Shown here: positions 1 to 64,000 of the stretch, piece after piece
Numbering within the stretch: position 1 is the stretch's first letter
How the letters are laid out: each line of letters starts with the position of its first letter
Origin: Microcella indica
Lineage (GTDB): Bacteria > Actinomycetota > Actinomycetes > Actinomycetales > Microbacteriaceae
Reading direction: 5' to 3'
DNA: 64,000 bases
Assembly (NCBI RefSeq): GCF_013414345.1
Contig: NZ_CP058670.1
Span: 2,294,001-2,358,000 of the forward strand
Notes under the pieces: model-generated
Told to the model about the DNA's origin: nothing
Seen by the model: only the letters and a program-made list of their open reading frames with translations
Databases searched by the model: none
Position numbers and translations under genes: made by a program

Positions 1-182
1 TGCGCGTCACCGTGACCGACGACGGCATCGGCTTCGACCCGGACGACGCACCAGACGGGTTCGGGCTGCCCGGCATGCGCGACCGCCTCGCCCTCGTGGG
101 CGGCTCGCTCAGCGTCACGAGCGCCCCCGGTGAGGGCACGCGGCTCACCGCCGAGGTAAGCGTGCAGGAGCTCGCGCTGTGA
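1..182 (+). CDS. Sensor histidine kinase, C-terminal end only
   Basis: Only the last 59 or so residues of the gene are in the window. They carry the ATP-binding signature of a histidine kinase: DDGIGF (G1 box), then [10 protein letters not shown], the GLxxMRxR form seen in NarX/DesK-type kinases, then a Gly-rich APGEGT lid. The stop codon overlaps the start of the next gene as GTGA, so kinase and regulator are translationally coupled. Its role would be to autophosphorylate and pass phosphate to the downstream LuxR-type regulator. The input domain lies outside the window, so the signal is unknown. Confidence 0.9.
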
Positions 183-796
183 TCCGCGTACTCGTGGCCG
201 ACGACCACGCGGTCGTGCGCGCCGGCATCGTGTCGCTCCTCGAGGCCGAGGACGGCATCGAGGTGGTCGGCGAGGCGGTCGACGGTGAGGATGCCGTGGG
301 TCGCGCCCTCGCGCTGCGCCCCGATCTCGTCGTCATGGATGTCAGGATGCCCGGGCTCACGGGCGACCAGGCGACGGCGCGCATTCGGGAGAGCGCGCCG
401 GAGATCCGCGTGCTCGTGCTCACGACCTACGAGTCGGATGCGAGCATCCTCGCCGCGATCGAGGCGGGCGCGAGCGGATACCTGCTGAAGGCCGCCCCGG
501 CCGAGGAGCTCGTCGCGGGGGTGCGCTCGGTCGCCGCGGGCGAGGTCGCCCTCTCGCCGTCGATCGCCGCGCAGCTCGTGACGCGCATGCGCGAGCCGGC
601 GCCTGCCGCGCTCACGCCGCGCGAGACGGAGGTGCTGCGGCTCGTCGCCGAAGGGCTCTCGAACCGCGAGATCGGCGAGCGCCTCTTCCTCGGCGAGGCG
701 ACCGTGAAGACGCACCTGCTGCGCACTTTCGAGAAGCTCGGCGTGAGCGACCGCACGCGCGCGGTGACCCTCGCGATGGAGCGCGGGCTCCTCTAG
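179..796 (+). CDS. NarL/FixJ-family response regulator
   Basis: This 205-residue DNA-binding response regulator has a receiver domain in the N-terminal half with the acidic pair D8-D9, phospho-acceptor D54 in [10 protein letters not shown]82 and K104. A LuxR-type helix-turn-helix follows from about residue 143 ([15 protein letters not shown], then the NREIGERL recognition region). Length is normal for the family. It starts with GTG overlapping the stop of the kinase, so the two genes form an operon. Phosphorylation by the kinase would switch on DNA binding; the target genes cannot be told from this window. Confidence 0.95.
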
Positions 797-836
797 CCGA
801 AAGCGCAGCGGCCACGGCGTGATCGCCGCGCGGCTT

Positions 837-933
837 CTCCACAATTCAGGAGTTTCTGCAGCGGGTGCCTGGTGACACGCCGACGGCGCCCCCGTGCGGG
901 CCATTTGGCGGCTCTCACTCCTGAATTGTGGAG
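837..933. repeat. Foldback element with 17-bp perfect arms
   Basis: The arms at 837-853 and 917-933 are exact inverted copies (CTCCACAATTCAGGAGT and its complement) around a GC-rich interior of 63 bases. The element fills the space between two convergent genes, the response regulator and murB, so it may act as a bidirectional terminator or be a REP-like mobile repeat. The left arm is followed by TTCTG, which recurs in a related element near 25480. There is no T-run, so a simple intrinsic terminator is not certain. Confidence 0.75.
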
Positions 934-966
934 GTGACAGCCTCAAGTGGGTGCTGTAGGCCGGGA

Positions 967-2067
967 CTAGAGCTCGACGCCGAGGAAGACCGGCTCGGGG
1001 TGCAGCACGACGCCGAACTCGCTCATGACGCGCGTCTGGATGTACCGTGCGAGCTCGGCGAGCTCGGCCGCCGTCGCTCCGCCCGTGTTGACGAGCGCGA
1101 GCGTGTGCTTGCGCGAGACGGCCGCGCGGGAGGAGCCGAGTGCGAAGCCGCGGCGAATGCCGGAGTGCTCGATGAGCCACGCGGCGCTGAGCTTGACGGT
1201 TCCCTCGACGACGGGCGGCGGCGGGGCGGGCTCGGCGCCGAGCGGCACGGCGCGCGTCGGCGCCTCCGGCTGTTGCGCCCAGCGCGGCGCCTCCCCTGGC
1301 AGAGTTCGGGCGAAAGCCTCGCTCACGATGGGGTTGGTGAAGAACGATCCGGCGCTCACCGAGTCGGGGTCGTCGGGGTCGAGCACCATGCCCTTCGCGG
1401 CCCGCAGCGCGAGCACCGCGGCGCGCACACCGACGAGGGGCGCGGTATCGCCGATCTCGACGCCGAGGGCGTCGGCGAGCTGGGCGTAGCGCACGGGTCG
1501 GCTACGAGCATCCTCGTCGGCGCCCAGGGCGAGGTCGATGCTCAGCACGACCGCGCGACGCCCCTGCTTGATGCTGCTCGTGCGGTAGCCGAGCTCGAGC
1601 AGGGGCGCGGGCCACGTCGCGCGCTCCCCCGAGTCGAGGTCGAGCACCTCGACGGCGACGAGGCTCTCGGCGAGCTCCTGCCCGTAGGCGCCGATGTTCT
1701 GGATGGGGGCGGCTCCGCACGAGCCCGGGATGCCCGACAGCGCCTCGAGCCCCGAGAAGCCCTGGCGCACGGTGTGCTCGACGAGCGCCTCCCACGGCTC
1801 CCCGGCCTGCACGCGCAGGCGGATGGGGCGCGCCGAGCCGGGCGCATCCGGCAGTCGCTCGATGCCCCGCGTCGCGACCCGCACGACGACGCCCTCGACG
1901 CCGTCATCGCCGACGAGCACGTTGGAGCCGCCGCCGAGCACGAGCCACGGCTCGCCCACGCGGTCGGCCTCGAGCACCGTCTCGACGAGATGGTCGGTCT
2001 CGGTCGCGTCGACGAAGCGCTCGGCCTCGCCGCCGATGCGCAGGGTCGTCAGGTCGCTGAGCTTCAT
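967..2067 (-). CDS. murB: UDP-N-acetylmuramate dehydrogenase MurB
   Basis: MurB is a cytoplasmic FAD enzyme that reduces UDP-GlcNAc-enolpyruvate to UDP-MurNAc, the second committed step of peptidoglycan precursor synthesis. The 366-residue product shows the MurB FAD signature VLGGGSNVLV, the substrate motif GIPGSCGAAPIQNIGAYG, SAGSFFTNP before the C-terminal domain, and a C-terminal HPEPVFLG with the conserved Glu. I chose the ATG that begins MKLSDLTTLRIGG; a longer reading would run back into the upstream dehydratase gene. No strong ribosome-binding site is visible, and the gene probably continues the hadA-hadB-murB transcript. Confidence 0.95.
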   Translation of the reverse strand: MKLSDLTTLRIGGEAERFVDATETDHLVETVLEADRVGEPWLVLGGGSNVLVGDDGVEGVVVRVATRGIERLPDAPGSARPIRLRVQAGEPWEALVEHTVRQGFSGLEALSGIPGSCGAAPIQNIGAYGQELAESLVAVEVLDLDSGERATWPAPLLELGYRTSSIKQGRRAVVLSIDLALGADEDARSRPVRYAQLADALGVEIGDTAPLVGVRAAVLALRAAKGMVLDPDDPDSVSAGSFFTNPIVSEAFARTLPGEAPRWAQQPEAPTRAVPLGAEPAPPPPVVEGTVKLSAAWLIEHSGIRRGFALGSSRAAVSRKHTLALVNTGGATAAELAELARYIQTRVMSEFGVVLHPEPVFLGVEL

Positions 2068-2080
2068 GAGGGTCGAGGAG

Positions 2081-2500
2081 CTAGTGCGCGCTGATGCGCA
2101 CCTGCGCCTTGCCGAGCACGGTCTGCCCGTCATAGACGGCGGTGAGATCGATGCGCGCGCCGGCGTCGTCGATCACGCCGACGGTCGCCGTGACCGCCAC
2201 CTCGGCGCCGGCCTGCGGGTCGACGACGACGGGGCGCGTGAAGCGCACCTGGTAGTCGCTCACCCAGCCGCGGCCGTCGAGCCAATCGACGACGGGCTGC
2301 ACGGCGACACCCATCGTGAGCATGCCGTGCGCGAGCACGCCCGGCAGGCCCACCGACGCGGCGACGTCGTCGCGGTAGTGGATGGGGTTGAAGTCGCCGC
2401 TCGCCCCCGCGTAGCGCACGAGGGTGTCGCGGCTGAGGGCGAAGGTCTGCTCGGCGACGACCTGGCCGACCTCGAGGCCCAGGTTCTCTGCGAGGCTCAC
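2081..2500 (-). CDS. MaoC-family dehydratase, HadB-like
   Basis: This 139-residue hot-dog-fold (R)-hydratase has the catalytic motif YAGASGDFNPIHYRDD, where Asp and His are the expected catalytic pair, followed by GVLAHGMLTMG. It matches the HadB half of the mycobacterial-type (3R)-hydroxyacyl-ACP dehydratase. It overlaps the upstream HadA-like gene by 4 bases, consistent with an obligate heterodimer. The HadA-HadB then murB order is conserved in several Actinobacteria. The physiological acyl substrate in this non-mycolate organism is unknown. Confidence 0.88.
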   Translation of the reverse strand: MSLAENLGLEVGQVVAEQTFALSRDTLVRYAGASGDFNPIHYRDDVAASVGLPGVLAHGMLTMGVAVQPVVDWLDGRGWVSDYQVRFTRPVVVDPQAGAEVAVTATVGVIDDAGARIDLTAVYDGQTVLGKAQVRISAH

Positions 2501-2946
2501 GAGTCGTCCCCTCTCACGACGAGGGTGGACACGCTCGTGACGACGTGGGCACCCTCGGCGTCGACCATCGTGCTCTCGCTCGCGACCATGCTGTTGCCGC
2601 CGAGCGTCTTGATGCTCGTCACGCGCAGGGTCGCGGTGAGCTCGTCGCCGGCGACGATGGGGCGCGTGTAGGTGAAGCGCTGGTCGCCGTGCACGACGCG
2701 GCTGAAGTCGATGCCCGCGTCAGGCTCGGCGAGCAGTTGCTGCAGGGTCGCCTCGGCGATGACGATCGGGAAGGTCGGCGGGGCGACGACGTCCGCGTAG
2801 CCGGCGGCCTGCGCGGCGGCCGGGTCGTGGTGCAACGGCGAGGTCGCGAGCACGGCACGCGCGAACTCGCGCACCTTCTCGCGCCCCACGAGGTAGGGGG
2901 CCGTCGGCGCGAACTCGCGCTCGGTCAGATCAGGGTTCACGGGCAC
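2497..2946 (-). CDS. MaoC-like N-terminal dehydratase, HadA-like subunit
   Basis: This 149-residue hot-dog-fold protein lacks the DxxxxH catalytic pair, as expected of the HadA partner, which supplies the acyl-chain pocket. Recognisable stretches are APTFPIVI and VHGDQRFTYTRPIVAGD, typical of the FAS1-dehydratase/UPF0336 group. The chosen GTG start lies exactly 6 bases downstream of TAGACT, suggesting a leaderless transcript that covers hadA, hadB and murB. Its end overlaps hadB by 4 bases. The fatty-acid substrate cannot be inferred. Confidence 0.87.
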   Translation of the reverse strand: MPVNPDLTEREFAPTAPYLVGREKVREFARAVLATSPLHHDPAAAQAAGYADVVAPPTFPIVIAEATLQQLLAEPDAGIDFSRVVHGDQRFTYTRPIVAGDELTATLRVTSIKTLGGNSMVASESTMVDAEGAHVVTSVSTLVVRGDDS

Positions 2947-2968
2947 CCGCCCAGTCTAGGCGGCGGGC

Positions 2969-3883
2969 TCAGAAGAGGGCGGTGCCCAGGAGCCGATCAA
3001 GGATGCTCCGCCCGAGCATCCTCTCGGCCGCATGGCCGCGCCGCTCACCGCGCACGAGCAGCTCGAGCCCGCGCACGGCCGCGACGGCGCCGAGCACGAG
3101 CTCGTCCCGCTCGCTCGGCACGCGCCCGTAACCGTGCAGGAAGGCCGCGCGCAGGGCGGGCGCGTCGCGCCACGCCCCGTACTCGAGCCACAGCAGGTCG
3201 GCCGACCACGGTTCGAACTCGAAGGCGGCGAAGTCGACGAAGCGCACGCGGCCCCCGGGGTCGACGACCCAGTGCCGCGGGTGCAGCTGGCGGTGCGCGG
3301 GCACGTGGTCGAGCGCACCCAGGTCGAGGGCCGCGGCGACGTGCTGCCGGGCGGCGTGGCGCTCCTCGGCGCCCCGCTCGCCCCACAGGTCGTCGGCGAG
3401 GGTGCTCCAGCGCTCGAAGTCGGCGGCGATGATCGGGCCGAAGCGGTCGTGGCGCACGGGTGGGGCGGAGTCGTGCAGGCGCCTCAGCAGCTCGCCGGCG
3501 CGAGCGTGCACGGCCTCGTCGTGCTCGAGCTCCGTGCCCGCGGCCTGCTCGCCGAGCACGTGCGATACGACCACGAGGCGCAGGGCCGGGTCGCTCAGCA
3601 CGAGGCGCGGCGCGTCGCCGCTCAGCGCGGGAGTGTGGTGCTGCAGGGCGGTGTCTTCGCGACGGTGCGGCAGAGCATCCCGATGCCATTTGACGACCGC
3701 GCGCTCCTCGCCGCGCGTGACGACCTGCAGCACGCGCGAGGCCTTGAGAGCGCCGTCGTGCTCGGCGACGACGTCGACGGGGCCGAGGGTGCGATGCACG
3801 CGATCGAGAACCTCAGCGTCGGAGGCGAGGCGCGTCGAGGAGCGCCCCAGTTCGGGCGTCAGGGCATCGACGGTGATGCTCAC
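2969..3883 (-). CDS. Aminoglycoside-phosphotransferase-fold protein with altered catalytic loop
   Basis: This 304-residue protein has the layout of the APH/choline-kinase superfamily: an N-lobe ending in AVVKWHRD (candidate ATP-binding Lys), and a C-lobe with AHRQLHPRHW followed by VDFAAFEFEPWSADL. In canonical members the loop reads HGDxHPxN; here the catalytic Asp is Gln and the metal-binding Asn is His, while the later Asp is kept. It may therefore bind nucleotide without normal kinase activity, or be a diverged subfamily. The GTG start has a strong AGGAGG site 6 bases upstream. The preceding gene encodes a 27-residue peptide, separated by a terminator hairpin. Confidence 0.7.
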   Translation of the reverse strand: MSITVDALTPELGRSSTRLASDAEVLDRVHRTLGPVDVVAEHDGALKASRVLQVVTRGEERAVVKWHRDALPHRREDTALQHHTPALSGDAPRLVLSDPALRLVVVSHVLGEQAAGTELEHDEAVHARAGELLRRLHDSAPPVRHDRFGPIIAADFERWSTLADDLWGERGAEERHAARQHVAAALDLGALDHVPAHRQLHPRHWVVDPGGRVRFVDFAAFEFEPWSADLLWLEYGAWRDAPALRAAFLHGYGRVPSERDELVLGAVAAVRGLELLVRGERRGHAAERMLGRSILDRLLGTALF

Positions 3884-3935
3884 GACCGGCCTCCTGTACT
3901 CGACGGTGCGCTACGCGCGGTCTCCTGATAGCACG

Positions 3936-3965
3936 AAACCCCGGTCACCTCGTGGTGGACCGGGG
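3936..3965 (-). terminator. Hairpin terminator after the 27-residue peptide gene
   Basis: On the minus strand, CCCCGGTC and GACCGGGG form an 8-bp GC stem around an 11-base loop, directly followed by TTT. It lies about 40 bases past the peptide stop codon and about 50 bases before the APH-like start, so it should end most peptide transcripts and may let some read through into the next gene. Confidence 0.7.
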
Positions 3966-4003
3966 CCTCGGCAGAACCGTGTATCAGCTCGTGGGTGCGA
4001 TGC

Positions 4004-4087
4004 CTACTGGCAGCTGTCGCACTGCAGCATGTCCATGGGGTCGACGGGAACGTCGTAGCCGCCCACGGTGTCGTTGTCGTTGTCCAT
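4004..4087 (-). CDS. 27-residue acidic peptide ending in a CxxC motif
   Basis: This very short gene is supported by its surroundings. An excellent ribosome-binding site (AGAGGAGGT) lies 6 bases before the ATG, a promoter with a 24-bp palindrome lies further upstream, and a terminator lies downstream. The peptide is acidic (Asp-rich start), contains a GGYDVPVDP stretch and ends MDMLQCDSCQ, with two Cys three residues apart. It has no signal peptide or membrane segment. I do not recognise a family. It could be a metal- or thiol-binding microprotein, a modified-peptide precursor, or a leader-type regulator of the APH-like gene downstream. Translation is well supported; function is unknown. Confidence 0.7.
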   Translation of the reverse strand: MDNDNDTVGGYDVPVDPMDMLQCDSCQ

Positions 4088-4138
4088 TGCGGACCTCCTC
4101 TTGGTATGAATTCTCCGCCCCCGGCGGCTAGGGCTCTC

Positions 4139-4172
4139 ACTATATACAGGGAATGACACGGTTGTCATTCCC
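4139..4172 (-). promoter_or_regulatory. Promoter with overlapping 24-bp palindrome for the peptide gene
   Basis: Reading the minus strand, -35 ATGACA and -10 TATAGT are 18 bases apart, each one base off consensus. The -35 box and spacer are covered by a perfect inverted repeat, GGGAATGACA-N4-TGTCATTCCC (4149-4172). A repressor dimer bound here would block RNA polymerase. The site is too long and its spacer too short for a textbook Zur or LexA box, so the regulator is not named. It could also affect the divergent gene that starts at 4277. Confidence 0.65.
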
Positions 4173-4276
4173 CTAGATGTTGTGGTCTCGGCGTGTCGCG
4201 ACAAGATGCGCGCACAGCGCCGCAGACAGCCCAGCGCCGTACTCTGAGAGCACCGCTCTCCTCACGCAAGGACACC

Positions 4277-4855
4277 ATGCCGTCGCCCGATGCCTCCCGC
4301 CCGTCCCCTCGGGGTGCGGGGCGACCGCACCTGCCGGCGAGCCCCGTCGAGGAGGGCGTGCTCGTGGCCCGCTCGGCATTGCGCCTGGCCATCAAGAACC
4401 GCATCATCATGCTGACGCTGCGCGACGAGGAGCCGTGGCGGGACGAGGTCATGATCGAGCTCGCGCGGCGGGAGATCGAGACGCTCATGGCCGAGCTGAC
4501 GCAGACCGCAGAGCGGCTCGAAGCGGCCAGCGCCGCGCCGCGCCGCGCTTTCGGGCTCTCCCGCCGCGCCGCCGCCAATGCGCGGCAGGACGCCGAGCAT
4601 CAGCGCACGCGCGCCCGCATCCTGCGCGGCGTGGTCGACCGCCTGCGCGAGATCGAGGAGGACCCCGCCCAGACGCACGCCCTGCTCGCGGTCGCGCGCG
4701 AGGAGACCCTCGCCGAGCTCACCCAGGCGCGGCTCATCCCCGTCGGCGCCGAGCAGACCGAGGAGGAGCGGCGCGCGAGCATGGACGCCGTCAAGGAGGA
4801 CCTGCGCGAGCAGCTCGCCCTGCAGCAGCTCAAAGATCTGCCCGAGGGGTACTGA
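4277..4855 (+). CDS. Hypothetical charged helical protein
   Basis: The 192-residue predicted cytoplasmic protein is rich in Arg, Glu and Ala with long helical, coiled-coil-like stretches (AELTQTAERLEAAS, RARILRGVVDRLREIEED, KEDLREQLALQQLKDL). It has no signal peptide, membrane segment or catalytic motif that I recognise. An AAGGA site precedes the chosen ATG; an upstream in-frame ATG at 4193 would add 28 unstructured residues without better support. It is divergent from the 27-residue peptide gene and followed by the tRNA-Met region. Confidence 0.65.
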   Translation: MPSPDASRPSPRGAGRPHLPASPVEEGVLVARSALRLAIKNRIIMLTLRDEEPWRDEVMIELARREIETLMAELTQTAERLEAASAAPRRAFGLSRRAAANARQDAEHQRTRARILRGVVDRLREIEEDPAQTHALLAVAREETLAELTQARLIPVGAEQTEEERRASMDAVKEDLREQLALQQLKDLPEGY

Positions 4856-4890
4856 CGGGCGCAGGTTACTGCGAGGCGCAGGGTACTGAG

Positions 4891-4913
4891 TAGCGAGGGC
4901 GGGACTCGATCCC
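4891..4913 (-). repeat. Partial duplicate of the tRNA-Met 3' end
   Basis: These 23 bases repeat the 3' end of the tRNA-Met gene (its T-arm and acceptor strand, 5039-5061) with one mismatch, about 148 bases away in the same orientation. No D-arm or anticodon arm accompanies them. Duplicated tRNA 3' ends are what tyrosine-recombinase integration leaves as attL/attR, so this may be the scar of a lost element; a simple partial tRNA duplication is the alternative. Confidence 0.6.
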
Positions 4914-4994
4914 TACCGTGCCGCCTCGACGCCGCTGCGCGGCGCCGCGGACTGCGCGGTGGGGGCCCAGGAAGGTTCTCGGCGACACCCTGGA

Positions 4995-5040
4995 TACCAA
5001 TGCGAAGAGCCCCGCCGAGGCGGGGCTCTTCGCATTGGTA
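4995..5040 (-). terminator. 22-bp perfect inverted repeat behind tRNA-Met
   Basis: Arms of 22 bases pair perfectly around a 2-base centre, with core GAAGAGCCCCGCC and its complement. It directly follows the tRNA and should serve as its terminator, although no T-run follows on the minus strand. The outer part of one arm is the tRNA 3' end itself, including the encoded CCA, so the arm opposite repeats those bases in inverted form. Confidence 0.7.
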
Positions 5041-5112
5041 GCGAGGGCGGGACTCGAACCCGCGACACCACGATTATGAGCCGTGTGCTCTAACCACCTG
5101 AGCTACCCCGCC
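5039..5112 (-). tRNA. tRNA-Met (anticodon CAT)
   Basis: The sequence folds as a full cloverleaf: 7-bp acceptor GGCGGGG with G-U pairs at positions 1:72 and 5:68, D-arm GTAGCTCAG, anticodon loop CTCATAA (anticodon CAT), and T-arm GCGGG-TTCGAGT-CCCGC. The discriminator is A, and CCA is encoded next to it at 5036-5038. The long D-arm and G1-U72 pair fit an elongator rather than initiator Met tRNA; tRNA-Ile2 with CAT is less likely. A hairpin terminator follows at once. Confidence 0.92.
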
Positions 5113-5147
5113 GGGTAGGCCTCCCGCATTGTGTGCGAGAGGGCCAG

Positions 5148-5219
<72 letters not shown>

Positions 5220-5312
5220 GCGACCGTAGAGCCCGGAGGGCGAAACGGCACCGCAACAGATTAGCACTACGCTCCCGGCCCGATCGCACGCGTGTGGCGC
5301 GAGAAGCGAGGA

Positions 5313-5326
5313 TGGAACCGTTTCCA
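5313..5326. promoter_or_regulatory. LacI-type operator upstream of the alpha-glucosidase gene
   Basis: TGGAACCGTTTCCA is a 14-bp near-perfect palindrome with the central CG typical of LacI/MalR-family operators. It ends 31 bases before the chosen start of the GH13 gene and just upstream of a TATCGT -10-like box at 5345. This suggests sugar-responsive repression by a LacI-family regulator encoded elsewhere. Confidence 0.6.
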
Positions 5327-5357
5327 CATGGGGCGCGGTGGCCGTATCGTGGTCGTC

Positions 5358-7070
5358 ATGCCTCACGAGAACACCGCGACTGCCACCCTGCCCTCCGGGC
5401 ACCCCCGCGAGCTGGCTTCTGCCCCGGGCTCCGAGTGGTGGCGCTCCGCCGTCATCTACCAGATCTACCCGCGGTCGTTCGCCGACGCGTCGGGCGACGG
5501 CATCGGCGACCTCGCCGGCATCACGCAGCGGCTCGAGTCGCTCGCGAACCTCGGCGTCGACGCCGTCTGGCTCTCCCCCTTCTTCCGCTCGCCGCAGAAG
5601 GACGCCGGCTACGACGTCTCCGACTACTGCGACGTCGACCCCATCTTCGGCACCCTCGACGACTTCGACGCACTGCGCGACCGCGCGCACGAGCTGGGCC
5701 TGCGCGTCATCGTCGACCTCGTGCCCAACCACTGCTCGAGCGAGCACGAGTGGTTCCAGGAGGCCATGGCGGCCGGCCCCGGCTCACCCGAGCGCGATCG
5801 CTTCATCTTCCGCCCCGGCACGGGTGAGAACGGCGAGCTGCCCCCCAACAACTGGCACTCGATGTTCGGCGGCCCCGCGTGGACGCGCACGACCAACGCT
5901 GACGGCACCCCCGGCGACTGGTACCTGCACCTGTTCGACAGCACGCAGCCAGACTTCGACTGGACGAACCCGTGGGTGTGGGAGCAGTTTCGGCAGATCC
6001 TGCGCTTCTGGCTCGACCGTGGCGCAGACGGCTTCCGCGTCGACGTCGCCCACGGTCTCATGAAGGCCGAAGGCCTGCCCGACATCGAGGAGGCCGCCGA
6101 GGAAGACAGCGAGCTCGCCGAGGGCCTTATGGGCTCCCTCGAGGTTCCCTACTGGGGGCAGGACACCGTGCACGCCGTCTACCGCGACTGGCACGCCGTG
6201 CTCGCCGAGTACGAGGGCGACCGCGTGCTGTGCGCCGAGGCCTGGGTCGAGCCGCTCGCGAAGGCCGCCCTGTGGGTGCGCCCCGACGAGATGCACCAGG
6301 CCTTCAACTTCTCCTACCTCGCGACCCCGTGGCTCGCGCCGCGCCTGCGCGACGTCATCACCGAGTCGCTCGAGGCCTTCACGGGCGTGGGCGCGCCGAG
6401 CACGTGGGTGCTCTCCAACCACGACGTCGTGCGCCACGCGAGCCGCCTCGGCCTGGCCCCGCATGCGGCGGGCCCCGGCGCCGGCATCGGCCCGGCATCC
6501 TCTGACAAGCCGGATGCCGCTCTCGGGCTGCACCGCGCCCGCGCAGCCACGGCGCTCATGCTCGCACTGCCGGGCAGCGCCTACCTCTACCAGGGCGAAG
6601 AGCTCGGCCTGCCGGAGGTCATCGAGCTCGACGACGAGTACCGTCAGGACCCGTCGTTCCACCGCACCGGCGGGGAAGTGTACGGGCGCGACGGCTGCCG
6701 CGTGCCGATCCCGTGGGAGCCCGACGCTCCCGCCTTCGGCTTCAACACGACCGGCGAGAGCTGGCTGCCGCAGCCGGAGACGTTCGCGCGGTTCGCGCAC
6801 GCCGCGCAGGCCGGCGTCGAGGGCTCGACGCTCGAGCTCTACCGTCTCGCGCTCGCGCTGCGCGCCGAGCACGGCTTCGGCCTCGGCACGCTGACCTGGC
6901 TCGAGGGGTACGCCGACGACGTGCTCGCCTTCCGCAACGGCGGCGTCACGGTCATCGCGAACCTCGGCGATGCTCCCGTCGAGCTGCCGGCCGGCGAGGT
7001 CATCCTCGCGAGCGACCCGCTCGAGGCCGGCGCCGTACCGAGTGACACGACCGTGTGGGTGGCCGCCTGA
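5358..7070 (+). CDS. GH13 alpha-glucosidase (oligo-1,6-glucosidase/maltase type)
   Basis: This 570-residue cytoplasmic glycoside hydrolase cleaves alpha-linked glucose from short maltodextrins, isomaltose or sucrose-like sugars. The (beta/alpha)8 domain begins at VIYQIYPRSFADASGDGIGD; the GH13 catalytic triad is nucleophile D229 in FRVDVAH, acid/base E294 in CAEAW, and D356 in SNHDVV. There is no signal peptide. I chose ATG 5358 because it starts just before the conserved N-terminus and lies 7 bases after TATCGT; ATG 5328 is possible. A LacI-type operator lies upstream. Exact substrate preference cannot be read from sequence. Confidence 0.93.
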   Translation: MPHENTATATLPSGHPRELASAPGSEWWRSAVIYQIYPRSFADASGDGIGDLAGITQRLESLANLGVDAVWLSPFFRSPQKDAGYDVSDYCDVDPIFGTLDDFDALRDRAHELGLRVIVDLVPNHCSSEHEWFQEAMAAGPGSPERDRFIFRPGTGENGELPPNNWHSMFGGPAWTRTTNADGTPGDWYLHLFDSTQPDFDWTNPWVWEQFRQILRFWLDRGADGFRVDVAHGLMKAEGLPDIEEAAEEDSELAEGLMGSLEVPYWGQDTVHAVYRDWHAVLAEYEGDRVLCAEAWVEPLAKAALWVRPDEMHQAFNFSYLATPWLAPRLRDVITESLEAFTGVGAPSTWVLSNHDVVRHASRLGLAPHAAGPGAGIGPASSDKPDAALGLHRARAATALMLALPGSAYLYQGEELGLPEVIELDDEYRQDPSFHRTGGEVYGRDGCRVPIPWEPDAPAFGFNTTGESWLPQPETFARFAHAAQAGVEGSTLELYRLALALRAEHGFGLGTLTWLEGYADDVLAFRNGGVTVIANLGDAPVELPAGEVILASDPLEAGAVPSDTTVWVAA

Positions 7071-7098
7071 GGCTACGCCCGACTACCGGGCGTTCGTC

Positions 7099-8424
7099 CT
7101 AGCTCGCGTTCGTCGTGAGCCAGGCGAAGGGGTCGATCTCGATGCCGTCGATGGCGATCTCGAGGTGCAGGTGCGGCCCCGTGGAGAGCCCCGAATTGCC
7201 AACCGTGCCGACGAGAGTCCCCACCGGGATCTCCTGCCCGACCTTGAGTGGCGAGCTGTCCCACTCCATGTGGGCATACAGGCTTGTGACCCTCTGCCCG
7301 TTGATCGTGTGCGAGATCTCGACTCGGTAGCCGTACGACGTGTACTCGCCGACGCCGGTGACGACGCCGTCGGCGATCGCGTAGATGGGATTGCCCCCTC
7401 CGCCAAGCATGTCGAGGCCGCGGTGGTAGGACGAGCAGCCGAAGCAAGGGGCAACGCGGTCGCCGAAGCCCGAGCTGATGGGCACCGGATTCGGGAACGG
7501 CCACCGCACAGCACCCGTGCCGTTGGTCGAATACGAGAAGTTGCGAGTACCGTACTTGAGCCGCAGCATCTCGGCGTACGAGGTCACCGACCAGTCGTCG
7601 CGACTCGCGACCGGGGCGGCAACGCTCTCGGTCGGGGCGATCTCGAGCACCTGGTCCTCGACCATCTCCGGCGCCGGCTCGGCGGCGGCGGCCTCGGTCG
7701 ACTCGAGCTCGTTGGTCGGGATGGCGGCGTAGGCGGCCGACGCCGGCTGAGCATCCGGATCGAAGAGGGCGCTGGGGTGCACGGAGGTGCCGATGAGAAG
7801 CGCAGCGGCCGCCGCCATGACGACGGGCGGGAAGGTCTTCTGGGCGACCCGCTTGCCGAGGCGGGTGCGGGCGGGCGCTGACGCGGTGGCGGGCGGGCGG
7901 CTGGCCGGGGTGCGCGTCGCCACGCTGCGGCGACCGCGCGATGAGGCGGGATGCACGGGGCCGACCACGGCGGACGGCTCGGGTGCGCTCGGTGCTGACG
8001 CGGTCGGTGCCGTCGCGACCGAGGCCGCCGCGCTCGAGGCCGGGCTGGCCTGCAGCGCGGAAGCCTCGGCCGCCGTGTCGTCGACCGCGTCGAGCGGTGC
8101 GGTCGCCACATCGGCGGGGTCGATCGGAGCGGGAGGCGCGGCGGGCGAGGCAACCGCAGGAGTCGCGCGTGCATCGGCCTTCGCGCGACGGTCCTTGCGC
8201 CCACCGGCACGACCGCGGCGGCGCGAACTCGACTTCTCCGCCTCGCGCAAGGCACGACGGCTGAGGGGCGCGGGCGTCGTGGAGACGGCCTCGAGCGGAA
8301 CCTCGACGGGCTGAGTTGCCGGGGATTCCTCACCAAATGTGAAGCCGAGGGATTGCAGGGTTCCGGGGAGGGCGGTGGCGTCCGTCTCGGGGGCGCTGTT
8401 CCGCGGCTGCAGCTCGTCTGTCAC
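7099..8424 (-). CDS. Membrane-anchored M23 family metallopeptidase
   Basis: This 441-residue probable cell-wall endopeptidase (LytM/MepM type) cuts peptidoglycan cross-bridges or stem peptides outside the cell. Residues 1-195 are a long Ala/Pro/Ser-rich cytoplasmic part with a basic SSSRRRGRAGGRKDRR segment. One transmembrane helix (about 199-213) and a linker follow. The M23 domain has zinc ligands H334 and D338 (HRGLDM) and the GPHLHLEI motif (H418 and H420). The GTG start gives the only in-frame long N-terminus. The long disordered cytoplasmic region is unusual for simple autolysins. Confidence 0.9.
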   Translation of the reverse strand: MTDELQPRNSAPETDATALPGTLQSLGFTFGEESPATQPVEVPLEAVSTTPAPLSRRALREAEKSSSRRRGRAGGRKDRRAKADARATPAVASPAAPPAPIDPADVATAPLDAVDDTAAEASALQASPASSAAASVATAPTASAPSAPEPSAVVGPVHPASSRGRRSVATRTPASRPPATASAPARTRLGKRVAQKTFPPVVMAAAAALLIGTSVHPSALFDPDAQPASAAYAAIPTNELESTEAAAAEPAPEMVEDQVLEIAPTESVAAPVASRDDWSVTSYAEMLRLKYGTRNFSYSTNGTGAVRWPFPNPVPISSGFGDRVAPCFGCSSYHRGLDMLGGGGNPIYAIADGVVTGVGEYTSYGYRVEISHTINGQRVTSLYAHMEWDSSPLKVGQEIPVGTLVGTVGNSGLSTGPHLHLEIAIDGIEIDPFAWLTTNAS

Positions 8425-8605
8425 GGGTATCGGTAGGCCTTGATCACATCTCTAGTCGGGTTCTGGAACTCGAACGTGGGTAGTGGACCTTCTCGGGAAA
8501 GAGACACGGTCAACCTCCGCGATTATCACGGATTGATAAAGAGTAACCGCTCCGAGGCGATTCGACCAGTCCATGAATCTTGTTCGCAGACTCTGCTCAC
8601 CGGCT
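8425..8605. other. Non-coding gap, leader of the M23 gene
   Basis: This 181-base gap separates the M23 start and the suhB-like stop. Reading the minus strand it contains TTATCA-N5-TGATAA (about 8523-8539), an imperfect operator-like dyad with a GATAAT -10-like core, then about 100 bases of leader. I looked for a c-di-AMP riboswitch consensus, common before such peptidases, and did not find one. Confidence 0.4.
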
Positions 8606-9424
8606 TCACGGGCCGTCAGACCCACCGGCATCGACCTGGATCAGGAGGGGTTCGAGCACAGCGGCCAGCTCGGGGTGAGCCGCGAGCAGGAACGCCGTGC
8701 TGGGCCGCGGCACCCCGAGGCCACTCACGCGCGCGCCAGCCTCCTCGGCGATGAGCGCGCCCGCCGCGTGATCCCACGGGTTGAGGGTGCGCTCGAAGTA
8801 GCCGTCGACGCGACCCGCCGCGACGGCGCACAGGTCGAGCGAGGCGGTGCCCATGCGGCGGATGTCACGCACGCGCGAGAGCAGACGGGCGACGACCGCG
8901 CCCTGCTCAGCGCGAACAGCTGCGTCGTAGGCGAAGCCCGTCGCGAGCAGGGTGCGCTCGAGGGAGTCGGGCTGAGCGACGCGCAGCGGCTGCTCGCCGA
9001 GGAACGCTCCCCCGCCAGCGGAGCCGGTGAAGAGCTCGCCCGTCGCCGGGTTGACGACCGCACCGGCGAGGGCCGTCCAGCTCTGCGGGTCGGGCTCGCC
9101 CTCGACCACCGCGATGCTCACGGCGTAGTGCGGGATGCCGTAGAGGAAGTTGACCGTGCCGTCGATCGGGTCGACGACCCAGGTGAGGCCGCTCGTGCCG
9201 CCTCCGCCCCCCGACTCCTCACCGAGGAACGCGTCGTCGGGCCGCAGCTCGAGCAGTCGGCTGCGGATGAACGACTCGGTGTCGCGGTCGACCTGCGTCA
9301 CGACATCCACCGAGGAGGACTTCACATCGGCGACCTCGACGATGCCGCGGCGCGCCTCGGCGACCCGCTCGGCGGCCTCCACGGCGATGCCGCGGGCGAT
9401 GGCGAGGAGCGAGGTGTCGGTCAT
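8606..9424 (-). CDS. suhB: Inositol monophosphatase family protein
   Basis: This 272-residue Mg-dependent, Li-sensitive-type sugar phosphatase has FLGEES (metal Glu, residues 66-71), VVDPIDGTVNFLYG (DPIDGT at 85-90) and NPWDHAAGALIAEEAG near the C-terminus, the full IMPase signature set. Likely substrates are inositol-1-phosphate or a related sugar phosphate; histidinol phosphate is an alternative in actinobacteria. The ATG sits only 3 bases from the 3' end of tRNA-Tyr, so no separate ribosome-binding site exists. Translation may begin on a processed, nearly leaderless mRNA. Confidence 0.9.
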   Translation of the reverse strand: MTDTSLLAIARGIAVEAAERVAEARRGIVEVADVKSSSVDVVTQVDRDTESFIRSRLLELRPDDAFLGEESGGGGGTSGLTWVVDPIDGTVNFLYGIPHYAVSIAVVEGEPDPQSWTALAGAVVNPATGELFTGSAGGGAFLGEQPLRVAQPDSLERTLLATGFAYDAAVRAEQGAVVARLLSRVRDIRRMGTASLDLCAVAAGRVDGYFERTLNPWDHAAGALIAEEAGARVSGLGVPRPSTAFLLAAHPELAAVLEPLLIQVDAGGSDGP

Positions 9425-9427
9425 GGG

Positions 9428-9509
9428 TGGCGAGTGAGGGATTCGAACCCCCGAAGGCTGAGCCGTCTGATTTACAGTCAGATCCCTTTGGCCGCTAGGG
9501 TAACTCGCC
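9428..9509 (-). tRNA. tRNA-Tyr (anticodon GTA)
   Basis: This type II tRNA has acceptor GGCGAGT pairing with ACTCGCC, anticodon loop CTGTAAA (anticodon GTA) on a CTGA/TCAG stem, a long variable arm (GGCTCAGCCTTC region) and T-loop TTCGAAT. The CCA is not encoded: the bases after discriminator A are CCC, followed at once by the ATG of the phosphatase gene. Confidence 0.93.
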
Positions 9510-9600
9510 GGGTGCGCGCCCGACCGATGTGGTCACCGAGCGGAAGCGCGAGTCAAGGATACAAGAGGTACGAGCCTCGTGTGACCATCGCGAGACGGTC

Positions 9601-10401
9601 TCACGGCACCGCATCCGCGGCGGCCTGCGCGTAGAACGCGGAGCGCGTCGCGACGGCGTCGAGGTAGCTGCTCGCCGAGTTGTAGGCGGCGATGCCCGCC
9701 CGCCACGACTCCTCGTCGCCGAGGGTCGGCGTCGCGCGGCACAGGTAGTTGGCGGCGGCGAGCGACGCGTCGTCGATGTTGTGCGGGTCGGCCAGCCCAT
9801 CGCCGCTCGCGTCGACGAACCAGTTGGCCCAGCTGCCCGGGATGAACTGCATGGGGCCGACGGCGCGATCGAACTCGTCGTCACCGTCGATGGCGCCGCC
9901 GTCGGTGTCGGGGATGAGCGCGGTCGTCGACCCATCGAGAGCGATGCCGATGATGGGCGGGCTCACGGTGCCGTCATCGGCGATGGATGCTCCGCCATAG
10001 CTGCCGTGCCGCGACTCGACCCAGCCGATGCCGGCGAGCGTGTTCCAGCCGAGGTCGCACTCGGGCCGCTCGCCGCGCTTCGCGATCGCGGCGCCGGCGT
10101 AGGCGGCGAGCGCCCGCTCCGGTATGCCCGTCTCGGCGGCGACGGCGGCGAGCCACTCGGGGTCGGCGAGGCCCGCGACCCCGGGGCGCGGGGGCTCAGA
10201 GGCCCCGGGGGGCACCTCGGCAGGGGCCGCCCAGCGCGGTGCGGGCGCGGCCTCGGTGGGGGCGGGTGGGGCCGCATCCCCACCGCCGTCGCGCGGAGCG
10301 AGCACGAGGGAGATGAGGAGCGCGAGCACGAGACCGCCCGCGAGCAGCCCGCCGATGAGCGTGGCGAGGGCGCGGCGCGAGAGCATGCGCCATTCCACCA
10401 T
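9601..10401 (-). CDS. Lytic murein transglycosylase
   Basis: The 266-residue secreted or membrane-anchored protein has a single N-terminal transmembrane segment ([20 protein letters not shown]), a Pro/Ala linker, then a goose-lysozyme-like fold with [14 protein letters not shown] (catalytic Glu about residue 129), [12 protein letters not shown] and the late AIAAYNSA motif. It would cleave the MurNAc-GlcNAc bond without hydrolysis during wall turnover. I chose ATG 10401, which has an AGGTG site; ATG 10386 is an alternative. It is divergent from yajQ with a 54-base shared upstream region. Confidence 0.87.
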
Positions 10402-10455
10402 GCGCACCTGACGCGAGACCGACCGGCAGCCCGGGGTGGCGGCTACCATGGGCGA

Positions 10456-10944
10456 ATGGCTGATTCCTCATTCGACATCGTGAGCAAGGTCGACAAGATG
10501 GAGGCGGAGAACGCCGTCAACCAGGCGCAGAAGGAGATCGCGCAGCGCTACGACTTCAAGGGCGTGGGCGCGTCGATCGAGTGGAGCGGCGAGAGGCTGC
10601 TGCTCAAGGCGAGTGCCGAGGAGCGCGTCAAGGCCGTGCTCGAGGTGCTCGAGTCGAAGATGATCAAGCGCGGCATCGGCATCCGCAGCCTCGACACGGG
10701 TGAGCCGTACGCGAGCGGCAAGGAGTTCCGCATCGAGGTGGGGCTCAAGAACGGCATTTCGAGCGAGGACGCGAAGAAGATCGCGAAGATCATCCGCGAC
10801 GAGGGGCCCAAGAGCGTCAAGAGCCAGATCCAGGGCGACGAGCTGCGCGTGCAGTCGAAGAGCCGCGACGACCTGCAGTCGGTCATCGCGCTGCTCAAGG
10901 GCAAAGACCTCGACGTGGCGCTGCAGTTCGTCAACATGCGCTGA
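10456..10944 (+). CDS. yajQ: YajQ-family cyclic-di-GMP/nucleotide-binding protein
   Basis: The 162-residue cytoplasmic protein opens with [22 protein letters not shown], followed by RYDFKG, and ends in the ferredoxin-like repeat with [12 protein letters not shown] and [13 protein letters not shown], all diagnostic of the YajQ/UPF0234 family. Members bind c-di-GMP in some proteobacteria and nucleic acid or tRNA in others; which applies here is unknown. The ATG lies 6 bases after TACCAT, a leaderless arrangement. The MFS gene follows by 6 bases. Confidence 0.95.
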
Positions 10945-10950
10945 CATTTC

Positions 10951-12168
10951 GTGACGAGTGACTTCGGCGGTCACCCGCGTGGCAGCCGGGAGTACGGGCG
11001 CCTGCTCGCCGCGCTCTTCGTCGCGGGCATCGCGACCTTCACGCAGCTGTGGTCGGCGCAGGGCGTGCTGCCGCAGATCGCACGCGACCTCGAGGTCGGG
11101 CCCGCGACCGCCGCACTCACGGTGTCGGGCACGACGGCGGGGCTCGCCCTCGCCGTGCTGCCGTGGTCGTGGGTCGCCGATCGCATCGGCCGGCTCGCCG
11201 CGATGCGCATCGCACTCGTCAGCGCGAGCGCCCTCGGGCTTCTCGCGCCGCTCGCGCCGAGCATCGAGCTGCTCGTCGGAATCCGCATCGTCGAGGGCGT
11301 CGCCCTCGGAGGCCTCCCTGCGGTCGCGCTCACCTACCTGAGCGAGGAGGTCGACCGGCGGCACGCGGCGGTCGCCGCCGCGACCTACGTCGCGGGAACG
11401 AGCGTCGGCGGCCTCACGGGGCGGCTCGTCGCGGCGCCGGTCGCCGAGCTGAGCGACTGGCGCGGAGGGCTCGCCGCCGCCGCGGCCGTCGCCGCGGTCG
11501 CGGCGGTCGTGTTCCTCGTTCTCGCCCCGCGGGCTCGCGGCTTTCAGCCGGGCACCGTGCGCGGCGCGCGGCACATCGTCTCGGTCGTGCGCACGCTCGC
11601 GCGCGATCGTGTGGTCGTGGCTCTGTGGCTGCAGGGTGCGCTCCTCATGGGCGCGCTCGTCACGATGTACAACTATCTGGGCTTCCACCTCGAAGAGGCG
11701 CCGTTCGGGCTCCCGCCCGCGGTCGCGTCGCTGCTCTTCACCGCCTACCTCGCCGGTACGCTCTCCTCGCGCATGGCGGGCGCCCTCGTGGAGCGGGTGG
11801 GCCGACGAGGCGTGCTTCTCGCCTCCGGCGCGCTCGTGCTCGTGGGCGCGCTGCTCACCCTGGCGCCCGTGCTCGCGGTCGTCATCGTGGGTCTCGTCGC
11901 CCTCACCGCCGGGTTCTTCGCCGGCCACGCCGTGGCCTCCGGGTGGATCGGAGCGCGCGCGAGGGTGGGGCGGGCCCAGGCCGCGAGCATCTACACGCTC
12001 AGCTACTACGCCGGGTCGAGCGCCGCCGGCTGGCTCGGCGGCGTGCTGTTCGTGGTCGGCGACTGGCCCGCGGTGGTGGCGCTCGTCGTGGCGCTCGCGG
12101 GCTCGGCCACTCTCGCGGCGGCGATCGCCGCACGGGAGTCCCCGGCCGCGACCGATGCCGCTCAGTAG
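10951..12168 (+). CDS. MFS transporter
   Basis: This 405-residue inner-membrane protein has about 12 hydrophobic helices. The MFS loop 2-3 motif appears as WVADRIGRLAAMRIAL, and the first helix continues into TQLWSAQGVLPQIARDLEV, as in the YnfM/AraJ-type drug or sugar efflux group. It starts with GTG directly after yajQ and so is probably cotranscribed. The substrate cannot be assigned; efflux of small organic compounds is the usual role. Confidence 0.88.
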   Translation: MTSDFGGHPRGSREYGRLLAALFVAGIATFTQLWSAQGVLPQIARDLEVGPATAALTVSGTTAGLALAVLPWSWVADRIGRLAAMRIALVSASALGLLAPLAPSIELLVGIRIVEGVALGGLPAVALTYLSEEVDRRHAAVAAATYVAGTSVGGLTGRLVAAPVAELSDWRGGLAAAAAVAAVAAVVFLVLAPRARGFQPGTVRGARHIVSVVRTLARDRVVVALWLQGALLMGALVTMYNYLGFHLEEAPFGLPPAVASLLFTAYLAGTLSSRMAGALVERVGRRGVLLASGALVLVGALLTLAPVLAVVIVGLVALTAGFFAGHAVASGWIGARARVGRAQAASIYTLSYYAGSSAAGWLGGVLFVVGDWPAVVALVVALAGSATLAAAIAARESPAATDAAQ

Positions 12169-12177
12169 ACTGCGCGC

Positions 12178-13665
12178 ATGGTGGACGAGGGCACGGGGAG
12201 CGGCGCCGGAGCCGTGATCGTCGCGATCGTCGCCGGGCTGCTGCTGCTCACGATCGTGACGATCGCGCTCGTCTCGCTCGTGATCGTGCCCCGCAATCGT
12301 CGACCGCAGAGCGCGCTCGCCTGGCTGCTGCTCATCTACATCCTGCCGATCGTCGGCTTCCTGCTCTTCCTCACGCTCGGGTCTCGGCGGCTGCCCAAGC
12401 GCCGCCGAGAGAAGCAGGTGGAGATCAACCAGTACATTCTCGACACGACGGTCGGTATGGACCAGGTGTCGACGAACGAGCCCTGGCCGCCGTGGCTCAT
12501 GCCGATCGCGCAGCTCAACCGCAACCTGGGTTCGATGCCTCTCGTGGGCGGCAACTCTGCCGAGCTCATCGCCGACTACACGGAGTCGCTGCGGTCGATG
12601 ACGGAGGAGATCGACGCGGCAACCCGGTCGGTGCACGTCGAGTTCTACATCATGTCGGTCGATGAGGAGACCGAGCCGTTCTTCGCCGCCCTCGGGCGCG
12701 CTGTCGATCGCGGCGTCACGGTGCGCGTGCTGTTCGACCATGTGGCCTCGTTGCGCGTGCGCGGGTATCGCAGCATGCTGCGTCGCCTCGACGCGATCGG
12801 CGCCCTGTGGCACCGGATGCTCCCCGTGCGCCCGTGGCGGGGCCAGTACCAGCGACCCGACCTGCGCAACCACCGCAAGTTCCTCATCGTCGACGGGCGC
12901 GTGGCCTTCACGGGGTCGCAGAACCTCATCGAGCGCACCTACCACCGCGGCCCCCACTGGTCGGGTCGACTGGAGTGGAAGGAGCTCATGGTGCGGTTCG
13001 AGGGGCCGATCGTCGCCGGTGTCGACGCTCTGTTCGCGACGGACTGGTACAGCGAGACGGATGAGCTGCTGTTGCGGGAGACTCCGGCGGTCGTGGAGGC
13101 CGACCCGACGCGCATTCTGGACGCCCAGGTGGTGCCGAGCGGGCCGGCGTTCGAGGGCGAGAACAACCTGCGGCTCTTCAACTCTTTGCTGTATGCGGCG
13201 CAGGAGCAGATTCAGATCTGCTCGCCGTACTTCGTGCCGGACGAGTCGATGCTGTACGCGATCACGACGGCCGCGCAGAGCGGGCTCGACGTGCAGCTCT
13301 TCGCGTCGGAGATCGGCGATCAGCCGCTCGTGTTCCACGCCCAGCGCTCCTACTACGAGGAGCTGCTGCGGGCGGGGGTGCGCATCTGGCTGTACCGCGC
13401 ACCCACGGTGCTGCACGCGAAGCACTTCACGATCGACGACCAGGTGGCCGTGATCGGCTCGAGCAACATGGATATGCGCTCGTTCAGCCTCAACCTCGAG
13501 GTGTCGGTCATGGTGCGGGGGGCGAGCATCATCAGCGAGCTGCGGGCGATCGAGCAGTCCTATCGCGACAACTCTCGCGAGCTCACGCTGGAGGACTGGA
13601 TGCGCCGGCCTCGCCATATGCGCATCTTCGACGACCTCGCGCGCGTGACGGCGACCGTGCAGTAG
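12178..13665 (+). CDS. cls: Cardiolipin synthase
   Basis: This 495-residue membrane enzyme makes cardiolipin from phosphatidylglycerol by phosphatidyl transfer. Two N-terminal transmembrane helices (about 11-36 and 45-67, the PLDc_N domain) precede two phospholipase D catalytic motifs: H232-K234-D239 (NHRKFLIVDG, followed by FTGSQN) and H413-K415-D420 (HAKHFTIDD, followed by GSSNMDMRS). Both HKD sets are intact and length is normal. The ATG lies 6 bases after TAGACT, indicating its own leaderless promoter only 9 bases after the MFS stop. Confidence 0.96.
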   Translation: MVDEGTGSGAGAVIVAIVAGLLLLTIVTIALVSLVIVPRNRRPQSALAWLLLIYILPIVGFLLFLTLGSRRLPKRRREKQVEINQYILDTTVGMDQVSTNEPWPPWLMPIAQLNRNLGSMPLVGGNSAELIADYTESLRSMTEEIDAATRSVHVEFYIMSVDEETEPFFAALGRAVDRGVTVRVLFDHVASLRVRGYRSMLRRLDAIGALWHRMLPVRPWRGQYQRPDLRNHRKFLIVDGRVAFTGSQNLIERTYHRGPHWSGRLEWKELMVRFEGPIVAGVDALFATDWYSETDELLLRETPAVVEADPTRILDAQVVPSGPAFEGENNLRLFNSLLYAAQEQIQICSPYFVPDESMLYAITTAAQSGLDVQLFASEIGDQPLVFHAQRSYYEELLRAGVRIWLYRAPTVLHAKHFTIDDQVAVIGSSNMDMRSFSLNLEVSVMVRGASIISELRAIEQSYRDNSRELTLEDWMRRPRHMRIFDDLARVTATVQ

Positions 13666-13697
13666 CGACGGCGCGGCCGCGAGCGTAGGGTGCCCCC

Positions 13698-14108
13698 ATG
13701 ACGCAGAAGACCCTGCCGACCGATGTGCCCGTCGAGGAGTTCCTCGCGACGCTCGACGCTCGACGCAGCGCCGAGGGCGCCGAGCTCGTGGAGGTGTACC
13801 GCGCCGCCACGGGCGCGGAGCCCGTCATGTGGGGCCCGTCGATCGTGGGGTTCGGCCAGTACACCTATCGCTATGCGAGCGGGCACGATGGCGTCTGGCT
13901 GCGCACGGGGTTCTCTCCCCGCAAGGCCAAGCTCTCCCTGTACGGGCTCACCGAGCACCCCGACTCGCCCCCGCTGCTCGACCGCCTCGGGCCGCACACC
14001 GCCGCTGTCGCGTGCGTCTACGTCACGCGACTGTCGGTCATCGACCTGGACGTGCTGCGCGAGCTGGTCGCCCTCGGCTGGACGACGACCGCCGACTCCG
14101 CCGTCTGA
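13698..14108 (+). CDS. DUF1801 domain protein
   Basis: The 136-residue soluble protein has the DUF1801/YdhG-type fold: PVEEFLATL near the start, VMWGPSIVGFGQYTYRY, and TGFSPRKAKLSLYGL. Members are small iron-chaperone- or frataxin-like fold proteins with no settled function. The ATG lies 6 bases downstream of TAGGGT, again a leaderless arrangement. It ends 9 bases from the convergent ferredoxin-reductase gene. Confidence 0.88.
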   Translation: MTQKTLPTDVPVEEFLATLDARRSAEGAELVEVYRAATGAEPVMWGPSIVGFGQYTYRYASGHDGVWLRTGFSPRKAKLSLYGLTEHPDSPPLLDRLGPHTAAVACVYVTRLSVIDLDVLRELVALGWTTTADSAV

Positions 14109-14117
14109 CGCGGATGC

Positions 14118-15467
14118 TCAGTCGCGGGAGATGCGGATCATCTCGTCGCGCGGCACGACCTTGATGCGCTCGCGGCCCTGCTTCTCGCCGAGCGACACCT
14201 CGTGGGCATCGAGACGGTGCCACCCGTCGAGGTTCGTGTACAGCACGCCGCGACCGTCGAGCAGATCGGTCACCGCCTGCTCGGCAGGCTCGGCGGGAGT
14301 CCACCACGAGCTCTGATCCTTCACCAGGTGCTGGATCGTCTCCATCGCGTCGCTTTTGGTGTGACCGATGAGCCCCACCGGGCCGCGCTTGATCCAGCCC
14401 GTTGCGTACACGCCCGGCAACTGGTCGTTGTCGTCGCCGAGCACCTGACCCTCGTGATTCGGGATCACGCCGTGACGCTCATCGAACGGGATGCCGTCGA
14501 GCGGCGACCCGAAGTAACCGACCGCGCGATACAGGGCCTGCACCTCGACCTCGCGGAACTCGCCCGTGCCGCGCACACCGCCCTGGCCGTCCGGCTCCGT
14601 GCGCTCGTACCGGAAGCCGCTCACCGCACCATCCGTCGTCAGCACCTCCACGGGGCGCGCGTAGAAGTGCAGGTGCAAGCGCCGAGACGCGCTTCCCGTC
14701 TCCCGGCTGCGCCACTGCGTGAAGATGCGGTCGATGACCGTCAGCTGCTTGTTCGACGTGATCGCGTCGCGCGAGGCCGGGTCGTGATCGAAGTCCTCCT
14801 CGTGCACGATCATGTCCACGTCGCGCAGCTCGCCGAGTTCTCGCAGCTCCAGGGGCGTGAACTTCACCTGCATCGGGCCGCGGCGCCCGAACACGTGCAC
14901 ATCCGTCACGGGTGATGCCTGGAGGCCCGCGTACACGTTCTCGGGCACCTCCGTCGGCAGCAGATCCTCCGGGTGCTTCGCGAGCATGCGCGCGACATCG
15001 AGCGCCACGTTGCCGTTGCCGACGACCGCCACCGACTGCGCCTCGAGCGGCCACTCGCGCGGAACATCAGGATGCCCGTCGTACCAGCTGACGAAGTCAG
15101 CGGCACCGTAGCTGCCGTGCGCGTCGATGCCGGGCAGCTCGAGTGGAGCATCCCGCACCGCGCCCGTCGAGAAGATGACCGCGTGATAATGCCGCTTGAG
15201 GTCGTCCAGCGTGATGTCGGCGCCGTACCGCACGTTGCCGAAGACGCGGATGTCACCCGAATCCAGCACCTCGCGCAGCGCATTGACGATGCCCTTGATG
15301 CGCGGGTGATCAGGGGCGACCCCGTAGCGCACGAGCCCGTACGGTGCGGGCAGCTGCTCGAACAGGTCGATCGAGACCTCGAACGCCCGATCGTGCTTGA
15401 GGAGGAGGTCGGCGGCGTAGATGCCGGCGGGGCCGGCGCCCACGATGGCGAGCCTGAGCTTGGTCAT
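14118..15467 (-). CDS. fpr: Ferredoxin/adrenodoxin-type NADP+ reductase
   Basis: This 449-residue FAD protein of the FprA/adrenodoxin-reductase family passes electrons between NADPH and ferredoxin. It shows the FAD motif AIVGAGPAGIYAADLLL (residues 7-23), the diagnostic PAPYGLVRYGVAPDHP, the NADP motif VAVVGNGNVALDVARML, and the late ATGWIKRGPVGLIGHTKSDA. I chose the ATG that starts MTKLRLAIVGAG; the frame is open further upstream but runs into the polyprenyl synthase end. No clear ribosome-binding site is visible. Confidence 0.93.
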   Translation of the reverse strand: MTKLRLAIVGAGPAGIYAADLLLKHDRAFEVSIDLFEQLPAPYGLVRYGVAPDHPRIKGIVNALREVLDSGDIRVFGNVRYGADITLDDLKRHYHAVIFSTGAVRDAPLELPGIDAHGSYGAADFVSWYDGHPDVPREWPLEAQSVAVVGNGNVALDVARMLAKHPEDLLPTEVPENVYAGLQASPVTDVHVFGRRGPMQVKFTPLELRELGELRDVDMIVHEEDFDHDPASRDAITSNKQLTVIDRIFTQWRSRETGSASRRLHLHFYARPVEVLTTDGAVSGFRYERTEPDGQGGVRGTGEFREVEVQALYRAVGYFGSPLDGIPFDERHGVIPNHEGQVLGDDNDQLPGVYATGWIKRGPVGLIGHTKSDAMETIQHLVKDQSSWWTPAEPAEQAVTDLLDGRGVLYTNLDGWHRLDAHEVSLGEKQGRERIKVVPRDEMIRISRD

Positions 15468-15522
15468 GTGAAGTAGAGCACTTTCTGGATCGGCGGAGGC
15501 GGCGGAGCCACGAGGATCGAGA

Positions 15523-16587
15523 CTACTTGCTGCGGTCGACGACGGCTTCCGCGAACTTGGTGAGGGCCTTCGTGACCGGGCTCGGCGGCAAGGGCGCGAG
15601 CGCGGCGACGGCGTCATCCGCCCAGCGGCGCGCCTCGTCGAGCGTCTCCTCCGTCACGGGGTGGGCGCGCAGCTCGGCGATCGCCGCGGCGAGCTCCTCC
15701 TCGGTGCCACCAGCCACGACGTGCCGCTCGATGCGGTCCAGCAGGTCGGCGGCACTCGCGTCGCTCTGCGCAGCACGGCGCAAGTAGAGCAGAGGCAGGG
15801 TCGCGACGCCGCTGCGCAGGTCAGTGCCCTGCGCCTTGCCCGTCTCCGACTCCGGCTCGGCCAGGTCGATGACGTCGTCGATGAGCTGGAAGGCGACACC
15901 GATCTTCTCGCCGAAGACCACGACGGGCTCGGCGTACTCCTCCGGTGCTCCCGAGAAGATGACGCCCATCTGCGCCGCCGCGGAGATGAGCGACCCGGTC
16001 TTGTCGGCGAGCACCTGCAGGTAGTGGTCGATCGGGTCGTCCTCGAGACGCGGGCCCACCGTCTCGTGAAGCTGGCCGAGGCACAGGCGCTCGAAAGTGT
16101 CGGCCTGCAGCTTGATCGCGCCCTCGCCGAGGCTCGCGACGAGCTTGCTCGCACGTGCGAACAGCAGGTCGCCCGTGAGGATCGCCACCGAGTTGCCCCA
16201 CACGCTCTGCGCGCTCGGAACCCCGCGGCGCATCTCCGCCTCGTCCATGACGTCGTCGTGGTAGAGCGACGCCAGGTGGGTGATCTCGATCGCCTGCGCT
16301 GCCGTGATGACCGCAGCGTTGTTGCCCTCGCCCAGCTGGGCGGTGAGGAGCGTCAGCACGGGGCGGATGCGCTTGCCCCCCGCCTCGAGCAGGTAGCGGG
16401 AGGCGACATCCGCCATGTCATCGGCGAAGCTCACCTCGCGCAGCAGGCCCGCCTCGACCTCCGCGAGGCCCTCCTCGATCGCGTCGGCGAAGCGCCGCTC
16501 CTCGCTCGAGGCGAAGAGCTTCTCGCCGAGGCCCAGCGACGCGCTGAGCGTCTTGCTGCGGCGGGCGAGGGGAGTGCCGTGGGTCAC
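15523..16587 (-). CDS. Polyprenyl diphosphate synthase (menaquinone side chain)
   Basis: The 354-residue trans-prenyltransferase carries both Asp-rich motifs: first DDVMD (residues 111-115) in LASLYHDDVMDEAEMRRG, and second DDVID in FQLIDDVIDLAE, plus GGKRIRP for diphosphate binding. It lies directly downstream of menG, so it most likely makes the long isoprenoid tail that MenA attaches to the naphthoquinone. Chain length cannot be judged reliably. A GTG start is chosen because the frame upstream overlaps menG. Confidence 0.92.
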   Translation of the reverse strand: MTHGTPLARRSKTLSASLGLGEKLFASSEERRFADAIEEGLAEVEAGLLREVSFADDMADVASRYLLEAGGKRIRPVLTLLTAQLGEGNNAAVITAAQAIEITHLASLYHDDVMDEAEMRRGVPSAQSVWGNSVAILTGDLLFARASKLVASLGEGAIKLQADTFERLCLGQLHETVGPRLEDDPIDHYLQVLADKTGSLISAAAQMGVIFSGAPEEYAEPVVVFGEKIGVAFQLIDDVIDLAEPESETGKAQGTDLRSGVATLPLLYLRRAAQSDASAADLLDRIERHVVAGGTEEELAAAIAELRAHPVTEETLDEARRWADDAVAALAPLPPSPVTKALTKFAEAVVDRSK

Positions 16588-16618
16588 CGGATCTGCCGAT
16601 CTGTCGAGAGGAAGGAGG

Positions 16619-17413
16619 CTACAGCGCCGTGAAGGACGAGGACGCGGCCGCATCGGTCGAGGTGCTCGACTCGGTCGAGCGCGCTCGGCGCTGAGCGACG
16701 GACGCGCGGATCGCCGCATTGGCCGGCTTGCGGCCACGATGCAGAGCGACGACGCCCGTCGTGAGGTTACGGTACGCGACTCGCGTGAATCCCGCACCGC
16801 GCAACCACTGGCTCAACCGGGTCTGGTCTGGCCAGTCCTTGATCGAGTCGAAGAGATAGCGGTACGCCTCGGGGTTCGAGCTTGCCGCACCCGCCACGAG
16901 AGGCATGACGTAGCGCAGGTAGGCGAAGTAGCCAGCGCGTACGACCCCGACGGGGGGCCGCGAGAACTCGCAGATCACGAGCCGCCCGCCCGGCTTGAGC
17001 ACGCGGTACATCTCGGCGAGCGCCACCTGCGGGCGCTGCACGTTGCGCAGGCCGAAGCTGATCGTCACCGCATCGAACTCGTCATCACCGAACGGCAGCT
17101 TCTCGGCATCGCCCTGCACGAACTCGAGGCCCGGGTGCCGTCGTCGGCCCTCCTCGACCATGCCCTGCGAGAAGTCGAGGGCGATGACCTTCGCACCCGA
17201 CTTGGAGAGAGCCGCAGCGCTCGTGCCCGTGCCCGCCGCGATGTCGAGGATGCGCTCCCCCGGCTGGGGGGCGACCGCCCGGCCCGTCGCCGCGCGCCAC
17301 AGGCCCGCGTTGCCGACCGACAGCACGGCATTCGTGCGGTCGTATCGGCGCGCCACGCCGTCGAACATCGCCGCGACCTCGCGCGGCGTCTTCGTCAGGT
17401 CTGCCCTCGTCAC
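16619..17413 (-). CDS. menG: Demethylmenaquinone methyltransferase MenG (UbiE family)
   Basis: This 264-residue SAM-dependent enzyme performs the last step of menaquinone synthesis. It shows ERILDIAAGTGTSA (SAM motif I), FVQGDAEKLPFGDDEFDAVTISFGLRNV (UbiE signature), VLKPGGRLVICEFSRP and AYRYLFDSI. The C-terminal 30 or so residues are a Ser/Thr-rich tail beyond the usual end. The GTG start lies 6 bases after TAGACT. It is divergent from menF and upstream of the polyprenyl synthase. Confidence 0.95.
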   Translation of the reverse strand: MTRADLTKTPREVAAMFDGVARRYDRTNAVLSVGNAGLWRAATGRAVAPQPGERILDIAAGTGTSAAALSKSGAKVIALDFSQGMVEEGRRRHPGLEFVQGDAEKLPFGDDEFDAVTISFGLRNVQRPQVALAEMYRVLKPGGRLVICEFSRPPVGVVRAGYFAYLRYVMPLVAGAASSNPEAYRYLFDSIKDWPDQTRLSQWLRGAGFTRVAYRNLTTGVVALHRGRKPANAAIRASVAQRRARSTESSTSTDAAASSSFTAL

Positions 17414-17515
17414 ACACCGAGTCTAGTGAGCGGTCGCCCGGGGTTGACCGTGAGCCGCCTGGGCAGGCGTCGAGTGCGCAACAGCAGCGCAGGAAGCGCA
17501 GAGTACGCTCGATCC

Positions 17516-18781
17516 GTGCCCTCCCCCGCTGCGCCCGCGGCGCATCCTGCCGCCACCGTGCTGCGAGTCGTCACCGAGATCGTGCCCGACCCCGGGCCGC
17601 TCCTGCCCTACGCGGAACCGGGCAGCCCTCTGCTCGCTCTGCGTCGCGGCGACGGCATCGTCGGCGTGGGAGAAGCGCTGCGGCTCGACTACCGGGGCCC
17701 CGACAGGATTGCCGACGCCGCCGCCCAGTGGCGCGCAGTGAGCGGCCTCGCTCACGTCGACGACCCGGTGCGCCGTCCCGGCACGGGACTCGTCGCGTTC
17801 GGCACCTTCGCCTTCGCCGACGACTCGGGCGCCACGAGCGCGCTCATCGTGCCCGAGCTCATCGTCGGCCGCCATGAGGGAGTCTCCTGGGTCACGCGCC
17901 TGAGCGTCGAGCAGGACGGCCTCGAACCCGTCTCCACTCCCCAGGCGCAGCCGATCGGCGAGCGCCCGCGCGCCACGCTCGCCGCCTCGAGCCTCAGCCG
18001 CGACGCCTTCATGGGCGTCGTCTCCGACGCCCTCACGCGCATCCGCGGCGGAGAGCTCGAGAAGGTCGTCATCGCCCGGGATGCGACCGCCCGCATTCCT
18101 GCCGACAGTGACCGTCGCGCGCTCGTCGACGAGCTCGCCCAGGCCTACCCCGACTGCCTCACCTTCGCCGTCGACGGCCTCTTCGGCGCGAGCCCCGAGA
18201 CCCTCGTCAACGTGCACGCCCGCGAAGCGAGCGCGCGCGTGCTCGCGGGCAGCACCGCGCGAGGAGCCAACGCCGCCGACGACGCCGCCGCCGCCGCGAC
18301 GCTCGCGACGAGCACGAAAGACCTCGACGAGCACGCCTTCGCCGTGCAGAGCGTGCTGCAGTCGCTGCGCCCCCATGCGCGCGCCGTCACGGCGAGCGAA
18401 CTGCCCTTCACCCTCAAGCTGCCCAACCTCTGGCACCTCGCCACCGACGTCGCGATCGAGCTCGGCGAGCAGTCCAGCGCGCTCGACCTCGTCGCCGCGC
18501 TGCACCCCACCGCGGCCGTCGCGGGATCACCGACCGCCGACGCCCTCGCCCTCATCGCCGCGCTCGAACCCTTCGACCGCGGTCGCTACGCGGCACCCGT
18601 CGGTTGGATCGACCAGGACGGCGACGGCGAGTGGGTCATCGCACTGCGCTGCGCCACCGTCGACGCCGAAGGGCTGCTCACCGCGCATGCCGGTGCCGGC
18701 ATCGTCGCCGACTCCGACCCCGAGGCCGAGCTCGCCGAGACGCGCATGAAGTTCCGGCCGATTGCCGACAGTCTGCGGTAG
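17516..18781 (+). CDS. menF: Isochorismate synthase MenF
   Basis: This 421-residue chorismate-utilizing enzyme converts chorismate to isochorismate, the entry to menaquinone synthesis. The C-terminal domain shows GELEKVVIARD, FGASPETLVNVH, LAGSTARG, DEHAFAVQSV, LHPTAAVAGSPT, and WVIALRCATVD with the closing AGAGIVADSDPEAELAETRMKF. The GTG start lies 6 bases after TACGCT, in the divergent spacer shared with menG. Salicylate or siderophore pathways also use this family, but the menaquinone neighbours make MenF the best call. Confidence 0.93.
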   Translation: MPSPAAPAAHPAATVLRVVTEIVPDPGPLLPYAEPGSPLLALRRGDGIVGVGEALRLDYRGPDRIADAAAQWRAVSGLAHVDDPVRRPGTGLVAFGTFAFADDSGATSALIVPELIVGRHEGVSWVTRLSVEQDGLEPVSTPQAQPIGERPRATLAASSLSRDAFMGVVSDALTRIRGGELEKVVIARDATARIPADSDRRALVDELAQAYPDCLTFAVDGLFGASPETLVNVHAREASARVLAGSTARGANAADDAAAAATLATSTKDLDEHAFAVQSVLQSLRPHARAVTASELPFTLKLPNLWHLATDVAIELGEQSSALDLVAALHPTAAVAGSPTADALALIAALEPFDRGRYAAPVGWIDQDGDGEWVIALRCATVDAEGLLTAHAGAGIVADSDPEAELAETRMKFRPIADSLR

Positions 18782-18784
18782 GGC

Positions 18785-19609
18785 TTACGAGTCGGCGAGA
18801 CGCTGCTTCTCGAGCTCGACGTCGAAGTCGGCCGTCGGCCACTGCGGGTCGAGGTCGCGCAGAGCGGACAGCAGCAGGGTCTGCACCGCGAGCCGGGCAT
18901 ACCACTTGCGGTCGGCGGGCACGATGAACCAGGGCGCGTGGTCGGCATCCGTGCGCTGGATGGCGAGCTCGTAGGCGCGCTCGTACTCGGCCCAGAGCAT
19001 CCGCTCATCGATGTCGCCCGGGTTGTACTTCCAGTGCTTGTCGGGGCGGTCCAGCCGCTCGGCGAGGCGCTCCTGCTGCTCATCCTTCGAGATGTGCAGC
19101 ATGACCTTGACGATGCTCGTGCCGCTGTCGGCGACGCGGCGCTCGAACTCAGTGATGTCGTCGTAGCGCTGCTCGATCTCGTCGGCGGGAGCGAGCTCGC
19201 GCACGCGCCCGATGAGCACGTCCTCGTAGTGGGAGCGGTCGAAGACGCCGATCTTGCCGACGGCGGGCAGCTGCTTCTCGACGCGCCACAGGAAGTGGTG
19301 GCTGAGCTCCTCCTCAGTGGGGCGCTTGAACGCTGCCAGCTGAACACCCTGCGGGTCGACGGAGCCGATGACGTGGCGCACGATGCCGCCCTTGCCCGCC
19401 GTGTCCATGGCCTGGATGACGAGCAGCACGCGGCGCGTCTCACCGGCGGTGCTCGCGGCATGGAGCCGCTCCTGCAGGGTGCTCAGCTCGTCGACACCAT
19501 CGGCGAGCGCCTTCTCACCGTCGGCCTTGTCACCGTCGAAGCCGGGAGTGGAGCGCGTGTCGATGTCGCGCAGTCGCACGTCGGCGGGGGCCCGCAGCAG
19601 TTCGTCCAT
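18785..19609 (-). CDS. ppk2: Polyphosphate kinase 2 family protein
   Basis: This 274-residue PPK2-type kinase transfers phosphate between polyphosphate and nucleoside mono- or diphosphates. Walker A is QAMDTAGKGG (66-75), Walker B region VFDRSHYEDVL (about 122-132), followed by a lid with HISKDEQQERL and WKYNPGDIDERMLW. The single-domain length fits the class I/III group. Its ATG lies 6 bases after TAGCCT. It is convergent with menF, 3 bases apart, and independent of the menaquinone pathway. Confidence 0.93.
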   Translation of the reverse strand: MDELLRAPADVRLRDIDTRSTPGFDGDKADGEKALADGVDELSTLQERLHAASTAGETRRVLLVIQAMDTAGKGGIVRHVIGSVDPQGVQLAAFKRPTEEELSHHFLWRVEKQLPAVGKIGVFDRSHYEDVLIGRVRELAPADEIEQRYDDITEFERRVADSGTSIVKVMLHISKDEQQERLAERLDRPDKHWKYNPGDIDERMLWAEYERAYELAIQRTDADHAPWFIVPADRKWYARLAVQTLLLSALRDLDPQWPTADFDVELEKQRLADS

Positions 19610-19640
19610 GGCCCGAGGCTACCCGCCCGTCATTCGGCGG

Positions 19641-21341
19641 TCAGTCGCTCAGTGGCACGTCGACGAGGAGGCGGGGCTCGGGCGCAGTGAGGGCGTCATC
19701 GAGCTCGGCGCGCGTCGTCACCTTCCGGTAGGCCCACCCGCCGGCCGCGGCGAGCGCCGCGAGGTCGACGGCGTGGGGCGTGCGCATGACCCGCTCGAAG
19801 TCGTCGGCGGGCGCGGTCGCGGCCACTTCGAGCTCGTCGAAGATCGTGCCGCCGCCGTCGTTGCCGACGATGACGTGCAGCCGCAGATCGTCGGGCAGGG
19901 GGGCGAGCAGTGCGCCAGCGTCGTGGAGGAGGGCGAGGTCGCCGAGGAGCACGCGCGTCGTGCCGGGCGTCGCCGTCGTCTCGACGTCGGCGGCGCCGAG
20001 CGCCATGCCCGTCGCCGTCGACACCGTGCCGTCGATGCCCGCGAGCCCGCGGTTGGCGTGCACCGGAATCGCCTTGCCGGGCACGATCGCGTCGGCGACG
20101 CGGATGAGCCGGGATGCCGCCAGCACGAGTCGATCGTGCGGCCAGGTGGCCGCCCACACGGCGCGCACGAGCATCCGCCGGTCGACGGGTGCGCGCAGCA
20201 CCGCCAGCTCGGCGGAGGCGAAGGCGGCGCGCACGCCTCGGTCGCTCGAGACGGCGAGCGAGAGGTCGGGAGCCGGGTCGCCGGGCTCCTGCGACTCGAG
20301 CACGGCGCGCGACATGCTCACCCAGCCACCGACCCAGCGCCGCACGACCGCGCGATCGGGGGCGCCCTGCACGCGCACCCCGTCCACGATGCGCGCGCGA
20401 TGGCCGGGGTTGTACGCCTCGACGCCGGGGGTGCGCACGACGATCGTCTCGACGTCGCCGCGTTCCAGCAGGGCGGGCACCTCGCGACTGAGGGTCGGGT
20501 GGCCGAGAACGATCGCCCGGCCGACGGCCTCGCCGTGCGGCCCGCGCAGCACGTCGCGGTAGGCGACGACGAGGTGGCGGCCGAAGCGTGCGCCGCTCGA
20601 TACTTCCGCGATGAGCGGAGCACCCAGATCGACGGCGAGCTGCTCGGCGGCCGGTCCGGCGCCGTGGCCTGCGATGACGACGGTCGCGTCGTCGGGCACG
20701 AGGTCGAGCGTCAGCCCCGGCTCGGTCGGCGGCGCGTCCTCCGCAGCGGCTGGGGCATCGATGCGGTCGGGCACGAGGATGCTCCCGCTCAACGGTTCGC
20801 GGTACGCGAGGTTGAGGTGCACAGGGCCCTCGGCGCTCGCCCTGACCGCGAGGGCGGCAAGGGTGCGAGCATCCTCGCGCTCACCGGGCGCGCCCGTCGG
20901 GGCGGGAGCATCCCAGTCGGCGCGCACGAGATCGCCGAAGATACCCGGCTGGACGGTCGTCTGATTGCTGCCGATGCCGCGCAGCTCGGCGGGACGGTCG
21001 GCGGTCAGCACGATGAGCGGAACGCCCGAGTGGTGGGCTTCGAGGACGGCAGGATGCAGGTTGGCGACCGCGGTGCCCGAGGTGCACACGATCGCGACCG
21101 GCCGGCCGGTCTGCACGGCGAGGCCGAGGGCGGTGAATCCGGCGACGCGCTCGTCGATGCGCACCGTGACGCGAAGGTGCCCTGCACGCGCGAAGGCGGC
21201 GGCGGCGAGAGCGAGGGCCTGCGAGCGCGAGCCGGGGCTCAGCACCACATCGGCGACCCCGTGCGCCACGAGGCCCTCGAGCAGGGCCGCCGCGGACGCC
21301 GAGGCCGGCGAGTCAGCGCTCAGCGGGGGGAGGGTTGTCAT
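19641..21341 (-). CDS. menD: SEPHCHC synthase MenD
   Basis: This 566-residue thiamine-diphosphate and Mg-dependent enzyme joins isochorismate and 2-oxoglutarate in menaquinone synthesis. The N-terminus shows VLSPGSRSQALALAAAAF and RIDERVAGFTALGLAVQTGRP (ThDP Glu), then CTSGTAVANLHPAVLEA; the C-terminal ThDP region contains VIVGNDGGGTIFDEL. The chosen ATG lies 28 bases inside the end of the upstream PLDc_N gene, so the two are translationally coupled. Length is normal for MenD. Confidence 0.95.
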   Translation of the reverse strand: MTTLPPLSADSPASASAAALLEGLVAHGVADVVLSPGSRSQALALAAAAFARAGHLRVTVRIDERVAGFTALGLAVQTGRPVAIVCTSGTAVANLHPAVLEAHHSGVPLIVLTADRPAELRGIGSNQTTVQPGIFGDLVRADWDAPAPTGAPGEREDARTLAALAVRASAEGPVHLNLAYREPLSGSILVPDRIDAPAAAEDAPPTEPGLTLDLVPDDATVVIAGHGAGPAAEQLAVDLGAPLIAEVSSGARFGRHLVVAYRDVLRGPHGEAVGRAIVLGHPTLSREVPALLERGDVETIVVRTPGVEAYNPGHRARIVDGVRVQGAPDRAVVRRWVGGWVSMSRAVLESQEPGDPAPDLSLAVSSDRGVRAAFASAELAVLRAPVDRRMLVRAVWAATWPHDRLVLAASRLIRVADAIVPGKAIPVHANRGLAGIDGTVSTATGMALGAADVETTATPGTTRVLLGDLALLHDAGALLAPLPDDLRLHVIVGNDGGGTIFDELEVAATAPADDFERVMRTPHAVDLAALAAAGGWAYRKVTTRAELDDALTAPEPRLLVDVPLSD

Positions 21342-21669
21342 CGTCGAGATCGGCGAGCTCCTGCTCGAGACGGCGCAGGCGCTCGTCCTGCTCGGCACGG
21401 CGTGCCACCTCGTCGCGGCCGAGGGTACCGAGGAACGCCGGATCGTCGTCGGGAGCGACCGTGCGGCTCGTGCGGCCGGGGCCACGCCGCGCCTTGCCGA
21501 CGATGAGCCACAGGATGCCGCCGAGCACGGGGAGGACGACCACGAGCACGGCCCACGCCGCCTTCGGCATCGCTCGGACGCGCCCACGGTCGGTGAGCAG
21601 GACGTCAACGAGCGTGTAGACCGTGAAGGCGACGGCCACCACCACGAGCACGACGATGACTCTGGGCAT
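21313..21669 (-). CDS. PLDc_N-domain membrane protein
   Basis: This 118-residue protein has two transmembrane helices (about 3-22 and 38-58) separated by DVLLTDRGRVRAMPKAAW, the typical PLDc_N hairpin found at the N-terminus of cardiolipin synthases but here without any PLD domain. A soluble charged tail with a short coiled coil (EQDERLRRLEQELADLDDD) follows. The ATG lies 6 bases after TACAGT. Its end overlaps menD. Function unknown; it is a common stand-alone protein beside men genes in Actinobacteria. Confidence 0.8.
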   Translation of the reverse strand: MPRVIVVLVVVAVAFTVYTLVDVLLTDRGRVRAMPKAAWAVLVVVLPVLGGILWLIVGKARRGPGRTSRTVAPDDDPAFLGTLGRDEVARRAEQDERLRRLEQELADLDDDNPPPAER

Positions 21670-21756
21670 GCCCCTACTGTAGTCATCCGCACTGGGCGGC
21701 GCCCGAGAGCGGCCCGTGCGCAGCCTGCACCCTGGTCGCGCTCGTAGACTGGGAGC

Positions 21757-22008
21757 ATGAGCCCCTGGATCGCCTACAGCCTCCTGCGGTTCGGACTGTT
21801 CGGCGGCGTCCTGGCGCTCCTTCTGCTCGCACAACTCGAGTGGTGGTGGGCGGCGATCCTCGCCACGATCATCGCGTTCACGGTCTCGTACATCTTCTTC
21901 CCCGGCCTGCGCCACGCGGTCGCCGCCGACCTCGCCGCCCGTCGCACGCGCGAGACGCCGGAGGACCCCGACGCCGACGCCGAGGACGCGGCGCTCGGGA
22001 ATCGCTGA
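21757..22008 (+). CDS. DUF4229 small membrane protein
   Basis: The 83-residue protein has two hydrophobic helices (about 6-25 and 30-50) with the DUF4229 pattern YSLLRFGLF, then WWAAILATIIAFTVSYIFFPGLR, and an acidic cytoplasmic tail. The ATG lies 6 bases after TAGACT. It is divergent from the PLDc_N gene with an 87-base gap, and DUF4229 genes are often next to menaquinone genes in Actinobacteria. No biochemical role is known to me. Confidence 0.82.
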   Translation: MSPWIAYSLLRFGLFGGVLALLLLAQLEWWWAAILATIIAFTVSYIFFPGLRHAVAADLAARRTRETPEDPDADAEDAALGNR

Positions 22009-22108
22009 CCGCGGCGCGCGGTACGGGTGCGGTTCGCGCGGCTGGCGGTAAGGGTTTCGTAAGCTCGCGCGCTGTCGGCTCGACCGGGCGGGCGCCTAGA
22101 TTCTCCTC

Positions 22109-22621
22109 ATGACCTCTCCCGCGCCCCTTCTGCGACTGGCTACCCTCGCGACCGCCCTGGCCCTCGTGGTCGCCGGCTGCACACCGGTCGACGATCCCAC
22201 GGCCGACCCGTCGAGCACGGTGACTCCCGCGCCCGGCGCGAGCGAGCCGATGGACGACGACGGGGACGACGATGCTCCGGATGCCGGGGCCGGCTCGAGC
22301 GGGGACGCCGCGCAGGCAGGCGCCTACGTCGAGTACCGCGACGGCATCATCGAGGAGACCGCCGGCTCGAAGGCACTCTTCTTCCACGCGCCGTGGTGCC
22401 CGCAGTGCCGTGCGCTCGAGGAGAGCATCCTCTCGGGGGAGATTCCCGACGACCTGACGATCATCAAGGTCGACTTCGACACCGCGACGGGCCTGCGCCA
22501 GCAGTACGGCGTGACGATCCAGACGACGATCGTGTTCGTCGACGACGACGGCGCGGCGCTCGCGACCGAAGTGCTGTACTCCGACACGACCCTCGACGCC
22601 CTCGTGGCGGCGGCGCCCTAG
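22109..22621 (+). CDS. Thioredoxin-like lipoprotein
   Basis: This 170-residue exported thiol-redox protein has a lipoprotein signal peptide ending VVAGC with lipidated C24, an acidic Pro/Asp linker (about 30-70), and a thioredoxin fold with active site W96-C97-P-Q-C100 in FFHAPWCPQC. It is followed 9 bases later by a CcdA-like gene, so it probably receives electrons across the membrane from CcdA and reduces an exported partner. The ATG is 6 bases after TAGATT. It is distinct from the TlpA of the cytochrome c cluster. Confidence 0.88.
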   Translation: MTSPAPLLRLATLATALALVVAGCTPVDDPTADPSSTVTPAPGASEPMDDDGDDDAPDAGAGSSGDAAQAGAYVEYRDGIIEETAGSKALFFHAPWCPQCRALEESILSGEIPDDLTIIKVDFDTATGLRQQYGVTIQTTIVFVDDDGAALATEVLYSDTTLDALVAAAP

Positions 22622-22630
22622 GCTCGCGGC

Positions 22631-23374
22631 GTGGAAGGGCTCGCTCTCGTCAGCCTCGCCGCCGGCGTCCTCACCGTCGCGGCGCCGTGCGTGCTGCCGC
22701 TGCTGCCGATCATCATCGGCGGCTCGATCGTCGCCGACGACGCCGGCTCGACCCGGGCACGAGTGCGCCCCTACGTCATCGCGGGCTCGCTCGCGGTGAG
22801 CGTCATCGCCTTCACCCTGCTGCTGAAGGCGACGACGGCGCTGCTCGGCATTCCCACCCAGGTGTGGCAGATCGTCTCGGGCGTCATCGTCATCCTGCTC
22901 GGCATCAACCTGCTCGCGCCGAGCCTGTGGGAGCGAGTCTCGACGCGCCTCGGCCTCGGCGAGCGCAGCAACCGCGCGCTCGACGGCTCGGTGCAGCGGC
23001 AGAGCATCGGCGGCGACATCCTCACGGGGGCGGCGCTCGGGCCCGTCTTCTCCAGCTGCAGCCCCACCTACGCGCTCATCGTGGCGACCGTGCTGCCGGT
23101 CTCCTTCGCCGAGGGCGTGCTCTACGTCGCCCTGTACGCCGTCGGACTGGCGATTCCGCTGCTGCTCATCTCGCTCGCCGGCCGGGGGGCCGCACGCCGG
23201 CTGGGGTGGCTCGCGGACCCACGCGGCTGGTTCCGCCGCACGATGGGGGTGCTGTTCATCATCGTGGGTGTCGTCGTCATCGTCGGGGCCGACAAGGCTC
23301 TGCAGACCCTCATCCTCGACCTCGGCTGGTACAACCCCATCGCCGAGTTCGAAGGGGTGCTGCGGGGTGAGTGA
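22631..23374 (+). CDS. CcdA/DsbD-type transmembrane electron carrier
   Basis: The 247-residue protein has about six transmembrane helices and the two redox cysteines of the family, in AAPCVLPLLP (first helix) and FSSCSPTYAL (fourth helix). It should carry reducing equivalents from cytoplasmic thioredoxin to the thioredoxin-like lipoprotein encoded just upstream. A TAGGCT box overlapping the previous stop codon lies 6 bases before the GTG start. The end overlaps the response regulator by 4 bases, which ties this redox pair to a two-component system. Confidence 0.88.
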   Translation: MEGLALVSLAAGVLTVAAPCVLPLLPIIIGGSIVADDAGSTRARVRPYVIAGSLAVSVIAFTLLLKATTALLGIPTQVWQIVSGVIVILLGINLLAPSLWERVSTRLGLGERSNRALDGSVQRQSIGGDILTGAALGPVFSSCSPTYALIVATVLPVSFAEGVLYVALYAVGLAIPLLLISLAGRGAARRLGWLADPRGWFRRTMGVLFIIVGVVVIVGADKALQTLILDLGWYNPIAEFEGVLRGE

Positions 23375-24264
23375 CCGTGGCGCCTGAGGCAGGGGGGATG
23401 GCGGAGCCGGGGGGCTCCGCAGGCGGGGTCGCGTCGTCGGGTCGCGACCCCGCCTCATCGGCGCTCAGCCGCCCGCTCGATGGTCGACGCGTGCTCGTGG
23501 TCGACGACGACCCGACGTTGCTCGAGATCGCCGCGACCTACTTGAGCGCGGCGGGCGCGACGGTGGCGACGGCGCCCGATTCGGTGCGCGCGTTGCGCTC
23601 TGCGGAGGAGTCGGAACCCGACCTCGTCGTGCTCGACCGCATGATCCCGGGGGTTGACGGGCTCGAAGTGGCGCGACGACTGCGGGAGCGCTCGACCGTG
23701 CCGATCATCATGCTCACGGCTCTCGGCGAGGCCGAGCACCGCATCGAGGGCCTCGAGGCCGGGGTCGACGACTATCTCGCGAAGCCGTTCTCGCCGCGCG
23801 AACTGGTGCTGCGCGCCGAGGCGCTCCTGCGCCGCTCGACCGCGAACCGGGAGGTGGACGGCGACGTGACCCTGGGGCGCCTGCACCTCGACGCCGCTGC
23901 TCGCACGATCAGTCTCGACGGCGCTCCGCTGGCCCTCACCGCCCGCGAGCACGACCTGCTCGCGCACCTCGTGCGCCGCCCCGGCCGCACACTGCGTCGC
24001 GACGAGCTGCTCGAAGAGGTCTGGGGCTGGACGATCGGCGACGTGTCAACGATCACTGTGCACGTGCGGCGATTGCGCGAGAAGGTCGAGCAGGACCCTT
24101 CGCACCCGCGCATCATCACGACCGTGTGGGGGGTCGGCTACCTGCTCGACCCGGCTGGCCTCGATCCGGCTGGCCCCGATCCTGCCGACCTCGATCCTGC
24201 CAACCTCGAGTCCGCGGGCCACGACCCTGCCCCGACCGACGCCGAGGGGGCTGAGTCGCCATGA
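23371..24264 (+). CDS. OmpR-family response regulator with repetitive tail
   Basis: The 297-residue regulator has an extra 35-residue N-terminal extension, a receiver domain (VLVVDDDPTLL, phospho-acceptor D89 in VVLDRMIPGVDG, Lys in DYLAKPFSP) and a winged-helix DNA-binding domain ending at ITTVWGVGYLLDP. The last 35 or so residues are five- residue imperfect repeats of the form LDPAG/PDPAD, encoded by near-identical 15-base units. GTG overlaps the CcdA stop; an internal start near the receiver domain is also possible. The partner kinase overlaps its end. Confidence 0.92.
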   Translation: MTVAPEAGGMAEPGGSAGGVASSGRDPASSALSRPLDGRRVLVVDDDPTLLEIAATYLSAAGATVATAPDSVRALRSAEESEPDLVVLDRMIPGVDGLEVARRLRERSTVPIIMLTALGEAEHRIEGLEAGVDDYLAKPFSPRELVLRAEALLRRSTANREVDGDVTLGRLHLDAAARTISLDGAPLALTAREHDLLAHLVRRPGRTLRRDELLEEVWGWTIGDVSTITVHVRRLREKVEQDPSHPRIITTVWGVGYLLDPAGLDPAGPDPADLDPANLESAGHDPAPTDAEGAESP

Positions 24265-25415
24265 CGATCGCCGACTACGTGCAGGTTGTGGGCTTCGCGG
24301 CGGGCAGCGCCCTCGTCGCGGGGCTTCTCGCGGCCGTCGTGTTGCGGCTCGCGCGCCGGGCGCCCCTCGTCGTGCACGTCATCGTCATCGTCGCTGCCGC
24401 CGTCGGCGCCGTCGCCGGCGGCATCGCCCTTACCGCGGGCGGCATGTACATCAACGACTCCGACACGATGGTCGCCCTCTCGGTGACGGCGGCGAGCGGC
24501 GTCGTCTCCCTCGCGATGGCGCTCCTCCTCACCCTGGCGCTCTCGCGGGATGCCCGGGGCCTCGGCCGCGATGCCCGCCGGCTCGGGGCGGGCGACACCG
24601 TCGAGCCGGCACGCCGTGTGACGGCGGAGCTCGACGCCGTGCAGGGTGAGCTCGCGGAGTCGAGCGATCGGCTCGCGGCGGCGCGTACCGCGTCCGAGCG
24701 GGCGGAGGCGGCCCGGCGCGACCTCGTCGCCCGCATCGCGCACGACCTGCTCGCGCCTCTCGCGAGCATCCGCGCGATCGCCGAGACCCTTGAGGACGGC
24801 CTCTCGACCGAGCCGGAGCGGCACGCTCACCAGCTCGGGTCGCACGTGACGCGCCTGCACGCCCTCATCGGCGATCTCTTCGAGCTCTCGCGTATCGACG
24901 CCGGCACGCTCACACTCGCTCCCGAGACGGTCTCGCTCACCGACCTCGCCTCCGATGTCGTCGCCGACTTCGCACCCCTCGCGGCCCAACACGACGTGAC
25001 TCTCGAGCTCTCGGCGACCGACGCGGTCACGGCCGTCGTAGATGCTCAGGCCTTCAGCCGCGCCCTCGTCAACGTGGTCGTCAACGCGATCGAGCACTCC
25101 CCCATCGGCGGTGTCGTCACGATCGCCGTCGACGAGCACGAGGGGGCGGGGCGCGTGCGCGTGCGCGACCGTGGGCCCGGCATCGCCGAGACCGACCTTC
25201 CCCATGTCTTCGACGCCGGATGGCGCGCCGACGCGGCGCGCACCTCCCCCCGCTTGGGCCTCGCCGGCGGCGCCGGACTCGGCCTCGCCATCACGCGCGC
25301 GATCCTCGAGGCGCACGGCGGCAGTGCGAGTGCCGCGCCTGCAGAACGAGATGCCACGGGCGGCGCTGACGGCGCCGCCGGCGCCGAGTTCACGCTGCTG
25401 CTGCCGCACCCCTGA
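24261..25415 (+). CDS. Sensor histidine kinase
   Basis: This 384-residue membrane kinase has three N-terminal hydrophobic segments with no sizeable external sensor domain, a HAMP-like stretch (about 95-125), HisKA with H161 in ARIAHDLLAPLASIRA, then the N box VVNAIEHSP, G1 VRDRGPGIAE and G2 GGAGLGLAI. The H box differs from the usual HELRTPL. With so little outside the membrane it may sense membrane or redox state, which would suit its operon with the thioredoxin lipoprotein and CcdA; that link is inference. It overlaps the regulator gene by 4 bases. Confidence 0.92.
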   Translation: MTIADYVQVVGFAAGSALVAGLLAAVVLRLARRAPLVVHVIVIVAAAVGAVAGGIALTAGGMYINDSDTMVALSVTAASGVVSLAMALLLTLALSRDARGLGRDARRLGAGDTVEPARRVTAELDAVQGELAESSDRLAAARTASERAEAARRDLVARIAHDLLAPLASIRAIAETLEDGLSTEPERHAHQLGSHVTRLHALIGDLFELSRIDAGTLTLAPETVSLTDLASDVVADFAPLAAQHDVTLELSATDAVTAVVDAQAFSRALVNVVVNAIEHSPIGGVVTIAVDEHEGAGRVRVRDRGPGIAETDLPHVFDAGWRADAARTSPRLGLAGGAGLGLAITRAILEAHGGSASAAPAERDATGGADGAAGAEFTLLLPHP

Positions 25416-25467
25416 GCCACGCGCTGGGCACCTCAGTGCCGACCCCACGAACACTGCCTGCCGTTGG

Positions 25468-25524
25468 CTTCCAGAATTGCGGAACTTTCTGAGCGCAGGT
25501 CACATAGTTCCGCAGTCCTGGAAG
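25468..25524. repeat. Foldback element between convergent genes
   Basis: Arms at 25468-25486 and 25506-25524 are inverted copies with 17 of 19 pairs matching (CTTCCAGAATTGCGGAACT on the left). The left arm is followed by TTCTG. The layout (AATT, GGA, TTTCTG, hairpin, convergent flanking genes) parallels the element at 837-933, so both probably belong to one repeat family acting as terminators or REP-like elements. Confidence 0.65.
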
Positions 25525-25585
25525 GTGCTCGGTGAGAGGTCGCCCGCAACGCGGGTCGAGCGAGACGCGTCCGCTCGCGAAGCCC

Positions 25586-26581
25586 TTAGAAGGCGATCGC
25601 CGCGGCCAACCCGAGCCCCGTGAGCAGCGCGGCGAGCGAGGTGAGCTTGAGCGCGAGCACGAGCTCCCCCGCCGTACGCGCGAGCAGCACGATGAGAATA
25701 ACGGGGGCACTGATGAGGAGAGTGCCGTACACCGCGGGTGCCCACTGGAAGAGCAGGGCGAACGGCACGAGCACGCCGTACGCACTCGCGAGCAGCACCG
25801 AGAAGAGGATGCGGGCCGGTAGGTCGCCGAGCCGCACGGCGAGCGTGCGCTTGGCGACCAGCGCATCCTGCTCGCGATCGCGGATGTTGTTGACGAGCAG
25901 GATCGCCGCGGCGAAGAGACCCGCGATGATGCCGGCGAGCCACGCCTCGAGGGGCACCTGCTCGATCTGAACGAACGTCGTGCCCGCCGTGGCAACGAGG
26001 CCGAAGAACACGAAGGCGACGAGCTCGCCGAGCCCCGCGTAGCCGTACGGACGCTTGCCGCCCGTGTAGAACCAGGCGGCGATGAGCGCGACCGCCCCGA
26101 CCGCGAGCAACCACCAGATGCCGGTCAGCACGACGACGGCGAGGCCCGCTGCCGCACCGAGGCCGAAGAACACGAGCGCGACGGTGAGCACCGTGCGGGG
26201 CTTCGCAGCCCCCGATCCCGTCAGCCGGCTCGGGCCGACCCGGTAACGGTCGGTGCCGCGCACACCGTCTGAGTAGTCGTTGGCGAAGTTCACCCCGACC
26301 TGCAGGAAGACCGCGACGGCGAGGCACAGCAGCGCGATCGCGAGGTTATAGCCGAGAGTGTTGTAGGCGATCGCGGTGCCGAGGGCGACGGGCGCGACGG
26401 CGAGGCTCAGGGTGCGCAGCCGGGCGCCGGCGATCCAGTCGCGCGCCGTCGCGGGACGCACCTTCGCCGGGTTGCCGGACGCCGCACTCGCCTTCGCAGG
26501 ATTCGTGCGCGCGGGGCTCGTGCGCTTCGAGGGGGCGCGCTTCGCGGACTTCTTCTTCGTCTTCTTCGTCGGGGAGGCCAC
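25586..26581 (-). CDS. menA: 1,4-dihydroxy-2-naphthoate polyprenyltransferase MenA
   Basis: This 331-residue membrane prenyltransferase (UbiA family) attaches the polyprenyl chain to DHNA, giving demethylmenaquinone. Both Asp-rich motifs are present: NFANDYSDGVRGTDR and NNIRDREQDALVAKRTLAVRLG; about eight hydrophobic helices follow a Lys/Ala-rich N-terminus (KKTKKKSAKRAPSKRTSPA). I chose GTG 26581, which lies 7 bases after TACACT; GTG 26623 would add 14 residues. It is downstream of menE on the same strand. Confidence 0.93.
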   Translation of the reverse strand: MASPTKKTKKKSAKRAPSKRTSPARTNPAKASAASGNPAKVRPATARDWIAGARLRTLSLAVAPVALGTAIAYNTLGYNLAIALLCLAVAVFLQVGVNFANDYSDGVRGTDRYRVGPSRLTGSGAAKPRTVLTVALVFFGLGAAAGLAVVVLTGIWWLLAVGAVALIAAWFYTGGKRPYGYAGLGELVAFVFFGLVATAGTTFVQIEQVPLEAWLAGIIAGLFAAAILLVNNIRDREQDALVAKRTLAVRLGDLPARILFSVLLASAYGVLVPFALLFQWAPAVYGTLLISAPVILIVLLARTAGELVLALKLTSLAALLTGLGLAAAIAF

Positions 26582-26637
26582 GGATGCGAGTGTAGCCGCG
26601 GCACGGGCGACCGGCGGAGCCGTGACGCGGGCGCGGC

Positions 26638-27768
26638 TCAGTCGACGAGGCGCGCGATCGTGAGCCGGTCGGGCTTGCCGCTCGGGAGCGTCGGCAGAGC
26701 ATCCAGCACCCGGATGCGGTCGGGGCGCGCCTCGGGGCCCAGGGCGGCACCGACCGCGCGCCGCACCGCCGCGAGATCGGCCGGCCGCGTCGTGACGACG
26801 ACGGGCACCTCGCCCCACTCAGGGTCGTGGCCGGGCACGACGACTGCGTCGTCGAGACCCGACTGCTCGCGCACAACGCGCTCCACCTCGCCCAGGCGCA
26901 CCTTCAGACCGCCCGACACGATCGTGTCGTCGAGGCGGCCGAGCACCCGCAACGTGCCGTCATCGGCCAGCTCACCAGCGTCGTCGGTGCGGTACCAGCG
27001 CTCCCCGTCGTCCTCTATGAAGCAGCTCTCCGTGCGCGCCGGGTCGCCCAGGTAGTACTCGGCGATCGTGGGGCCCCCGAGCTCGACGCGGCCGTCGACG
27101 ACGCGCACGTGGGTCTGGCCGATCGGGCGGCCGTCGTACACGCAGCCGCCGCTCGTCTCGCTCGAGCCGTAGGTGCGCGTGATGCGCCAGCCGAGCGCCG
27201 TCGCCCGCTCGACGAGCGGCGCGGGAGTCGCCTGGCCTCCGACGAGGATGCGCGAGAAACCGGCGAGCGCCTCGCGGAGGGGCGCATCCATCTCGGCGTC
27301 GTCGACGAGCCTCGCGAGCTGGGCCGGCACGAGCGCGGTGAAGCGCGTCGGCTGCGACATCTGCTCGATTGCGGCCAGCACGCGCGCGCCGCTCATGCGC
27401 CCCGGCGGCACCGGCACGGGCTCGATGTCGGCGGCGAGCGAACGGGCGAGCACGTTGATGCCCGCGATGTACTGCACGGGCAGGGCGAGCAGCCACTGGC
27501 CGGGGCCCCCGAGCGCGCTCTGGCTTGCCGCCGCACTCGCGAGCACGGCGTCGGCGCTCAGCGCGACGCGCTTCGGCCGGCCCGTCGTGCCGCTCGTCTC
27601 CACGACGACGGCGATGCGCTGCTCGACCTCGAGCGGAGCCGTGTGCACGGGGTTCACGCCCCCGCCGCGGAACAGCACCGCAGGCCCGTCGCCGCTCAGC
27701 GCCTCGCGCAGGGCGGCCCGGCACTGCAGCGGGTCAGCCGTATCGACGACGGCGAGCGGACGAGTCAC
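26638..27768 (-). CDS. menE: o-succinylbenzoate-CoA ligase MenE
   Basis: This 376-residue ANL-superfamily adenylating enzyme activates o-succinylbenzoate to its CoA ester. The AMP-binding P-loop motif is VVETSGTTGRPKRVALS (about 93-109), followed by YGSSETSGGCVYDG, YRTDDAGEL and GRLDDTIVSGGLKV, with the catalytic Lys region PTLPSGKPDRL at the C-terminus. It is shorter than typical ligases, as is usual for actinobacterial MenE. The GTG start is 6 bases after TAGCGT. Confidence 0.94.
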   Translation of the reverse strand: MTRPLAVVDTADPLQCRAALREALSGDGPAVLFRGGGVNPVHTAPLEVEQRIAVVVETSGTTGRPKRVALSADAVLASAAASQSALGGPGQWLLALPVQYIAGINVLARSLAADIEPVPVPPGRMSGARVLAAIEQMSQPTRFTALVPAQLARLVDDAEMDAPLREALAGFSRILVGGQATPAPLVERATALGWRITRTYGSSETSGGCVYDGRPIGQTHVRVVDGRVELGGPTIAEYYLGDPARTESCFIEDDGERWYRTDDAGELADDGTLRVLGRLDDTIVSGGLKVRLGEVERVVREQSGLDDAVVVPGHDPEWGEVPVVVTTRPADLAAVRRAVGAALGPEARPDRIRVLDALPTLPSGKPDRLTIARLVD

Positions 27769-27836
27769 GCGCCCACGCTACCCCGCGCCCTTGGCGCTCG
27801 CCCACGTGCGCCGCGTGTGCCACGCGCGCGACGTGT

Positions 27837-27899
27837 GCCAGATCTGGCGCGAAAGGGCGCACACCGCGTGGCCAAGCGCCCATCTGCGCCAGATCTGGC
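27837..27899. repeat. Pair of identical 12-bp palindromes in the menE-menB spacer
   Basis: GCCAGATCTGGC occurs at 27837-27848 and 27888-27899; each is a perfect palindrome, and with their flanks they form a 17-bp perfect inverted repeat (TGTGCCAGATCTGGCGC and its complement) around 36 bases. The surrounding 164-base spacer also has several GCGCGC runs. Either a terminator or REP-type element behind menB, or a double operator for menE. Confidence 0.65.
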
Positions 27900-27932
27900 A
27901 CAGGAAAGCGCTGCGCGCTGCGCGCGCAGCAG

Positions 27933-28847
27933 CTAGTACTGCCAGGGGTAGGGGCTCCAGTCGGGAGCGCGCTTCTCGAGGAAGGCGTCGCGGCCCTCGA
28001 CGGCCTCGTCGGTGCCGTAGGCGAGCCGCGTGGCCTCGCCCGCGAAGAGCTGCTGGCCGACCATTCCGTCGTCGGTGAGGTTCATGGCGTACTTGAGCAT
28101 GCGGATCGCTGTCGGGCTCTTCGTGAGGATCGTCTCGGCCCAGTCGAGCGCCTCCGCCTCGAGGGAGGCGTGCGGCACGACGGCGTTGACCGTTCCCATC
28201 TCGTAGGCGCGCTGCGCATCGTACTCGCGCGCGAGGAAGAAGATCTCGCGCGCGACCTTCTGGCCGACCTGCTTCGCGAGGTACGCGCTGCCGTAGCCGG
28301 CGTCGAACGAGCCGACGTCGGCGTCGGTCTGCTTGAAGCGCGCGTGCTCGGCACTCGCGAGGGTCAGGTCGCACACGACGTGCAGGGAGTGCCCGCCACC
28401 CGCGGCCCACCCGGGCACGACGGCGATGACGACCTTCGGCATGAAGCGGATGAGGCGCTGCACCTCCAAGATGTGCAGCCTCGACGCCCGCGCGCCGTCG
28501 ACCGTGTCGGCAGTCTCGCCCTCGGCATACTGGTATCCGCCGCGCCCGCGAATGCGCTGGTCACCGCCCGAGCAGAACGCCCACCCGCCGTCCTTGGCGC
28601 TCGGCCCGTTGCCGGTCAGCAGCACGACGCCGACACGAGGGTTCTGCCGTGCGTCGTCGAGCGCCCGGTAGAGCTCGTCGACCGTGTGCGGGCGAAAGGC
28701 GTTGCGCACCTCCGGCCGGTCGAACGCGATGCGAGCGATGCGGCCGCTCGTGTCGAGGTGGTAGGTAACGTCGGTGAGGTCGTCGAACCCCGGCGCGACC
28801 AACCATCGTGCGGCGTCGAACAGTTCGGAGACGTGCGGCTCGGCCAT
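27933..28847 (-). CDS. menB: 1,4-dihydroxy-2-naphthoyl-CoA synthase MenB
   Basis: The 304-residue crotonase-fold enzyme closes the second ring of the naphthoquinone. Conserved stretches are RPEVRNAFRPHTVDELYRAL, FCSGGDQRIRGRGGYQY, WAAGGGHSLHVVCDLTLAS and FDAGYGSAYLAKQVGQKVARE, all specific to MenB rather than general enoyl-CoA hydratases. The ATG lies 6 bases after TAGGCT. It is divergent from menC with a 40-base shared spacer. Confidence 0.96.
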   Translation of the reverse strand: MAEPHVSELFDAARWLVAPGFDDLTDVTYHLDTSGRIARIAFDRPEVRNAFRPHTVDELYRALDDARQNPRVGVVLLTGNGPSAKDGGWAFCSGGDQRIRGRGGYQYAEGETADTVDGARASRLHILEVQRLIRFMPKVVIAVVPGWAAGGGHSLHVVCDLTLASAEHARFKQTDADVGSFDAGYGSAYLAKQVGQKVAREIFFLAREYDAQRAYEMGTVNAVVPHASLEAEALDWAETILTKSPTAIRMLKYAMNLTDDGMVGQQLFAGEATRLAYGTDEAVEGRDAFLEKRAPDWSPYPWQY

Positions 28848-28887
28848 GCCGCGAGCCTACCCGCGCGCACGATGCCAGACTGGGGCC

Positions 28888-29886
28888 ATGGATGCTCTGC
28901 CCGAGCTCGACGACGTGCTGGGCCGCGCCCGCGTGGTGAGCGTGCCGCTCACCACGCGGTTCCGCGGCGTGCAGCACCGTGAGGCCGTGCTGCTCGACGG
29001 CCCGGCCGGCTGGAGCGAGTTCGCGCCCTTCCTCGAGTACTCAGATGCCGAAGCCAGCACGTGGCTCGCCGCGGCCCTCGACTTCGGGTGGCGCGAGTCG
29101 CGGGCTCCCGCGCTGCGGCAGAGCATCCCGGTCAACGCGACGCTACCTGCCGTGCCGCTCGCTCAGATCACGGGCGTCCTGAGCCGCTTCGGCGACTGCC
29201 GCACCGTGAAGATCAAGGTCGCCGAACCGGGCGAGAGTCTCGCCGACGACGTCGCACGCGTCCGCGAGACGCGGCGGCTGCTGGGCCCGTACGGGCGCAT
29301 CCGCCTCGACGCGAACGGCGCGTGGAACCTCGACGAGGCCGAGCACGCCGTGCGCGAGCTCGAGCAGTTCGACCTCGAGTACGTCGAGCAGCCGTGCGGG
29401 AGCGTGCCCGAGTTGGCCGAGCTGCGACGGCGGATCCACCGCATCGACGTTCTCGTCGCGGCCGATGAGAGCGTACGCAAGGCCGCCGACCCGCTCGCCG
29501 TGGCGCGCGCCGACGCCGCTGACCTGCTCGTCATCAAGGCCGCCCCGCTCGGCGGCGTCGACCGGGCGCTGCGCATCGTCGCGGAGGCCGGGCTGCGGGC
29601 CGTGGTCTCGAGCGCGCTCGACACGAGCGTGGGTCTGTCGATGGGGGCGGCGCTCGCCGCGCGACTGCCGAGCCTCGACTTCGACTGCGGCCTCGGCACC
29701 GGGGCGCTGCTCGCCGACGACGTCGCCGACCCCCGCATCGTGCCCGTGGACGGCGCGCTCGGCGTGGGCCGGGCATCCCTCGACGAGGATGCTCTGACTC
29801 GCCTTGCCGCGCCCGCCGACCGCACCGCCTGGTGGCGCGAGCGCCTCACGCGGTGCCACGCCGTGCTCGCTACCGCGCCGCGGTAG
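28888..29886 (+). CDS. menC: o-succinylbenzoate synthase MenC
   Basis: The 332-residue enolase-superfamily enzyme dehydrates SHCHC to o-succinylbenzoate. The barrel shows TVKIKVAEPG (catalytic Lys pair), RLDANGAWNLDEA (metal Asp), LEYVEQPCG (metal Glu), VAADESVRK (metal Asp) and LLVIKAAPLGG (catalytic Lys). Length is normal. The ATG lies 6 bases after CAGACT. With menB, menE, menA, menD and menF nearby, nearly the whole pathway is encoded within 15 kb; menH was not seen. Confidence 0.95.
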   Translation: MDALPELDDVLGRARVVSVPLTTRFRGVQHREAVLLDGPAGWSEFAPFLEYSDAEASTWLAAALDFGWRESRAPALRQSIPVNATLPAVPLAQITGVLSRFGDCRTVKIKVAEPGESLADDVARVRETRRLLGPYGRIRLDANGAWNLDEAEHAVRELEQFDLEYVEQPCGSVPELAELRRRIHRIDVLVAADESVRKAADPLAVARADAADLLVIKAAPLGGVDRALRIVAEAGLRAVVSSALDTSVGLSMGAALAARLPSLDFDCGLGTGALLADDVADPRIVPVDGALGVGRASLDEDALTRLAAPADRTAWWRERLTRCHAVLATAPR

Positions 29887-29967
29887 GGCGAGTATTCCGG
29901 CCCCGAGAACGCGAAACACTCGCTACTCTCGTGTCACGACATCGGTTCACACCCCTGGAGGTTCGCC

Positions 29968-30570
29968 ATGCGTCGAGCAGCAGTCGCCGTCACCGTCGCC
30001 GGAGTGATCGCGCTCGCGGGTTGCGGCGCCCCCTCCGGCGACCCCGAGCCCGACTCTGCAGACGACGCCGCGGTCGAGGAGCCGGCCACCCCGGAGGAGG
30101 GGCCGGTCGACCCGACAGATCCCGCGTGCCTCGTGGGCGACTGGCGTATCGCCGAAGACCAGATGCAGTCGTTCTACGACGCGCTCGCCGCCGACCTCGA
30201 CGGCGTCTCCTTCGCCATCGACGGGAGCGTCGGGCTCTCGTTCACGGCAGACGAGTACCGCTACACCTCCGACTTCGTGCTCGATCTCACGATCGACGGC
30301 GCCGGCGAGGGTGAAGGCGTCGCGACGGGCGGCCTCGGCGGCACCTACACGGCGGAGGACGGCGTCATCACGACGACGCTCGTCGACAACGACCTCTCCG
30401 TCATCGTGACGGTGATGGGCCAGACCATCGACGGCTCTGACCTGGCGGGCGGCCTGCTGCTCTCCGACCCGATCAACGATGCGCCGTTCGACTGCTCGAG
30501 CGGCACGCCCGTGCTGCAGTTCGAGACCGGCTCGGGCCGCACGCCCGTCGCGCTCACACCGGCGAGCTGA
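29968..30570 (+). CDS. Hypothetical lipoprotein
   Basis: The 200-residue exported protein has a lipobox signal peptide (IALAGC, Cys at about residue 19), an acidic low-complexity linker (about 25-52), and a beta-rich domain starting CLVGDWRIAEDQMQSFYDAL. Two further Cys, in ACLVG and FDCSSG, could form a disulfide. A GGAGG site precedes the ATG. I do not recognise a named family with certainty; the pattern resembles lipocalin-like or DUF-type surface proteins. It is convergent with ccsB. Confidence 0.8.
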   Translation: MRRAAVAVTVAGVIALAGCGAPSGDPEPDSADDAAVEEPATPEEGPVDPTDPACLVGDWRIAEDQMQSFYDALAADLDGVSFAIDGSVGLSFTADEYRYTSDFVLDLTIDGAGEGEGVATGGLGGTYTAEDGVITTTLVDNDLSVIVTVMGQTIDGSDLAGGLLLSDPINDAPFDCSSGTPVLQFETGSGRTPVALTPAS

Positions 30571-30652
30571 CGCCCGCGAGCTGAGCCCGACCCCGCGAGT
30601 CTGAGGGGCGACTACAGGCCGCACGGGCCCGGACTACCGCGGGGCACAGACT

Positions 30653-30698
30653 CCGCCGCGCCGACACTACTTTTACCGGGGTGGAGCCGGCGCGGCGG
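30653..30698. terminator. Hairpin between the lipoprotein gene and ccsB
   Basis: CCGCCGCGCCG and its exact complement form an 11-bp stem around a 24-base loop that contains CTTTTA. It lies in the 160-base gap between convergent genes and is the likely bidirectional terminator. Nothing else coding is seen in this gap. Confidence 0.6.
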
Positions 30699-30730
30699 AC
30701 CACCCGACCGCGCGCCCCTAGATAGCGCGC

Positions 30731-31690
30731 CTACAGCCCCGAGTACGAGTGCAGCCCGTTGAAGTACAGGTTGACGATCGAGTAGTTGAAGAGCACGGCG
30801 CCGAAGCCGACGATCGCGAGCCACGCCGAGCGGTTGCCCCGCCAGCCCCGCGTCGCGCGCGCATGGATGTAGCCGGCGAAGAGCGTCCAGATGATGAAGG
30901 TCCAGACCTCCTTGGTGTCCCAGCCCCAGTACCGACCCCAGGCGCGCTCGGCCCAGATGGCGCCGGCGATGAGCGTGAATGTCCAGAACACGAAGCCGAC
31001 GACCGTCACCCGGTAGGCGAGCGATTCGAGAACGGATGCGCCGGGCAACGTGTCGAGGAAACGCAGGCCCGCACTCTCGCGGGCCTCACGCCGCGCCTGC
31101 ATCAGCTGCATGATGGAGAGCCCGGCACCGATCGCGAAGAATGCGGTAGCCAGGGCAGCGACGAGAACATGGATGACGAGCCACGCCGACTGCAGTGCGG
31201 GCGGAGTGGGGACAACATCCACGTAAAAGTTGACGGTGACGATCCCCAGCGAGAGCACGACGAACCCCGTGATGTAGGCGCCAAGATAGCGGAGGTCTTT
31301 CCACAGTTGCACGGCGACGAAAGTACCCATCATGACGACGGTGGCGGTGAGACCAAACTCGAACATGTTCGTCCACGGCACGCGCTCCGCAGCGAAGCCG
31401 CGCGTGAGGACGGCGGCAGCGTGCAGCACGAACCCGAGGATCGAGAGGGCGAGGCCCGCTCGCTCGTACCTGGTTGCTCCGCCCGACTGGAGCGGAGCAA
31501 CCGGACGTTCGAGGACGCTGGTCATGCTCGAGGAGTTCACAGCCGCCTGCTGCGCCCGCGCGGCTACCGGCTCGGCGCGCTGGGCAGACCTCTTGGCCAG
31601 ATCGAGCGTGAAGAGGATGAAGGCGACCGTGTAGACGCCCATGGCCGAATACACGGCGACGAGGGAGTAGGCAACGAGATTGTCCATCAC
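30731..31690 (-). CDS. ccsB: Cytochrome c biogenesis protein CcsB (CcsA family)
   Basis: This 319-residue integral membrane protein of System II cytochrome c maturation works with ResB to move heme across the membrane and attach it to apocytochrome. About eight helices are visible, with the heme-handling Trp-rich loop AERAWGRYWGWDTKEVW (about 248-263) and conserved His near residues 90, 174 and in YIHARATRG. The gene looks complete, with a GTG-ATG start 6 bases after TACGAT. Its usual partner resB is 17.3 kb away on the same strand, separated by the metal and redox island. Confidence 0.93.
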   Translation of the reverse strand: MMDNLVAYSLVAVYSAMGVYTVAFILFTLDLAKRSAQRAEPVAARAQQAAVNSSSMTSVLERPVAPLQSGGATRYERAGLALSILGFVLHAAAVLTRGFAAERVPWTNMFEFGLTATVVMMGTFVAVQLWKDLRYLGAYITGFVVLSLGIVTVNFYVDVVPTPPALQSAWLVIHVLVAALATAFFAIGAGLSIMQLMQARREARESAGLRFLDTLPGASVLESLAYRVTVVGFVFWTFTLIAGAIWAERAWGRYWGWDTKEVWTFIIWTLFAGYIHARATRGWRGNRSAWLAIVGFGAVLFNYSIVNLYFNGLHSYSGL

Positions 31691-31796
31691 AACCTCATCG
31701 TACGATGTGCAGCTGTGAGGCGCCGCCTCGCCGCTGCTCCTCGATCAGGGGCCTCCGGCCCATACATCTCCTAGCTGCCCTCTCTATGCTGAGGGC

Positions 31797-32519
31797 ATGC
31801 CCCGAAAAACTCGGCCCGTGAAGTCCGCCCGCCGCAAGAAGTCGCCCGTGTCGCCGCGCGCCGCACAACTCATCGCGGTCGGCGTGGCGCTCGCCCTCAT
31901 CGCGATCATCGTCGCGATCGTCGTTTCGAGTCTCAACCGGGCGGAGCCGCAAGCATTGCCGACAGTTGCGCCGAGCGACGCAGGCGAACTGTTGCGGGAG
32001 AACCCGCACCTGCTCTCGGACGTGGCGCCGCAGGACGCGGATGCTGTGCTCGTCGAGTTCGTCGACTTCCAATGCCCCGCCTGCTCTGCGGCGAGCCCCA
32101 TCGTTCAGCAAGTGGCCGACGAGTACGGCGACCGCCTCGCCGTCGTCGTGCGCAATCTACCGCTCACTAGCATTCACCCGCACGCTGTGGAAGCTGCGGT
32201 TGCCGCCGAGGCCGCTGCCGCACAAGGGGAATTCGCGGCGATGTACAAGGAGTTGTTTGCGACGCAGCAGGAGTGGAGTTCGGCTCGCGGCGATCAGTCC
32301 GACACGTTCCGTGACCTGGCCGAACAGCTCGGCCTTGACATGGACGAGTACGACCGCGTCGTCGACGACCCAGCGACGCGAGAGCGAATTGCACTCGACC
32401 AGGCAGACGCCTTCGCGCTCGGGGCAACAGGCACCCCGAGCTTTTTCCTCGACGGCGAACTCGTTCAGCTCAACTCCTTTGACGACCTGCGTGCGGCTGT
32501 CGATTCCGCGCTCCAGTAG
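31797..32519 (+). CDS. Membrane-anchored DsbA-family thiol oxidoreductase (copy 1)
   Basis: The 240-residue protein has a basic N-terminus, one transmembrane helix (about 24-45), then a thioredoxin-like domain with an inserted helical part. Active site C93-P-A-C96 lies in EFVDFQCPAC; the cis-Pro loop is GATGTPSFFLDG. The enzyme should introduce or reshuffle disulfides in exported proteins, with re-oxidation by a VKOR such as the one encoded at 38803. It is clearly paralogous to the second DsbA-like protein of the island. ATG lies 6 bases after TATGCT. Confidence 0.9.
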   Translation: MPRKTRPVKSARRKKSPVSPRAAQLIAVGVALALIAIIVAIVVSSLNRAEPQALPTVAPSDAGELLRENPHLLSDVAPQDADAVLVEFVDFQCPACSAASPIVQQVADEYGDRLAVVVRNLPLTSIHPHAVEAAVAAEAAAAQGEFAAMYKELFATQQEWSSARGDQSDTFRDLAEQLGLDMDEYDRVVDDPATRERIALDQADAFALGATGTPSFFLDGELVQLNSFDDLRAAVDSALQ

Positions 32520-32566
32520 AGCGCAATGAGTCGAAAGGCGTCGTCGCGACGCGCCTGACACATCGC

Positions 32567-34123
32567 TCACGCCCTTTCGCGCATCGCCATCGATTCGGCT
32601 CGTCGTCGCGCAGAGCCGTTGCTCGACCATGCCATGAGGAGGACGCCGACGCCGAGACCGGCCGCGGCGAGCTCGAACCATCCGCCGGCGGCTGCAGCAG
32701 GCGTCAGACCCTCGAAAAGCTCGACCTCCGCGACGATGCTCCCTGGTTCGTGCCAGGGAAGCTGAGCCAGTGTGCGCCCGTCAGGGCCGATGATGGCCGT
32801 GAGGCCGACGGTCGAAACATTGACCACCGTGCGCCCCAGCTCGATAGCGCGAGCCCGAGCAATGGCCAACTGTTGCGCGCTCTGGTCGGTGCGACCGAAG
32901 TCGGCATTGTTGGAGGCCGAGAAGATGACCTGCGCGCCCTCCAGGACCGAGTCTCGGAGCACGACATCGTCTGCAATGTCGAAGCAGATATTGATACCCG
33001 TGGGCACTCCATCGACGGTGAAGACGGCATCGGCCGACCCCGGCGTGTAGTCCCGCGCTACCAGGTCGATGAGATCGGGAGCAAACGGTCGCCAGAATTC
33101 ACGATCCGGCACGTACTCGCCGAAGGGAACGGGGTGACGCTTGTCGTAGAAGTCGACTGCTCCCGAGCCTTGCTGCCACAGAATCTGCGTGTTGTAGGTG
33201 AGTCCTCCACGCTCGGTGACAGCCCAGCCGATCAGCGGAGCGCCCGCTTGCCGCGATACCCGATCGAATGCGGCAGCGGTTCGTGCGTCGTCGAGCGGGC
33301 TGCGGTCCGTCGAGCCTTCCGGCCAGAGGATCACATCCAGATCGCGATCCAGCACGGGAAGCGTCGCCTCGTACTGCGCGGCCAAGAGCGCGCCGTCGTC
33401 GCGGTCATCGAAGTATCCCGCCGGTCCGTTCCCCTGAATCGCGGCGACGCGCATGCTGCCGGTGGACGACATCGGCCATGTCGGTAGGGCGACGAGCACC
33501 GCGGCCAGGAGCGCTGGTACCACCGCGTCACCCCAGCGGGCAGGCGAGAACGAGCGCAACATCTCGACGACGAGCGCCACGAGCGACACCATGAGGAAGC
33601 TCACTCCCGACAGCCCGACCCACGAGAGCAGATCGCTGAACGGGCTCTCCGACTGCGACATGGCGAGCCGTCCCCAGGAGAAACCGCCATACGGCCACGT
33701 GCTGGCAACCATCTCGCGAAGAACCCACAAACCGGCGATTGTGGGAGGCACCAGGTACCGCGCATGACGGTTCGCACCAGACGCCGGAAGCCATCTATAC
33801 GCGAGAGAGATCAGTAGACACCCGAGCGCGAACAGTGCCGCCTGCAGGGCGACGAGAGCCCCCATCGGTAATGGGCCGAGGAAGAGCGATGCCCATTGAA
33901 TCAACGCGAGGTAGAAGGACGCGCCCGCCACGAAGCCCACGAGCAGCGCGCTAGCCGCGCTCCGTCCGGTGAGGGCAACAAGCAGCAGCCCGACCCCGAA
34001 GAATGGTAGGGGCCACACACCACGATCCGGGAAGCCCGCATCCAGAAGGAGCCCAGCTCCTGCAGCAAGCGGAAGAGCGAGCCACAAGGGAATCGCTTCG
34101 CCGCGGTCATGGACACCCATCAT
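32567..34123 (-). CDS. lnt: Apolipoprotein N-acyltransferase
   Basis: The 518-residue membrane enzyme adds the third acyl chain to the N-terminal Cys of lipoproteins. N-terminal helices (about 12-215) precede a nitrilase-fold domain in which the catalytic triad is intact: E269 in ILWPEGST, K328 in FYDKRHPVPFGEY and C380 in GINICFDIAD. One C-terminal helix closes the protein. The ATG overlaps the stop of the small membrane gene by 4 bases. Its place in a metal and redox island suggests an accessory copy for island lipoproteins; whether the genome has another Lnt is not visible. Confidence 0.92.
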   Translation of the reverse strand: MMGVHDRGEAIPLWLALPLAAGAGLLLDAGFPDRGVWPLPFFGVGLLLVALTGRSAASALLVGFVAGASFYLALIQWASLFLGPLPMGALVALQAALFALGCLLISLAYRWLPASGANRHARYLVPPTIAGLWVLREMVASTWPYGGFSWGRLAMSQSESPFSDLLSWVGLSGVSFLMVSLVALVVEMLRSFSPARWGDAVVPALLAAVLVALPTWPMSSTGSMRVAAIQGNGPAGYFDDRDDGALLAAQYEATLPVLDRDLDVILWPEGSTDRSPLDDARTAAAFDRVSRQAGAPLIGWAVTERGGLTYNTQILWQQGSGAVDFYDKRHPVPFGEYVPDREFWRPFAPDLIDLVARDYTPGSADAVFTVDGVPTGINICFDIADDVVLRDSVLEGAQVIFSASNNADFGRTDQSAQQLAIARARAIELGRTVVNVSTVGLTAIIGPDGRTLAQLPWHEPGSIVAEVELFEGLTPAAAAGGWFELAAAGLGVGVLLMAWSSNGSARRRAESMAMRERA

Positions 34124-34503
34124 GGTGCGCCGCGGGTACCCTCCCCTGACGCCGCCCGAGGGGTGACTTTGAGCAGAACAGCGACGATGAGAAAGCCGAG
34201 GGCCGCGAGATACTGAGCGGCGAACCCCCAGAGACCGTCGAAAGCGAATGGGAAGACGGGGTTCCACAGCACGGCGATGACCAGCGGGATCGGCAACCAC
34301 CACCAGTGTCGAACCTCGACGGCGAACCACGCGATGATGAGCGCCAAGACCGCCAGCACGTACCGAATGGGCATGAACGTCTCGGTGCCGACGAGCGGCA
34401 GGCCTGCCAGCGCGACGGCGGCGGCGAGAACCCCAGGAGCGAGAGCCGGACGCCGGAACTCCCGTGGACCGGGATGATCGGTTCGCGTGCGCGGCCTGGT
34501 CAT
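34120..34503 (-). CDS. Small membrane protein, DUF6804-like
   Basis: The 127-residue protein has four hydrophobic helices after a basic N-terminus. The stretch PLVIAVLWNPVFPFAF resembles the NPIFP motif of DUF6804-type proteins. It overlaps both neighbours by 4 bases (CtaG upstream, Lnt downstream), so it is translated as part of a tight four-gene operon beginning at the second DsbA gene. No function is known; family assignment is tentative. Confidence 0.65.
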   Translation of the reverse strand: MTRPRTRTDHPGPREFRRPALAPGVLAAAVALAGLPLVGTETFMPIRYVLAVLALIIAWFAVEVRHWWWLPIPLVIAVLWNPVFPFAFDGLWGFAAQYLAALGFLIVAVLLKVTPRAASGEGTRGAP

Positions 34504-35498
34504 GTGGGGCTCTCCTCATTGTTCGATGATCGTTGCCTCGCCGTCGGGGCCTGGTCGTCGCGCTGTCGCAATCGATCGAGGTACGCGTTGTAGGCCTCGA
34601 GTTCAGGCGCACCGTACCGGTCTGCCTTGAGGTCGGCGGCGGCGGCTCGCGAGGTGTCATAGCGATGCCAACGGTGCAGGATGTAGAGCAGGATGAGAAC
34701 GGTGGGCGCCTCGCCGTATGACCACGCCAGGCCACCCGCGACGCCCTGGTCCGCCAAGGGATCGATGCCGAGTGCGGGTGGCGGGGTGGAGAAGTAGTCA
34801 ACGATGAGCGATGGGCTCATCATGATGAACACTCCGAAGAACGCATGCAGGGCCACCTCGGCCGCTAGATCGAGAGCTCTGGCCGGGTAGGACATTCGAA
34901 TGGGAAGTGGGTCGCTGCTCAGGATTGGAATCGTAAACAGTACGCCTGCGGCGAGGAAGCCGAGCTCGAGACTGACGTGCCCCCCGGGAGTCGAGAGAAT
35001 CGGGTCGGCGAAATCCGCGAGGTAAAGCCCATAGAAGGAGAAGAGGAAGAGGGGCACAGTCACGACGGGGTGCAGGAGCCATCTGCCGAGTCGGCTTCGG
35101 AGACCGCTCAATGCGAGGCGCAGGACGCCGCGCCCCCAGCCACGATGCGGCGTCGCCCGAAGCAAGAGCGTCCCCGGGGAGCCGAGCACCAGCAGGGGCG
35201 GGATCAGCATCATGAGGGTCAGCTGCTGGAACATGAACACGGAGAACATCACATAGCCGTAGCCTTCGACTCCCAATCCGGTGACGAGGACGATCGACAG
35301 GCACCCCAGCAAGAAGACGACAGTCCTGCCCACCGACCAGTGGCGCCCCGTCGCCCACAGTCGTGCAGCACCGACGACGTAGAGTGCGGCGAGCGACAGC
35401 CCGACGAGCGGCAGAATCGGTAGCGGCTGCGGATCGAACGCCAGAAATTGCTCGAGGCTCGGCGGAGCATCGGGCAAGTTCACCCAGTTTTCAGTCAC
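34500..35498 (-). CDS. ctaG: CtaG-type cytochrome c oxidase assembly protein
   Basis: The 332-residue protein has about seven to nine transmembrane helices and the caa3-type CtaG pattern: YVMFSVFMFQQLTLMMLIPPLLVLGSP, LFLFSFYGLYLADF, AEVALHAFFGVFIMM and a C-terminal soluble tail with DLKADRYGAPELEAYNAYL. The family supplies copper for oxidase CuA/CuB sites in Bacillus-type systems. It starts at GTG downstream of a DsbA gene and overlaps the small membrane gene. A second CtaG, fused to CopD, is encoded at 42388. Confidence 0.88.
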   Translation of the reverse strand: MTENWVNLPDAPPSLEQFLAFDPQPLPILPLVGLSLAALYVVGAARLWATGRHWSVGRTVVFLLGCLSIVLVTGLGVEGYGYVMFSVFMFQQLTLMMLIPPLLVLGSPGTLLLRATPHRGWGRGVLRLALSGLRSRLGRWLLHPVVTVPLFLFSFYGLYLADFADPILSTPGGHVSLELGFLAAGVLFTIPILSSDPLPIRMSYPARALDLAAEVALHAFFGVFIMMSPSLIVDYFSTPPPALGIDPLADQGVAGGLAWSYGEAPTVLILLYILHRWHRYDTSRAAAADLKADRYGAPELEAYNAYLDRLRQRDDQAPTARQRSSNNEESPT

Positions 35499-35590
35499 GT
35501 CTGATGTTCCTCGTGCGTTCGGCGGCTAGCGTCGCGGCTTGTTTTCCTCGGGTTTCCAGTAGCGCGGTCGACGTTTCGTCAGAGACGCTC

Positions 35591-36244
35591 TCATCCGTTG
35601 AGTTCCGCTTCGATGGCATTCTGGAGGTCGTCAAAGGAGTCCATTTGAACCATCTGGTCATTGACGAAAAAGGTAGGGGTCGAGGAGACTCCCAGCGAAA
35701 CTCCCTCGTCGTAGTCTGACTTGACTCGTTGAAGGGTGGCAGGGTCGGCGATCGCCGCGTCATAGTCGGCCATATCGAGTCCTATCTCCTCGGCAAACTG
35801 TCGGAAGAGCGGGGCACGTGACTCCTGCGCCTCACCCCACTCCGACTGAGTCTGGAACAGACGGCTGTACATCGCCTCCAGCTGCCCCTGTTGTGCGGCG
35901 GCTTCCACGGCGACTGCAGCGTTCCTCGAGTTGTAGTGGCTGGGAAGCGGAAAATACCGAATCGCGAAGGTCACCTCTCCGGCATATGCGGCGCGGAGGC
36001 CCTCCACGACCGGGTAGAAGGCACCACAGGCCTCGCACTCGAAGTCGAGGAACTCGACTACCGTCACCGCGTCTTCTCCCGCGTCTTGCAAGATGTGGCT
36101 GTCCTCAGACAGCGCAGGGGCGGGGGTCGGCGCCGCAACAGGGCCTGGCTGCTGGTTCTGCGCTATGGCCACGAGAATGAACGCGACCACCGCGATCACG
36201 ATCACGCCCCCCGAGATGATGGCGACTCTGACGTTTGAGTTCAT
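35591..36244 (-). CDS. Membrane-anchored DsbA-family thiol oxidoreductase (copy 2)
   Basis: The 217-residue protein has one N-terminal transmembrane helix (about 7-28) and a DsbA-like domain. The active site is C70-E-A-C73 in EFLDFECEACGAF, a less common dipeptide than the CPAC of copy 1, and the cis-Pro loop is SSTPTFFVND. Alignment of the C-terminal halves with copy 1 (LGLDM, DPAT, SFDDL) shows common ancestry. A strong AGAGGAG site precedes the ATG. It heads an operon with ctaG, which suggests it may act on a copper- or oxidase-assembly thiol. Confidence 0.9.
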   Translation of the reverse strand: MNSNVRVAIISGGVIVIAVVAFILVAIAQNQQPGPVAAPTPAPALSEDSHILQDAGEDAVTVVEFLDFECEACGAFYPVVEGLRAAYAGEVTFAIRYFPLPSHYNSRNAAVAVEAAAQQGQLEAMYSRLFQTQSEWGEAQESRAPLFRQFAEEIGLDMADYDAAIADPATLQRVKSDYDEGVSLGVSSTPTFFVNDQMVQMDSFDDLQNAIEAELNG

Positions 36245-36370
36245 ATTTGTTCTCCTCTAAAGATGGTGGAGCACGTGTGCGGGCGCACACGGCATTTGCC
36301 GTCGCGGCAATGAGATGAGAGTGCGATGGCGCGGGCTCAGCGACCGCTGAAGCTCAGACGGGGCCGGATC

Positions 36371-36832
36371 CTACGTGCGATTCACGCACAGAGCCGCGAG
36401 TTCGGGTCGGAGCCAGCCGATGATCCTCCGAGGCGCGGACGATGCGGTGGGCCCAAGGGCCCTGTCACCGGTCGATGATAAGCACAGTACGACTCGTCCG
36501 AACCACGCGCGAACGCCCAGGATGAACAGGCCCGCCAGGCAACCGACAATCACGGTCATGCCACCTGCCACGAGATACGCGGCTTCGTTTTCGTCAGACG
36601 CGTCGGCCGTGTCGACATGCGCCCCGAGCTCGGTCAAGAGCAGCGCCTGACCACTGTCGGATGACAAGGATCGCTCGACAGGGCCATGAGTCGCTTGCGA
36701 GTGATGGGCGACAAGGATCGCCGCGGCGATGAGGAGGAGTGTGACGATCGCCATTCCTACTTTCGCGGTTGTGGCGTGATGCCGAGGCGCAGCGTCGACT
36801 CCGCAATCTCGGCGCCACGAGACCTGCGTCAT
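36371..36832 (-). CDS. Hypothetical membrane protein, possibly DUF6153
   Basis: The 153-residue protein has two hydrophobic helices (about residues 25-42 and 90-110) separated by a polar external loop with HHSQATHGP, and a C-terminal tail ending ELAALCVNRT. The overall layout, with the Leu-Cys-Val-x-Arg-Thr end, resembles the small actinobacterial DUF6153 proteins, but I am not certain. The ATG comes one base after the stop of the ArsR gene, so it belongs to the CDF-arsR operon and may take part in zinc or cobalt handling. Confidence 0.6.
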   Translation of the reverse strand: MTQVSWRRDCGVDAAPRHHATTAKVGMAIVTLLLIAAAILVAHHSQATHGPVERSLSSDSGQALLLTELGAHVDTADASDENEAAYLVAGGMTVIVGCLAGLFILGVRAWFGRVVLCLSSTGDRALGPTASSAPRRIIGWLRPELAALCVNRT

Positions 36833-36833
36833 G

Positions 36834-37292
36834 CTAGAGGTCACCACTCTCGATCGTCCGACGCGCGCCGTCGGATCGCGCACCGAGCTGGTCGTCGTGC
36901 TCATCCTCGGGGTGCAGGAGCACTAGGTGTCCCACGTGCTCCAGCCCCAACTCGAGGAGCACGCGTACGTGCGAATCGGCCAGGGCGTAGTACGCGTGGC
37001 GACCCTCTCGCTTGACTCCGACCACGCGGTGGGCGCGGAGCAGGCGGAGGGCATGCGACACCGAGGATTCGCTCGCGTCTACGACGCGAGCGATATCGTG
37101 CACGGCCATGGGGCCCGGCAACAGGGCGATCAGTATGCGTACCCGCCCGGGATCACCGAGAAGGCGGAATATGTCGGCCAAGTCGGAAACATGCGGCGTG
37201 TGTGGCATCTTTGCCCGCACCTGCTCAGCGTGATCGGAATGATCGGATCCGGGCGGCACCTCGCGGTGCCGCCTCGAGCCGATGTCCTCCAT
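36834..37292 (-). CDS. ArsR/SmtB-family metal sensor, CzrA type
   Basis: The 152-residue winged-helix repressor has DIFRLLGDPGRVRILIALL, then VDASESSVSHALRLLRAHRVV (recognition helix) and REGRHAYYAL. The last helix carries D-x-H then H-x-x-H in DSHVRVLLELGLEHVGH, with exactly the spacing (positions 1, 3, 14, 17) of the CzrA/SmtB alpha-5 zinc site; no ArsR-type CVC motif is present. Extra His at both ends could add affinity. It should repress the CDF exporter gene upstream until Zn(II) or Co(II) binds. Confidence 0.92.
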   Translation of the reverse strand: MEDIGSRRHREVPPGSDHSDHAEQVRAKMPHTPHVSDLADIFRLLGDPGRVRILIALLPGPMAVHDIARVVDASESSVSHALRLLRAHRVVGVKREGRHAYYALADSHVRVLLELGLEHVGHLVLLHPEDEHDDQLGARSDGARRTIESGDL

Positions 37293-37321
37293 GGTTCTGA
37301 TGATACCCCGCACTCCTTCGC

Positions 37322-38221
37322 TCACACGGCCCGAGGGGGCTCCTCGAACGCCATCGGTTCGCACTGAATAGTCGGGTGGTCGATGCTGTACTCGTCCCGC
37401 AAGACAATCAGCACCTCGTCGAGGACGCCGTGGTAGTCGTGCTCCGGGGACACAACGATGTGTCCGCTCGCAGCTTCCAATCCTGATGTCACTGTCCAGA
37501 CATGGAGATCGTGGACATCGACCACCCCGTCTATGGAGAGTATCGCCGCGCGCAAGTCGCGAAGGTCGATATGTGGCGGCGCCACTTCCAGAAGGATCCT
37601 GAGCGCTTGCCTGCTCAGCCTCCATGTGCGCGGCAGGATGAAGAGCCCGATAGAGACACCGATAATCGGATCCGCATAGGCCCATCCGGTGGTGAGCAAC
37701 ACGACGGCCGCGGCGATGACCCCGACCGATCCGAGCAGATCCGCCAAGATCTCGAGGTATGCTCCCCGGATGTTGAGGCTTTCCCGAGACCCAGCCATCA
37801 GGAGACGGAAACTCACGATATTGATGAGCAGCCCGATGGTCGACACGACCAAGAGCGGCACTCCAGGCACGTCAGGCGGCTCGCTGAAACGTTGGATCGC
37901 TTCGACGATGACGTATCCAGCTACGCCGAAGAGCAGAACACCGTTGGCGAGCGCCGCGAGCACCTCCAGCCGGTAGAGCCCAAACGTGCGCTGGAGGGTG
38001 GCCGGGCGATTCGCCAGGGTGATGGCCGCGAGAGCCATCCCGAGCCCGATCACATCCGTCGCCATGTGCGCAGCATCAGAGATCAATGCGAGTGAATTCA
38101 CGGCGATTCCGACCACGAACTCGACCACCATGTAGCTCGCCGTCAACGAGAAAGCGATAATCAGAGGTCGACGGTGTCTACCGCCGGCCGTCAGAGGTGC
38201 GTGAGAGTGCCCGGACCCCAC
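37322..38221 (-). CDS. CDF-family zinc/cobalt exporter (CzcD type)
   Basis: This 299-residue cation diffusion facilitator exports divalent metal in exchange for protons. Six helices are visible with the transport site SDAAHMATD in helix 2 and YLEILADLLGS in helix 5, where the E/D pairing is the CzcD form. The N-terminus MGSGHSHAP and the cytoplasmic domain with VDVHDLHVW and HIVV complete the pattern. It heads an operon with the CzrA-type sensor and a small membrane protein. GTG start; an operator-like palindrome lies 26 bases upstream. Confidence 0.93.
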   Translation of the reverse strand: MGSGHSHAPLTAGGRHRRPLIIAFSLTASYMVVEFVVGIAVNSLALISDAAHMATDVIGLGMALAAITLANRPATLQRTFGLYRLEVLAALANGVLLFGVAGYVIVEAIQRFSEPPDVPGVPLLVVSTIGLLINIVSFRLLMAGSRESLNIRGAYLEILADLLGSVGVIAAAVVLLTTGWAYADPIIGVSIGLFILPRTWRLSRQALRILLEVAPPHIDLRDLRAAILSIDGVVDVHDLHVWTVTSGLEAASGHIVVSPEHDYHGVLDEVLIVLRDEYSIDHPTIQCEPMAFEEPPRAV

Positions 38222-38246
38222 TAGGCGGCCGAACTACCGGTTTTTT

Positions 38247-38260
38247 TGATCATATGAACA
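38247..38260. promoter_or_regulatory. Candidate ArsR/SmtB operator before the CDF gene
   Basis: TGATCATATGAACA is a 14-bp imperfect palindrome centred on TCATATGA, close to SmtB/CzrA-type operators that contain TGAACA half-sites. It lies just upstream of the CDF start beside a seven-base T-run (38241-38247). The natural ligand is the CzrA-type repressor encoded downstream. No footprint data are implied. Confidence 0.5.
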
Positions 38261-38802
38261 TGATGTCAGACATTCTTGTGACAGACAAGCCCGCACGCCT
38301 GGATGGGTGGCGACCGTAGCGCAGTTCAGGCGAGCGCTGGCGCGAGGGTGTAGCTGGGCGCTGGCCGTTCCGCGAGCCAGTCTCGGCCTTGTCGCGTGGC
38401 GCGGTGTCGGTTGCGGACGCTACGTCACCAGGAGCTTGCGTCGCAGTCACGGGTGTTTGCCGTGTCGACACGGGAAGGCCCCACGCACTCAAGGGCGCGA
38501 GCGAGCGGCCAGGCCGATCGTCCGAGTCGGTGCCACCGAGACGTCGCGGCCATCGCGGCATGCCACTTGCTACTGCAGAAGGGCTCCCTCCGTCGTCGCT
38601 CCTGGACAACTCAGGAGGGACTGCGGGCCGTGACCACGGGTCAGCTCGAGCAAAACAACCCCCTCCGACGCCGGTGGATCGCTCAGGGTAGGTTGATTCG
38701 GGTCGCGTTCGCGACCATCATGAGTACGCCGTCCGCTCAGGTAGCGTGGCTCCAGACCCCCCCCATTGCGAGCCGCAGACTCGCATGTCATGAAAGGCGA
38801 GC
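38261..38802. other. Unassigned stretch of about 540 bases inside the island
   Basis: No open frame here gives a recognisable protein; several short frames on both strands are low-complexity Arg/Pro-rich readings. Near the right end, GCGAG-N7-CTCGC forms a small hairpin just before the VKOR ribosome-binding site. It may be decayed coding DNA from an earlier rearrangement, or a long regulatory spacer for the VKOR gene. Confidence 0.4.
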
Positions 38803-39411
38803 ATGACCCATGAACGAGCGGATACTGCAGCCAGCCGGTCGCCGGTCACGCTCGCGATCGTCCTGCTTGCCTCGGGGCTGATCGGATGGTTTGCCTCTGC
38901 TGCCCTGCTGGTGGAGCGGATCCGTAGCCTGCAGAACCCGACCGTATCGCTCAGTTGCGACGTCAGTCCGTTCGTAACGTGCGGCGCTCTTTTCGACCGC
39001 TGGCAGGCATCTCTGCTGGGCTTCCCGAACCCGATTCTGGGTGTCGCGGGCTTCGTTGCGCCAATCGTCGTCGCCGCGGGCCTGCTCGCGGGAGCGCGCT
39101 TCAGCGCCTGGTACTGGCAAGTATTCACAGCCGGTGTTCTCGGGGCGTGGATATTTGTCACGTGGCTCTTTGCACAGAGCGTTTTCGTGATCGGGGTGCT
39201 GTGCCCGTACTGCATGGTCGTCTGGGCAGTCACGATTCCTCTGTGGTGGTTCCTGGTGTCATGGGCGTTGCGTAGCGGCGCTCTGTTCGGGACCAGGGCA
39301 CGGCGGTTCGGCGAGTGGTTCTTCCCATTCGCGTGGGTCGCGATGCTGGCGAATTACGCTGTGATCGTGATATCCATTCTGGTGAAATTTCCGTTTCTGT
39401 TGAGCGGGTAG
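38803..39411 (+). CDS. VKOR-family membrane thiol oxidase
   Basis: The 202-residue protein of five hydrophobic helices has all four redox cysteines of bacterial VKOR: the loop pair C52 and C60 (SLSCDVSPFVTCG) and the quinone-proximal C134-P-Y-C137 in VLCPYCMVV. It re-oxidises DsbA-type partners and passes electrons to menaquinone. Two DsbA-like genes lie in the same island and menaquinone genes lie next to it, so a complete disulfide-forming chain is encoded here. An AAAGGCGAG site precedes the ATG. The IS element begins 41 bases after its stop. Confidence 0.93.
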   Translation: MTHERADTAASRSPVTLAIVLLASGLIGWFASAALLVERIRSLQNPTVSLSCDVSPFVTCGALFDRWQASLLGFPNPILGVAGFVAPIVVAAGLLAGARFSAWYWQVFTAGVLGAWIFVTWLFAQSVFVIGVLCPYCMVVWAVTIPLWWFLVSWALRSGALFGTRARRFGEWFFPFAWVAMLANYAVIVISILVKFPFLLSG

Positions 39412-39500
39412 CAGCCCGGTACTGTCCGCCTGGTCGCACTGCGCGACTCGTGTGATTCGGCCTGGGTTTAGTGCCGTCCTCTGATCCAGGATGGAACCTG

Positions 39501-39815
39501 ATGCCGAAGAAGTTTGAACCAGAAATGAAGTCGCGTGCGCTGCGGATGTTCGCCGAGGCGCTGCCTGACCATCCGAGCAAGAGCGAGGCGGCGAAGCACG
39601 TAGGCGGGTTGCTCGGGATCAGTCCCGAGACGCTGCGAACCTGGGCTCGCCGCGAGGAGATCGACGCGGGCCTCGCCCCGGGGATCACCTCGGAGGCCGA
39701 GATCGAGATTCGACGGCTGAAACGAGAGAACGCGGAGCTGCGCAAAGCCAACGAGATCCTCAAGGCTGCGAGCGTGTTTTTCGCCAAGGAGCTCGACCAC
39801 CCCACGACGAGATGA
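39501..39815 (+). CDS. IS3-family transposase OrfA
   Basis: The 104-residue DNA-binding subunit begins MPKKFEPEMKSRALRMF, has a helix-turn-helix (KSEAAKHVGGLLGISPETLRTWARREEID) that binds the terminal repeats, and a leucine-zipper-like end (EIEIRRLKRENAELRKANEILKAA). Its stop overlaps the ATG of orfB as ATGA. An earlier in-frame ATG at 39471 lies within the terminal repeat and is unlikely. Confidence 0.93.
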   Translation: MPKKFEPEMKSRALRMFAEALPDHPSKSEAAKHVGGLLGISPETLRTWARREEIDAGLAPGITSEAEIEIRRLKRENAELRKANEILKAASVFFAKELDHPTTR

Positions 39816-40765
39816 TCGCCTTCATTGACCAGATGAGAGATCGCTTCGGGGTCGAGCTCCTCTGCCGGGTGTTGCGTCCGGCAGTTCGTGGGTTCCTCTC
39901 CGCCCGCGGCTATCGCGCCGCGAAAGCACGCATGCCCTCGGCGCGGCATTTGCGAGAGGAGCTTCTCGTGCCAGAAATTGCCCGGCTGCATGCGGAGAAC
40001 TACGGCGTCTATGGCCGCCGGAAGATGCATGCGCTGATGCGCCGGCAGGGTTGGCAAGTGGGCCGGGATCAGACCGCACGGCTCATGAAACTGGCCGGAG
40101 TTCAGGGCGTGCGACGGTCCAAGAGGACATTCACCACGAAGTCGGATCCCACGACGGTGAAGCCCGGCGACCTGGTGAACCGGCAGTTCACCGCGCTGGC
40201 CCCGCGCAGGCTCTGGGTGGCCGACGTGACGTATGTCGCCACGTGGAGCGGGTTCGCGTATGTCGCCACGTGGAGCGGGTTCGCGTATGTCGCGTTCGTC
40301 ACTGACGTGTTCTCCCGCCGCATCGTGGGCTGGCGGGTCGCTTCGACGTTGAAGGCTGACGTGCTGCCGCTGCAAGCGCTCGATATGGCCGCCTGGGATG
40401 CCGGAGGCGACCTGGCCGGGCTCGTGCATCACGCCGATCACGGGTCGAACTATCTGGCCGTGGTCTATACGGATCGGATTGTCGAACTCGGAGCGAAGCC
40501 GTCCACCGGAAGCGTCGGCGACAGCTACGACAACGCTCTCGCCGAGGCGGTGAACGGACTATTCAAGACCGAGCTGATTCGCCGCCGCGGGCCGTGGCGA
40601 ACAGTCGAGCAAGTCGAGCTGGCGACGTTGGAATGGGTGTGGTGGTGGAACAACTCTCGCCTCCACGGCGAGCTCGACTACCGAACCCCGATCGAGATCG
40701 AGCAGGCCTACTACGCTGACCAAGAATCACCCCTGCTGGCGCCCGCCGGACAGGAAACCGGATAG
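39812..40765 (+). CDS. IS3-family transposase OrfB with internal 9-residue duplication
   Basis: The 317-residue integrase-fold transposase has the DDE triad D138 (RLWVADVTYV), D209 (HHADHGSNY) and E245 (NALAEAVNGLFKTE), with the usual 35-residue spacing between the last two. Residues 142-159 are two identical copies of VATWSGFAY, encoded by a 27-base tandem repeat directly after the first catalytic Asp. Related transposases have one copy. The extra nine residues fall at a core beta-strand and probably impair catalysis. Frame is kept. Confidence 0.93.
   Translation: MIAFIDQMRDRFGVELLCRVLRPAVRGFLSARGYRAAKARMPSARHLREELLVPEIARLHAENYGVYGRRKMHALMRRQGWQVGRDQTARLMKLAGVQGVRRSKRTFTTKSDPTTVKPGDLVNRQFTALAPRRLWVADVTYVATWSGFAYVATWSGFAYVAFVTDVFSRRIVGWRVASTLKADVLPLQALDMAAWDAGGDLAGLVHHADHGSNYLAVVYTDRIVELGAKPSTGSVGDSYDNALAEAVNGLFKTELIRRRGPWRTVEQVELATLEWVWWWNNSRLHGELDYRTPIEIEQAYYADQESPLLAPAGQETG
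40231..40284 (+). repeat. 27-bp in-frame tandem duplication in the transposase gene
   Basis: Two perfect copies of a 27-base unit starting GTATGTCGCCACGTGGAGCG occur back to back, followed by the first nine bases of a third. The identity at base level shows the event is recent or the copies are kept alike by slippage. Confidence 0.95.
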
Positions 40766-40787
40766 GCACGAAACCCAGGCCGAATCA

Positions 40788-41097
40788 TTTCGAGACCGAC
40801 GGAGATGACCGTGACCAAGCCCGAGAATGCGATAGCGGTGATCCAGCCAAGCAAGGAGATCGCCACCTGCTCGCCCCAGGGCTCTGCCGACCTCGTGGAT
40901 ACGGAGACAGCAGCACCGACGCTGAGCACCATCGCACCACCCATCAACATCATTCCCAGCACAAGGGCGACGTGCCACAGTGCCAGCGCCAGTGCGGGGC
41001 GACGCACTTGCCATCGCGCCTGCCTCAATACCCGTGGGGAGACCACCAGAAGTGTGAACGCGGCACTCGTGAGCGCACCCACCAACGCGAGTGTCAC
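40788..41097 (-). pseudogene. M56-family (BlaR1-like) peptidase gene truncated by the IS
   Basis: About 103 residues of the N-terminal membrane part remain, with three hydrophobic helices and the RxxRxxRRPALALALWHVAL stretch typical of actinobacterial M56 peptidases. The frame runs into the right end of the IS and loses the HExxH protease domain, which normally ends near residue 300. The start overlaps the blaI stop by 4 bases, the standard BlaI-M56 layout. Without its protease the pair can no longer cleave and release the repressor in the usual way. Confidence 0.8.
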
Positions 41098-41474
41098 GGC
41101 GTCATGGTGCGATCGTACGCAAGGGCGGCTCGCAGGAGCGCCGAATCGACATCGTCGAGGTTTCCGACGAATTTCACGAGGGCCGCCCGACGGTCCTCGA
41201 CCGTTGCGAGCGCCGACAGCATCGAATCGCTCGCGTCCTCCGCCTCTGATCGAACCGCGGCAAACTTCACTCGGCGAGGCGACAGCGCAATCCGGCGCAC
41301 CCGGCCCTTGGCCACAAGGCGTTCCAGCGACGTCAGCACGGTGGTGTAGGCCGGCTTCTTGCCGGGCAGCGCCTCCTGAATCTCAGCCGCCCCGAGGGGC
41401 TCTGCGCTTCGGTGAAGCACTCCGACGATCTCGCTCTCGAGCTGCCCCTGTGCGCGCGTCTTGCGTCCGGGCAT
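41094..41474 (-). CDS. BlaI/MecI/CopY-family repressor
   Basis: The 126-residue winged-helix repressor has EAEIVGVLHRS-like N-terminal helix (LESEIVGVLHRSAEPLGAAEIQEAL), then KPAYTTVLTSLERLVAKGRVRR, and a C-terminal dimerisation helix set (FVGNLDDVDSALLRAAL). A strong GAAGGAGG site precedes the ATG. In Actinobacteria this family with an M56 partner often controls copper genes, matching the CopD-CtaG and CopA genes nearby. Its M56 partner is broken here, so induction may be lost or use another protease. Confidence 0.92.
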   Translation of the reverse strand: MPGRKTRAQGQLESEIVGVLHRSAEPLGAAEIQEALPGKKPAYTTVLTSLERLVAKGRVRRIALSPRRVKFAAVRSEAEDASDSMLSALATVEDRRAALVKFVGNLDDVDSALLRAALAYDRTMTP

Positions 41475-41575
41475 GTCACGCCTCCTTCTCTCCAGCACTC
41501 TACAAGTTCCGCTCCAGAGCTCGGCGGCCCGCATGCACGTCGTGGCGCAGACGCGACGGCGGCGAGAGACAGTGG

Positions 41576-42184
41576 TTAGGGAACGACGATCGCGATGGAC
41601 ATCACCACCATGCCGAGCCCCATCACGATTGAGCTGACATGGTCACCGTAGAGGAGCGGCTCGCGCACTCGGCCGCGCCGGATGCTCCCGATAAGTCCTG
41701 CGAGGATCTTCGCCACGCCCGCCACCAGTGCCACGATCGTCCCGACACCCAGCCAGGTCACCGCCAGAGGCAGAGAGCCGTGAACTTCGCCCTGCATTCC
41801 CGACATCGAGCCCTCTGCCATCGCGCCACCGTCGGACATCGCGATGAGCATCCAGCACATCGTGGCCATCATGACGGCGTGAAGGTACTGCAAGGCGGCT
41901 GAGTGCTCGAGCAGTCCGCGTCGAAGCCAGCCTGCCTGCTCAGCCACTCCGAGACCGGCGAACCAGAGGGCAGCCAACGCAAAGAGGAGGATCTGCGGCC
42001 AGGGCGCAAGAGACATGCCCCACGGCCACGTCATCGCGATCATCCCCGATGACATGGCCATGTGCAGCAGCATCTCGATGCGCGTGAACCCACGACGCGA
42101 CAGAACGAGCCGAAACAGCGCGTAGCTCCCAGCAGCCGCGAGCGCGATGGTGATTCCCCACTGTGCGGCAAGTCCTTCGACCAC
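41576..42184 (-). CDS. DUF5134 membrane protein
   Basis: The 202-residue integral membrane protein of about five or six helices is rich in Met and His: HMAMSSGMIAMTWPWGM, LQYLHAVMMATMCWML and a loop SDGGAMAEGSMSGMQGEVHG. This matches actinobacterial DUF5134 proteins, usually encoded beside copper genes; the Met/His-rich loops suggest copper binding. GTG start with AGAGG upstream. It is divergent from the CopD-CtaG gene across a spacer with BlaI-like sites. Confidence 0.8.
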   Translation of the reverse strand: MVEGLAAQWGITIALAAAGSYALFRLVLSRRGFTRIEMLLHMAMSSGMIAMTWPWGMSLAPWPQILLFALAALWFAGLGVAEQAGWLRRGLLEHSAALQYLHAVMMATMCWMLIAMSDGGAMAEGSMSGMQGEVHGSLPLAVTWLGVGTIVALVAGVAKILAGLIGSIRRGRVREPLLYGDHVSSIVMGLGMVVMSIAIVVP

Positions 42185-42209
42185 GTCGAATCCTCTTCCC
42201 AGTTTATCT

Positions 42210-42257
42210 CTACTCTGTGTAGTAGAACAGGAGCTACTCTGCCACACGATGTAGAGT
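42210..42257. promoter_or_regulatory. Candidate BlaI/CopY operators in the divergent copper promoter
   Basis: CTACT-N6-AGTAG (42210-42225) is a palindrome of BlaI-like half-sites, and TGTAGAGT at 42250-42257 recurs in inverted orientation at 41497-41504 just upstream of blaI. Together they suggest that the BlaI-type repressor controls itself, DUF5134 and the copD-copA operon. Confidence 0.5.
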
Positions 42258-42345
42258 TCCGGCATGCTGGTGGCGCACGGGGAGGGTAACGTGAAGACAA
42301 CTGACTGGCTGCGCCGTGAGTCCAGCTCGACGTGCAGCACACTAG

Positions 42346-42364
42346 CGCGCCCGGCCCGGGCGCG
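42346..42364 (+). promoter_or_regulatory. GC-rich 19-base hairpin in the copper-operon leader
   Basis: CGCGCCCGG-C-CCGGGCGCG is a perfect odd-centred palindrome 23 bases before the CopD-CtaG start, flanked by TGACT and AGTCA (about 42302 and 42366) that extend the fold. It could act as a transcription attenuator or an mRNA structure that limits translation. The 200 bases upstream hold no gene. Confidence 0.45.
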
Positions 42365-42387
42365 GAGTCAGTGTTGGTGGTGCCGCG

Positions 42388-44427
42388 ATGAGCTCTGATA
42401 AGAACGGGCGCACCTCGATCCACCCTTCGCTCAAGCCCGCACGCCCGCACCGCGGTATACTCGCCGTTTTCGTCGCCGGTGTCTCGCTGCAGGCTGCCGG
42501 CGTTCCCGCGCTGGCTGTCGTTCTCCTGGGCAGCTCGGGATATGACGCACTCGCGCGAAGCTACCCCGGAATCTTCACGTCCTTGCTGTCGGCGATCCTG
42601 CGCGTCGTTGCCGAAGGAGCCTCGTGGCTCACGGTCGGGGCCCTCGTCTGCGCTCTCTTCCTGCGTGCCGTGCCAGGACAGTCGCGTCGCCTCCTCGACC
42701 AAGACTTCGAGGTTCGTGTCGGTCGAGCATCCGCTCTGGTGTGGGCCGGTTCAGCGCTCCTGCTGATCCCGGTCGATGCGGCGGATGCCAATGGACAGAC
42801 GATCGAAACGCTGCTCTTGCCCGGAGCTTTGCCGTACCTGGTGCAAGGCTCGTACCTTCCTGGAGCGTGGATCGTCGCCTTCATTCTGGCCTCCGCCAGC
42901 TACTTCCTCCTCGCCTTGGGTTCACGCTGGACGACCTTCCTGCCGGCCCTGCTCGCCTCGATGTTGGCTGTGCTCGCACCCGTCGTGGTCGGCCAGGTTC
43001 TGGTAGGTCCCGGGCATGACTTCGGGTCGGATGCGGCGATCATCGGAGTTCCCGTCAGCGCGGCGCTCTTCGGGGCAAGCACTGTCCTTACTTTGCGGCT
43101 GTGCTCCGGGCGCGCGATCCGACCCGGCACCCTTGACAGATTCGTGCGCATGGCCTGGTTCGCCTGGCCACTCGTTCTTGGATCGGAAATGGTGCTCGCG
43201 GCGTTCAAACTTGTCGGCCCCGACCCGTGGCAAACAGCTACCGCGACCTTGATCCTCACACGCTTGGGTCTGCTCGTGGGTCTCGCGTGCCTCTTCGCGT
43301 TCACCGTCATCGGTGAGCGCCGCAGGCGCATATCGCGGCACCAACTGACGCTTCTCTCGTGCGTCGGGACGACTCTCTCGTTGACCTATCTACTGGTAGG
43401 TGTCGTGATGACACGTATCCCGCCGCCCCAGTACTTCGTGCCCACGACGATCGCGGAGGTGTTCTTCGGCTTCACGATTGATGAGGCCCCAACCTTGACC
43501 GTGCTCGCGACGAGCTGGCGGCCCAACATCCTGTTCGCAGTCATCGCCGTTTCGGCCGTCATCTTGTACCTCGCGGCTCTGAGGCGAGTTCGGTCTCGCG
43601 GGCATGCCTGGCCGCTTGGTCGCACCGTCTCCTGGGTGCTGGGGTGGGTGGTAGTCGTCGTCGCCACCAGTTCGGGTCTGGGCAAGTATTCGGGCATCGA
43701 CTTTGGCGTGCACATGACGGTGCACATGGCCCTCAACATGCTGGCGCCGCTCTTGCTGGTCATGGGCGGCGTAGTCACCCTCTTCTTGCGTGCAACCACG
43801 CCAGCCGGGACTCATGGAGCCGCAGGCCCGCACGAGTGGCTTGCCGCGGTTCTCAAGTGGCGGGTCTTGCGAGTGCTCTACAACCCTCTGCTCATCTTCG
43901 TTCTGTTCATCGGGTCCTACTACGGGCTGTATTTCACCGGTCTGTTTGAGGAAGCGATGCGGTTCCACTGGGGCCACCAAGCGATGAATCTGCACTTCCT
44001 CATCGTCGGATATCTCTACTACTCCCTCATCATCGGCGTCGACCGGCCTCCGCGCCCCTTGCCTCACCTCGGCCGGCTGGGATTCGTTCTCGCTGCGATG
44101 CCGTTCCACGCCTTCTTCGGCGTCATTCTCATGACCAGCACCACACTCATCGCCGAAGACTTCTACCGGCAGGTCGGGGCACCCTGGGCCGACCTCAGTG
44201 CCTCGCAATATGTCGGCGGCGGTGTGGCCTGGGCCGGCGGCGAACTGCCTCTCCTGATCGTCATCATCGCCCTCGGTATCCAGTGGGCACGTCAAGATCA
44301 GCGCGAGGCCGTGCGTAAAGACCGGCACTTCGATTCCGGCCTCGACGACGATTTCGAGGAGTACAACGCAATGCTCCGGCGCCTCGCGAACCGACGTGCA
44401 ACCGCCGACTCCCGAGAGGACACATGA
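42388..44427 (+). CDS. CopD-CtaG fusion membrane protein
   Basis: The 679-residue protein has about 16 transmembrane helices. Residues about 20-375 resemble the CopD copper-uptake domain (nine helices, SRRLLDQDFEVRVGRASALVW, GPGHDFG). Residues about 400-640 are a caa3-type CtaG domain (HMTVHMALNMLAPLLLVMGG, FIGSYYGLYFTGLFEEAM, AAMPFHAFFGVILM). Many His and Met lie in helices. Such fusions are common in Actinobacteria and are thought to move copper towards or away from oxidases. The stop overlaps copA by 4 bases. Confidence 0.9.
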   Translation: MSSDKNGRTSIHPSLKPARPHRGILAVFVAGVSLQAAGVPALAVVLLGSSGYDALARSYPGIFTSLLSAILRVVAEGASWLTVGALVCALFLRAVPGQSRRLLDQDFEVRVGRASALVWAGSALLLIPVDAADANGQTIETLLLPGALPYLVQGSYLPGAWIVAFILASASYFLLALGSRWTTFLPALLASMLAVLAPVVVGQVLVGPGHDFGSDAAIIGVPVSAALFGASTVLTLRLCSGRAIRPGTLDRFVRMAWFAWPLVLGSEMVLAAFKLVGPDPWQTATATLILTRLGLLVGLACLFAFTVIGERRRRISRHQLTLLSCVGTTLSLTYLLVGVVMTRIPPPQYFVPTTIAEVFFGFTIDEAPTLTVLATSWRPNILFAVIAVSAVILYLAALRRVRSRGHAWPLGRTVSWVLGWVVVVVATSSGLGKYSGIDFGVHMTVHMALNMLAPLLLVMGGVVTLFLRATTPAGTHGAAGPHEWLAAVLKWRVLRVLYNPLLIFVLFIGSYYGLYFTGLFEEAMRFHWGHQAMNLHFLIVGYLYYSLIIGVDRPPRPLPHLGRLGFVLAAMPFHAFFGVILMTSTTLIAEDFYRQVGAPWADLSASQYVGGGVAWAGGELPLLIVIIALGIQWARQDQREAVRKDRHFDSGLDDDFEEYNAMLRRLANRRATADSREDT

Positions 44428-46670
44428 CGACGCCGATCAACCAGGAGACCTCGATCGTGCACCTCAACATCGAGGGGATGACATGTGCTGCCTGCGCAGG
44501 TCGGGTGGAGAGGGCGCTCTCGCGACTCGACGGAGCCGTCGCCACGGTGAACTATGCGACTGAGCGAGCAACCGTCACGGGGATCGAGCGGGCACGGATC
44601 GCCGACGCAACAGAGGCGGTGGCGAAGGCAGGGTATCGGGCCCACCTTCGCACAGAGGCCGACGACGACTGGACCAGGCGAAGCACACTGGCGCGTCTCA
44701 CGTCGTTGCGCCGCCGCCTTGCGGTATCGGCGTTGCTCACCGTGCCGCTCATGGACCTGAGCATTACGCTTGCGCTCGTCCCGAACCTGCGGTTCCCTTT
44801 CTGGGAACTGGTGTGCATCCTGCTCGCCGTTCCGATCGTGACGTGGGCGGCGTGGCCATTCCACCGAGCTACGGTGCGGAATCTCCGTCATGGATCGATG
44901 AGCATGGACACGCTCGTCACCCTCGGGATAGTGGTCTCGTTCGGCTGGGCGGTCGCGACCATCATTTTCGGCCCGGACGACGGCGGCTACTGGGTGGGGT
45001 TCGGTCCAACTCCGCCGGGAGCCGACTCGATCTATCTCGATGTCGCGGCGGGCCTCACGACCTTCCAGCTTGCCGGTCGATACTTCGAAACACGCTCGCG
45101 CCGCAAGGCCGGGGAAGTCGTCGATGCGCTCGGTGCCCTGGTTCCCATGACGGTGCGACGGATCCACGGAAGCGACGAAGAGCTCGTCTCCGCCGCCGAT
45201 TTGCGCGTTGGTGACACCTTCGCCGTGCATCCAGGCGAGTCGATCGCCGCGGACGGCGTCATCAAGGAAGGGCGCGCGGCCATCGACGAGAGCGTCCTGA
45301 CTGGTGAGCCGCTACCGCGGGAAGCGGTCGTGGGCGACACCGTCATGGGCGGGGCCGTCAGTGCCGACGGATACCTTCTCATTGAGGCGAAGGCTGTGGG
45401 CGAGCACACCCGACTTGCGCAAATGTCAGCACTCGCGGAGCGAGCGCAAGAGAGCAAAGCTCGAATTCAAACGCTGGTCGACCGAGTCGTCACCTGGTTC
45501 GTGCCATCGGCGATCGGCCTAGCCGTACTCGTCACCGTGGCGTGGATCGTCGCGGGGGCCGCACTGACGCAGGCAGTCGGAATCGGCATTGCTGTGCTCA
45601 TCATCGCCTGCCCCTGTGCGCTTGGACTCGCCACACCGACGGCGCTCCTCATGGGTGTGGGCCGTGGTGCCCACATGGGCATCCTGATCAAAGGCATCAG
45701 CGCACTCGAGGCGTCCGGTCGTGTGGATACCGTCGTTCTCGACAAGACGGGCACGGTGACCACCGGTCGCATGCAGGTGACTGAGTTTCAGACCAAGGGA
45801 GCGGTGAATCGCGAAGATGCGCTCCGCTGGGCCGGCGCCCTGGAGTCCCGCTCCGAACACCCTGCTGCCCGCGCGATATGCGCATTCGTCCTCTCGAGAG
45901 TCTCGCCATTGCCCCGCGTGGACGACGAGCAGATCCGGCCGGGCCTCGGCGTGGCCGGGCACATCGAAGGTGCAACCACGGTGATCGGCAGCCCCCGTCT
46001 CGCCGAGGAGTTCGGCGTCGCCTTCACGGAGGACGACCGGCGCACGATCGCAGTGATCCGCGAACGCGGGGACACGGCAATTGTCCTCGGCCGTGCCGAC
46101 CGGGTAGTCGCATTTCTCGCGCTGGGCGACGAGCTCAAGGACTCCGCCGTTGCCGCCATCGCAAGCCTGCGCGATCTCGGACTGAGAACCATCCTCCTGA
46201 GCGGCGACCACGAGACGACGGTTCGACGTGTTGCGGCCGCGGTCGGCATCGACGACGTGCGAGCCGGAGTGATGCCCGAGGCGAAAGCAGAGGTGATCAA
46301 CGCTCTGAAGAGGGCAGGTCGTCACGTCGCCATGGTGGGCGACGGGATTAATGACGCACCAGCACTCGCGACAGCCCATCTCGGTCTGGCAGTCGCCGAC
46401 GGGAGCGACATCGCGATTCGTTCTGCCGACATTGTCCTCATTCGAGAGGACCTCCGAGTGGTCGCCGATGCTGTTCGGCTTGCCCGTCGTACTCTGGGTA
46501 CTATTCGGACAAATCTCTTCTGGGCTTTCGGCTACAACATGGCGGCGATTCCCCTCGCCGCTGCTGGACTTCTCAATCCACTCATCGCCGCAGCTGCCAT
46601 GGCGCTCTCGTCAGTGCTCGTCGTCGCGAACAGCATGCGCCTGCGCAACTTCGTGAGCATCAGCGAATAA
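44424..46670 (+). CDS. copA: Copper-translocating P-type ATPase CopA
   Basis: This 748-residue Cu(I)-exporting P1B-1 ATPase has one N-terminal metal-binding domain (GMTCAACAGRVE, C21 and C24), CPC at 396-398 (IACPCALGLATPTA), phosphorylated D440 in LDKTGTVTTG, HP motif SEHPAARA, MVGDGINDAPALATA, and the Cu(I) signature helices FGYNMAAIPLAA and MALSSVLVVANS. All key residues are intact. It overlaps the CopD-CtaG gene, forming a copper operon probably under the BlaI-type repressor. Confidence 0.97.
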   Translation: MTTPINQETSIVHLNIEGMTCAACAGRVERALSRLDGAVATVNYATERATVTGIERARIADATEAVAKAGYRAHLRTEADDDWTRRSTLARLTSLRRRLAVSALLTVPLMDLSITLALVPNLRFPFWELVCILLAVPIVTWAAWPFHRATVRNLRHGSMSMDTLVTLGIVVSFGWAVATIIFGPDDGGYWVGFGPTPPGADSIYLDVAAGLTTFQLAGRYFETRSRRKAGEVVDALGALVPMTVRRIHGSDEELVSAADLRVGDTFAVHPGESIAADGVIKEGRAAIDESVLTGEPLPREAVVGDTVMGGAVSADGYLLIEAKAVGEHTRLAQMSALAERAQESKARIQTLVDRVVTWFVPSAIGLAVLVTVAWIVAGAALTQAVGIGIAVLIIACPCALGLATPTALLMGVGRGAHMGILIKGISALEASGRVDTVVLDKTGTVTTGRMQVTEFQTKGAVNREDALRWAGALESRSEHPAARAICAFVLSRVSPLPRVDDEQIRPGLGVAGHIEGATTVIGSPRLAEEFGVAFTEDDRRTIAVIRERGDTAIVLGRADRVVAFLALGDELKDSAVAAIASLRDLGLRTILLSGDHETTVRRVAAAVGIDDVRAGVMPEAKAEVINALKRAGRHVAMVGDGINDAPALATAHLGLAVADGSDIAIRSADIVLIREDLRVVADAVRLARRTLGTIRTNLFWAFGYNMAAIPLAAAGLLNPLIAAAAMALSSVLVVANSMRLRNFVSISE

Positions 46671-46688
46671 CACGAGATCCAGCTCGCC

Positions 46689-47420
46689 TCAGCCAACGTA
46701 GGCCGAGATGAGGGCGAAAAGGGCGAAACCCGCCGTCAGGAAGAAGGGTTCGAGCCGACTGGATCGCTCTTGGTGAGCCTGCGTGGTCATCTCTTCCACC
46801 GCCATGCTTGTGAGCAGGCCGCCCGTGAATGCGAGCACCGACAAGGTGATGATCTCGGGGGCGCTCCTCAGCGCGAGGTATCCGATTGTGGCACCGACGA
46901 GCACGGGGATGGCGAAACTGAAGGAGAGGATCAGCCGGGTGCGGCGCCCGACTCCTGAGCGTCTCAGCGTGGCGACAGCCGCGAATCCTTCCGGGATGTC
47001 GGCAGGGACTTGACCCAGAGCGAGAATGAGGCCGAGGCCCGGGTTGATGACCGTGCCGGTGCCGATCATGACTCCGTCGCTGAAGAGATCGATCGAGACT
47101 CCTGCGAAGATGGCAGAAGGACCCGTGTCCACCTCTCCGGAACCGAACCGTCGTTTGACGTAGGCGAGGCTCCTCTCGATTCCGAGGAAGCCGAGGCCAC
47201 CCAGGGCGAACGCAGCAATGGTAATCCACGGCGCCGACGCACGTAGCGCTTCCCGCATGAGCTCCAAGCCCACCACCGCGAGCACGATTCCCGTGGCGAA
47301 GTGCAAGGCGAGACTCAAGCGTCGACCGGAGACTCCGACGACCTCTGCGGCGAGGCCGCCCAGCATAGTTCCCACGGCGGGGAGCGCCGCAAGACCGAGG
47401 ACGAGCAGGAAGTCGTTCAT
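46689..47420 (-). CDS. ZIP-family divalent metal transporter
   Basis: This 243-residue membrane protein of eight helices shows ZIP features: LALHFATGIVLAVVGLELM in helix 2, ALGQVPADIPEGFAAVATLRRSG in helix 4 (the family HNxPEG site reads ADIPEG here) and AVEEMTTQAHQE near the end. It would import or export Zn(II) or a related metal. The substitution of the usual His-Asn before PEG may change selectivity. It is convergent with copA, and 130 non-coding bases separate it from the Nramp gene. Confidence 0.85.
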   Translation of the reverse strand: MNDFLLVLGLAALPAVGTMLGGLAAEVVGVSGRRLSLALHFATGIVLAVVGLELMREALRASAPWITIAAFALGGLGFLGIERSLAYVKRRFGSGEVDTGPSAIFAGVSIDLFSDGVMIGTGTVINPGLGLILALGQVPADIPEGFAAVATLRRSGVGRRTRLILSFSFAIPVLVGATIGYLALRSAPEIITLSVLAFTGGLLTSMAVEEMTTQAHQERSSRLEPFFLTAGFALFALISAYVG

Positions 47421-47549
47421 GCACCAAAGTGTGCCGAAGGTTCCGGCCCTTTTCCACCGACAGCGTCGAGCGATGTAGGGAAATGTCCAGTCAGCGACGC
47501 GGTCGTCGCCTCAACCGAGAATTACCTGAGTACGCGTGTATCTGCGACC

Positions 47550-48911
47550 TCATACCCCGGCGAACACGAGCCATAGCAGCACACCGTTCAGAGCGATGAG
47601 GAGCACGGATGCCACGATGCCAGCAGCAGTCGTGAGCCAGTGGTTCCGCCAGGGGCCGAGAAGAGCGGAATTGGCGGTGAGGGCGACAAGCGGGATGAGC
47701 GCAAAGGGAATGCCGAACGAGAGCACCACCTGGCTCAGGACGAGCGACTGAGTGGGGTCGAAGCCCAGCCACAATATGGCGATGGCCGGCGCCAGCGTGA
47801 CGATTCTTCTGAGAACGAGCGGTACGCGTATGTGCAGCAGTCCACTCATGATCTCCGCACCGGCGTAGGCGCCCACTGCAGTCGACGCTAGCCCTGATGC
47901 GAGCAGTCCCACAGCGAAGAGCGTCGCAATCATCGGCCCGAGCGCGACACCGAGCGCGGCATGCGCGCCCTCGAGGCTGTCTGTGCCCGCAACACCGGGC
48001 AGCGTGGCCGCTGCAAGAAGCATGATGCACAGGTTGACCGCGCCAGCGATGACCATCGCCGCGGAGACGTCCCATCTCGTGGCCCTGAGGAGCACATTCG
48101 CCGGAATCGAGGTCGACGTACCCGGTAGCGGTTCCGTGTGTTCGATCTCACGCCGACTGCCTGCGGCACCACGCGCGGTCCAGGTCGAGAACCCACCGTC
48201 CTGATCCCGCCGCTGCGAGACAAAACGATCCCGACTCAGGGACGAGTGGGCGTAGATGGCATGCGGCATGATCGTCGCCCCCAGTATCGATGTGGCGAGC
48301 AAGACCGAATTGGTGTCCGCGAATCGCGGCTCAAGGCCAGAAAGAGCCGAGGTGATGTCGGGTGGCGCCACCACCACTCCTGCGGTGAATCCCACAGCAA
48401 TGATCGCCAGCAAGCCTACGATCACGAACTCGAACGGGCGCGGGCCGCGTCGAGACTGCAGGATAAGGAGCACGATTGAGACTGCACCGGTGATGAGACC
48501 TCCCCAGACGAGCGGAATCCCAAAAAGCAGATTGAGCGCGACCGCGCCCCCGATCACTTCTGCGAGATCGGTCGCCATCGCAACGAGTTCCGCCTGCGCC
48601 CAGTACGCGCGGCGCGACCACCGATGGCGAATGCGCCTTCCCAGCACGTCGGGAAGGCTTCGACCCGTCACGATGCCGAGCTTCGCGGAGAGGTACTGGA
48701 TGAGCCAGGCCATGAGGTTCCCGAGCACGACCACCCACACGAGCAGGTAGCCGTACTGCGCACCAGCCGTCATGTTGCTCGCGACATTCCCAGGATCGAG
48801 GTAGGCGACTCCGGCCACGAACGCCGGCCCCATCAGAAATACCAACCTCTGCGCGGGCCGCCTGCGCACCGGGTTGTGGGGCCGGTTGCCGCGACGTCGT
48901 GCGCTCCTCAC
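47550..48911 (-). CDS. mntH: Nramp-family Mn(II)/divalent metal transporter
   Basis: This 453-residue proton-coupled metal importer carries the metal-binding motifs DPGN (residues 39-42, in AYLDPGNVASNMTAG) and MPHAIYAHSSLSRD in helix 6. Eleven helices are expected. Between helices 6 and 7 is a hydrophilic insert of about 50 residues (starting RDRFVSQRRDQDGG), longer than in typical MntH proteins of about 410 residues. GTG start; no good ribosome site. A TTTCGG-N4-CCGAAA operator lies 63 bases upstream beside a TAGAAT -10 box. Confidence 0.92.
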   Translation of the reverse strand: MRSARRRGNRPHNPVRRRPAQRLVFLMGPAFVAGVAYLDPGNVASNMTAGAQYGYLLVWVVVLGNLMAWLIQYLSAKLGIVTGRSLPDVLGRRIRHRWSRRAYWAQAELVAMATDLAEVIGGAVALNLLFGIPLVWGGLITGAVSIVLLILQSRRGPRPFEFVIVGLLAIIAVGFTAGVVVAPPDITSALSGLEPRFADTNSVLLATSILGATIMPHAIYAHSSLSRDRFVSQRRDQDGGFSTWTARGAAGSRREIEHTEPLPGTSTSIPANVLLRATRWDVSAAMVIAGAVNLCIMLLAAATLPGVAGTDSLEGAHAALGVALGPMIATLFAVGLLASGLASTAVGAYAGAEIMSGLLHIRVPLVLRRIVTLAPAIAILWLGFDPTQSLVLSQVVLSFGIPFALIPLVALTANSALLGPWRNHWLTTAAGIVASVLLIALNGVLLWLVFAGV

Positions 48912-48973
48912 GGCTCACCCGTGTGTCGCGACATCGGAGCAATGCCGGAGGCGTCATGAACCAGTGTCCAGGT

Positions 48974-48989
48974 TTTCGGCATACCGAAA
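48974..48989 (-). promoter_or_regulatory. Candidate MntR-type operator at the Nramp promoter
   Basis: TTTCGG-CATA-CCGAAA is a perfect 6-bp inverted repeat with a 4-base spacer, immediately downstream of TAGAAT (minus strand, 48990-48995), a good -10 box. A metal-loaded DtxR/MntR-type repressor binding here would shut off the transporter in manganese-replete cells. No MntR gene is in the window. Confidence 0.6.
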
Positions 48990-49052
48990 TTCTACGCCCT
49001 GAAGCACCTCGTCACCACGGGTCTGCCGTCTACCGTGCAAGACCGGTTGCGG

Positions 49053-50672
49053 TCAGGAGCGGCCCGCACCACCGCCTCGTCGGTCGCGTCGCGCGACTCC
49101 CGATTCACCCCCATGCGCATGAGCGAACTCGGCGACGGCGCGCTCCAGCTGCGGGTCCTCCCCCCGAGCGAGGCCCGCATACTGAAGACGCACTGCGTCG
49201 CCGTCAGCCGTCGCGACCACCCACAAGCGTCGGCGGGGGACGAACAAGCTCACGAGCAAACCGAGGACAACGAGAATGGTGGAGACGAGCACTCCGACTT
49301 GGGTGGGGTCGTGGTGGACTTCAATGCTGGCGAATCGCGGCAGGCTCGTGAATTCGACGCTGCCGAGCTCGTCCGGCAACTCGGCAGTCTGCCCCAGACC
49401 CAGTACGATGGGAGGCGCATCGGTGTCCCCACCCGTGATCTGCGTGAGGCCGTCGGTGTTGAGCGCGTAGACATTTCGAGGAACGCCTTCGTTCAAACCA
49501 AGATCGCCGACGTAGGCGTTGAAGGTGAGAACTGGTCGATCCGGTTCCGGGTACACGGAACTCAAGGCGCCGCTCTCGAGCTGGACTGCCGACGGGTAGA
49601 AGAATCCGCGCATACCGAGCTGCTGGTCGAGTCCGTCCGGCACCTTGACAATTCCCAGGCTCGTGAGATTCGAGTCTTGGGGAAGAAACGGCACCGGCTG
49701 ACTGAAGACGGGAGAACCGTCCGGGGCGTAGACGGTGATCCACGGCGCGAACCCGTTGCCCAACAAGTATGCAGTCGCCCCATCGATATCGATCGGCTCG
49801 TTCACCTTGATCTGCCGGGAGTCCGTCTCCCCATCCTCGACGACCGTCACATAGGCAGTGAAGTCCAGCGCCTGAGGAAACCCTGTCGTGGGATCAGGCT
49901 GATACTCGGGCACGAACTCCTCTAGGCGGATTGAGTAGGGGTCCAAGCTCGATTCGTCAAAAAAGCGTCCGGGCGAGAACGAGTCAAAGCTCGTCAGCTG
50001 ATTGGTGAACGCCTGGCCTTCGACGATGACCCTCTGACCGTTGTAGCCGAATCCGCCCGCGAACCCCACCGTCGCCAGAACGCCGACGAGCGCCGCATGG
50101 AAGACGAGATTGCCGGTCTCGCGCCAGTAGCCACGCTCGGCGGAGAGAGAGTCCCCGTACCGCTCGACTCTGTAGCGCTGACGTCGCAGGAGAGCGTGCG
50201 CTGACTCGAGCTCGGTCTCGACCGTGGACCGCGGGGCCACCCGTTCGGTGAAGCCAACCATACGGCTCAACCGTCCTGGCGTCCCTGGCGGTCGAGAACG
50301 CAAGGCACGCCAATGGTGGCGTGCCCGCGGGATGATGCAGCCGATCAACGAGATGAACAGCAGCAGATAGATCGCCGAGAACCACACCGAGGTATAGGTG
50401 TCAAAGACTTGCAACGCGTCCAGAATCGCGAATGCTTCCGGGTTGGATCTCTCGAATTGCACGACACCGTTCGGGTCTGCAGAGCGCTGCGGAACGAGCG
50501 ATCCGGGGATCGCAGCGACGGAGAGCATGAGCAGGAGGAGGAGCGCAGTTCGCATGCTCGTGAGTTGTCGCCAGGCGAAGCGCATCCAGCCGCGCACCCC
50601 GAGCGCGGGCTGCGCGACACTCGTGCTCGGTGGTCTACTGTCGTAATGGTCAGAGGGGCGTGACGGTTCCAT
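49053..50672 (-). CDS. resB: Cytochrome c biogenesis protein ResB
   Basis: The 539-residue System II component has three N-terminal helices (about 38-60, 92-115, 190-212) including TSMRTALLLLLMLSVAAIPGSLVPQR, a large external domain (about 215-475) with GFGYNGQRVIVEGQAF, and a final helix (VSTILVVLGLLVSLFVPRRRLWV). With CcsB it forms the heme-attachment complex for c-type cytochromes. It overlaps ccdA by 23 bases. The expected next gene, ccsB, is displaced by the island, which begins just after its stop. Confidence 0.93.
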   Translation of the reverse strand: MEPSRPSDHYDSRPPSTSVAQPALGVRGWMRFAWRQLTSMRTALLLLLMLSVAAIPGSLVPQRSADPNGVVQFERSNPEAFAILDALQVFDTYTSVWFSAIYLLLFISLIGCIIPRARHHWRALRSRPPGTPGRLSRMVGFTERVAPRSTVETELESAHALLRRQRYRVERYGDSLSAERGYWRETGNLVFHAALVGVLATVGFAGGFGYNGQRVIVEGQAFTNQLTSFDSFSPGRFFDESSLDPYSIRLEEFVPEYQPDPTTGFPQALDFTAYVTVVEDGETDSRQIKVNEPIDIDGATAYLLGNGFAPWITVYAPDGSPVFSQPVPFLPQDSNLTSLGIVKVPDGLDQQLGMRGFFYPSAVQLESGALSSVYPEPDRPVLTFNAYVGDLGLNEGVPRNVYALNTDGLTQITGGDTDAPPIVLGLGQTAELPDELGSVEFTSLPRFASIEVHHDPTQVGVLVSTILVVLGLLVSLFVPRRRLWVVATADGDAVRLQYAGLARGEDPQLERAVAEFAHAHGGESGVARRDRRGGGAGRS

Positions 50673-51390
50673 TGATCACCACCCCCAGGTTCGAGACGAA
50701 TACCTGCCACAGGCCCGTCACCATGGCGAGACCGATGACGATGAGAATTCCGCCGCCGATGACGTTGATGACACGAATGTGACGCTTGAGCCACGCTGTG
50801 GCACGCGTCATCCAGCCGAAGCCCATAGCGACGAGCAAGAACGGAATGCCGAGGCCCAAGCAGTACACGAATCCGATGAGCGCCGCTCGGCCAAGCCCGC
50901 CCTCGGTGAGTGCGAGAGAATAGACGGCCGCAAGCGTCGGGCCCATGCACGGCGCCCAGCCGAGCCCGAAGACGATGCCGAGCAACGGCGCCCCGCCCAG
51001 CCCTGTCGCGATCTGCCAGCGCGGCCGCACCGTGCGCTGTAGGAAAGTCACCTGGCCGATGAAGACGAAGCCCATGACGATCACGACCGCGCCCGCAAGC
51101 CGGGTAATGAGGTCGAGTTGCGTCTGCAGCACGAGCCCAGCGGTCGCGAAAAGCAGAGAGAACCCCACGAATACGACCGTGAACCCGAGCACGAAGAACG
51201 AAGCACCGAGCACCACGCGACCCCGGTCGCTCGACAGTTGGTCGGCCCGGGAGAAGCCGGTCACGTACGCAAGATAGCCGGGCACGAGCGGCAACACGCA
51301 CGGCGACACGAAAGCGATGACACCCGCGAGTAGCGCGATGGGCAGGGCAACCAAGAGCGAGCCGCTGAACACCAGTTCGCCGACGCTCAT
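50650..51390 (-). CDS. ccdA: Cytochrome c biogenesis protein CcdA
   Basis: The 246-residue membrane protein of six helices moves electrons from cytoplasmic thioredoxin to the external TlpA. Redox cysteines lie in GVIAFVSPCVLPLVPGYLAY (first helix) and GWAPCMGPTLAAV (fourth helix). It lies 4 bases downstream of tlpA and overlaps resB, so the cluster is one operon. It is distinct from the CcdA-like protein encoded at 22631, which pairs with another thioredoxin. Confidence 0.95.
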   Translation of the reverse strand: MSVGELVFSGSLLVALPIALLAGVIAFVSPCVLPLVPGYLAYVTGFSRADQLSSDRGRVVLGASFFVLGFTVVFVGFSLLFATAGLVLQTQLDLITRLAGAVVIVMGFVFIGQVTFLQRTVRPRWQIATGLGGAPLLGIVFGLGWAPCMGPTLAAVYSLALTEGGLGRAALIGFVYCLGLGIPFLLVAMGFGWMTRATAWLKRHIRVINVIGGGILIVIGLAMVTGLWQVFVSNLGVVINGTVTPL

Positions 51391-51394
51391 ACGC

Positions 51395-52042
51395 TCACTC
51401 CGACTCTGCGAGGGTGTCGGCGATCATCGCGCGCAGAGTCGAGGGTTCGCTCAGCAGGCCCGTGATGCGCGCGGCCACACGGCCCTCGCGGTCGAGCACG
51501 AGCGTCGTCGGCACGGCATTGGGCGCGACCTGGCCGGCGAAGGCGAGGCGTGTCGAGCCATCGTTGGCATCGAGGATCGAGGGGTAAGTGACCCCGAACT
51601 CATCGGCGAAGGCGAGCGCCGTGGGGGCCTGGTCGTAAATGTTGACGCCGAGGAAGTCGACGCCGTCAGGCTGGAACTGCTGCCAGATCGCCTCGAGGTC
51701 AGCCGCTTCAGCACGGCACGGTGGACAAGCCGCGTACCAGAAGTTGACGACGAGAACGTCGCCACGGTAGTCATTGCTCGAGACAGTTTCGCCCGTCTCC
51801 GTGAGGCCTGAGAACGTGATCGGTTGACCGCGCTCGTCGGGCGCGATCACGGTGTATGAGCCGTCGCCCGAGATGTATCCCTGCCCGCTTCCTGAGCGGT
51901 ACTGTTCCGCGAGCGGGTCGGCGGCCGAGCATGCCGTGACGGCGAGCGCTACGGCGGCAAGCATCGCCGCGCTGACACGGCGCCAGCGCGCGAGACGGGT
52001 CGGCGCCGCAGGGCGGCGAACTGCGGGTGTTGGGGTACTCAC
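51395..52042 (-). CDS. TlpA/ResA-type thiol-disulfide lipoprotein
   Basis: The 215-residue exported thioredoxin-like protein keeps apocytochrome c cysteines reduced for heme attachment. A signal peptide ends at lipobox AVTAC (Cys about 38); the active site is C106-P-P-C109 in FWYAACPPCRAEAADL, with cis-Pro in NAVPTTLVLD. It overlaps the upstream phosphatase gene by 4 bases and precedes ccdA by 4 bases. This order (phosphatase, TlpA, CcdA, ResB) matches that of Mycobacterium tuberculosis Rv0525-Rv0528. Confidence 0.94.
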   Translation of the reverse strand: MSTPTPAVRRPAAPTRLARWRRVSAAMLAAVALAVTACSAADPLAEQYRSGSGQGYISGDGSYTVIAPDERGQPITFSGLTETGETVSSNDYRGDVLVVNFWYAACPPCRAEAADLEAIWQQFQPDGVDFLGVNIYDQAPTALAFADEFGVTYPSILDANDGSTRLAFAGQVAPNAVPTTLVLDREGRVAARITGLLSEPSTLRAMIADTLAESE

Positions 52043-52671
52043 ACGGCTCCTAGATCGGTGGCATTCTCCAGCAATTCTGCGCCCGGTTCCTGATAGCCGA
52101 TCTCAGTGAAGGCGCCGCCCTGCCAGGCGAAGGAGGTGATGCTCGAGAGCGCGCAGCGCCGCTTGCGCGGGTCGTGCGCGAGCGGCTCGCCGGCGGCGGC
52201 GCGATGCACCATCCAGATCGGTAGCTGGTGGCTCACCATGACGGCCTCGCCCGAGTCGGTTCTCTCGTGGGCATCGGTCATGGCGGCGAGCATCCGCGTC
52301 GCTATCGAGGTGAAGGGCTCACCCCAGCTGGGCGTGCGGGGATTGCGCAGCAGGTGCCAGTGGCGCGGGTCGGCGAGCGTGCGCCGGTTCAGGCGCTTGC
52401 CCTCGAAGCGGTTGGTCGGCTCGATGAGGCGCTCCTCGGTGTGGATGTCGAGACCGAAGGCCTCCGCCCACGGCGCCGCCGACTCCTGCACGCGCTGCAG
52501 AGGCGAGGCATACAGCGCGGTGACGGGATGCCCGGCCAGTGCCCCCACGGCCGCCGCGGCCATGCGCTGCCCGAGCTCGCTGAGCCGGAACCCCGGCAGT
52601 CGCCCGTAGAGCACGCGCGTGGGGTTGTGGACCTCGCCGTGCCGCACGAGGTGGATGACGTCGGCAGGCAT
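52039..52671 (-). CDS. Histidine phosphatase (phosphoglycerate-mutase-like) protein
   Basis: The 210-residue cytoplasmic enzyme has the phospho-histidine motif LVRHGEVHNP near the N-terminus, YASPLQRVQESA, and the second catalytic His in MVSHQLPIWMVH. It is a broad histidine-phosphatase-superfamily member rather than a glycolytic mutase. The ATG lies 7 bases after TACACT, which would start the cytochrome c maturation operon. Its role in that operon is not known, although the neighbourhood is conserved in Actinobacteria. Confidence 0.9.
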   Translation of the reverse strand: MPADVIHLVRHGEVHNPTRVLYGRLPGFRLSELGQRMAAAAVGALAGHPVTALYASPLQRVQESAAPWAEAFGLDIHTEERLIEPTNRFEGKRLNRRTLADPRHWHLLRNPRTPSWGEPFTSIATRMLAAMTDAHERTDSGEAVMVSHQLPIWMVHRAAAGEPLAHDPRKRRCALSSITSFAWQGGAFTEIGYQEPGAELLENATDLGAV

Positions 52672-52712
52672 GGTCTCCAGTGTATTGAGGCCCGCCGGTA
52701 GACTCGTGCCTC

Positions 52713-54053
52713 GTGACTCGCACCGTGGTATCCCAGCTCAGCCCGCTCCCCGACGGCCCCGTGACGGTGGCCGGATGGGTCGAGACGGTTCGCGACCAGA
52801 AGAAGGTGCAGTTCGTCATCCTGCGCGATGAGACGGGCGCCGTTCAGCTCGTGAACCCTGCCACTAGGGATCTCGAGGAGGGCGCGACAGCCGAGCAGCA
52901 GGCGGCCGCCGAGCTCACCGAGACGATCGGAGCGCTCGCGCACGGCACCATGGTGCGCGTCTCGGGCGAGCTCAAGCACGACGAGCGGGTCAAGCTCGGC
53001 GGGCTCGAGGTCAAGGTCGGCACGCTCGAGGTCGTGAGCGAGGCGATCGCCGAGACGCCCATCGCCGAGGATTCGAGCCTCGACAAGCGCCTCGACTGGC
53101 GGTTCCTCGACCTGCGCCGCCCCGAGGCGAACCTGCTCTTCCGCGTGCAGACGACGTTCGAGCACGCGCTGCGCAGCTACTGGGTCGAGCGCGACTACGT
53201 CGAGATCCACACGCCCAAGCTCATGGCGAGCGCCTCGGAATCGCGTGCCGAGCTCTTCGAGATGGAGTACTTCGAGACGAAGGCGTATCTCGCCCAGAGC
53301 CCGCAGTTCTTCAAGCAGATGGCGCAGCCGGCCGGCTTCGGCAAGGTCTTCGAGATCGCCCCTGCCTTCCGCGCCGACCCCTCCTTCACCTCGCGCCACG
53401 CGACCGAGTTCACGTCGATCGACGCGGAGGTCAGCTGGATCGACTCGCACGAAGATGTCATGGCTATGCATGAGGAGGCCTTGGTCGCCGCGTTCACTGC
53501 GGTCGTCGAGAAGCACGGTGCCGCGATCGAGGCCGCGTTCGACGTGTCGTTGAGCGTGCCCTCGCTGCCGTTCCCGCGCATCCCGCTCGCCGAAGCACGG
53601 CAGATCGTCGCCGATGGCGGCTACGAGATTCCCCGCACCGACGGCGACCTCGACCCCGAGGGCGAGCGCCGCCTCAGTGCCTGGGTGAAGGCGAACCACG
53701 GCCACGACTTCGTGTTCGTGACCGACTACGCGACCGGGATCCGCCCGTTCTACCACATGCGCCGCGAGGGCGACGGGTCGATCACCAACAGCTACGACCT
53801 GCTCTACAACGGCACCGAGATCTCGACCGGTGCGCAGCGCGAGCACCGGGTGGACGTGCTCGTCGAGCAGGCGCGCGAGAAGGGCATCGAGCCGGAGGAG
53901 CTCGAGTTCTACCTCGACTTCTTCCGCTACGGCGTGCCCCCGCACGGCGGGTTCGGCATGGGCCTCGCGCGCGTGCTCATGCTTATGCTCGACCTCGGGT
54001 CGATCCGCGAGACGACGTACCTGTTCCGCGGGCCCACGCGCCTGCTGCCGTAG
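52713..54053 (+). CDS. aspS: Aspartate--tRNA ligase, archaeal/eukaryal-type
   Basis: The 446-residue class II synthetase has an OB-fold anticodon-binding domain (VTVAGWVETVRDQKKVQFVILRDETG), then motif 1 (YVEIHTPKLMASASESRAELF), motif 2 (FEIAPAFRADPSFTSRHATEFTSID) and motif 3 (GGFGMGLARVLMLML). It lacks the GAD insertion that makes bacterial AspRS about 590 residues long, so it is the short archaeal form, often non-discriminating and able to charge tRNA-Asn for GatCAB. GTG start 8 bases after TAGACT. Confidence 0.95.
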   Translation: MTRTVVSQLSPLPDGPVTVAGWVETVRDQKKVQFVILRDETGAVQLVNPATRDLEEGATAEQQAAAELTETIGALAHGTMVRVSGELKHDERVKLGGLEVKVGTLEVVSEAIAETPIAEDSSLDKRLDWRFLDLRRPEANLLFRVQTTFEHALRSYWVERDYVEIHTPKLMASASESRAELFEMEYFETKAYLAQSPQFFKQMAQPAGFGKVFEIAPAFRADPSFTSRHATEFTSIDAEVSWIDSHEDVMAMHEEALVAAFTAVVEKHGAAIEAAFDVSLSVPSLPFPRIPLAEARQIVADGGYEIPRTDGDLDPEGERRLSAWVKANHGHDFVFVTDYATGIRPFYHMRREGDGSITNSYDLLYNGTEISTGAQREHRVDVLVEQAREKGIEPEELEFYLDFFRYGVPPHGGFGMGLARVLMLMLDLGSIRETTYLFRGPTRLLP

Positions 54054-54069
54054 GGCGGTACCGCGCGGC

Positions 54070-54426
54070 TCAGACCGTGAAATCGGGACGGATGCTCCAC
54101 CCGGTATACGCCTCGAGCGTCGCCAGGAGCGTGAGCGCCTGCAGTCGCGCGTGGTCGTCGCTCACGGTCGAGTAGACATCGATCGCGAGGGGTGGCGGCT
54201 CGCCGAACTTGGGAATCTCGATCTCGACCCATGCGCCTTCCGCGAGGTCGACGTAGGGTCGCGTGGTGCGCTGCTGCTGCACGGGTGCGTCGACGGCGAG
54301 AGCGACGATGGCGAGAGCATCCAGTTTGGTGACGGCGCTGCGTACGACGATCGTCGCGCAGTACTCGACCGGGTCGCGGCGGCCTCCGAAGCGAGAGGCG
54401 AGGAAGTCGCGAGCGGGTTGCATCAC
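54070..54426 (-). CDS. Hypothetical protein
   Basis: The 118-residue soluble protein has RRDPVEYCATIVVRSAVTKLDALAIVALAV in the first half and DVYSTVSDDHARLQALTLLATLEAYTGWSIRPDF in the second, a mixed alpha/beta pattern with no recognised motif. The GTG start lies 6 bases after TAGCGT, with an ATG as the next codon. It is convergent with aspS. No family is assigned. Confidence 0.6.
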   Translation of the reverse strand: MMQPARDFLASRFGGRRDPVEYCATIVVRSAVTKLDALAIVALAVDAPVQQQRTTRPYVDLAEGAWVEIEIPKFGEPPPLAIDVYSTVSDDHARLQALTLLATLEAYTGWSIRPDFTV

Positions 54427-54550
54427 ACCACGACGCTAGGGGCAAAATCTGAGCGGATGCCCGGCGATAGCTGGCCGACCGCCCTCGATTCCCGCGGGGC
54501 GTCTTGATACCGTGAGCGAAGATCGCGTGCGAAGGCTAGGAGGTGCGCCC

Positions 54551-54967
54551 ATGCAGAAGCGTGCAGGCGTCACCGCCGTCGCCGCCATGATGGTGCTCGC
54601 CCTCGCCGGGTGCACGGCACCGCCCTCCCCGTTCGACGGCGAGCCGACGGCGGCCGACGAACTGCCCGACCACGTCGGCAACACGCCGGAGGACCGGGCC
54701 GAACTCGAATCGGTGCGGTACGCGGGCACCGCGAAGGACGCCGACGTCTGGATCGCGCGTCACGCCGACGGTGGCAACTGTCTTGTTGTCGACGCGAAGG
54801 GCGATCCGACGCTGTGGACTATCGGATGCTCGGGTCCGCTCTCACCGTTCGTCGGCACCTACCTGCGCGATGTCGGCGACTTCGAGTACTACCCGCAGGG
54901 CATCCCGGGTGGGGAACCTGAGGAAGGCTGGAGCGCGATCGGCGAGTACGTCGTCGTGGCGGACTGA
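54551..54967 (+). CDS. Small secreted lipoprotein, paralogue A
   Basis: The 138-residue lipoprotein (signal peptide, lipobox ALAGC, Cys about 20) has a short globular domain with two further Cys (GNCLVVD and TIGCSG) and a C-terminal signature EYYPQGIPGGEPEEGW. A strong AGGAGG site lies 7 bases before the ATG. It is clearly related to the lipoprotein at 59381: both share ADELP, the VWxAR stretch, the paired Cys and the YPQG-x-P-x-GEP-x-EGW ending. Function unknown; it may bind something at the cell surface. Confidence 0.8.
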   Translation: MQKRAGVTAVAAMMVLALAGCTAPPSPFDGEPTAADELPDHVGNTPEDRAELESVRYAGTAKDADVWIARHADGGNCLVVDAKGDPTLWTIGCSGPLSPFVGTYLRDVGDFEYYPQGIPGGEPEEGWSAIGEYVVVAD

Positions 54968-54973
54968 GGCGGC

Positions 54974-56317
54974 CTACTCGCCGAGCACGCGCCGCGTGTA
55001 CGCGTTCGCGAAGACCCGGTCGGGATCGAGGCGGTCGCGCGCAGTGAGGAAGTCGCCGAAGCGCGGGTACGCGGGCGCGAGGTCGGCGGCCGTGCGCCCG
55101 TGCAGCTTGCCCCAGTGCGGCCGCCCGTCGTGGGCGCGCATGATGTGCTCGACGGCGGTGAAGTAGGGCCGGGCATCCTCGCGCCAGTAGCGATGCACGG
55201 CGATGTAGGCGCTCTGCCGACCGTGCGCCGTCGACAGCCACGTGTCGTCGGCGGACGCGACGCGCAGCTCGACGGGGAACGAGATGCGCCAGCCCTCCCG
55301 CTCGACGAGGCGTTTGACCTCGCGGATGGCGGGCGCGAGCGCCTCGGCGGGGATCGCGTACTCCATCTCTTGGAAATGCACGCGGCGCGGGCTCGTGAAG
55401 ACCTCGTGCGAGGGCGCCGTGTAGCTGCGCTGGCCGTAGAGCGCCGCGGCGAGGCGGTTGATGCCGGGCGTGAGCGGCGGCGCGGCGCGGCCCAGCTGGC
55501 AGATCGCCCAGTGCAGGCCGTTGCCGAAGAACTCGTCCTCCCACCACTCGGCGAGGCGGCCGAGCGGGCGGTACGGCGTCTCGAGGGGCAGGCGCGTGTT
55601 CGACTTGGTCGAGAGTCGCTCGGTGTGCGGCCACCAGTACGCCTCGAAGTGGTCGACGGCCGCGGCCCGGTCGAGAAACTCGTCGACGACCGCGAAGGGC
55701 TCACCTCGCTCCTCGGCGTGCAGCAGGAACGCGGGCACGCACTGCAGCTCGACCTCGACGAGCACGCCGAGGGCGCCGAGGCCCAGCTGGACGGCGGGCA
55801 GCAATTCGGGATGCTCCGCCTCACTCAACCGCAGCACCTGACCGTGTGCGGTCACGAGTGCGGCGGCCGTGATCTGGGTCGCGAGCCCGCGGAAGCCGAG
55901 CCCCGTGCCGTGCGTGCCCGTGCTCGTGGCCCCCGCAACCGTCTGCCGGTCGATGTCGCCCATGTTCTGCAGGGCGAGGCCGTGCGCCGCGAGGAGAGGT
56001 GAGAGCGCGTGCAGGGGGGTGCCGGCGAGCACCGTGACGCGCTGCTGCTCGGCGTCGACCCGCACGACGCCGCTGAGCCCCGCGAGGTCGAGCATCACCC
56101 CCTCCGTGAGCGCGATGTCGGTGAAGGAGTGCGCCGAGCCGATCGCCTTGACGGTCAGCCCGCGGTCACGCGCGGCACGCACGGCGGCCGCGACCGCGTC
56201 GATAGTCGTCGGCCGGGCGACGCCCACGGGCACGGCGCTCGCGGTGCGGCCCCAGGTGCGCACGCGCTCCGCCGCGCCGAGTGCGCGCGTGCTGCCCGGC
56301 GCGCCGATCGTGCTCAC
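54974..56317 (-). CDS. FAD-linked oxidase of the gulonolactone/arabinonolactone oxidase type
   Basis: The 447-residue flavoenzyme has a VAO-type FAD domain (VKAIGSAHSFTDIAL, with H63 the likely covalent FAD site; GATSTGTHGTG) and an ALO-type C-terminal domain ending FLTARDRLDPDRVFANAYTRRVLGE. It should oxidise a sugar lactone or alditol with oxygen. No signal peptide is seen. Its start overlaps the stop of the alanine-racemase-like gene by 4 bases, so the two act together, possibly in sugar or amino-alcohol catabolism. Confidence 0.88.
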   Translation of the reverse strand: MSTIGAPGSTRALGAAERVRTWGRTASAVPVGVARPTTIDAVAAAVRAARDRGLTVKAIGSAHSFTDIALTEGVMLDLAGLSGVVRVDAEQQRVTVLAGTPLHALSPLLAAHGLALQNMGDIDRQTVAGATSTGTHGTGLGFRGLATQITAAALVTAHGQVLRLSEAEHPELLPAVQLGLGALGVLVEVELQCVPAFLLHAEERGEPFAVVDEFLDRAAAVDHFEAYWWPHTERLSTKSNTRLPLETPYRPLGRLAEWWEDEFFGNGLHWAICQLGRAAPPLTPGINRLAAALYGQRSYTAPSHEVFTSPRRVHFQEMEYAIPAEALAPAIREVKRLVEREGWRISFPVELRVASADDTWLSTAHGRQSAYIAVHRYWREDARPYFTAVEHIMRAHDGRPHWGKLHGRTAADLAPAYPRFGDFLTARDRLDPDRVFANAYTRRVLGE

Positions 56318-57537
56318 AGGAAGGCCTTCCCCTCACCGCGGTACGTCGGCAGCTCGGCGACGACCTCGCCCCCGTCGACGAGCGCGAATGCGTCGACGTG
56401 CTCACTGAGCTCGCCAGCCTTGGTGTGCCGCAACCAGACCCGGTCGCCGACGGCTAGGTTGCGCGCGGCGGCACCCGTGACGGGCGACTGCACTTCGCCC
56501 GCCCCCTCGCGGGGCAGGAAGCGCAGGCCGGCCGGGTGCACGGGCAGCGGCAGACGGTCCTGGCCCGCGGGCCCCGAGGCGATCCATCCGCCGCCCAGCA
56601 GCGTGGCGATCTCCGGGGTCGGGCGGCGCACGACGGGCAGTGCGAAGGCCGCCGCCGGCGCGGGCGCGAAGTGCGTGTAGTGATCGAAGAGGTGCGGCCC
56701 GAACAGGCCCGAGCCCGCGGCGACCTCGGTCACGGAGGCGTCGTCGTGCGTCGACTCGATCGACCCGGTGCCGCCGCCGTTGACGAACTCGATCTCGGCG
56801 ATCTCGCGCACGGCCGCGACGACGGCGGCGCGCCGCTCGCGCAGCTCCTCGGCCGAGGCGCGCTGCAGCACGCGGATGATCGCGCCGCGCCCGCGCCCGG
56901 CGTTGCCGACGCCCGCGATCTGCGCCTCGTACGCCATGAGCCCGACGAGGTCGAACCCGGGCCTCGAGACGACGTGCTCGGCGAGCGCCCGCACCTGATC
57001 GTGCGTGCGCAGCGGCGAGCGCCGCACACCGATGTGCCCCATCGTGGGCGAGTGGTACGAGGCGTCGAGCTCGAGCGCGACGCGGATGCTCGCGCGCGCG
57101 GCCGGCGCGACGACGGCGTCGACGAGGTCGAGCTGGGCGGCGTCGTCGACCATGAGCGTCACGCGGCTCGCGAGCTGCGCGTCCGCGCCGAGGGCGGCGA
57201 GGGCGGTGCGATCGACGCTCGGGTATCCCACGACGACGTCGTCGTGCTCGCGCGCGAGCCAGAGCGCCTCGGGCAGCGTGTAGGCGAGGATCCCCGCGTA
57301 TCCGGGCAGGGCGAGCACGGCATCCAGCACGGATCGCACACGCACCGACTTGCTCGCGACCCGAATCGGCAGTCCCGCCGCTCGCGCGAGCAGATCGTGC
57401 GCGTTGGCGGCGAGCGACCCGCGGTGCAGGGCGGCGAGCGGTGCGTCGAGCGCGCGCGTCGCCGCGTCGAGGCCACCCCAGTAGCGAGGTGGGTCGGATG
57501 CCCAGGGCCGAGCCGTCGGCGCCGTCAGGTCGATCAT
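56314..57537 (-). CDS. Alanine-racemase-fold PLP enzyme (amino acid aldolase/deaminase type)
   Basis: This 407-residue protein has the fold III PLP barrel of alanine racemase/D-threonine aldolase: PIRVASKSVR with the PLP Lys K63, LMVDDAAQLDLVDA, VALELDASYHSP, FVNGGGTGSIEST (phosphate site), and a C-terminal beta-domain with GDRVWLRHTKAGELSEHV, where the His likely helps bind metal. It belongs to the D-threonine-aldolase-like group rather than true alanine racemase. It overlaps the ALO-type oxidase downstream; the metabolic link is unknown. Confidence 0.85.
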   Translation of the reverse strand: MIDLTAPTARPWASDPPRYWGGLDAATRALDAPLAALHRGSLAANAHDLLARAAGLPIRVASKSVRVRSVLDAVLALPGYAGILAYTLPEALWLAREHDDVVVGYPSVDRTALAALGADAQLASRVTLMVDDAAQLDLVDAVVAPAARASIRVALELDASYHSPTMGHIGVRRSPLRTHDQVRALAEHVVSRPGFDLVGLMAYEAQIAGVGNAGRGRGAIIRVLQRASAEELRERRAAVVAAVREIAEIEFVNGGGTGSIESTHDDASVTEVAAGSGLFGPHLFDHYTHFAPAPAAAFALPVVRRPTPEIATLLGGGWIASGPAGQDRLPLPVHPAGLRFLPREGAGEVQSPVTGAAARNLAVGDRVWLRHTKAGELSEHVDAFALVDGGEVVAELPTYRGEGKAFL

Positions 57538-57625
57538 CGCGTTCCCTCCACGCTGCGCGCCTGCCGGTCGGCGGGGTGCAGGTCGAGCGTTTCAGACCCG
57601 CCGCGATCCCCACAAGGGAATACTT

Positions 57626-57655
57626 CGCATTTCTATGCGTTTGCATGGATAGTAT
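57626..57655 (+). promoter_or_regulatory. Promoter with dyad for the ring-cleaving dioxygenase operon
   Basis: A perfect 5-bp inverted repeat with 4-base loop, CGCAT-TTCT-ATGCG (57626-57639), overlaps the expected -35 position; TAGTAT at 57650-57655 is a good -10 box. A quinone-responsive MarR-type repressor would fit the MhqO/MhqD operon, but no regulator gene is adjacent. The rest of the 148-base divergent spacer holds no gene. Confidence 0.5.
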
Positions 57656-57685
57656 GAGATTCACCGCGACACGAGGAGCGCACCC

Positions 57686-58666
57686 ATGACCGACCAGGCA
57701 GCAGCCGAGACGCAAGGCCTGCACCACGTCACCGCGATCGCCGGGGACCCGCAGAAGAACATCGACTTCTACATCACCGGCCTCGGCCTGCGGCTCGTGA
57801 AGAAGACCGTCAACTTCGACGACCCGGGCACCTACCACCTGTACTACGGCGACGCCTCAGGGCGGCCCGGCTCGCTCATGACGTTCTTCCCGTGGCGGGG
57901 CATCCAGCCGGGTCGAATCGGCGCCGGCCAGTCGACCTCGACAGCGTTCTCGGTGCCCGCGGGTTCGCTCGGCTGGTGGGTCGACCACTTCGCGTCGGTC
58001 GGGGCCGAGGCCCGCATCACCTCGACGAGCTCGAGCGAGGAGCGCCTGCTCGTTGCCGACCCCGACGGCCTGCAGATCGAGCTCGTCGCGACGCACGAGG
58101 ACGACCCGCGCGACCCCTGGGACTCCGCGAGAGTCCCCGCCGAGTACGCGATCCGAGGCCAGCACTCGAGCGTCCTGACGGTGCGCGACGCCGAGCGCAC
58201 CCTCGCGCTCATGACGAACGATCTCGGGATGCACGTGGTCGAGCAGCAGGGCAACCGCACGCGCCTCGCCGCCGGCGCCGGAGGGCCGGGCGCGCTCGTC
58301 GACGTGCACGCCTCGAACCTCGTGCAACCCGGCCTGACGGCGGGCGGCACGGTGCACCACATCGCCTTCCGCGTGCCCGACCAGGCGACGCAGCAGCAGT
58401 GGCGCGACGAGCTCGTCTCGCGCGGCCACCAGGTGACCGAGATCCTCGACCGGCAGTACTTCACGAGCATCTACTTCCGCGAGCCGGGCGGCGTGCTGTT
58501 CGAGATCGCGACCGACACCCCCGGCTTCGACATCGACGAGCCGCTGCTCGAACTGGGCCGGGCGCTCAAGCTGCCGCCATGGCTCGAGCCCTCGCGCGAG
58601 GCGATCGAGCACGCGGTCATCCCGATCCGAGTGCCGGAGGAGAACAACCCGGAGGTGGCCGCGTGA
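57686..58666 (+). CDS. Ring-cleaving dioxygenase, MhqO-like (VOC family)
   Basis: The 326-residue enzyme contains two vicinal-oxygen-chelate domains. The first starts LHHVTAIAGDPQKNIDFY (metal His in HHVT), the second at about residue 155 (RGQHSSVLTVRDAERTL), with HHIAFRVPDQATQQQWRDEL and LFEIATDTPGF. This is the MhqO/MhqA hydroquinone-dioxygenase group that detoxifies quinones and thiol-reactive electrophiles. A GAGGAG site precedes the ATG. Its stop overlaps the hydrolase start, as in MhqO-MhqD pairs. Confidence 0.92.
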   Translation: MTDQAAAETQGLHHVTAIAGDPQKNIDFYITGLGLRLVKKTVNFDDPGTYHLYYGDASGRPGSLMTFFPWRGIQPGRIGAGQSTSTAFSVPAGSLGWWVDHFASVGAEARITSTSSSEERLLVADPDGLQIELVATHEDDPRDPWDSARVPAEYAIRGQHSSVLTVRDAERTLALMTNDLGMHVVEQQGNRTRLAAGAGGPGALVDVHASNLVQPGLTAGGTVHHIAFRVPDQATQQQWRDELVSRGHQVTEILDRQYFTSIYFREPGGVLFEIATDTPGFDIDEPLLELGRALKLPPWLEPSREAIEHAVIPIRVPEENNPEVAA

Positions 58667-59313
58667 GCGCGATCACCGACCAGCTGCCCGAGGGCGGACT
58701 CGCCTCGTGGCCGCACCTCTACACCCTGGGCGAGCCGGGCGCGCCCGTGCTGCTGACCCTGCACGGCACGGGTGGCGACGAGCGAGAGATCACCGCCCTC
58801 TCGACGCACCTCGACCCGCGGGCGAGCGTGCTCTCCCCGCGCGGCCGCGTGAGCGAAGGCGCCGCGAACCGCTGGTTCCGCCGCCTCGGCGAGGGCGTCT
58901 TCGACGTCGACGACGTCATCGCGCGCGCGGGCGAGCTCGCCGCCTTCATCGCCGCGGCGCGCACCGAGTACAGCATCGAGGATGCTCCGCTCATCGCCGC
59001 CGGATTCTCCAACGGTGCCAACATCGCGCTCGCGACCGCTCTCCTGCACCCGGGCGCCGTCGACCGGGTCGTCGCATTCAGCGGCATGTACCCCTTCGGC
59101 GACCGCGAGCCAGAGATCTCGGCGGCCGGAGTCGAGCTGCTGCTGCTCAACGGCGACCAGGACCCGATGGCGCCCGCGGCGAGCGTCGCGCGGCTCGAGG
59201 AGTTCGCAAGCGCGCGCGGAGCATCCGTGACGCGGCGCCGCCGCTCCGGCGGCCACGGCATCGACCAGGGTGAGCTGGCCGCCGCGCAGGAGTGGCTCGC
59301 CGGGTTGAAGTAG
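58663..59313 (+). CDS. Alpha/beta hydrolase, MhqD/carboxylesterase-like
   Basis: The 216-residue hydrolase has oxyanion motif TLHGTGGDE, nucleophile Ser in AAGFSNGANIALA, Asp in LLNGDQDPMAP and His in SGGHGIDQGE, a complete triad. The RWFRRLGEGVFDVDD segment is typical of the phospholipase/carboxylesterase YfhR/MhqD group. GTG start overlaps the dioxygenase stop as GTGA. The pair probably processes ring-cleavage products during electrophile stress. Confidence 0.92.
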   Translation: MSAITDQLPEGGLASWPHLYTLGEPGAPVLLTLHGTGGDEREITALSTHLDPRASVLSPRGRVSEGAANRWFRRLGEGVFDVDDVIARAGELAAFIAAARTEYSIEDAPLIAAGFSNGANIALATALLHPGAVDRVVAFSGMYPFGDREPEISAAGVELLLLNGDQDPMAPAASVARLEEFASARGASVTRRRRSGGHGIDQGELAAAQEWLAGLK

Positions 59314-59380
59314 CAGCTCCAGCGGCGTACCGTGGCGTACAGCCCAAGAGTGAGGATTACTACGGACGGGAGCGGGGAAC

Positions 59381-59797
59381 ATGCGTCGACGTCTGACAGG
59401 AGCGCTTGTCGCTGGCGCGCTCGCGGTCACCGGGTGTTCAGCCACGCCTCCTCCGTTGCCCTTCGAGGAAGGCAGTGCGGTGGCCGATGAGCTGCCCGGC
59501 GCGATCAGTGAGGACGCCCGCGACAGCGTCGAGGCCTCGACGGTTCGGTACCAGGGTTCGACCGACGCGGTCGAGGTATGGGCGGCGCGCGAGGAGGTCG
59601 ACCGCGGCATCTGCCTCATCGTCGCCCCGGTGAACGATCCCTCAGGCTGGGTCGTGGGTTGCGGCGGCGGCAACACCGTCACGTCCGTGAGCCTCACTGG
59701 CGGCGGCGACTACGAGTTCTACCCGCAGGGCCTCCCCGAGGGTGAACCGCGCGAGGGCTGGGTCGCCGTGAGCGACTACGTGATCGCGCGCGAGTAG
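59381..59797 (+). CDS. Small secreted lipoprotein, paralogue B
   Basis: The 138-residue lipoprotein (signal peptide with lipobox AVTGC, Cys about 19) has the same domain as the protein at 54551: ADELPGAIS, VEVWAAREEV, the Cys pair in GICLIV and VVGCGG, and YEFYPQGLPEGEPREGW near the end. Both are exactly the same length. GGGAG lies 6 bases before the ATG. The two genes are about 4.4 kb apart and not in an operon together. Function unknown. Confidence 0.8.
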   Translation: MRRRLTGALVAGALAVTGCSATPPPLPFEEGSAVADELPGAISEDARDSVEASTVRYQGSTDAVEVWAAREEVDRGICLIVAPVNDPSGWVVGCGGGNTVTSVSLTGGGDYEFYPQGLPEGEPREGWVAVSDYVIARE

Positions 59798-59825
59798 GCC
59801 ACGTCACTATGTGCGTGGTCCAGGA

Positions 59826-59839
59826 CTGTTCGCGAACAG
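59826..59839. promoter_or_regulatory. 14-bp perfect palindrome between convergent genes
   Basis: CTGTTCGCGAACAG lies in the 101-base gap between the lipoprotein and the DeoR-type gene, which converge. It may be a small terminator stem or a protein-binding site. Its half-sites face the wrong way for the actinobacterial LexA box. Confidence 0.4.
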
Positions 59840-59898
59840 GCCGCACAGCAGCCCGTAGCGAACCGCGCACCTGCGCAGGCATGGACTTCGCGCAGCCC

Positions 59899-60711
59899 TC
59901 AGCCTGAGCTGGAGGCGGGGGCGATCACGACAGTGATGCCGTGCTCACGCAGTCGATCGACGTGCTCAGGCGCAGTCGCGGAGTCGACGATCACGGCATC
60001 AAAGTCGGCGAGAGGGAGCATCGCGTGCAGTGCCCTCTTCTCGAACTTTGTGCCGTCGACCAGGAGCACCCGACGGCGCGCGGATTCGAACATTGCACGC
60101 TTGACGTCCACCGTCTCTAGGGTCTGGTGAAAGCACACGTCGTCGACGATGGCGGAGGTCGACATGAAGAACAGGTCGGCTCGAAGCTCAGCGATCTCGC
60201 GTACCGTCATGCGGCCCATGAACGAGCTGCACCAGTTGTAGTAGTCACCCCCCAGGCCGATCATGGTCGTGCCGCGAGTGTTTCTGAGCTCGTTCATGAT
60301 CGTCAGGGTGTTGGTAATGACAGTGAGAGGCGTCTTGTCACTGAGGTGCGGCAGCAGGTGCAGAGTCGTGGTCGAGTCGTCGAGCATGAGCGCCTGACCG
60401 GGCTCGATGAACTCCAGAGCGGCCCGAGCGATCGCCTTCTTCTGAGCGATCTGACGACCTGATCGGTAGACGTCGCTCGACTCCACGAGCGAGGTCGAGG
60501 TGGCCGTCGCGACGCCGCGGCTTTTGCGCAACAGCCCGCGGTCTTCCAGCTCGTCGAGATCGCGATGCACCGTCATCACACTGATGTCGAACCGCTCGGC
60601 GAGCGCTTCGATGCGCACGGAGCCTTCCTCCATGACGGCTTCGCTGATGGCGCGCTGTCGAGCCTGCTGGCGACTCCCTCGCGACAAAGACTCCGGGTCG
60701 GTGTACGACAT
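59899..60711 (-). CDS. DeoR-family transcriptional regulator
   Basis: The 270-residue sugar-phosphate-responsive regulator has an N-terminal DeoR helix-turn-helix (SVRIEALAERFDISVMTVHRDLDELEDRGLL, about 31-61) and a C-terminal effector domain with LMLDDSTTTLHLLPHL, TVITNTLTIMNEL, MIGLGGDYY and VLLVDGTKFEKRAL. It is the last gene of the tetritol-type catabolic cluster on the same strand, and probably senses a phosphorylated intermediate. A strong AGGAGG site precedes the ATG. Confidence 0.93.
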   Translation of the reverse strand: MSYTDPESLSRGSRQQARQRAISEAVMEEGSVRIEALAERFDISVMTVHRDLDELEDRGLLRKSRGVATATSTSLVESSDVYRSGRQIAQKKAIARAALEFIEPGQALMLDDSTTTLHLLPHLSDKTPLTVITNTLTIMNELRNTRGTTMIGLGGDYYNWCSSFMGRMTVREIAELRADLFFMSTSAIVDDVCFHQTLETVDVKRAMFESARRRVLLVDGTKFEKRALHAMLPLADFDAVIVDSATAPEHVDRLREHGITVVIAPASSSG

Positions 60712-60729
60712 TTCCCACCCTCCTGGATG

Positions 60730-61494
60730 TCACGCTATCGCGAAAGCTTCGTCCAGAATGAGTGCCAGTGAGCGCGGGTCGTGGGCGAAGCGCCCCAGAA
60801 ACAGTCCGTCGACACTGCCGTCGAGCCGGGTCAGGAGGCCCGGTTTCGCGCTTCCGCCGTAGAGGACCGTCGTTGACTGCAGACGCGGATGATGGGACAG
60901 ATGGTCGCGGATCGCGCCCACGACCTCGTGGATGTGCTCTCTCCCCGCGGGCTCCGCTCGCCCGATCGCCCACTCGGGCTCGTAGGCGATCACCAGTTCG
61001 GGAACAGTCTCACTCGCAACGTCAGCAAGGGCGGATTCGATCTGCGCGATGCAGGTCTCCACCCCTCGGCTCGGGTCTCCCTCGGCCTGCTCGCCGACGC
61101 ACAGCACAGGGGTCAGCCCTGAGCGCACCGCGGCGGCGAGTTTGCGTCGCGTGGTGAGGTCGTCCTCACCGAACACTGTGCGGCGCTCGACGTGTCCCAC
61201 CTCGACGAACTGGCACCCGAGCGCGACCAGGTCGGCTCCGCTGACGCCACCGGTATAGGCGCCGGATTCCTTCCAGAACAGGTCTTGCGCGCCCACGGCG
61301 ACGGGCAGGTTGTCGAGTTCGGCAGAGACCGCGCACAGCGAGGGCAGGCTCGGCAGCACGAAGAGCCGAACCGAGCTCGTCGTAATCGACGGATGCGCGC
61401 GGGCGAGCTGCGCGACCTGCGCCGCCCAGTCGACTGAGGCCTTCAGATCGAGGTAGAGCTTGAGGCTGACACCGATCGTGAGTATGGGGGTCAC
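60730..61494 (-). CDS. Triose-phosphate-isomerase-family sugar phosphate isomerase
   Basis: The 254-residue TIM barrel has catalytic K12 (SLKLYL), H101 (EVGHVERRTVFGE) and E172 (VIAYEPEWAIG), and the phosphate motif VLYGGSAKPG. The N-terminal Asn of true TIM (NWK) is replaced by Ser. In tetritol pathways this subfamily (EryI type) isomerises L-erythrulose-1-phosphate to D-erythrulose-4-phosphate. With a DhaK-type kinase and an RpiB-like isomerase next to it, that role is more likely than glycolytic TIM. GTG start. Confidence 0.88.
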   Translation of the reverse strand: MTPILTIGVSLKLYLDLKASVDWAAQVAQLARAHPSITTSSVRLFVLPSLPSLCAVSAELDNLPVAVGAQDLFWKESGAYTGGVSGADLVALGCQFVEVGHVERRTVFGEDDLTTRRKLAAAVRSGLTPVLCVGEQAEGDPSRGVETCIAQIESALADVASETVPELVIAYEPEWAIGRAEPAGREHIHEVVGAIRDHLSHHPRLQSTTVLYGGSAKPGLLTRLDGSVDGLFLGRFAHDPRSLALILDEAFAIA

Positions 61495-61527
61495 GTCACG
61501 GGCCCGTCTTCGACGCCGTCCGTCCTG

Positions 61528-62001
61528 TCACCCATTGATGCCCGTCGTCTCATAGTCGGTGATGACGTCAACCTTTCCCGCCGAGGCGGAGCCGGTATCG
61601 AACTCGTAGCCGAGCCACTCTCGAGCCAGGCGTCGAGCGAGCTCCAGGCCGATGACCCGCTGACCGAAGGTCAGCACCTGCGCGTTGTTGCTGAGCACGC
61701 TGCGTTCGACGCTGAAGCTGTCGTGAGCAGTCACGGCGCGGACGCCGGAGACCTTGTTGGCGGCGATGGCCACGCCCAGACCCGTGCCGCACACGAGTAG
61801 GGCACGATCGGCCTGACCGTCCCGCACCTTCTCTGCCGCGGCAATGGCGACGACCGGGTAGGGGGTCGTTCCGGTGGCGTCGACTCCGAGATCGATGACC
61901 TCGCTGACCCGCGGGTCGCTCTCCAGGTCAGCCTTGAGAGCCTCCTTGTACTGGAATCCTGCTTCGTCAGATCCGACGACGATGCGCATGGGGTGAGTCA
62001 T
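61528..62001 (-). CDS. RpiB/LacAB-family sugar phosphate isomerase
   Basis: The 157-residue isomerase has [16 protein letters not shown], the catalytic Cys about 71 in [17 protein letters not shown], and [23 protein letters not shown]. Ribose-5-phosphate isomerase B and D-erythrulose-4-phosphate isomerase (EryH) share these features. Its ATG overlaps the kinase stop by 4 bases, so the operon context favours the EryH role, giving D-erythrose-4-phosphate for the pentose phosphate pathway. Confidence 0.9.
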
Positions 62002-63752
62002 GACTGTTCTCCTTGTTCCTCAGCGTTCGCGGTCAGCACGTGGGCGACTGCGGTCATGGCGAGCGCGAACGAGACGGCGCCGGGGTCGGGCGTGCCGAGG
62101 CTCTTCTCCGCGTGAGGCCGGGCTCGACCCAGCCGTGGGAGCATCTCCGCGGTGTCGGCGGCGGCCGCTGTGGCGCGCTCGGCCGCTCTCGACCAGGCAG
62201 CGGAGAGCCGCTGGCCCTCGCCCACCTTCGCGGTCAGTTCATCGGTGAACGGCACGATCGCGTCCACCATCGTCTTGTCACCCAGCTCGGCCTTGCCCAT
62301 GCGCTGCACCGTCGCGCGGGCGTTCTGGATCGCGTCGGCGACGGCCTGAGCATCGGGATGGTGCTCGTCCCCGAGACGCTCTCCCGCGGCGCGAAGGGCA
62401 GCACCCCACAGTGCGCCCGAGGTGCCACCGGCTTTGTCAGCCCACGCATCACCGGCGCGAGCGAGCACTGTTCCCGCTCCGGCGCCGGCGGCCGAGAGTT
62501 CCTGGGCCGCAGCCGCGGCCGCGTGTACGCCGCGCTGCATGCCGATGCCGTGGTCGCCGTCGCCCGCGATGGCGTCGAGACGACCGAGCTCGTCGACGTC
62601 ACGATCGATGACGGCACGGATGGAGTCGATTGCAGCCTGAGCGACGCGGCCAGCGTTCCGGGACGCATCCGATGCGACCGGGATCGCCTCTTGCTCTGCG
62701 GCGTCGGGCGCAGCCTCCGCCGCTTCGGACTCGGCCGCCGCCCCGACGGAGCCCTTGCGGTAGGCCGGCGTGTAGGCCGGCGATCGCCAAACTGTCTCGA
62801 GTTCGTCGTCGAGCCAGAGGAGCGTCACCGACAGGCCGGCCATGTCGAAACTCGTCGCGTACTCCCCGATCTCGGGCTCCACGATGGTGAGCCCGGCGCT
62901 CTCGAGCTTCTCACTGACCGCGCCGTACATCACGAACAGCTCTTCACCCTTGACGGATCCGAGCCCGTTGATGATGACGGCAACCCGAGAGCCCGGTGTC
63001 GTCGAGACGGAGTCGGGGCGCTCGGCGAGAAGCGCGTCCACGCACTGCTCTGCCATCTCTCGGGCGCTCGGCACCGGCCTGATGTCGATGCCGGGCTCAC
63101 CGTGAATGCCCATGCCCACCGCCATCTGACCGGGCGGCACGGTGAAGAGCGGTTCCGTCGCACCGGGAAGAGTGCAGCCGGAGAACGCGATACCGATGGA
63201 CCGCGTGCGCTCGTTGGCCCGCTCGGCGAGAGCGGCGACCTCTTCGAGGGAGGACCCCCGTTCGGCGGCCCACGCCGCAGCGCGGAAGACCGCGAGATCG
63301 CCGGCGACGCCGCGGCGCTTCTGCCACTCAGCCGGAGGGGCGCTGTAGATGTCGTCGGTGACACGCACGGTGCGGCAGGGAATGCCCTCTGCGATGAGGC
63401 GTTCTTGAGCGGCGTCGAAGTTGAGCACATCGCCCGCGTAGTTTCCGTAGCTCAGCAGCACGCCAGCGGTCGTCGCGACAGACTTAGCGACGGTGTAGAC
63501 CTGCTGGGCACTGGGCGAGGCGAAGACGTTGCCCATGGCCGCGGCGTGGGCGAGCCCTGGCCCGACAAGCCCGGCGAACGCAGGATAGTGACCCGAGCCT
63601 CCCCCGATCACGAGGGCGACCTGGTCCGGGGGCGTCGCGGCGGATCGGGCTACTCCCCCGGGAACGCGACGCACGAGGCCGCGGTGCGCCGCGACGAATC
63701 CTGTCGTGGAGTCGTCGGCAAAGTCAGCCGGATCGTTCGCAACGTGGCTCAT
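61998..63752 (-). CDS. DhaK-DhaL fused dihydroxyacetone/erythrulose kinase
   Basis: This 584-residue ATP-dependent ketose kinase has an N-terminal DhaK domain with the substrate-binding His H217 in GMGIHGEPG and the motif [14 protein letters not shown], an Ala/Glu-rich linker (about 335-365), and a DhaL ATP domain with [15 protein letters not shown] and [13 protein letters not shown]. Members act on dihydroxyacetone or on L/D-erythrulose. Neighbouring isomerases support an erythrulose-type substrate. I chose ATG 63752, which begins just before the conserved N-terminus. Confidence 0.92.
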
Positions 63753-63794
63753 GTGAAGTCTTTCGTCGTGTCGCGGTGGAGATGAGGGGTTCAC

Positions 63795-63829
63795 GCGGGA
63801 GCGGAGCCGCTGAGGGGCGCCGCTCCCGC
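63795..63829 (-). terminator. Intergenic hairpin between substrate-binding protein and kinase genes
   Basis: GCGGGAGCGG and its exact complement pair around a 15-base loop in the 115-base gap upstream of the kinase. With no T-run it is more likely an mRNA-stabilising or attenuating stem that sets different levels for the binding protein and the enzymes. A second stem, CTCCGGC-TTA-GCCGGAG, spans the stop codon at 63868. Confidence 0.55.
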
Positions 63830-63867
63830 GCTGACCGCGCGGGAGCGCACGGTCGCTGTGCTCCGGC

Positions 63868-64000
63868 TTAGCCGGAGTAGGTGAACGGTCCCGTCATGAG
63901 GTCGACGTTCTCCTGCGTGATGAGAATGCAGTCGAAGGACTGCTTCTCGGTCTCCGGCACGGTGCCGTTGCGGATGTAGTCGTCAGCCAAGGCGATCGCC
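63868..64000 (-). CDS. Sugar ABC transporter substrate-binding protein, C-terminal end
   Basis: Only the last 43 complete codons are present. They read ALADDYIRNGTVPETEKQ followed by SFDCILITQENVDLMTGPF and a stop, which matches the closing strand and helix of RbsB-type periplasmic sugar-binding proteins (D/N-x-I-x-x-G and ITxENV). It precedes the kinase on the same strand, so uptake of the operon substrate by an ABC importer is likely. The rest lies beyond the window. Confidence 0.75.
   Translation of the reverse strand, partial: AIALADDYIRNGTVPETEKQSFDCILITQENVDLMTGPFTYSG

Follow-up and report, generated by a model that had tools for sequence, protein, structure and literature searches.

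We analyzed a window of 64,000 nucleotides from the genome of a Microcella and assigned its genes to families with Pfam and NCBIfam profiles. As in the actinobacterial System II (Ccs) operon, phosphatase-tlpA-ccdA-resB and ccsB are each intact, but ccsB lies 17.4 kb from resB, behind metal and redox genes. The features are the following:

28774-29886, plus strand: menC-like gene (MR_MLE_C / Enolase_like_N), left native flank, which adjoins ccsB in many relatives
30731-31690, minus strand: ccsB (TIGR03144 equivalog, 234.5 bits, cut-off 187.6; PF01578), start probably the ATG at 31687
31697-31702, minus strand: TACGAT, -10-like box of ccsB, predating the insertion
31785-31790: TATGCT box, 6 nt before the dsbA1 ATG
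31797-32519, plus strand: dsbA1, DsbA-like, divergent from ccsB, an older insertion
32520-49052: inserted block of 16.5 kb, from the dsbA1 stop to the resB stop
32567-34801 (ORF limits), minus strand: lnt, apolipoprotein N-acyltransferase (TIGR00546 over cut-off; PF20154, PF00795), with domains at 249-695 aa of the ORF, so that the true start lies further in
34500-35498, minus strand: ctaG1, stand-alone Caa3_CtaG (PF09678, 229.7 bits)
35591-36244, minus strand: dsbA2 (PF13462 / PF01323)
36834-37685, minus strand: ArsR-type regulator (PF01022, domain at 178-222 aa of the ORF)
37322-38221, minus strand: cation diffusion facilitator, CDF (PF01545 and PF16916)
38803-39411, plus strand: VKOR (PF07884, 113.6 bits)
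39453-40787, plus strand: IS3 element, ends TGATTCGGCCTGGGTTT... (NF033516, 259.5 bits over 160)
39471-39815, plus strand: IS3 orfA
39812-40765, plus strand: IS3 orfB
about 40711-41097, minus strand: remnant (N-terminal part) of an M56-like metallopeptidase gene that the IS3 interrupts
41094-41534, minus strand: CopY/BlaI-type repressor (PF03965, 45.5 bits)
41576-42340, minus strand: DUF5134 membrane protein (PF17197)
42388-44427, plus strand: CtaG-domain membrane protein (PF09678, 261.6 bits at 392-636 aa)
44424-46670, plus strand: copper-type P1B ATPase (TIGR01511, 487.1 bits, cut-off 397)
46689-47420, minus strand: ZIP transporter (PF02535, 47.6 bits over 35.1)
47550-48911, minus strand: NRAMP / MntH-like transporter (PF01566; NF001923, 441.8 over 430)
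48974-48989: perfect palindrome TTTCGGCATACCGAAA preceding nramp, its sole copy in the window
49053-50672, minus strand: resB (PF05140, 419.9 bits over 24.6)
50650-51390, minus strand: ccdA (PF02683, CcdA-type DsbD_TM)
51395-52042, minus strand: tlpA-like gene (resA/ccsX; PF08534/PF00578)
52039-52671, minus strand: histidine phosphatase (His_Phos_1, PF00300), first gene of the operon and right native edge

ResB and CcsB both score above their curated cut-offs, which places them in the System II cytochrome c maturation family, and a genome search found a single copy of each gene. The original prediction had resB and ccsB far apart with the rest of the operon intact, and these profile and genome searches bear it out. 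Its GTG start for ccsB has to be corrected, the conserved start being the ATG one codon downstream. An assembly artefact is ruled out because M. pacifica has the same arrangement within one contig. The domain assignments also agree with the cargo functions that had been proposed (metal, disulfide, oxidase assembly); the P1B ATPase and the neighbouring PF03965 regulator, both over their cut-offs, form a copper/metal cassette. The N-terminal half of the 42388-44427 protein is presumably CopD-like, with no family match to it here. Since further CtaG and VKOR genes occur elsewhere in the genome, the cargo of the block is accessory. Of note, dsbA1, VKOR, the IS3 element and the interrupted M56 peptidase gene had been overlooked. 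The IS3 is missing at the corresponding point of M. pacifica, whose counterpart of the M56 remnant is a longer reading frame with HExxH.

In the Microbacteriaceae loci examined the usual order is aspS-phosphatase-tlpA-ccdA-resB-gap-ccsB, often followed by menC, with resB usually beside ccsB. This supports the claim that a conserved operon was indeed interrupted by an insertion. Relatives with adjacent resB and ccsB, which it had been proposed to look for, make up 11 of 26 Microcella; in 10 others the two genes are parted by one opposite-strand dsbA, and in 5 by more or other DNA. The 16.5-kb block stands at this place in two genomes only, those of the window and of M. pacifica. Its lack at the same place in close relatives, together with its shifted composition (GC 0.642 over 32520-49052 vs 0.71-0.73 in the flanks), identifies it as a genomic island. 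Of the 26 genomes, 13 have a dsbA1 homologue in this gap, the window genome included. The refuting condition named beforehand, that ccsB is ancestrally separate in this clade, is half borne out, a dsbA parting the two genes in these 13. Judged from this comparison, the split is two-layered, with an older dsbA and, from its stop to that of resB, the 16.5-kb block. The dsbA1 genes of 12 tested genomes form one clade against three dsbA2-type rows (100/100). Presence of dsbA in the gap takes three changes on the aspS and menC trees and four on the ccsB tree, so that a single gain requires losses; G018 dsbA1 is a long branch and could be a separate arrival.

The resB-ccsB junction stands out within the operon. 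Gaps longer than 300 nt occur at 16 of 86 resB-ccsB junctions and at 1 of 258 others (phosphatase-tlpA 0/82, tlpA-ccdA 0/87, ccdA-resB 1/89), counted after removal of 12 duplicate rows and 3 accessory clusters, on loci with ccsB inside the stretch (which leaves aside both prophage loci) and without G025; because the genomes are related, the loci counted do not stand for independent events. Curtobacterium accounts for many of the 74 named loci in the family set. What fills the junction varies. Strain X2B carries an independent 5.6-kb insert with CtaG, M23, DUF4383, ArsR and CDF genes, and G069 (15.3 kb) and G098/G159 (6 kb) carry apparently unrelated cargo, the inserts of these three and of G076 being judged from reading frames. 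G009 and G018 have small inserts, from each of which one ORF was scanned and had no Pfam match.

We then considered the box before ccsB, which had been taken as something that ccsB acquired through the insertion. A TANNNT within 40 nt of the ccsB start is present in 63 of 65 distinct upstreams, at split and adjacent loci alike (shuffle mean 15.6, maximum 24; the shuffles of this test and of the end-repeat test below preserve single-base composition only). The box is thus present in relatives with adjacent resB and ccsB, and its creation by the insertion is rejected. Among 24 distinct Microcella upstreams, to which accessory clusters contribute two, 23 have it exactly at -15, again regardless of the split. 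Genes that head a unit have the same motif (phosphatase, 69 of 71 distinct upstreams; aspS, 64 of 64), and it is lacking before resB (0/83) and ccdA (0/82), all upstream counts being taken on loci whose match starts within the first residues of the protein. Part of this contrast may be coding constraint: the resB and ccdA controls start inside or just after coding sequence, with 0 found against 9.6 and 7.5 expected in shuffles. Boxes about 12 bp before the start are described, in a passage of PMC3160421, as leaderless signals that are frequent in Actinobacteria.

Taken on these upstream sequences, ccsB looks like a long-standing separate unit, even where it adjoins resB. We therefore favor, at a probability of roughly 0.7, the reading that insertions are tolerated at the resB-ccsB junction, where ccsB has its own conserved promoter-like box directly ahead of its start. 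The junction would be permissive because ccsB is, on this reading, a long-standing second transcription unit and not a dependent operon member, and the operon could be split by about 17 kb probably because ccsB has long had its own promoter, so that upstream DNA does not cut it off. Permissiveness alone fails to explain the 15 split loci among 26 Microcella, because the split is uncommon family-wide (reading two tables by eye, we counted 9 of 120 genomes without ccsB within 1 kb of resB).

Functional selection, whereby metal, disulfide and oxidase-assembly genes are kept beside ccs through joint function (supra-operon building) and the site is favored for that function, is a serious candidate, to which we give somewhat less than an even chance. 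The insert of X2B argues for it, as do the plasmid of Microbacterium sediminis (L157), whose resB and ccsB are likewise parted, in the order tlpA-ccdA-resB-ctaG-lnt-M23-M23-ccsB, and two further genera (L162, L165) in whose second clusters resB-dsbA-lnt-ccsB overlap. ResB relatives occur on 96 plasmid records, and the six regions read out all hold metal or copper genes. In B. subtilis, CtaG, CcdA, ResA/B/C, LspA and Lgt take part in caa3 oxidase biosynthesis, according to a passage of PMC9145763. Against selection stand the apparently unrelated junction cargo of G069 and G098/G159, the prophages at the junction in Curtobacterium, and the additional CtaG and VKOR genes of the window genome. The original prediction of a selected, functionally related cargo is favored by the X2B insert and by plasmid or second clusters that have DsbA, CtaG or Lnt between resB and ccsB, and disfavored by the apparently unrelated cargo or prophages of other genera.

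The Micrococcales plasmid clusters compared (L157, Citricoccus L153/L160, Paenarthrobacter L159, Leifsonia L152/L155 and Cryobacterium L156) collectively hold the same gene kinds as the block: CtaG, Lnt or LspA/Lgt, DsbA-like, VKOR, ArsR/CDF, NRAMP/ZIP, P-type ATPase and M56 with CopY/BlaI and DUF5134; L152 has no ccs genes within the stretch read. The window copy differs from them in its chromosomal position at the native locus and in its Microcella type, and plasmid ResB matches all stay below 60% identity. Accessory islands in M. pacifica (C61), G021 (2.66-2.70 Mb) and G022 (1.80-1.83 Mb) also have low GC, with a VKOR-dsbA2-ctaG cassette near the ccs cluster in G021 and G022, but in these islands resB adjoins ccsB, and the ccs genes form an extra or replacing copy. 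By gene content, the cassettes of the block are similar to ones carried by actinobacterial plasmids and accessory islands. The plasmids of the collection were rejected as a direct source. A near search with 32520-52040 matched 19 records, of which the top one covers 4% (an IS3), and a distant search with 41000-48990 found partial matches to modules in 440 records, with coverage of at most 28%.

Another possibility, which we find rather doubtful, is that the native tlpA-ccdA-resB-dsbA1-ccsB was swapped by homologous recombination for a lower-GC Microcella version already carrying the metal cargo. GC is 0.643 over 30731-52042 (tlpA to ccsB) vs 0.726 and 0.712 in the flanks, and GC3 is lowered in tlpA (.80), ccdA (.83), resB (.75), dsbA1 (.78) and ccsB (.86) vs phosphatase (.89) and menC (.91); native resB of other Microcella has.82-.96, except in G011, G015 and G022 (.68-.71). 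Window CcdA groups with G004 alone (99/96), unlike ResB. The window and M. pacifica share near-identical tracts at 30.5-32.0 kb and 41.0-52.0 kb (the latter 98.6-100% in 500-nt bins), and the left half of the block is mostly 90-97% identical, like the flanks. G022 provides a precedent: an accessory-type resB-ccsB pair at the native place, whose ResB groups with accessory copies (96/92), is followed by cdf, ctaG, dsbA, VKOR, an extra menC copy, IS3-like matches, a 73-aa match to the ccsB C-terminus and native menC, with GC of about 0.59-0.68 over some 30 kb, the extra menC excepted. However, window ResB falls outside the accessory copies, basal to the group holding the other dsbA1 genomes (97/92), and on the ResB tree neither M. 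pacifica nor G021 has an accessory copy that qualifies as its donor. Moreover, dsbA1 is of native type and in its native place, native tlpA and dsbA1 have equally low GC3 in some relatives (.80/.80 in G021), no intact donor was seen, and replacement merely shifts the insertion to another Microcella. The low GC3 of tlpA, resB and dsbA1 and the CcdA-G004 grouping suggest that the ccs genes were partly exchanged. The aspS and menC trees unite the two block-carrying species (99/96 and 100/99), with many weak inner forks; the TlpA tree is mostly unresolved. The GC anomaly is wider than the resB-ccsB gap.

Targeted integration by a mobile element recognizing the junction, as two Curtobacterium prophages (L094 and L122, about 15 and 17 kb) seem to do with a tyrosine integrase (PF00589) and 13-bp att-like repeats that include the ccsB box, is very improbable for the Microcella block, which sits between dsbA1 and resB, at a distance from that box, has no phage genes that we found and no integrase among its scanned ORFs but the transposase of an IS3 that is internal and missing at that point in M. 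pacifica, and shares between its ends no repeat beyond chance (longest 10 nt direct, at 32507/49139, and 9 nt inverted; shuffle means 9.0 and 8.9, 95% 11). The targeted insertion of the original prediction is accordingly not sustained. With no integrase besides the IS3 transposase in the ORFs scanned and no end repeats beyond chance, the block is not an integrative element (ICE, prophage, integrase island), nor, with one internal IS3 and none at its ends among the ORFs scanned, a composite transposon.

On the permissive-junction reading, dsbA entered the Microcella junction first, divergent from ccsB, and the 16.5 kb of metal and extracytoplasmic-redox cassettes followed at the point where dsbA1 and resB converge, prior to the split of the window species and M. 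pacifica; comparison of the loci shows both steps. The IS3 later struck the M56 gene in the window lineage, and recombination with M. pacifica exchanged the copper/NRAMP/resB half, which stayed almost unchanged. We infer the manner of block insertion, that the cargo would give metal tolerance, and that the leaderless-type box may drive ccsB, whose expression would outlast the split.

More tentatively, and with the odds rather against it, the Microbacteriaceae resB-ccsB junction could be a docking site around an ancestral leaderless ccsB promoter: prophages would use the promoter in their att core and rebuild it on insertion, metal/redox cassettes would dock upstream, and a metal/oxidase-assembly supercluster could grow in a core operon without losing ccsB expression. 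This points to a phage att site on a promoter, which would be regenerated upon insertion. Within one genus the junction ranges from adjacent genes through dsbA only, small inserts and the 16.5-kb block to replacement, a series that lends itself to the study of cargo addition to operons, and these genomes allow a test of whether selection keeps related cargo. In all, our analysis suggests two separately behaving units within one conserved 'operon' of a core bioenergetic pathway, an arrangement that would account for its splitting and refilling.

The Microcella indica genome is a single contig of 2,585,348 bases in which a genome-wide search found one resB and one ccsB, separated by 17,366 nt. 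The original prediction described a ccs operon split by inserted metal and redox genes, which it set against Rv0525-Rv0529 of M. tuberculosis; the genes it named are real, as judged from family profile matches, and it omitted a DsbA-like gene, dsbA1, that is divergent from ccsB. The resB-ccsB gap is made of two layers, dsbA1 and a young insert that extends approximately from the stop codon of dsbA1 to that of resB. In the nine relatives compared, dsbA1 and resB are convergent and lie close together.

Features of the resB-ccsB interval in window order (genes of the young insert assigned from family profiles)
30731-31690, minus strand: ccsB
31797-32519, plus strand: dsbA1
32520-49052: young insert, comprising the following
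first genes, minus strand: lnt, ctaG1, dsbA2, ArsR, CDF
after CDF, plus strand: VKOR
39453-40787, plus strand: IS3
after IS3, minus strand: M56 remnant, CopY/BlaI, DUF5134
after DUF5134, plus strand: CtaG-domain membrane protein, copper-type ATPase
last genes, minus strand: ZIP, NRAMP
48974-48989: perfect palindrome TTTCGGCATACCGAAA, upstream of nramp
49053-50672, minus strand: resB

The idea that ccsB gained its own -10-like box through the insertion fails, as TANNNT stands exactly 15 nt upstream of the ccsB ATG in 23 of 24 distinct Microcella upstream sequences (two accessory clusters, with extra or second ccs gene copies, included), split and adjacent alike, and is older than the split. Among 36 distinct ccsB upstreams of other genera, where the offset varies with the aligned ccsB start, the box was at -24 in 12, -15 in 7, -21 in 6 and -27 in 3. 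A box within 40 nt of the start was present for ccsB in 63/65 distinct upstreams, for the phosphatase gene in 69/71 and for aspS in 64/64, and was found in none of 83 for resB and none of 82 for ccdA. In shuffled ccsB upstreams a box occurred on average 15.6 times and at most 24 times, against the 63 observed. The resB and ccdA zeros lie under their own shuffle means (9.6 and 7.5), and coding constraint from the upstream gene therefore adds to the contrast with ccsB. TANNNT is given as the M. tuberculosis -10 motif in a section of PMC3898074, and a passage of PMC3160421 takes such a box about 12 bp upstream of the start as a leaderless signal in bacteria. We infer from these upstream sequences that ccsB would be a second unit of the 'operon'.

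In 26 Microcella genomes we scored the state of the junction by where resB, ccsB and dsbA1 lie, counting Microbacteriaceae bacterium X2B (G003) as Microcella by genome grouping.

States of the resB-ccsB junction in Microcella
less than 90 nt apart, 11/26: G002, G005, G007, G011, G013, G014, G015, G019, G022, G023, G024
gap of 0.82-0.92 kb holding dsbA1, 10/26: G004, G006, G008, G010, G012, G016, G017, G020, G021, G025
extra or different DNA in the gap, 5/26: G009 (1.2 kb), G018 (2.2 kb, dsbA1 included), X2B (5.6 kb), M. pacifica (16.4 kb), window genome (17.4 kb)

All 12 dsbA1 proteins from gaps that were placed in a tree fell into one clade against three dsbA2-type rows (support 100/100), with that of G018 on a long branch. 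The dsbA-in-gap state requires three changes on the aspS tree, three on the menC tree and four on the ccsB tree; a single gain would therefore require later losses or replacements, and one such replacement is seen, in G022.

The window was compared in 500-nt bins with M. pacifica (KN1116, G001), whose resB is identical to that of the window. Identity in the flanks is mostly 90-98% and falls to 79% in the lowest bins; in the left half of the insert it is mostly 90-97%, and 77-86% between 34.0 and 35.5 kb. Bins are 98.6-100% identical at 41.0-52.0 kb, 99.6-100% at 30.5-32.0 kb and 100% over the last part of the window, beyond 59.5 kb. These identities indicate that the insert was present before the two species diverged, and that the copper/NRAMP/resB half and the tract beyond 59.5 kb were recently exchanged between them. 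IS3 is absent at the corresponding point of M. pacifica, where the M56-like reading frame is longer and includes an HExxH motif. The IS3 insertion goes with the loss of most of the M56 peptidase gene adjoining the CopY/BlaI repressor, and this regulator pair may no longer be responsive.

Replacement of the whole operon, for part of its history, is a live alternative. GC3 is lower in the window's tlpA (.80), ccdA (.83), resB (.75), dsbA1 (.78) and ccsB (.86) than in the phosphatase gene (.89), menC (.91) and aspS (.93), and the resB value is under that of native resB in the other tabulated Microcella save G011, G015 and G022; tlpA and dsbA1 are, however, equally low in the native copies of G021. 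The window CcdA groups with G004 alone (99/96) and its ResB does not, which points to exchange in the past. The native ccs operon of G022 was apparently replaced by an accessory-type one: an accessory-type resB-ccsB pair occupies the native place (L048 and L134, C1:1.80-1.83 Mb), GC is low over about 30 kb, and there are also an extra menC copy, IS3-like matches, cdf, ctaG, dsbA and VKOR. Next to the native menC there is still a stretch of 73 aa that matches the C-terminus of ccsB. The G022 ResB clusters with accessory copies (96/92), but that of the window does not.

The junction itself takes in DNA. Gaps above 300 nt were present at 0/82 phosphatase-tlpA, 0/87 tlpA-ccdA and 1/89 ccdA-resB junctions and at 16/86 resB-ccsB junctions. 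Additional to this count, two Curtobacterium loci, L094 (L150) and L122 (L151), carry about 15 and 17 kb with phage genes at this junction (integrase and tape measure in the former; integrase, portal, major head and major tail in the latter). Each of these loci shows a 13-bp repeat (GGAGTTAGGATGC or GGAGTTAGGATTC) that is present both at the resB end and upstream of ccsB, and GGAGTTAGGAT, which includes a TTAGGAT box, precedes ccsB in most insert-free Curtobacterium loci compared. Because the att-like repeat contains this box, insertion of these small prophages appears to rebuild the predicted ccsB promoter. A second sample, of 120 family genomes from 76 genera, was read by eye from tables; nine of them have no ccsB within 1 kb of any resB: gaps of 3-17 kb (G000, G069, G076, G098, G159), an only ccsB match hundreds of kb away (G094, G138) or different contigs (G030, G131). 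Across the family, then, few genomes show the split, but in Microcella it is frequent (15/26). For the window insert, no integrase other than the IS3 transposase was found among the ORFs scanned, repeats at the insert ends were not beyond chance, and the one IS found lies inside the insert and arrived late.

The VKOR and CtaG genes of the insert are extra copies, since others sit elsewhere in the genome, and the VKOR-dsbA2-ctaG cassette also occurs, complete or partial, in Microcella G003, G007, G009, G013, G016, G021 and G022. Among the matches listed, the best full-length Microcella relative of the ATPase besides M. pacifica has 48% identity, and two partial matches at contig ends, each covering under half of the protein, have 50% and 60%. 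On these identities the copper module probably derives from outside the genus, though a closer relative may exist in G010. We take the palindrome upstream of nramp to resemble a DtxR/MntR-type operator.

The original prediction further proposed that functionally related cargo had been targeted or selected. In favour of functional choice, the 5.6-kb X2B insert carries CtaG, M23, DUF4383, ArsR and CDF, and on a Microbacterium sediminis plasmid (L157) ctaG-lnt-M23-M23 lies between resB and ccsB in a region with copper genes. Second ccs clusters of two other genera (L162, L165; G069, G082) read resB-dsbA-lnt-ccsB with overlapping genes. A ResB relative was present in 96 of 72,556 plasmid records, and all six plasmid regions read out, picked among 20 ResB matches listed, carry metal or copper genes. 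A section of PMC6305408 describes, for Arthrobacter, a plasmid CYT module containing CcdA and DsbA as well as a copper module distinct from it, oxidase assembly factors are treated in part of PMC9145763, and we found no report of a split ccs operon or of ccs-metal islands in Microbacteriaceae in the open-access PMC literature. Against functional choice stand the prophages in the same junction and the inserts of G069 (15.3 kb), G098 and G159 (6 kb), with apparent regulator, ABC-transporter and metabolic genes as judged from reading frames alone. Selection for related cargo at the resB-ccsB junction is possible, and the fair reading is that the site is permissive and that in Microcella a pool of metal/redox cassettes has been its main supply.
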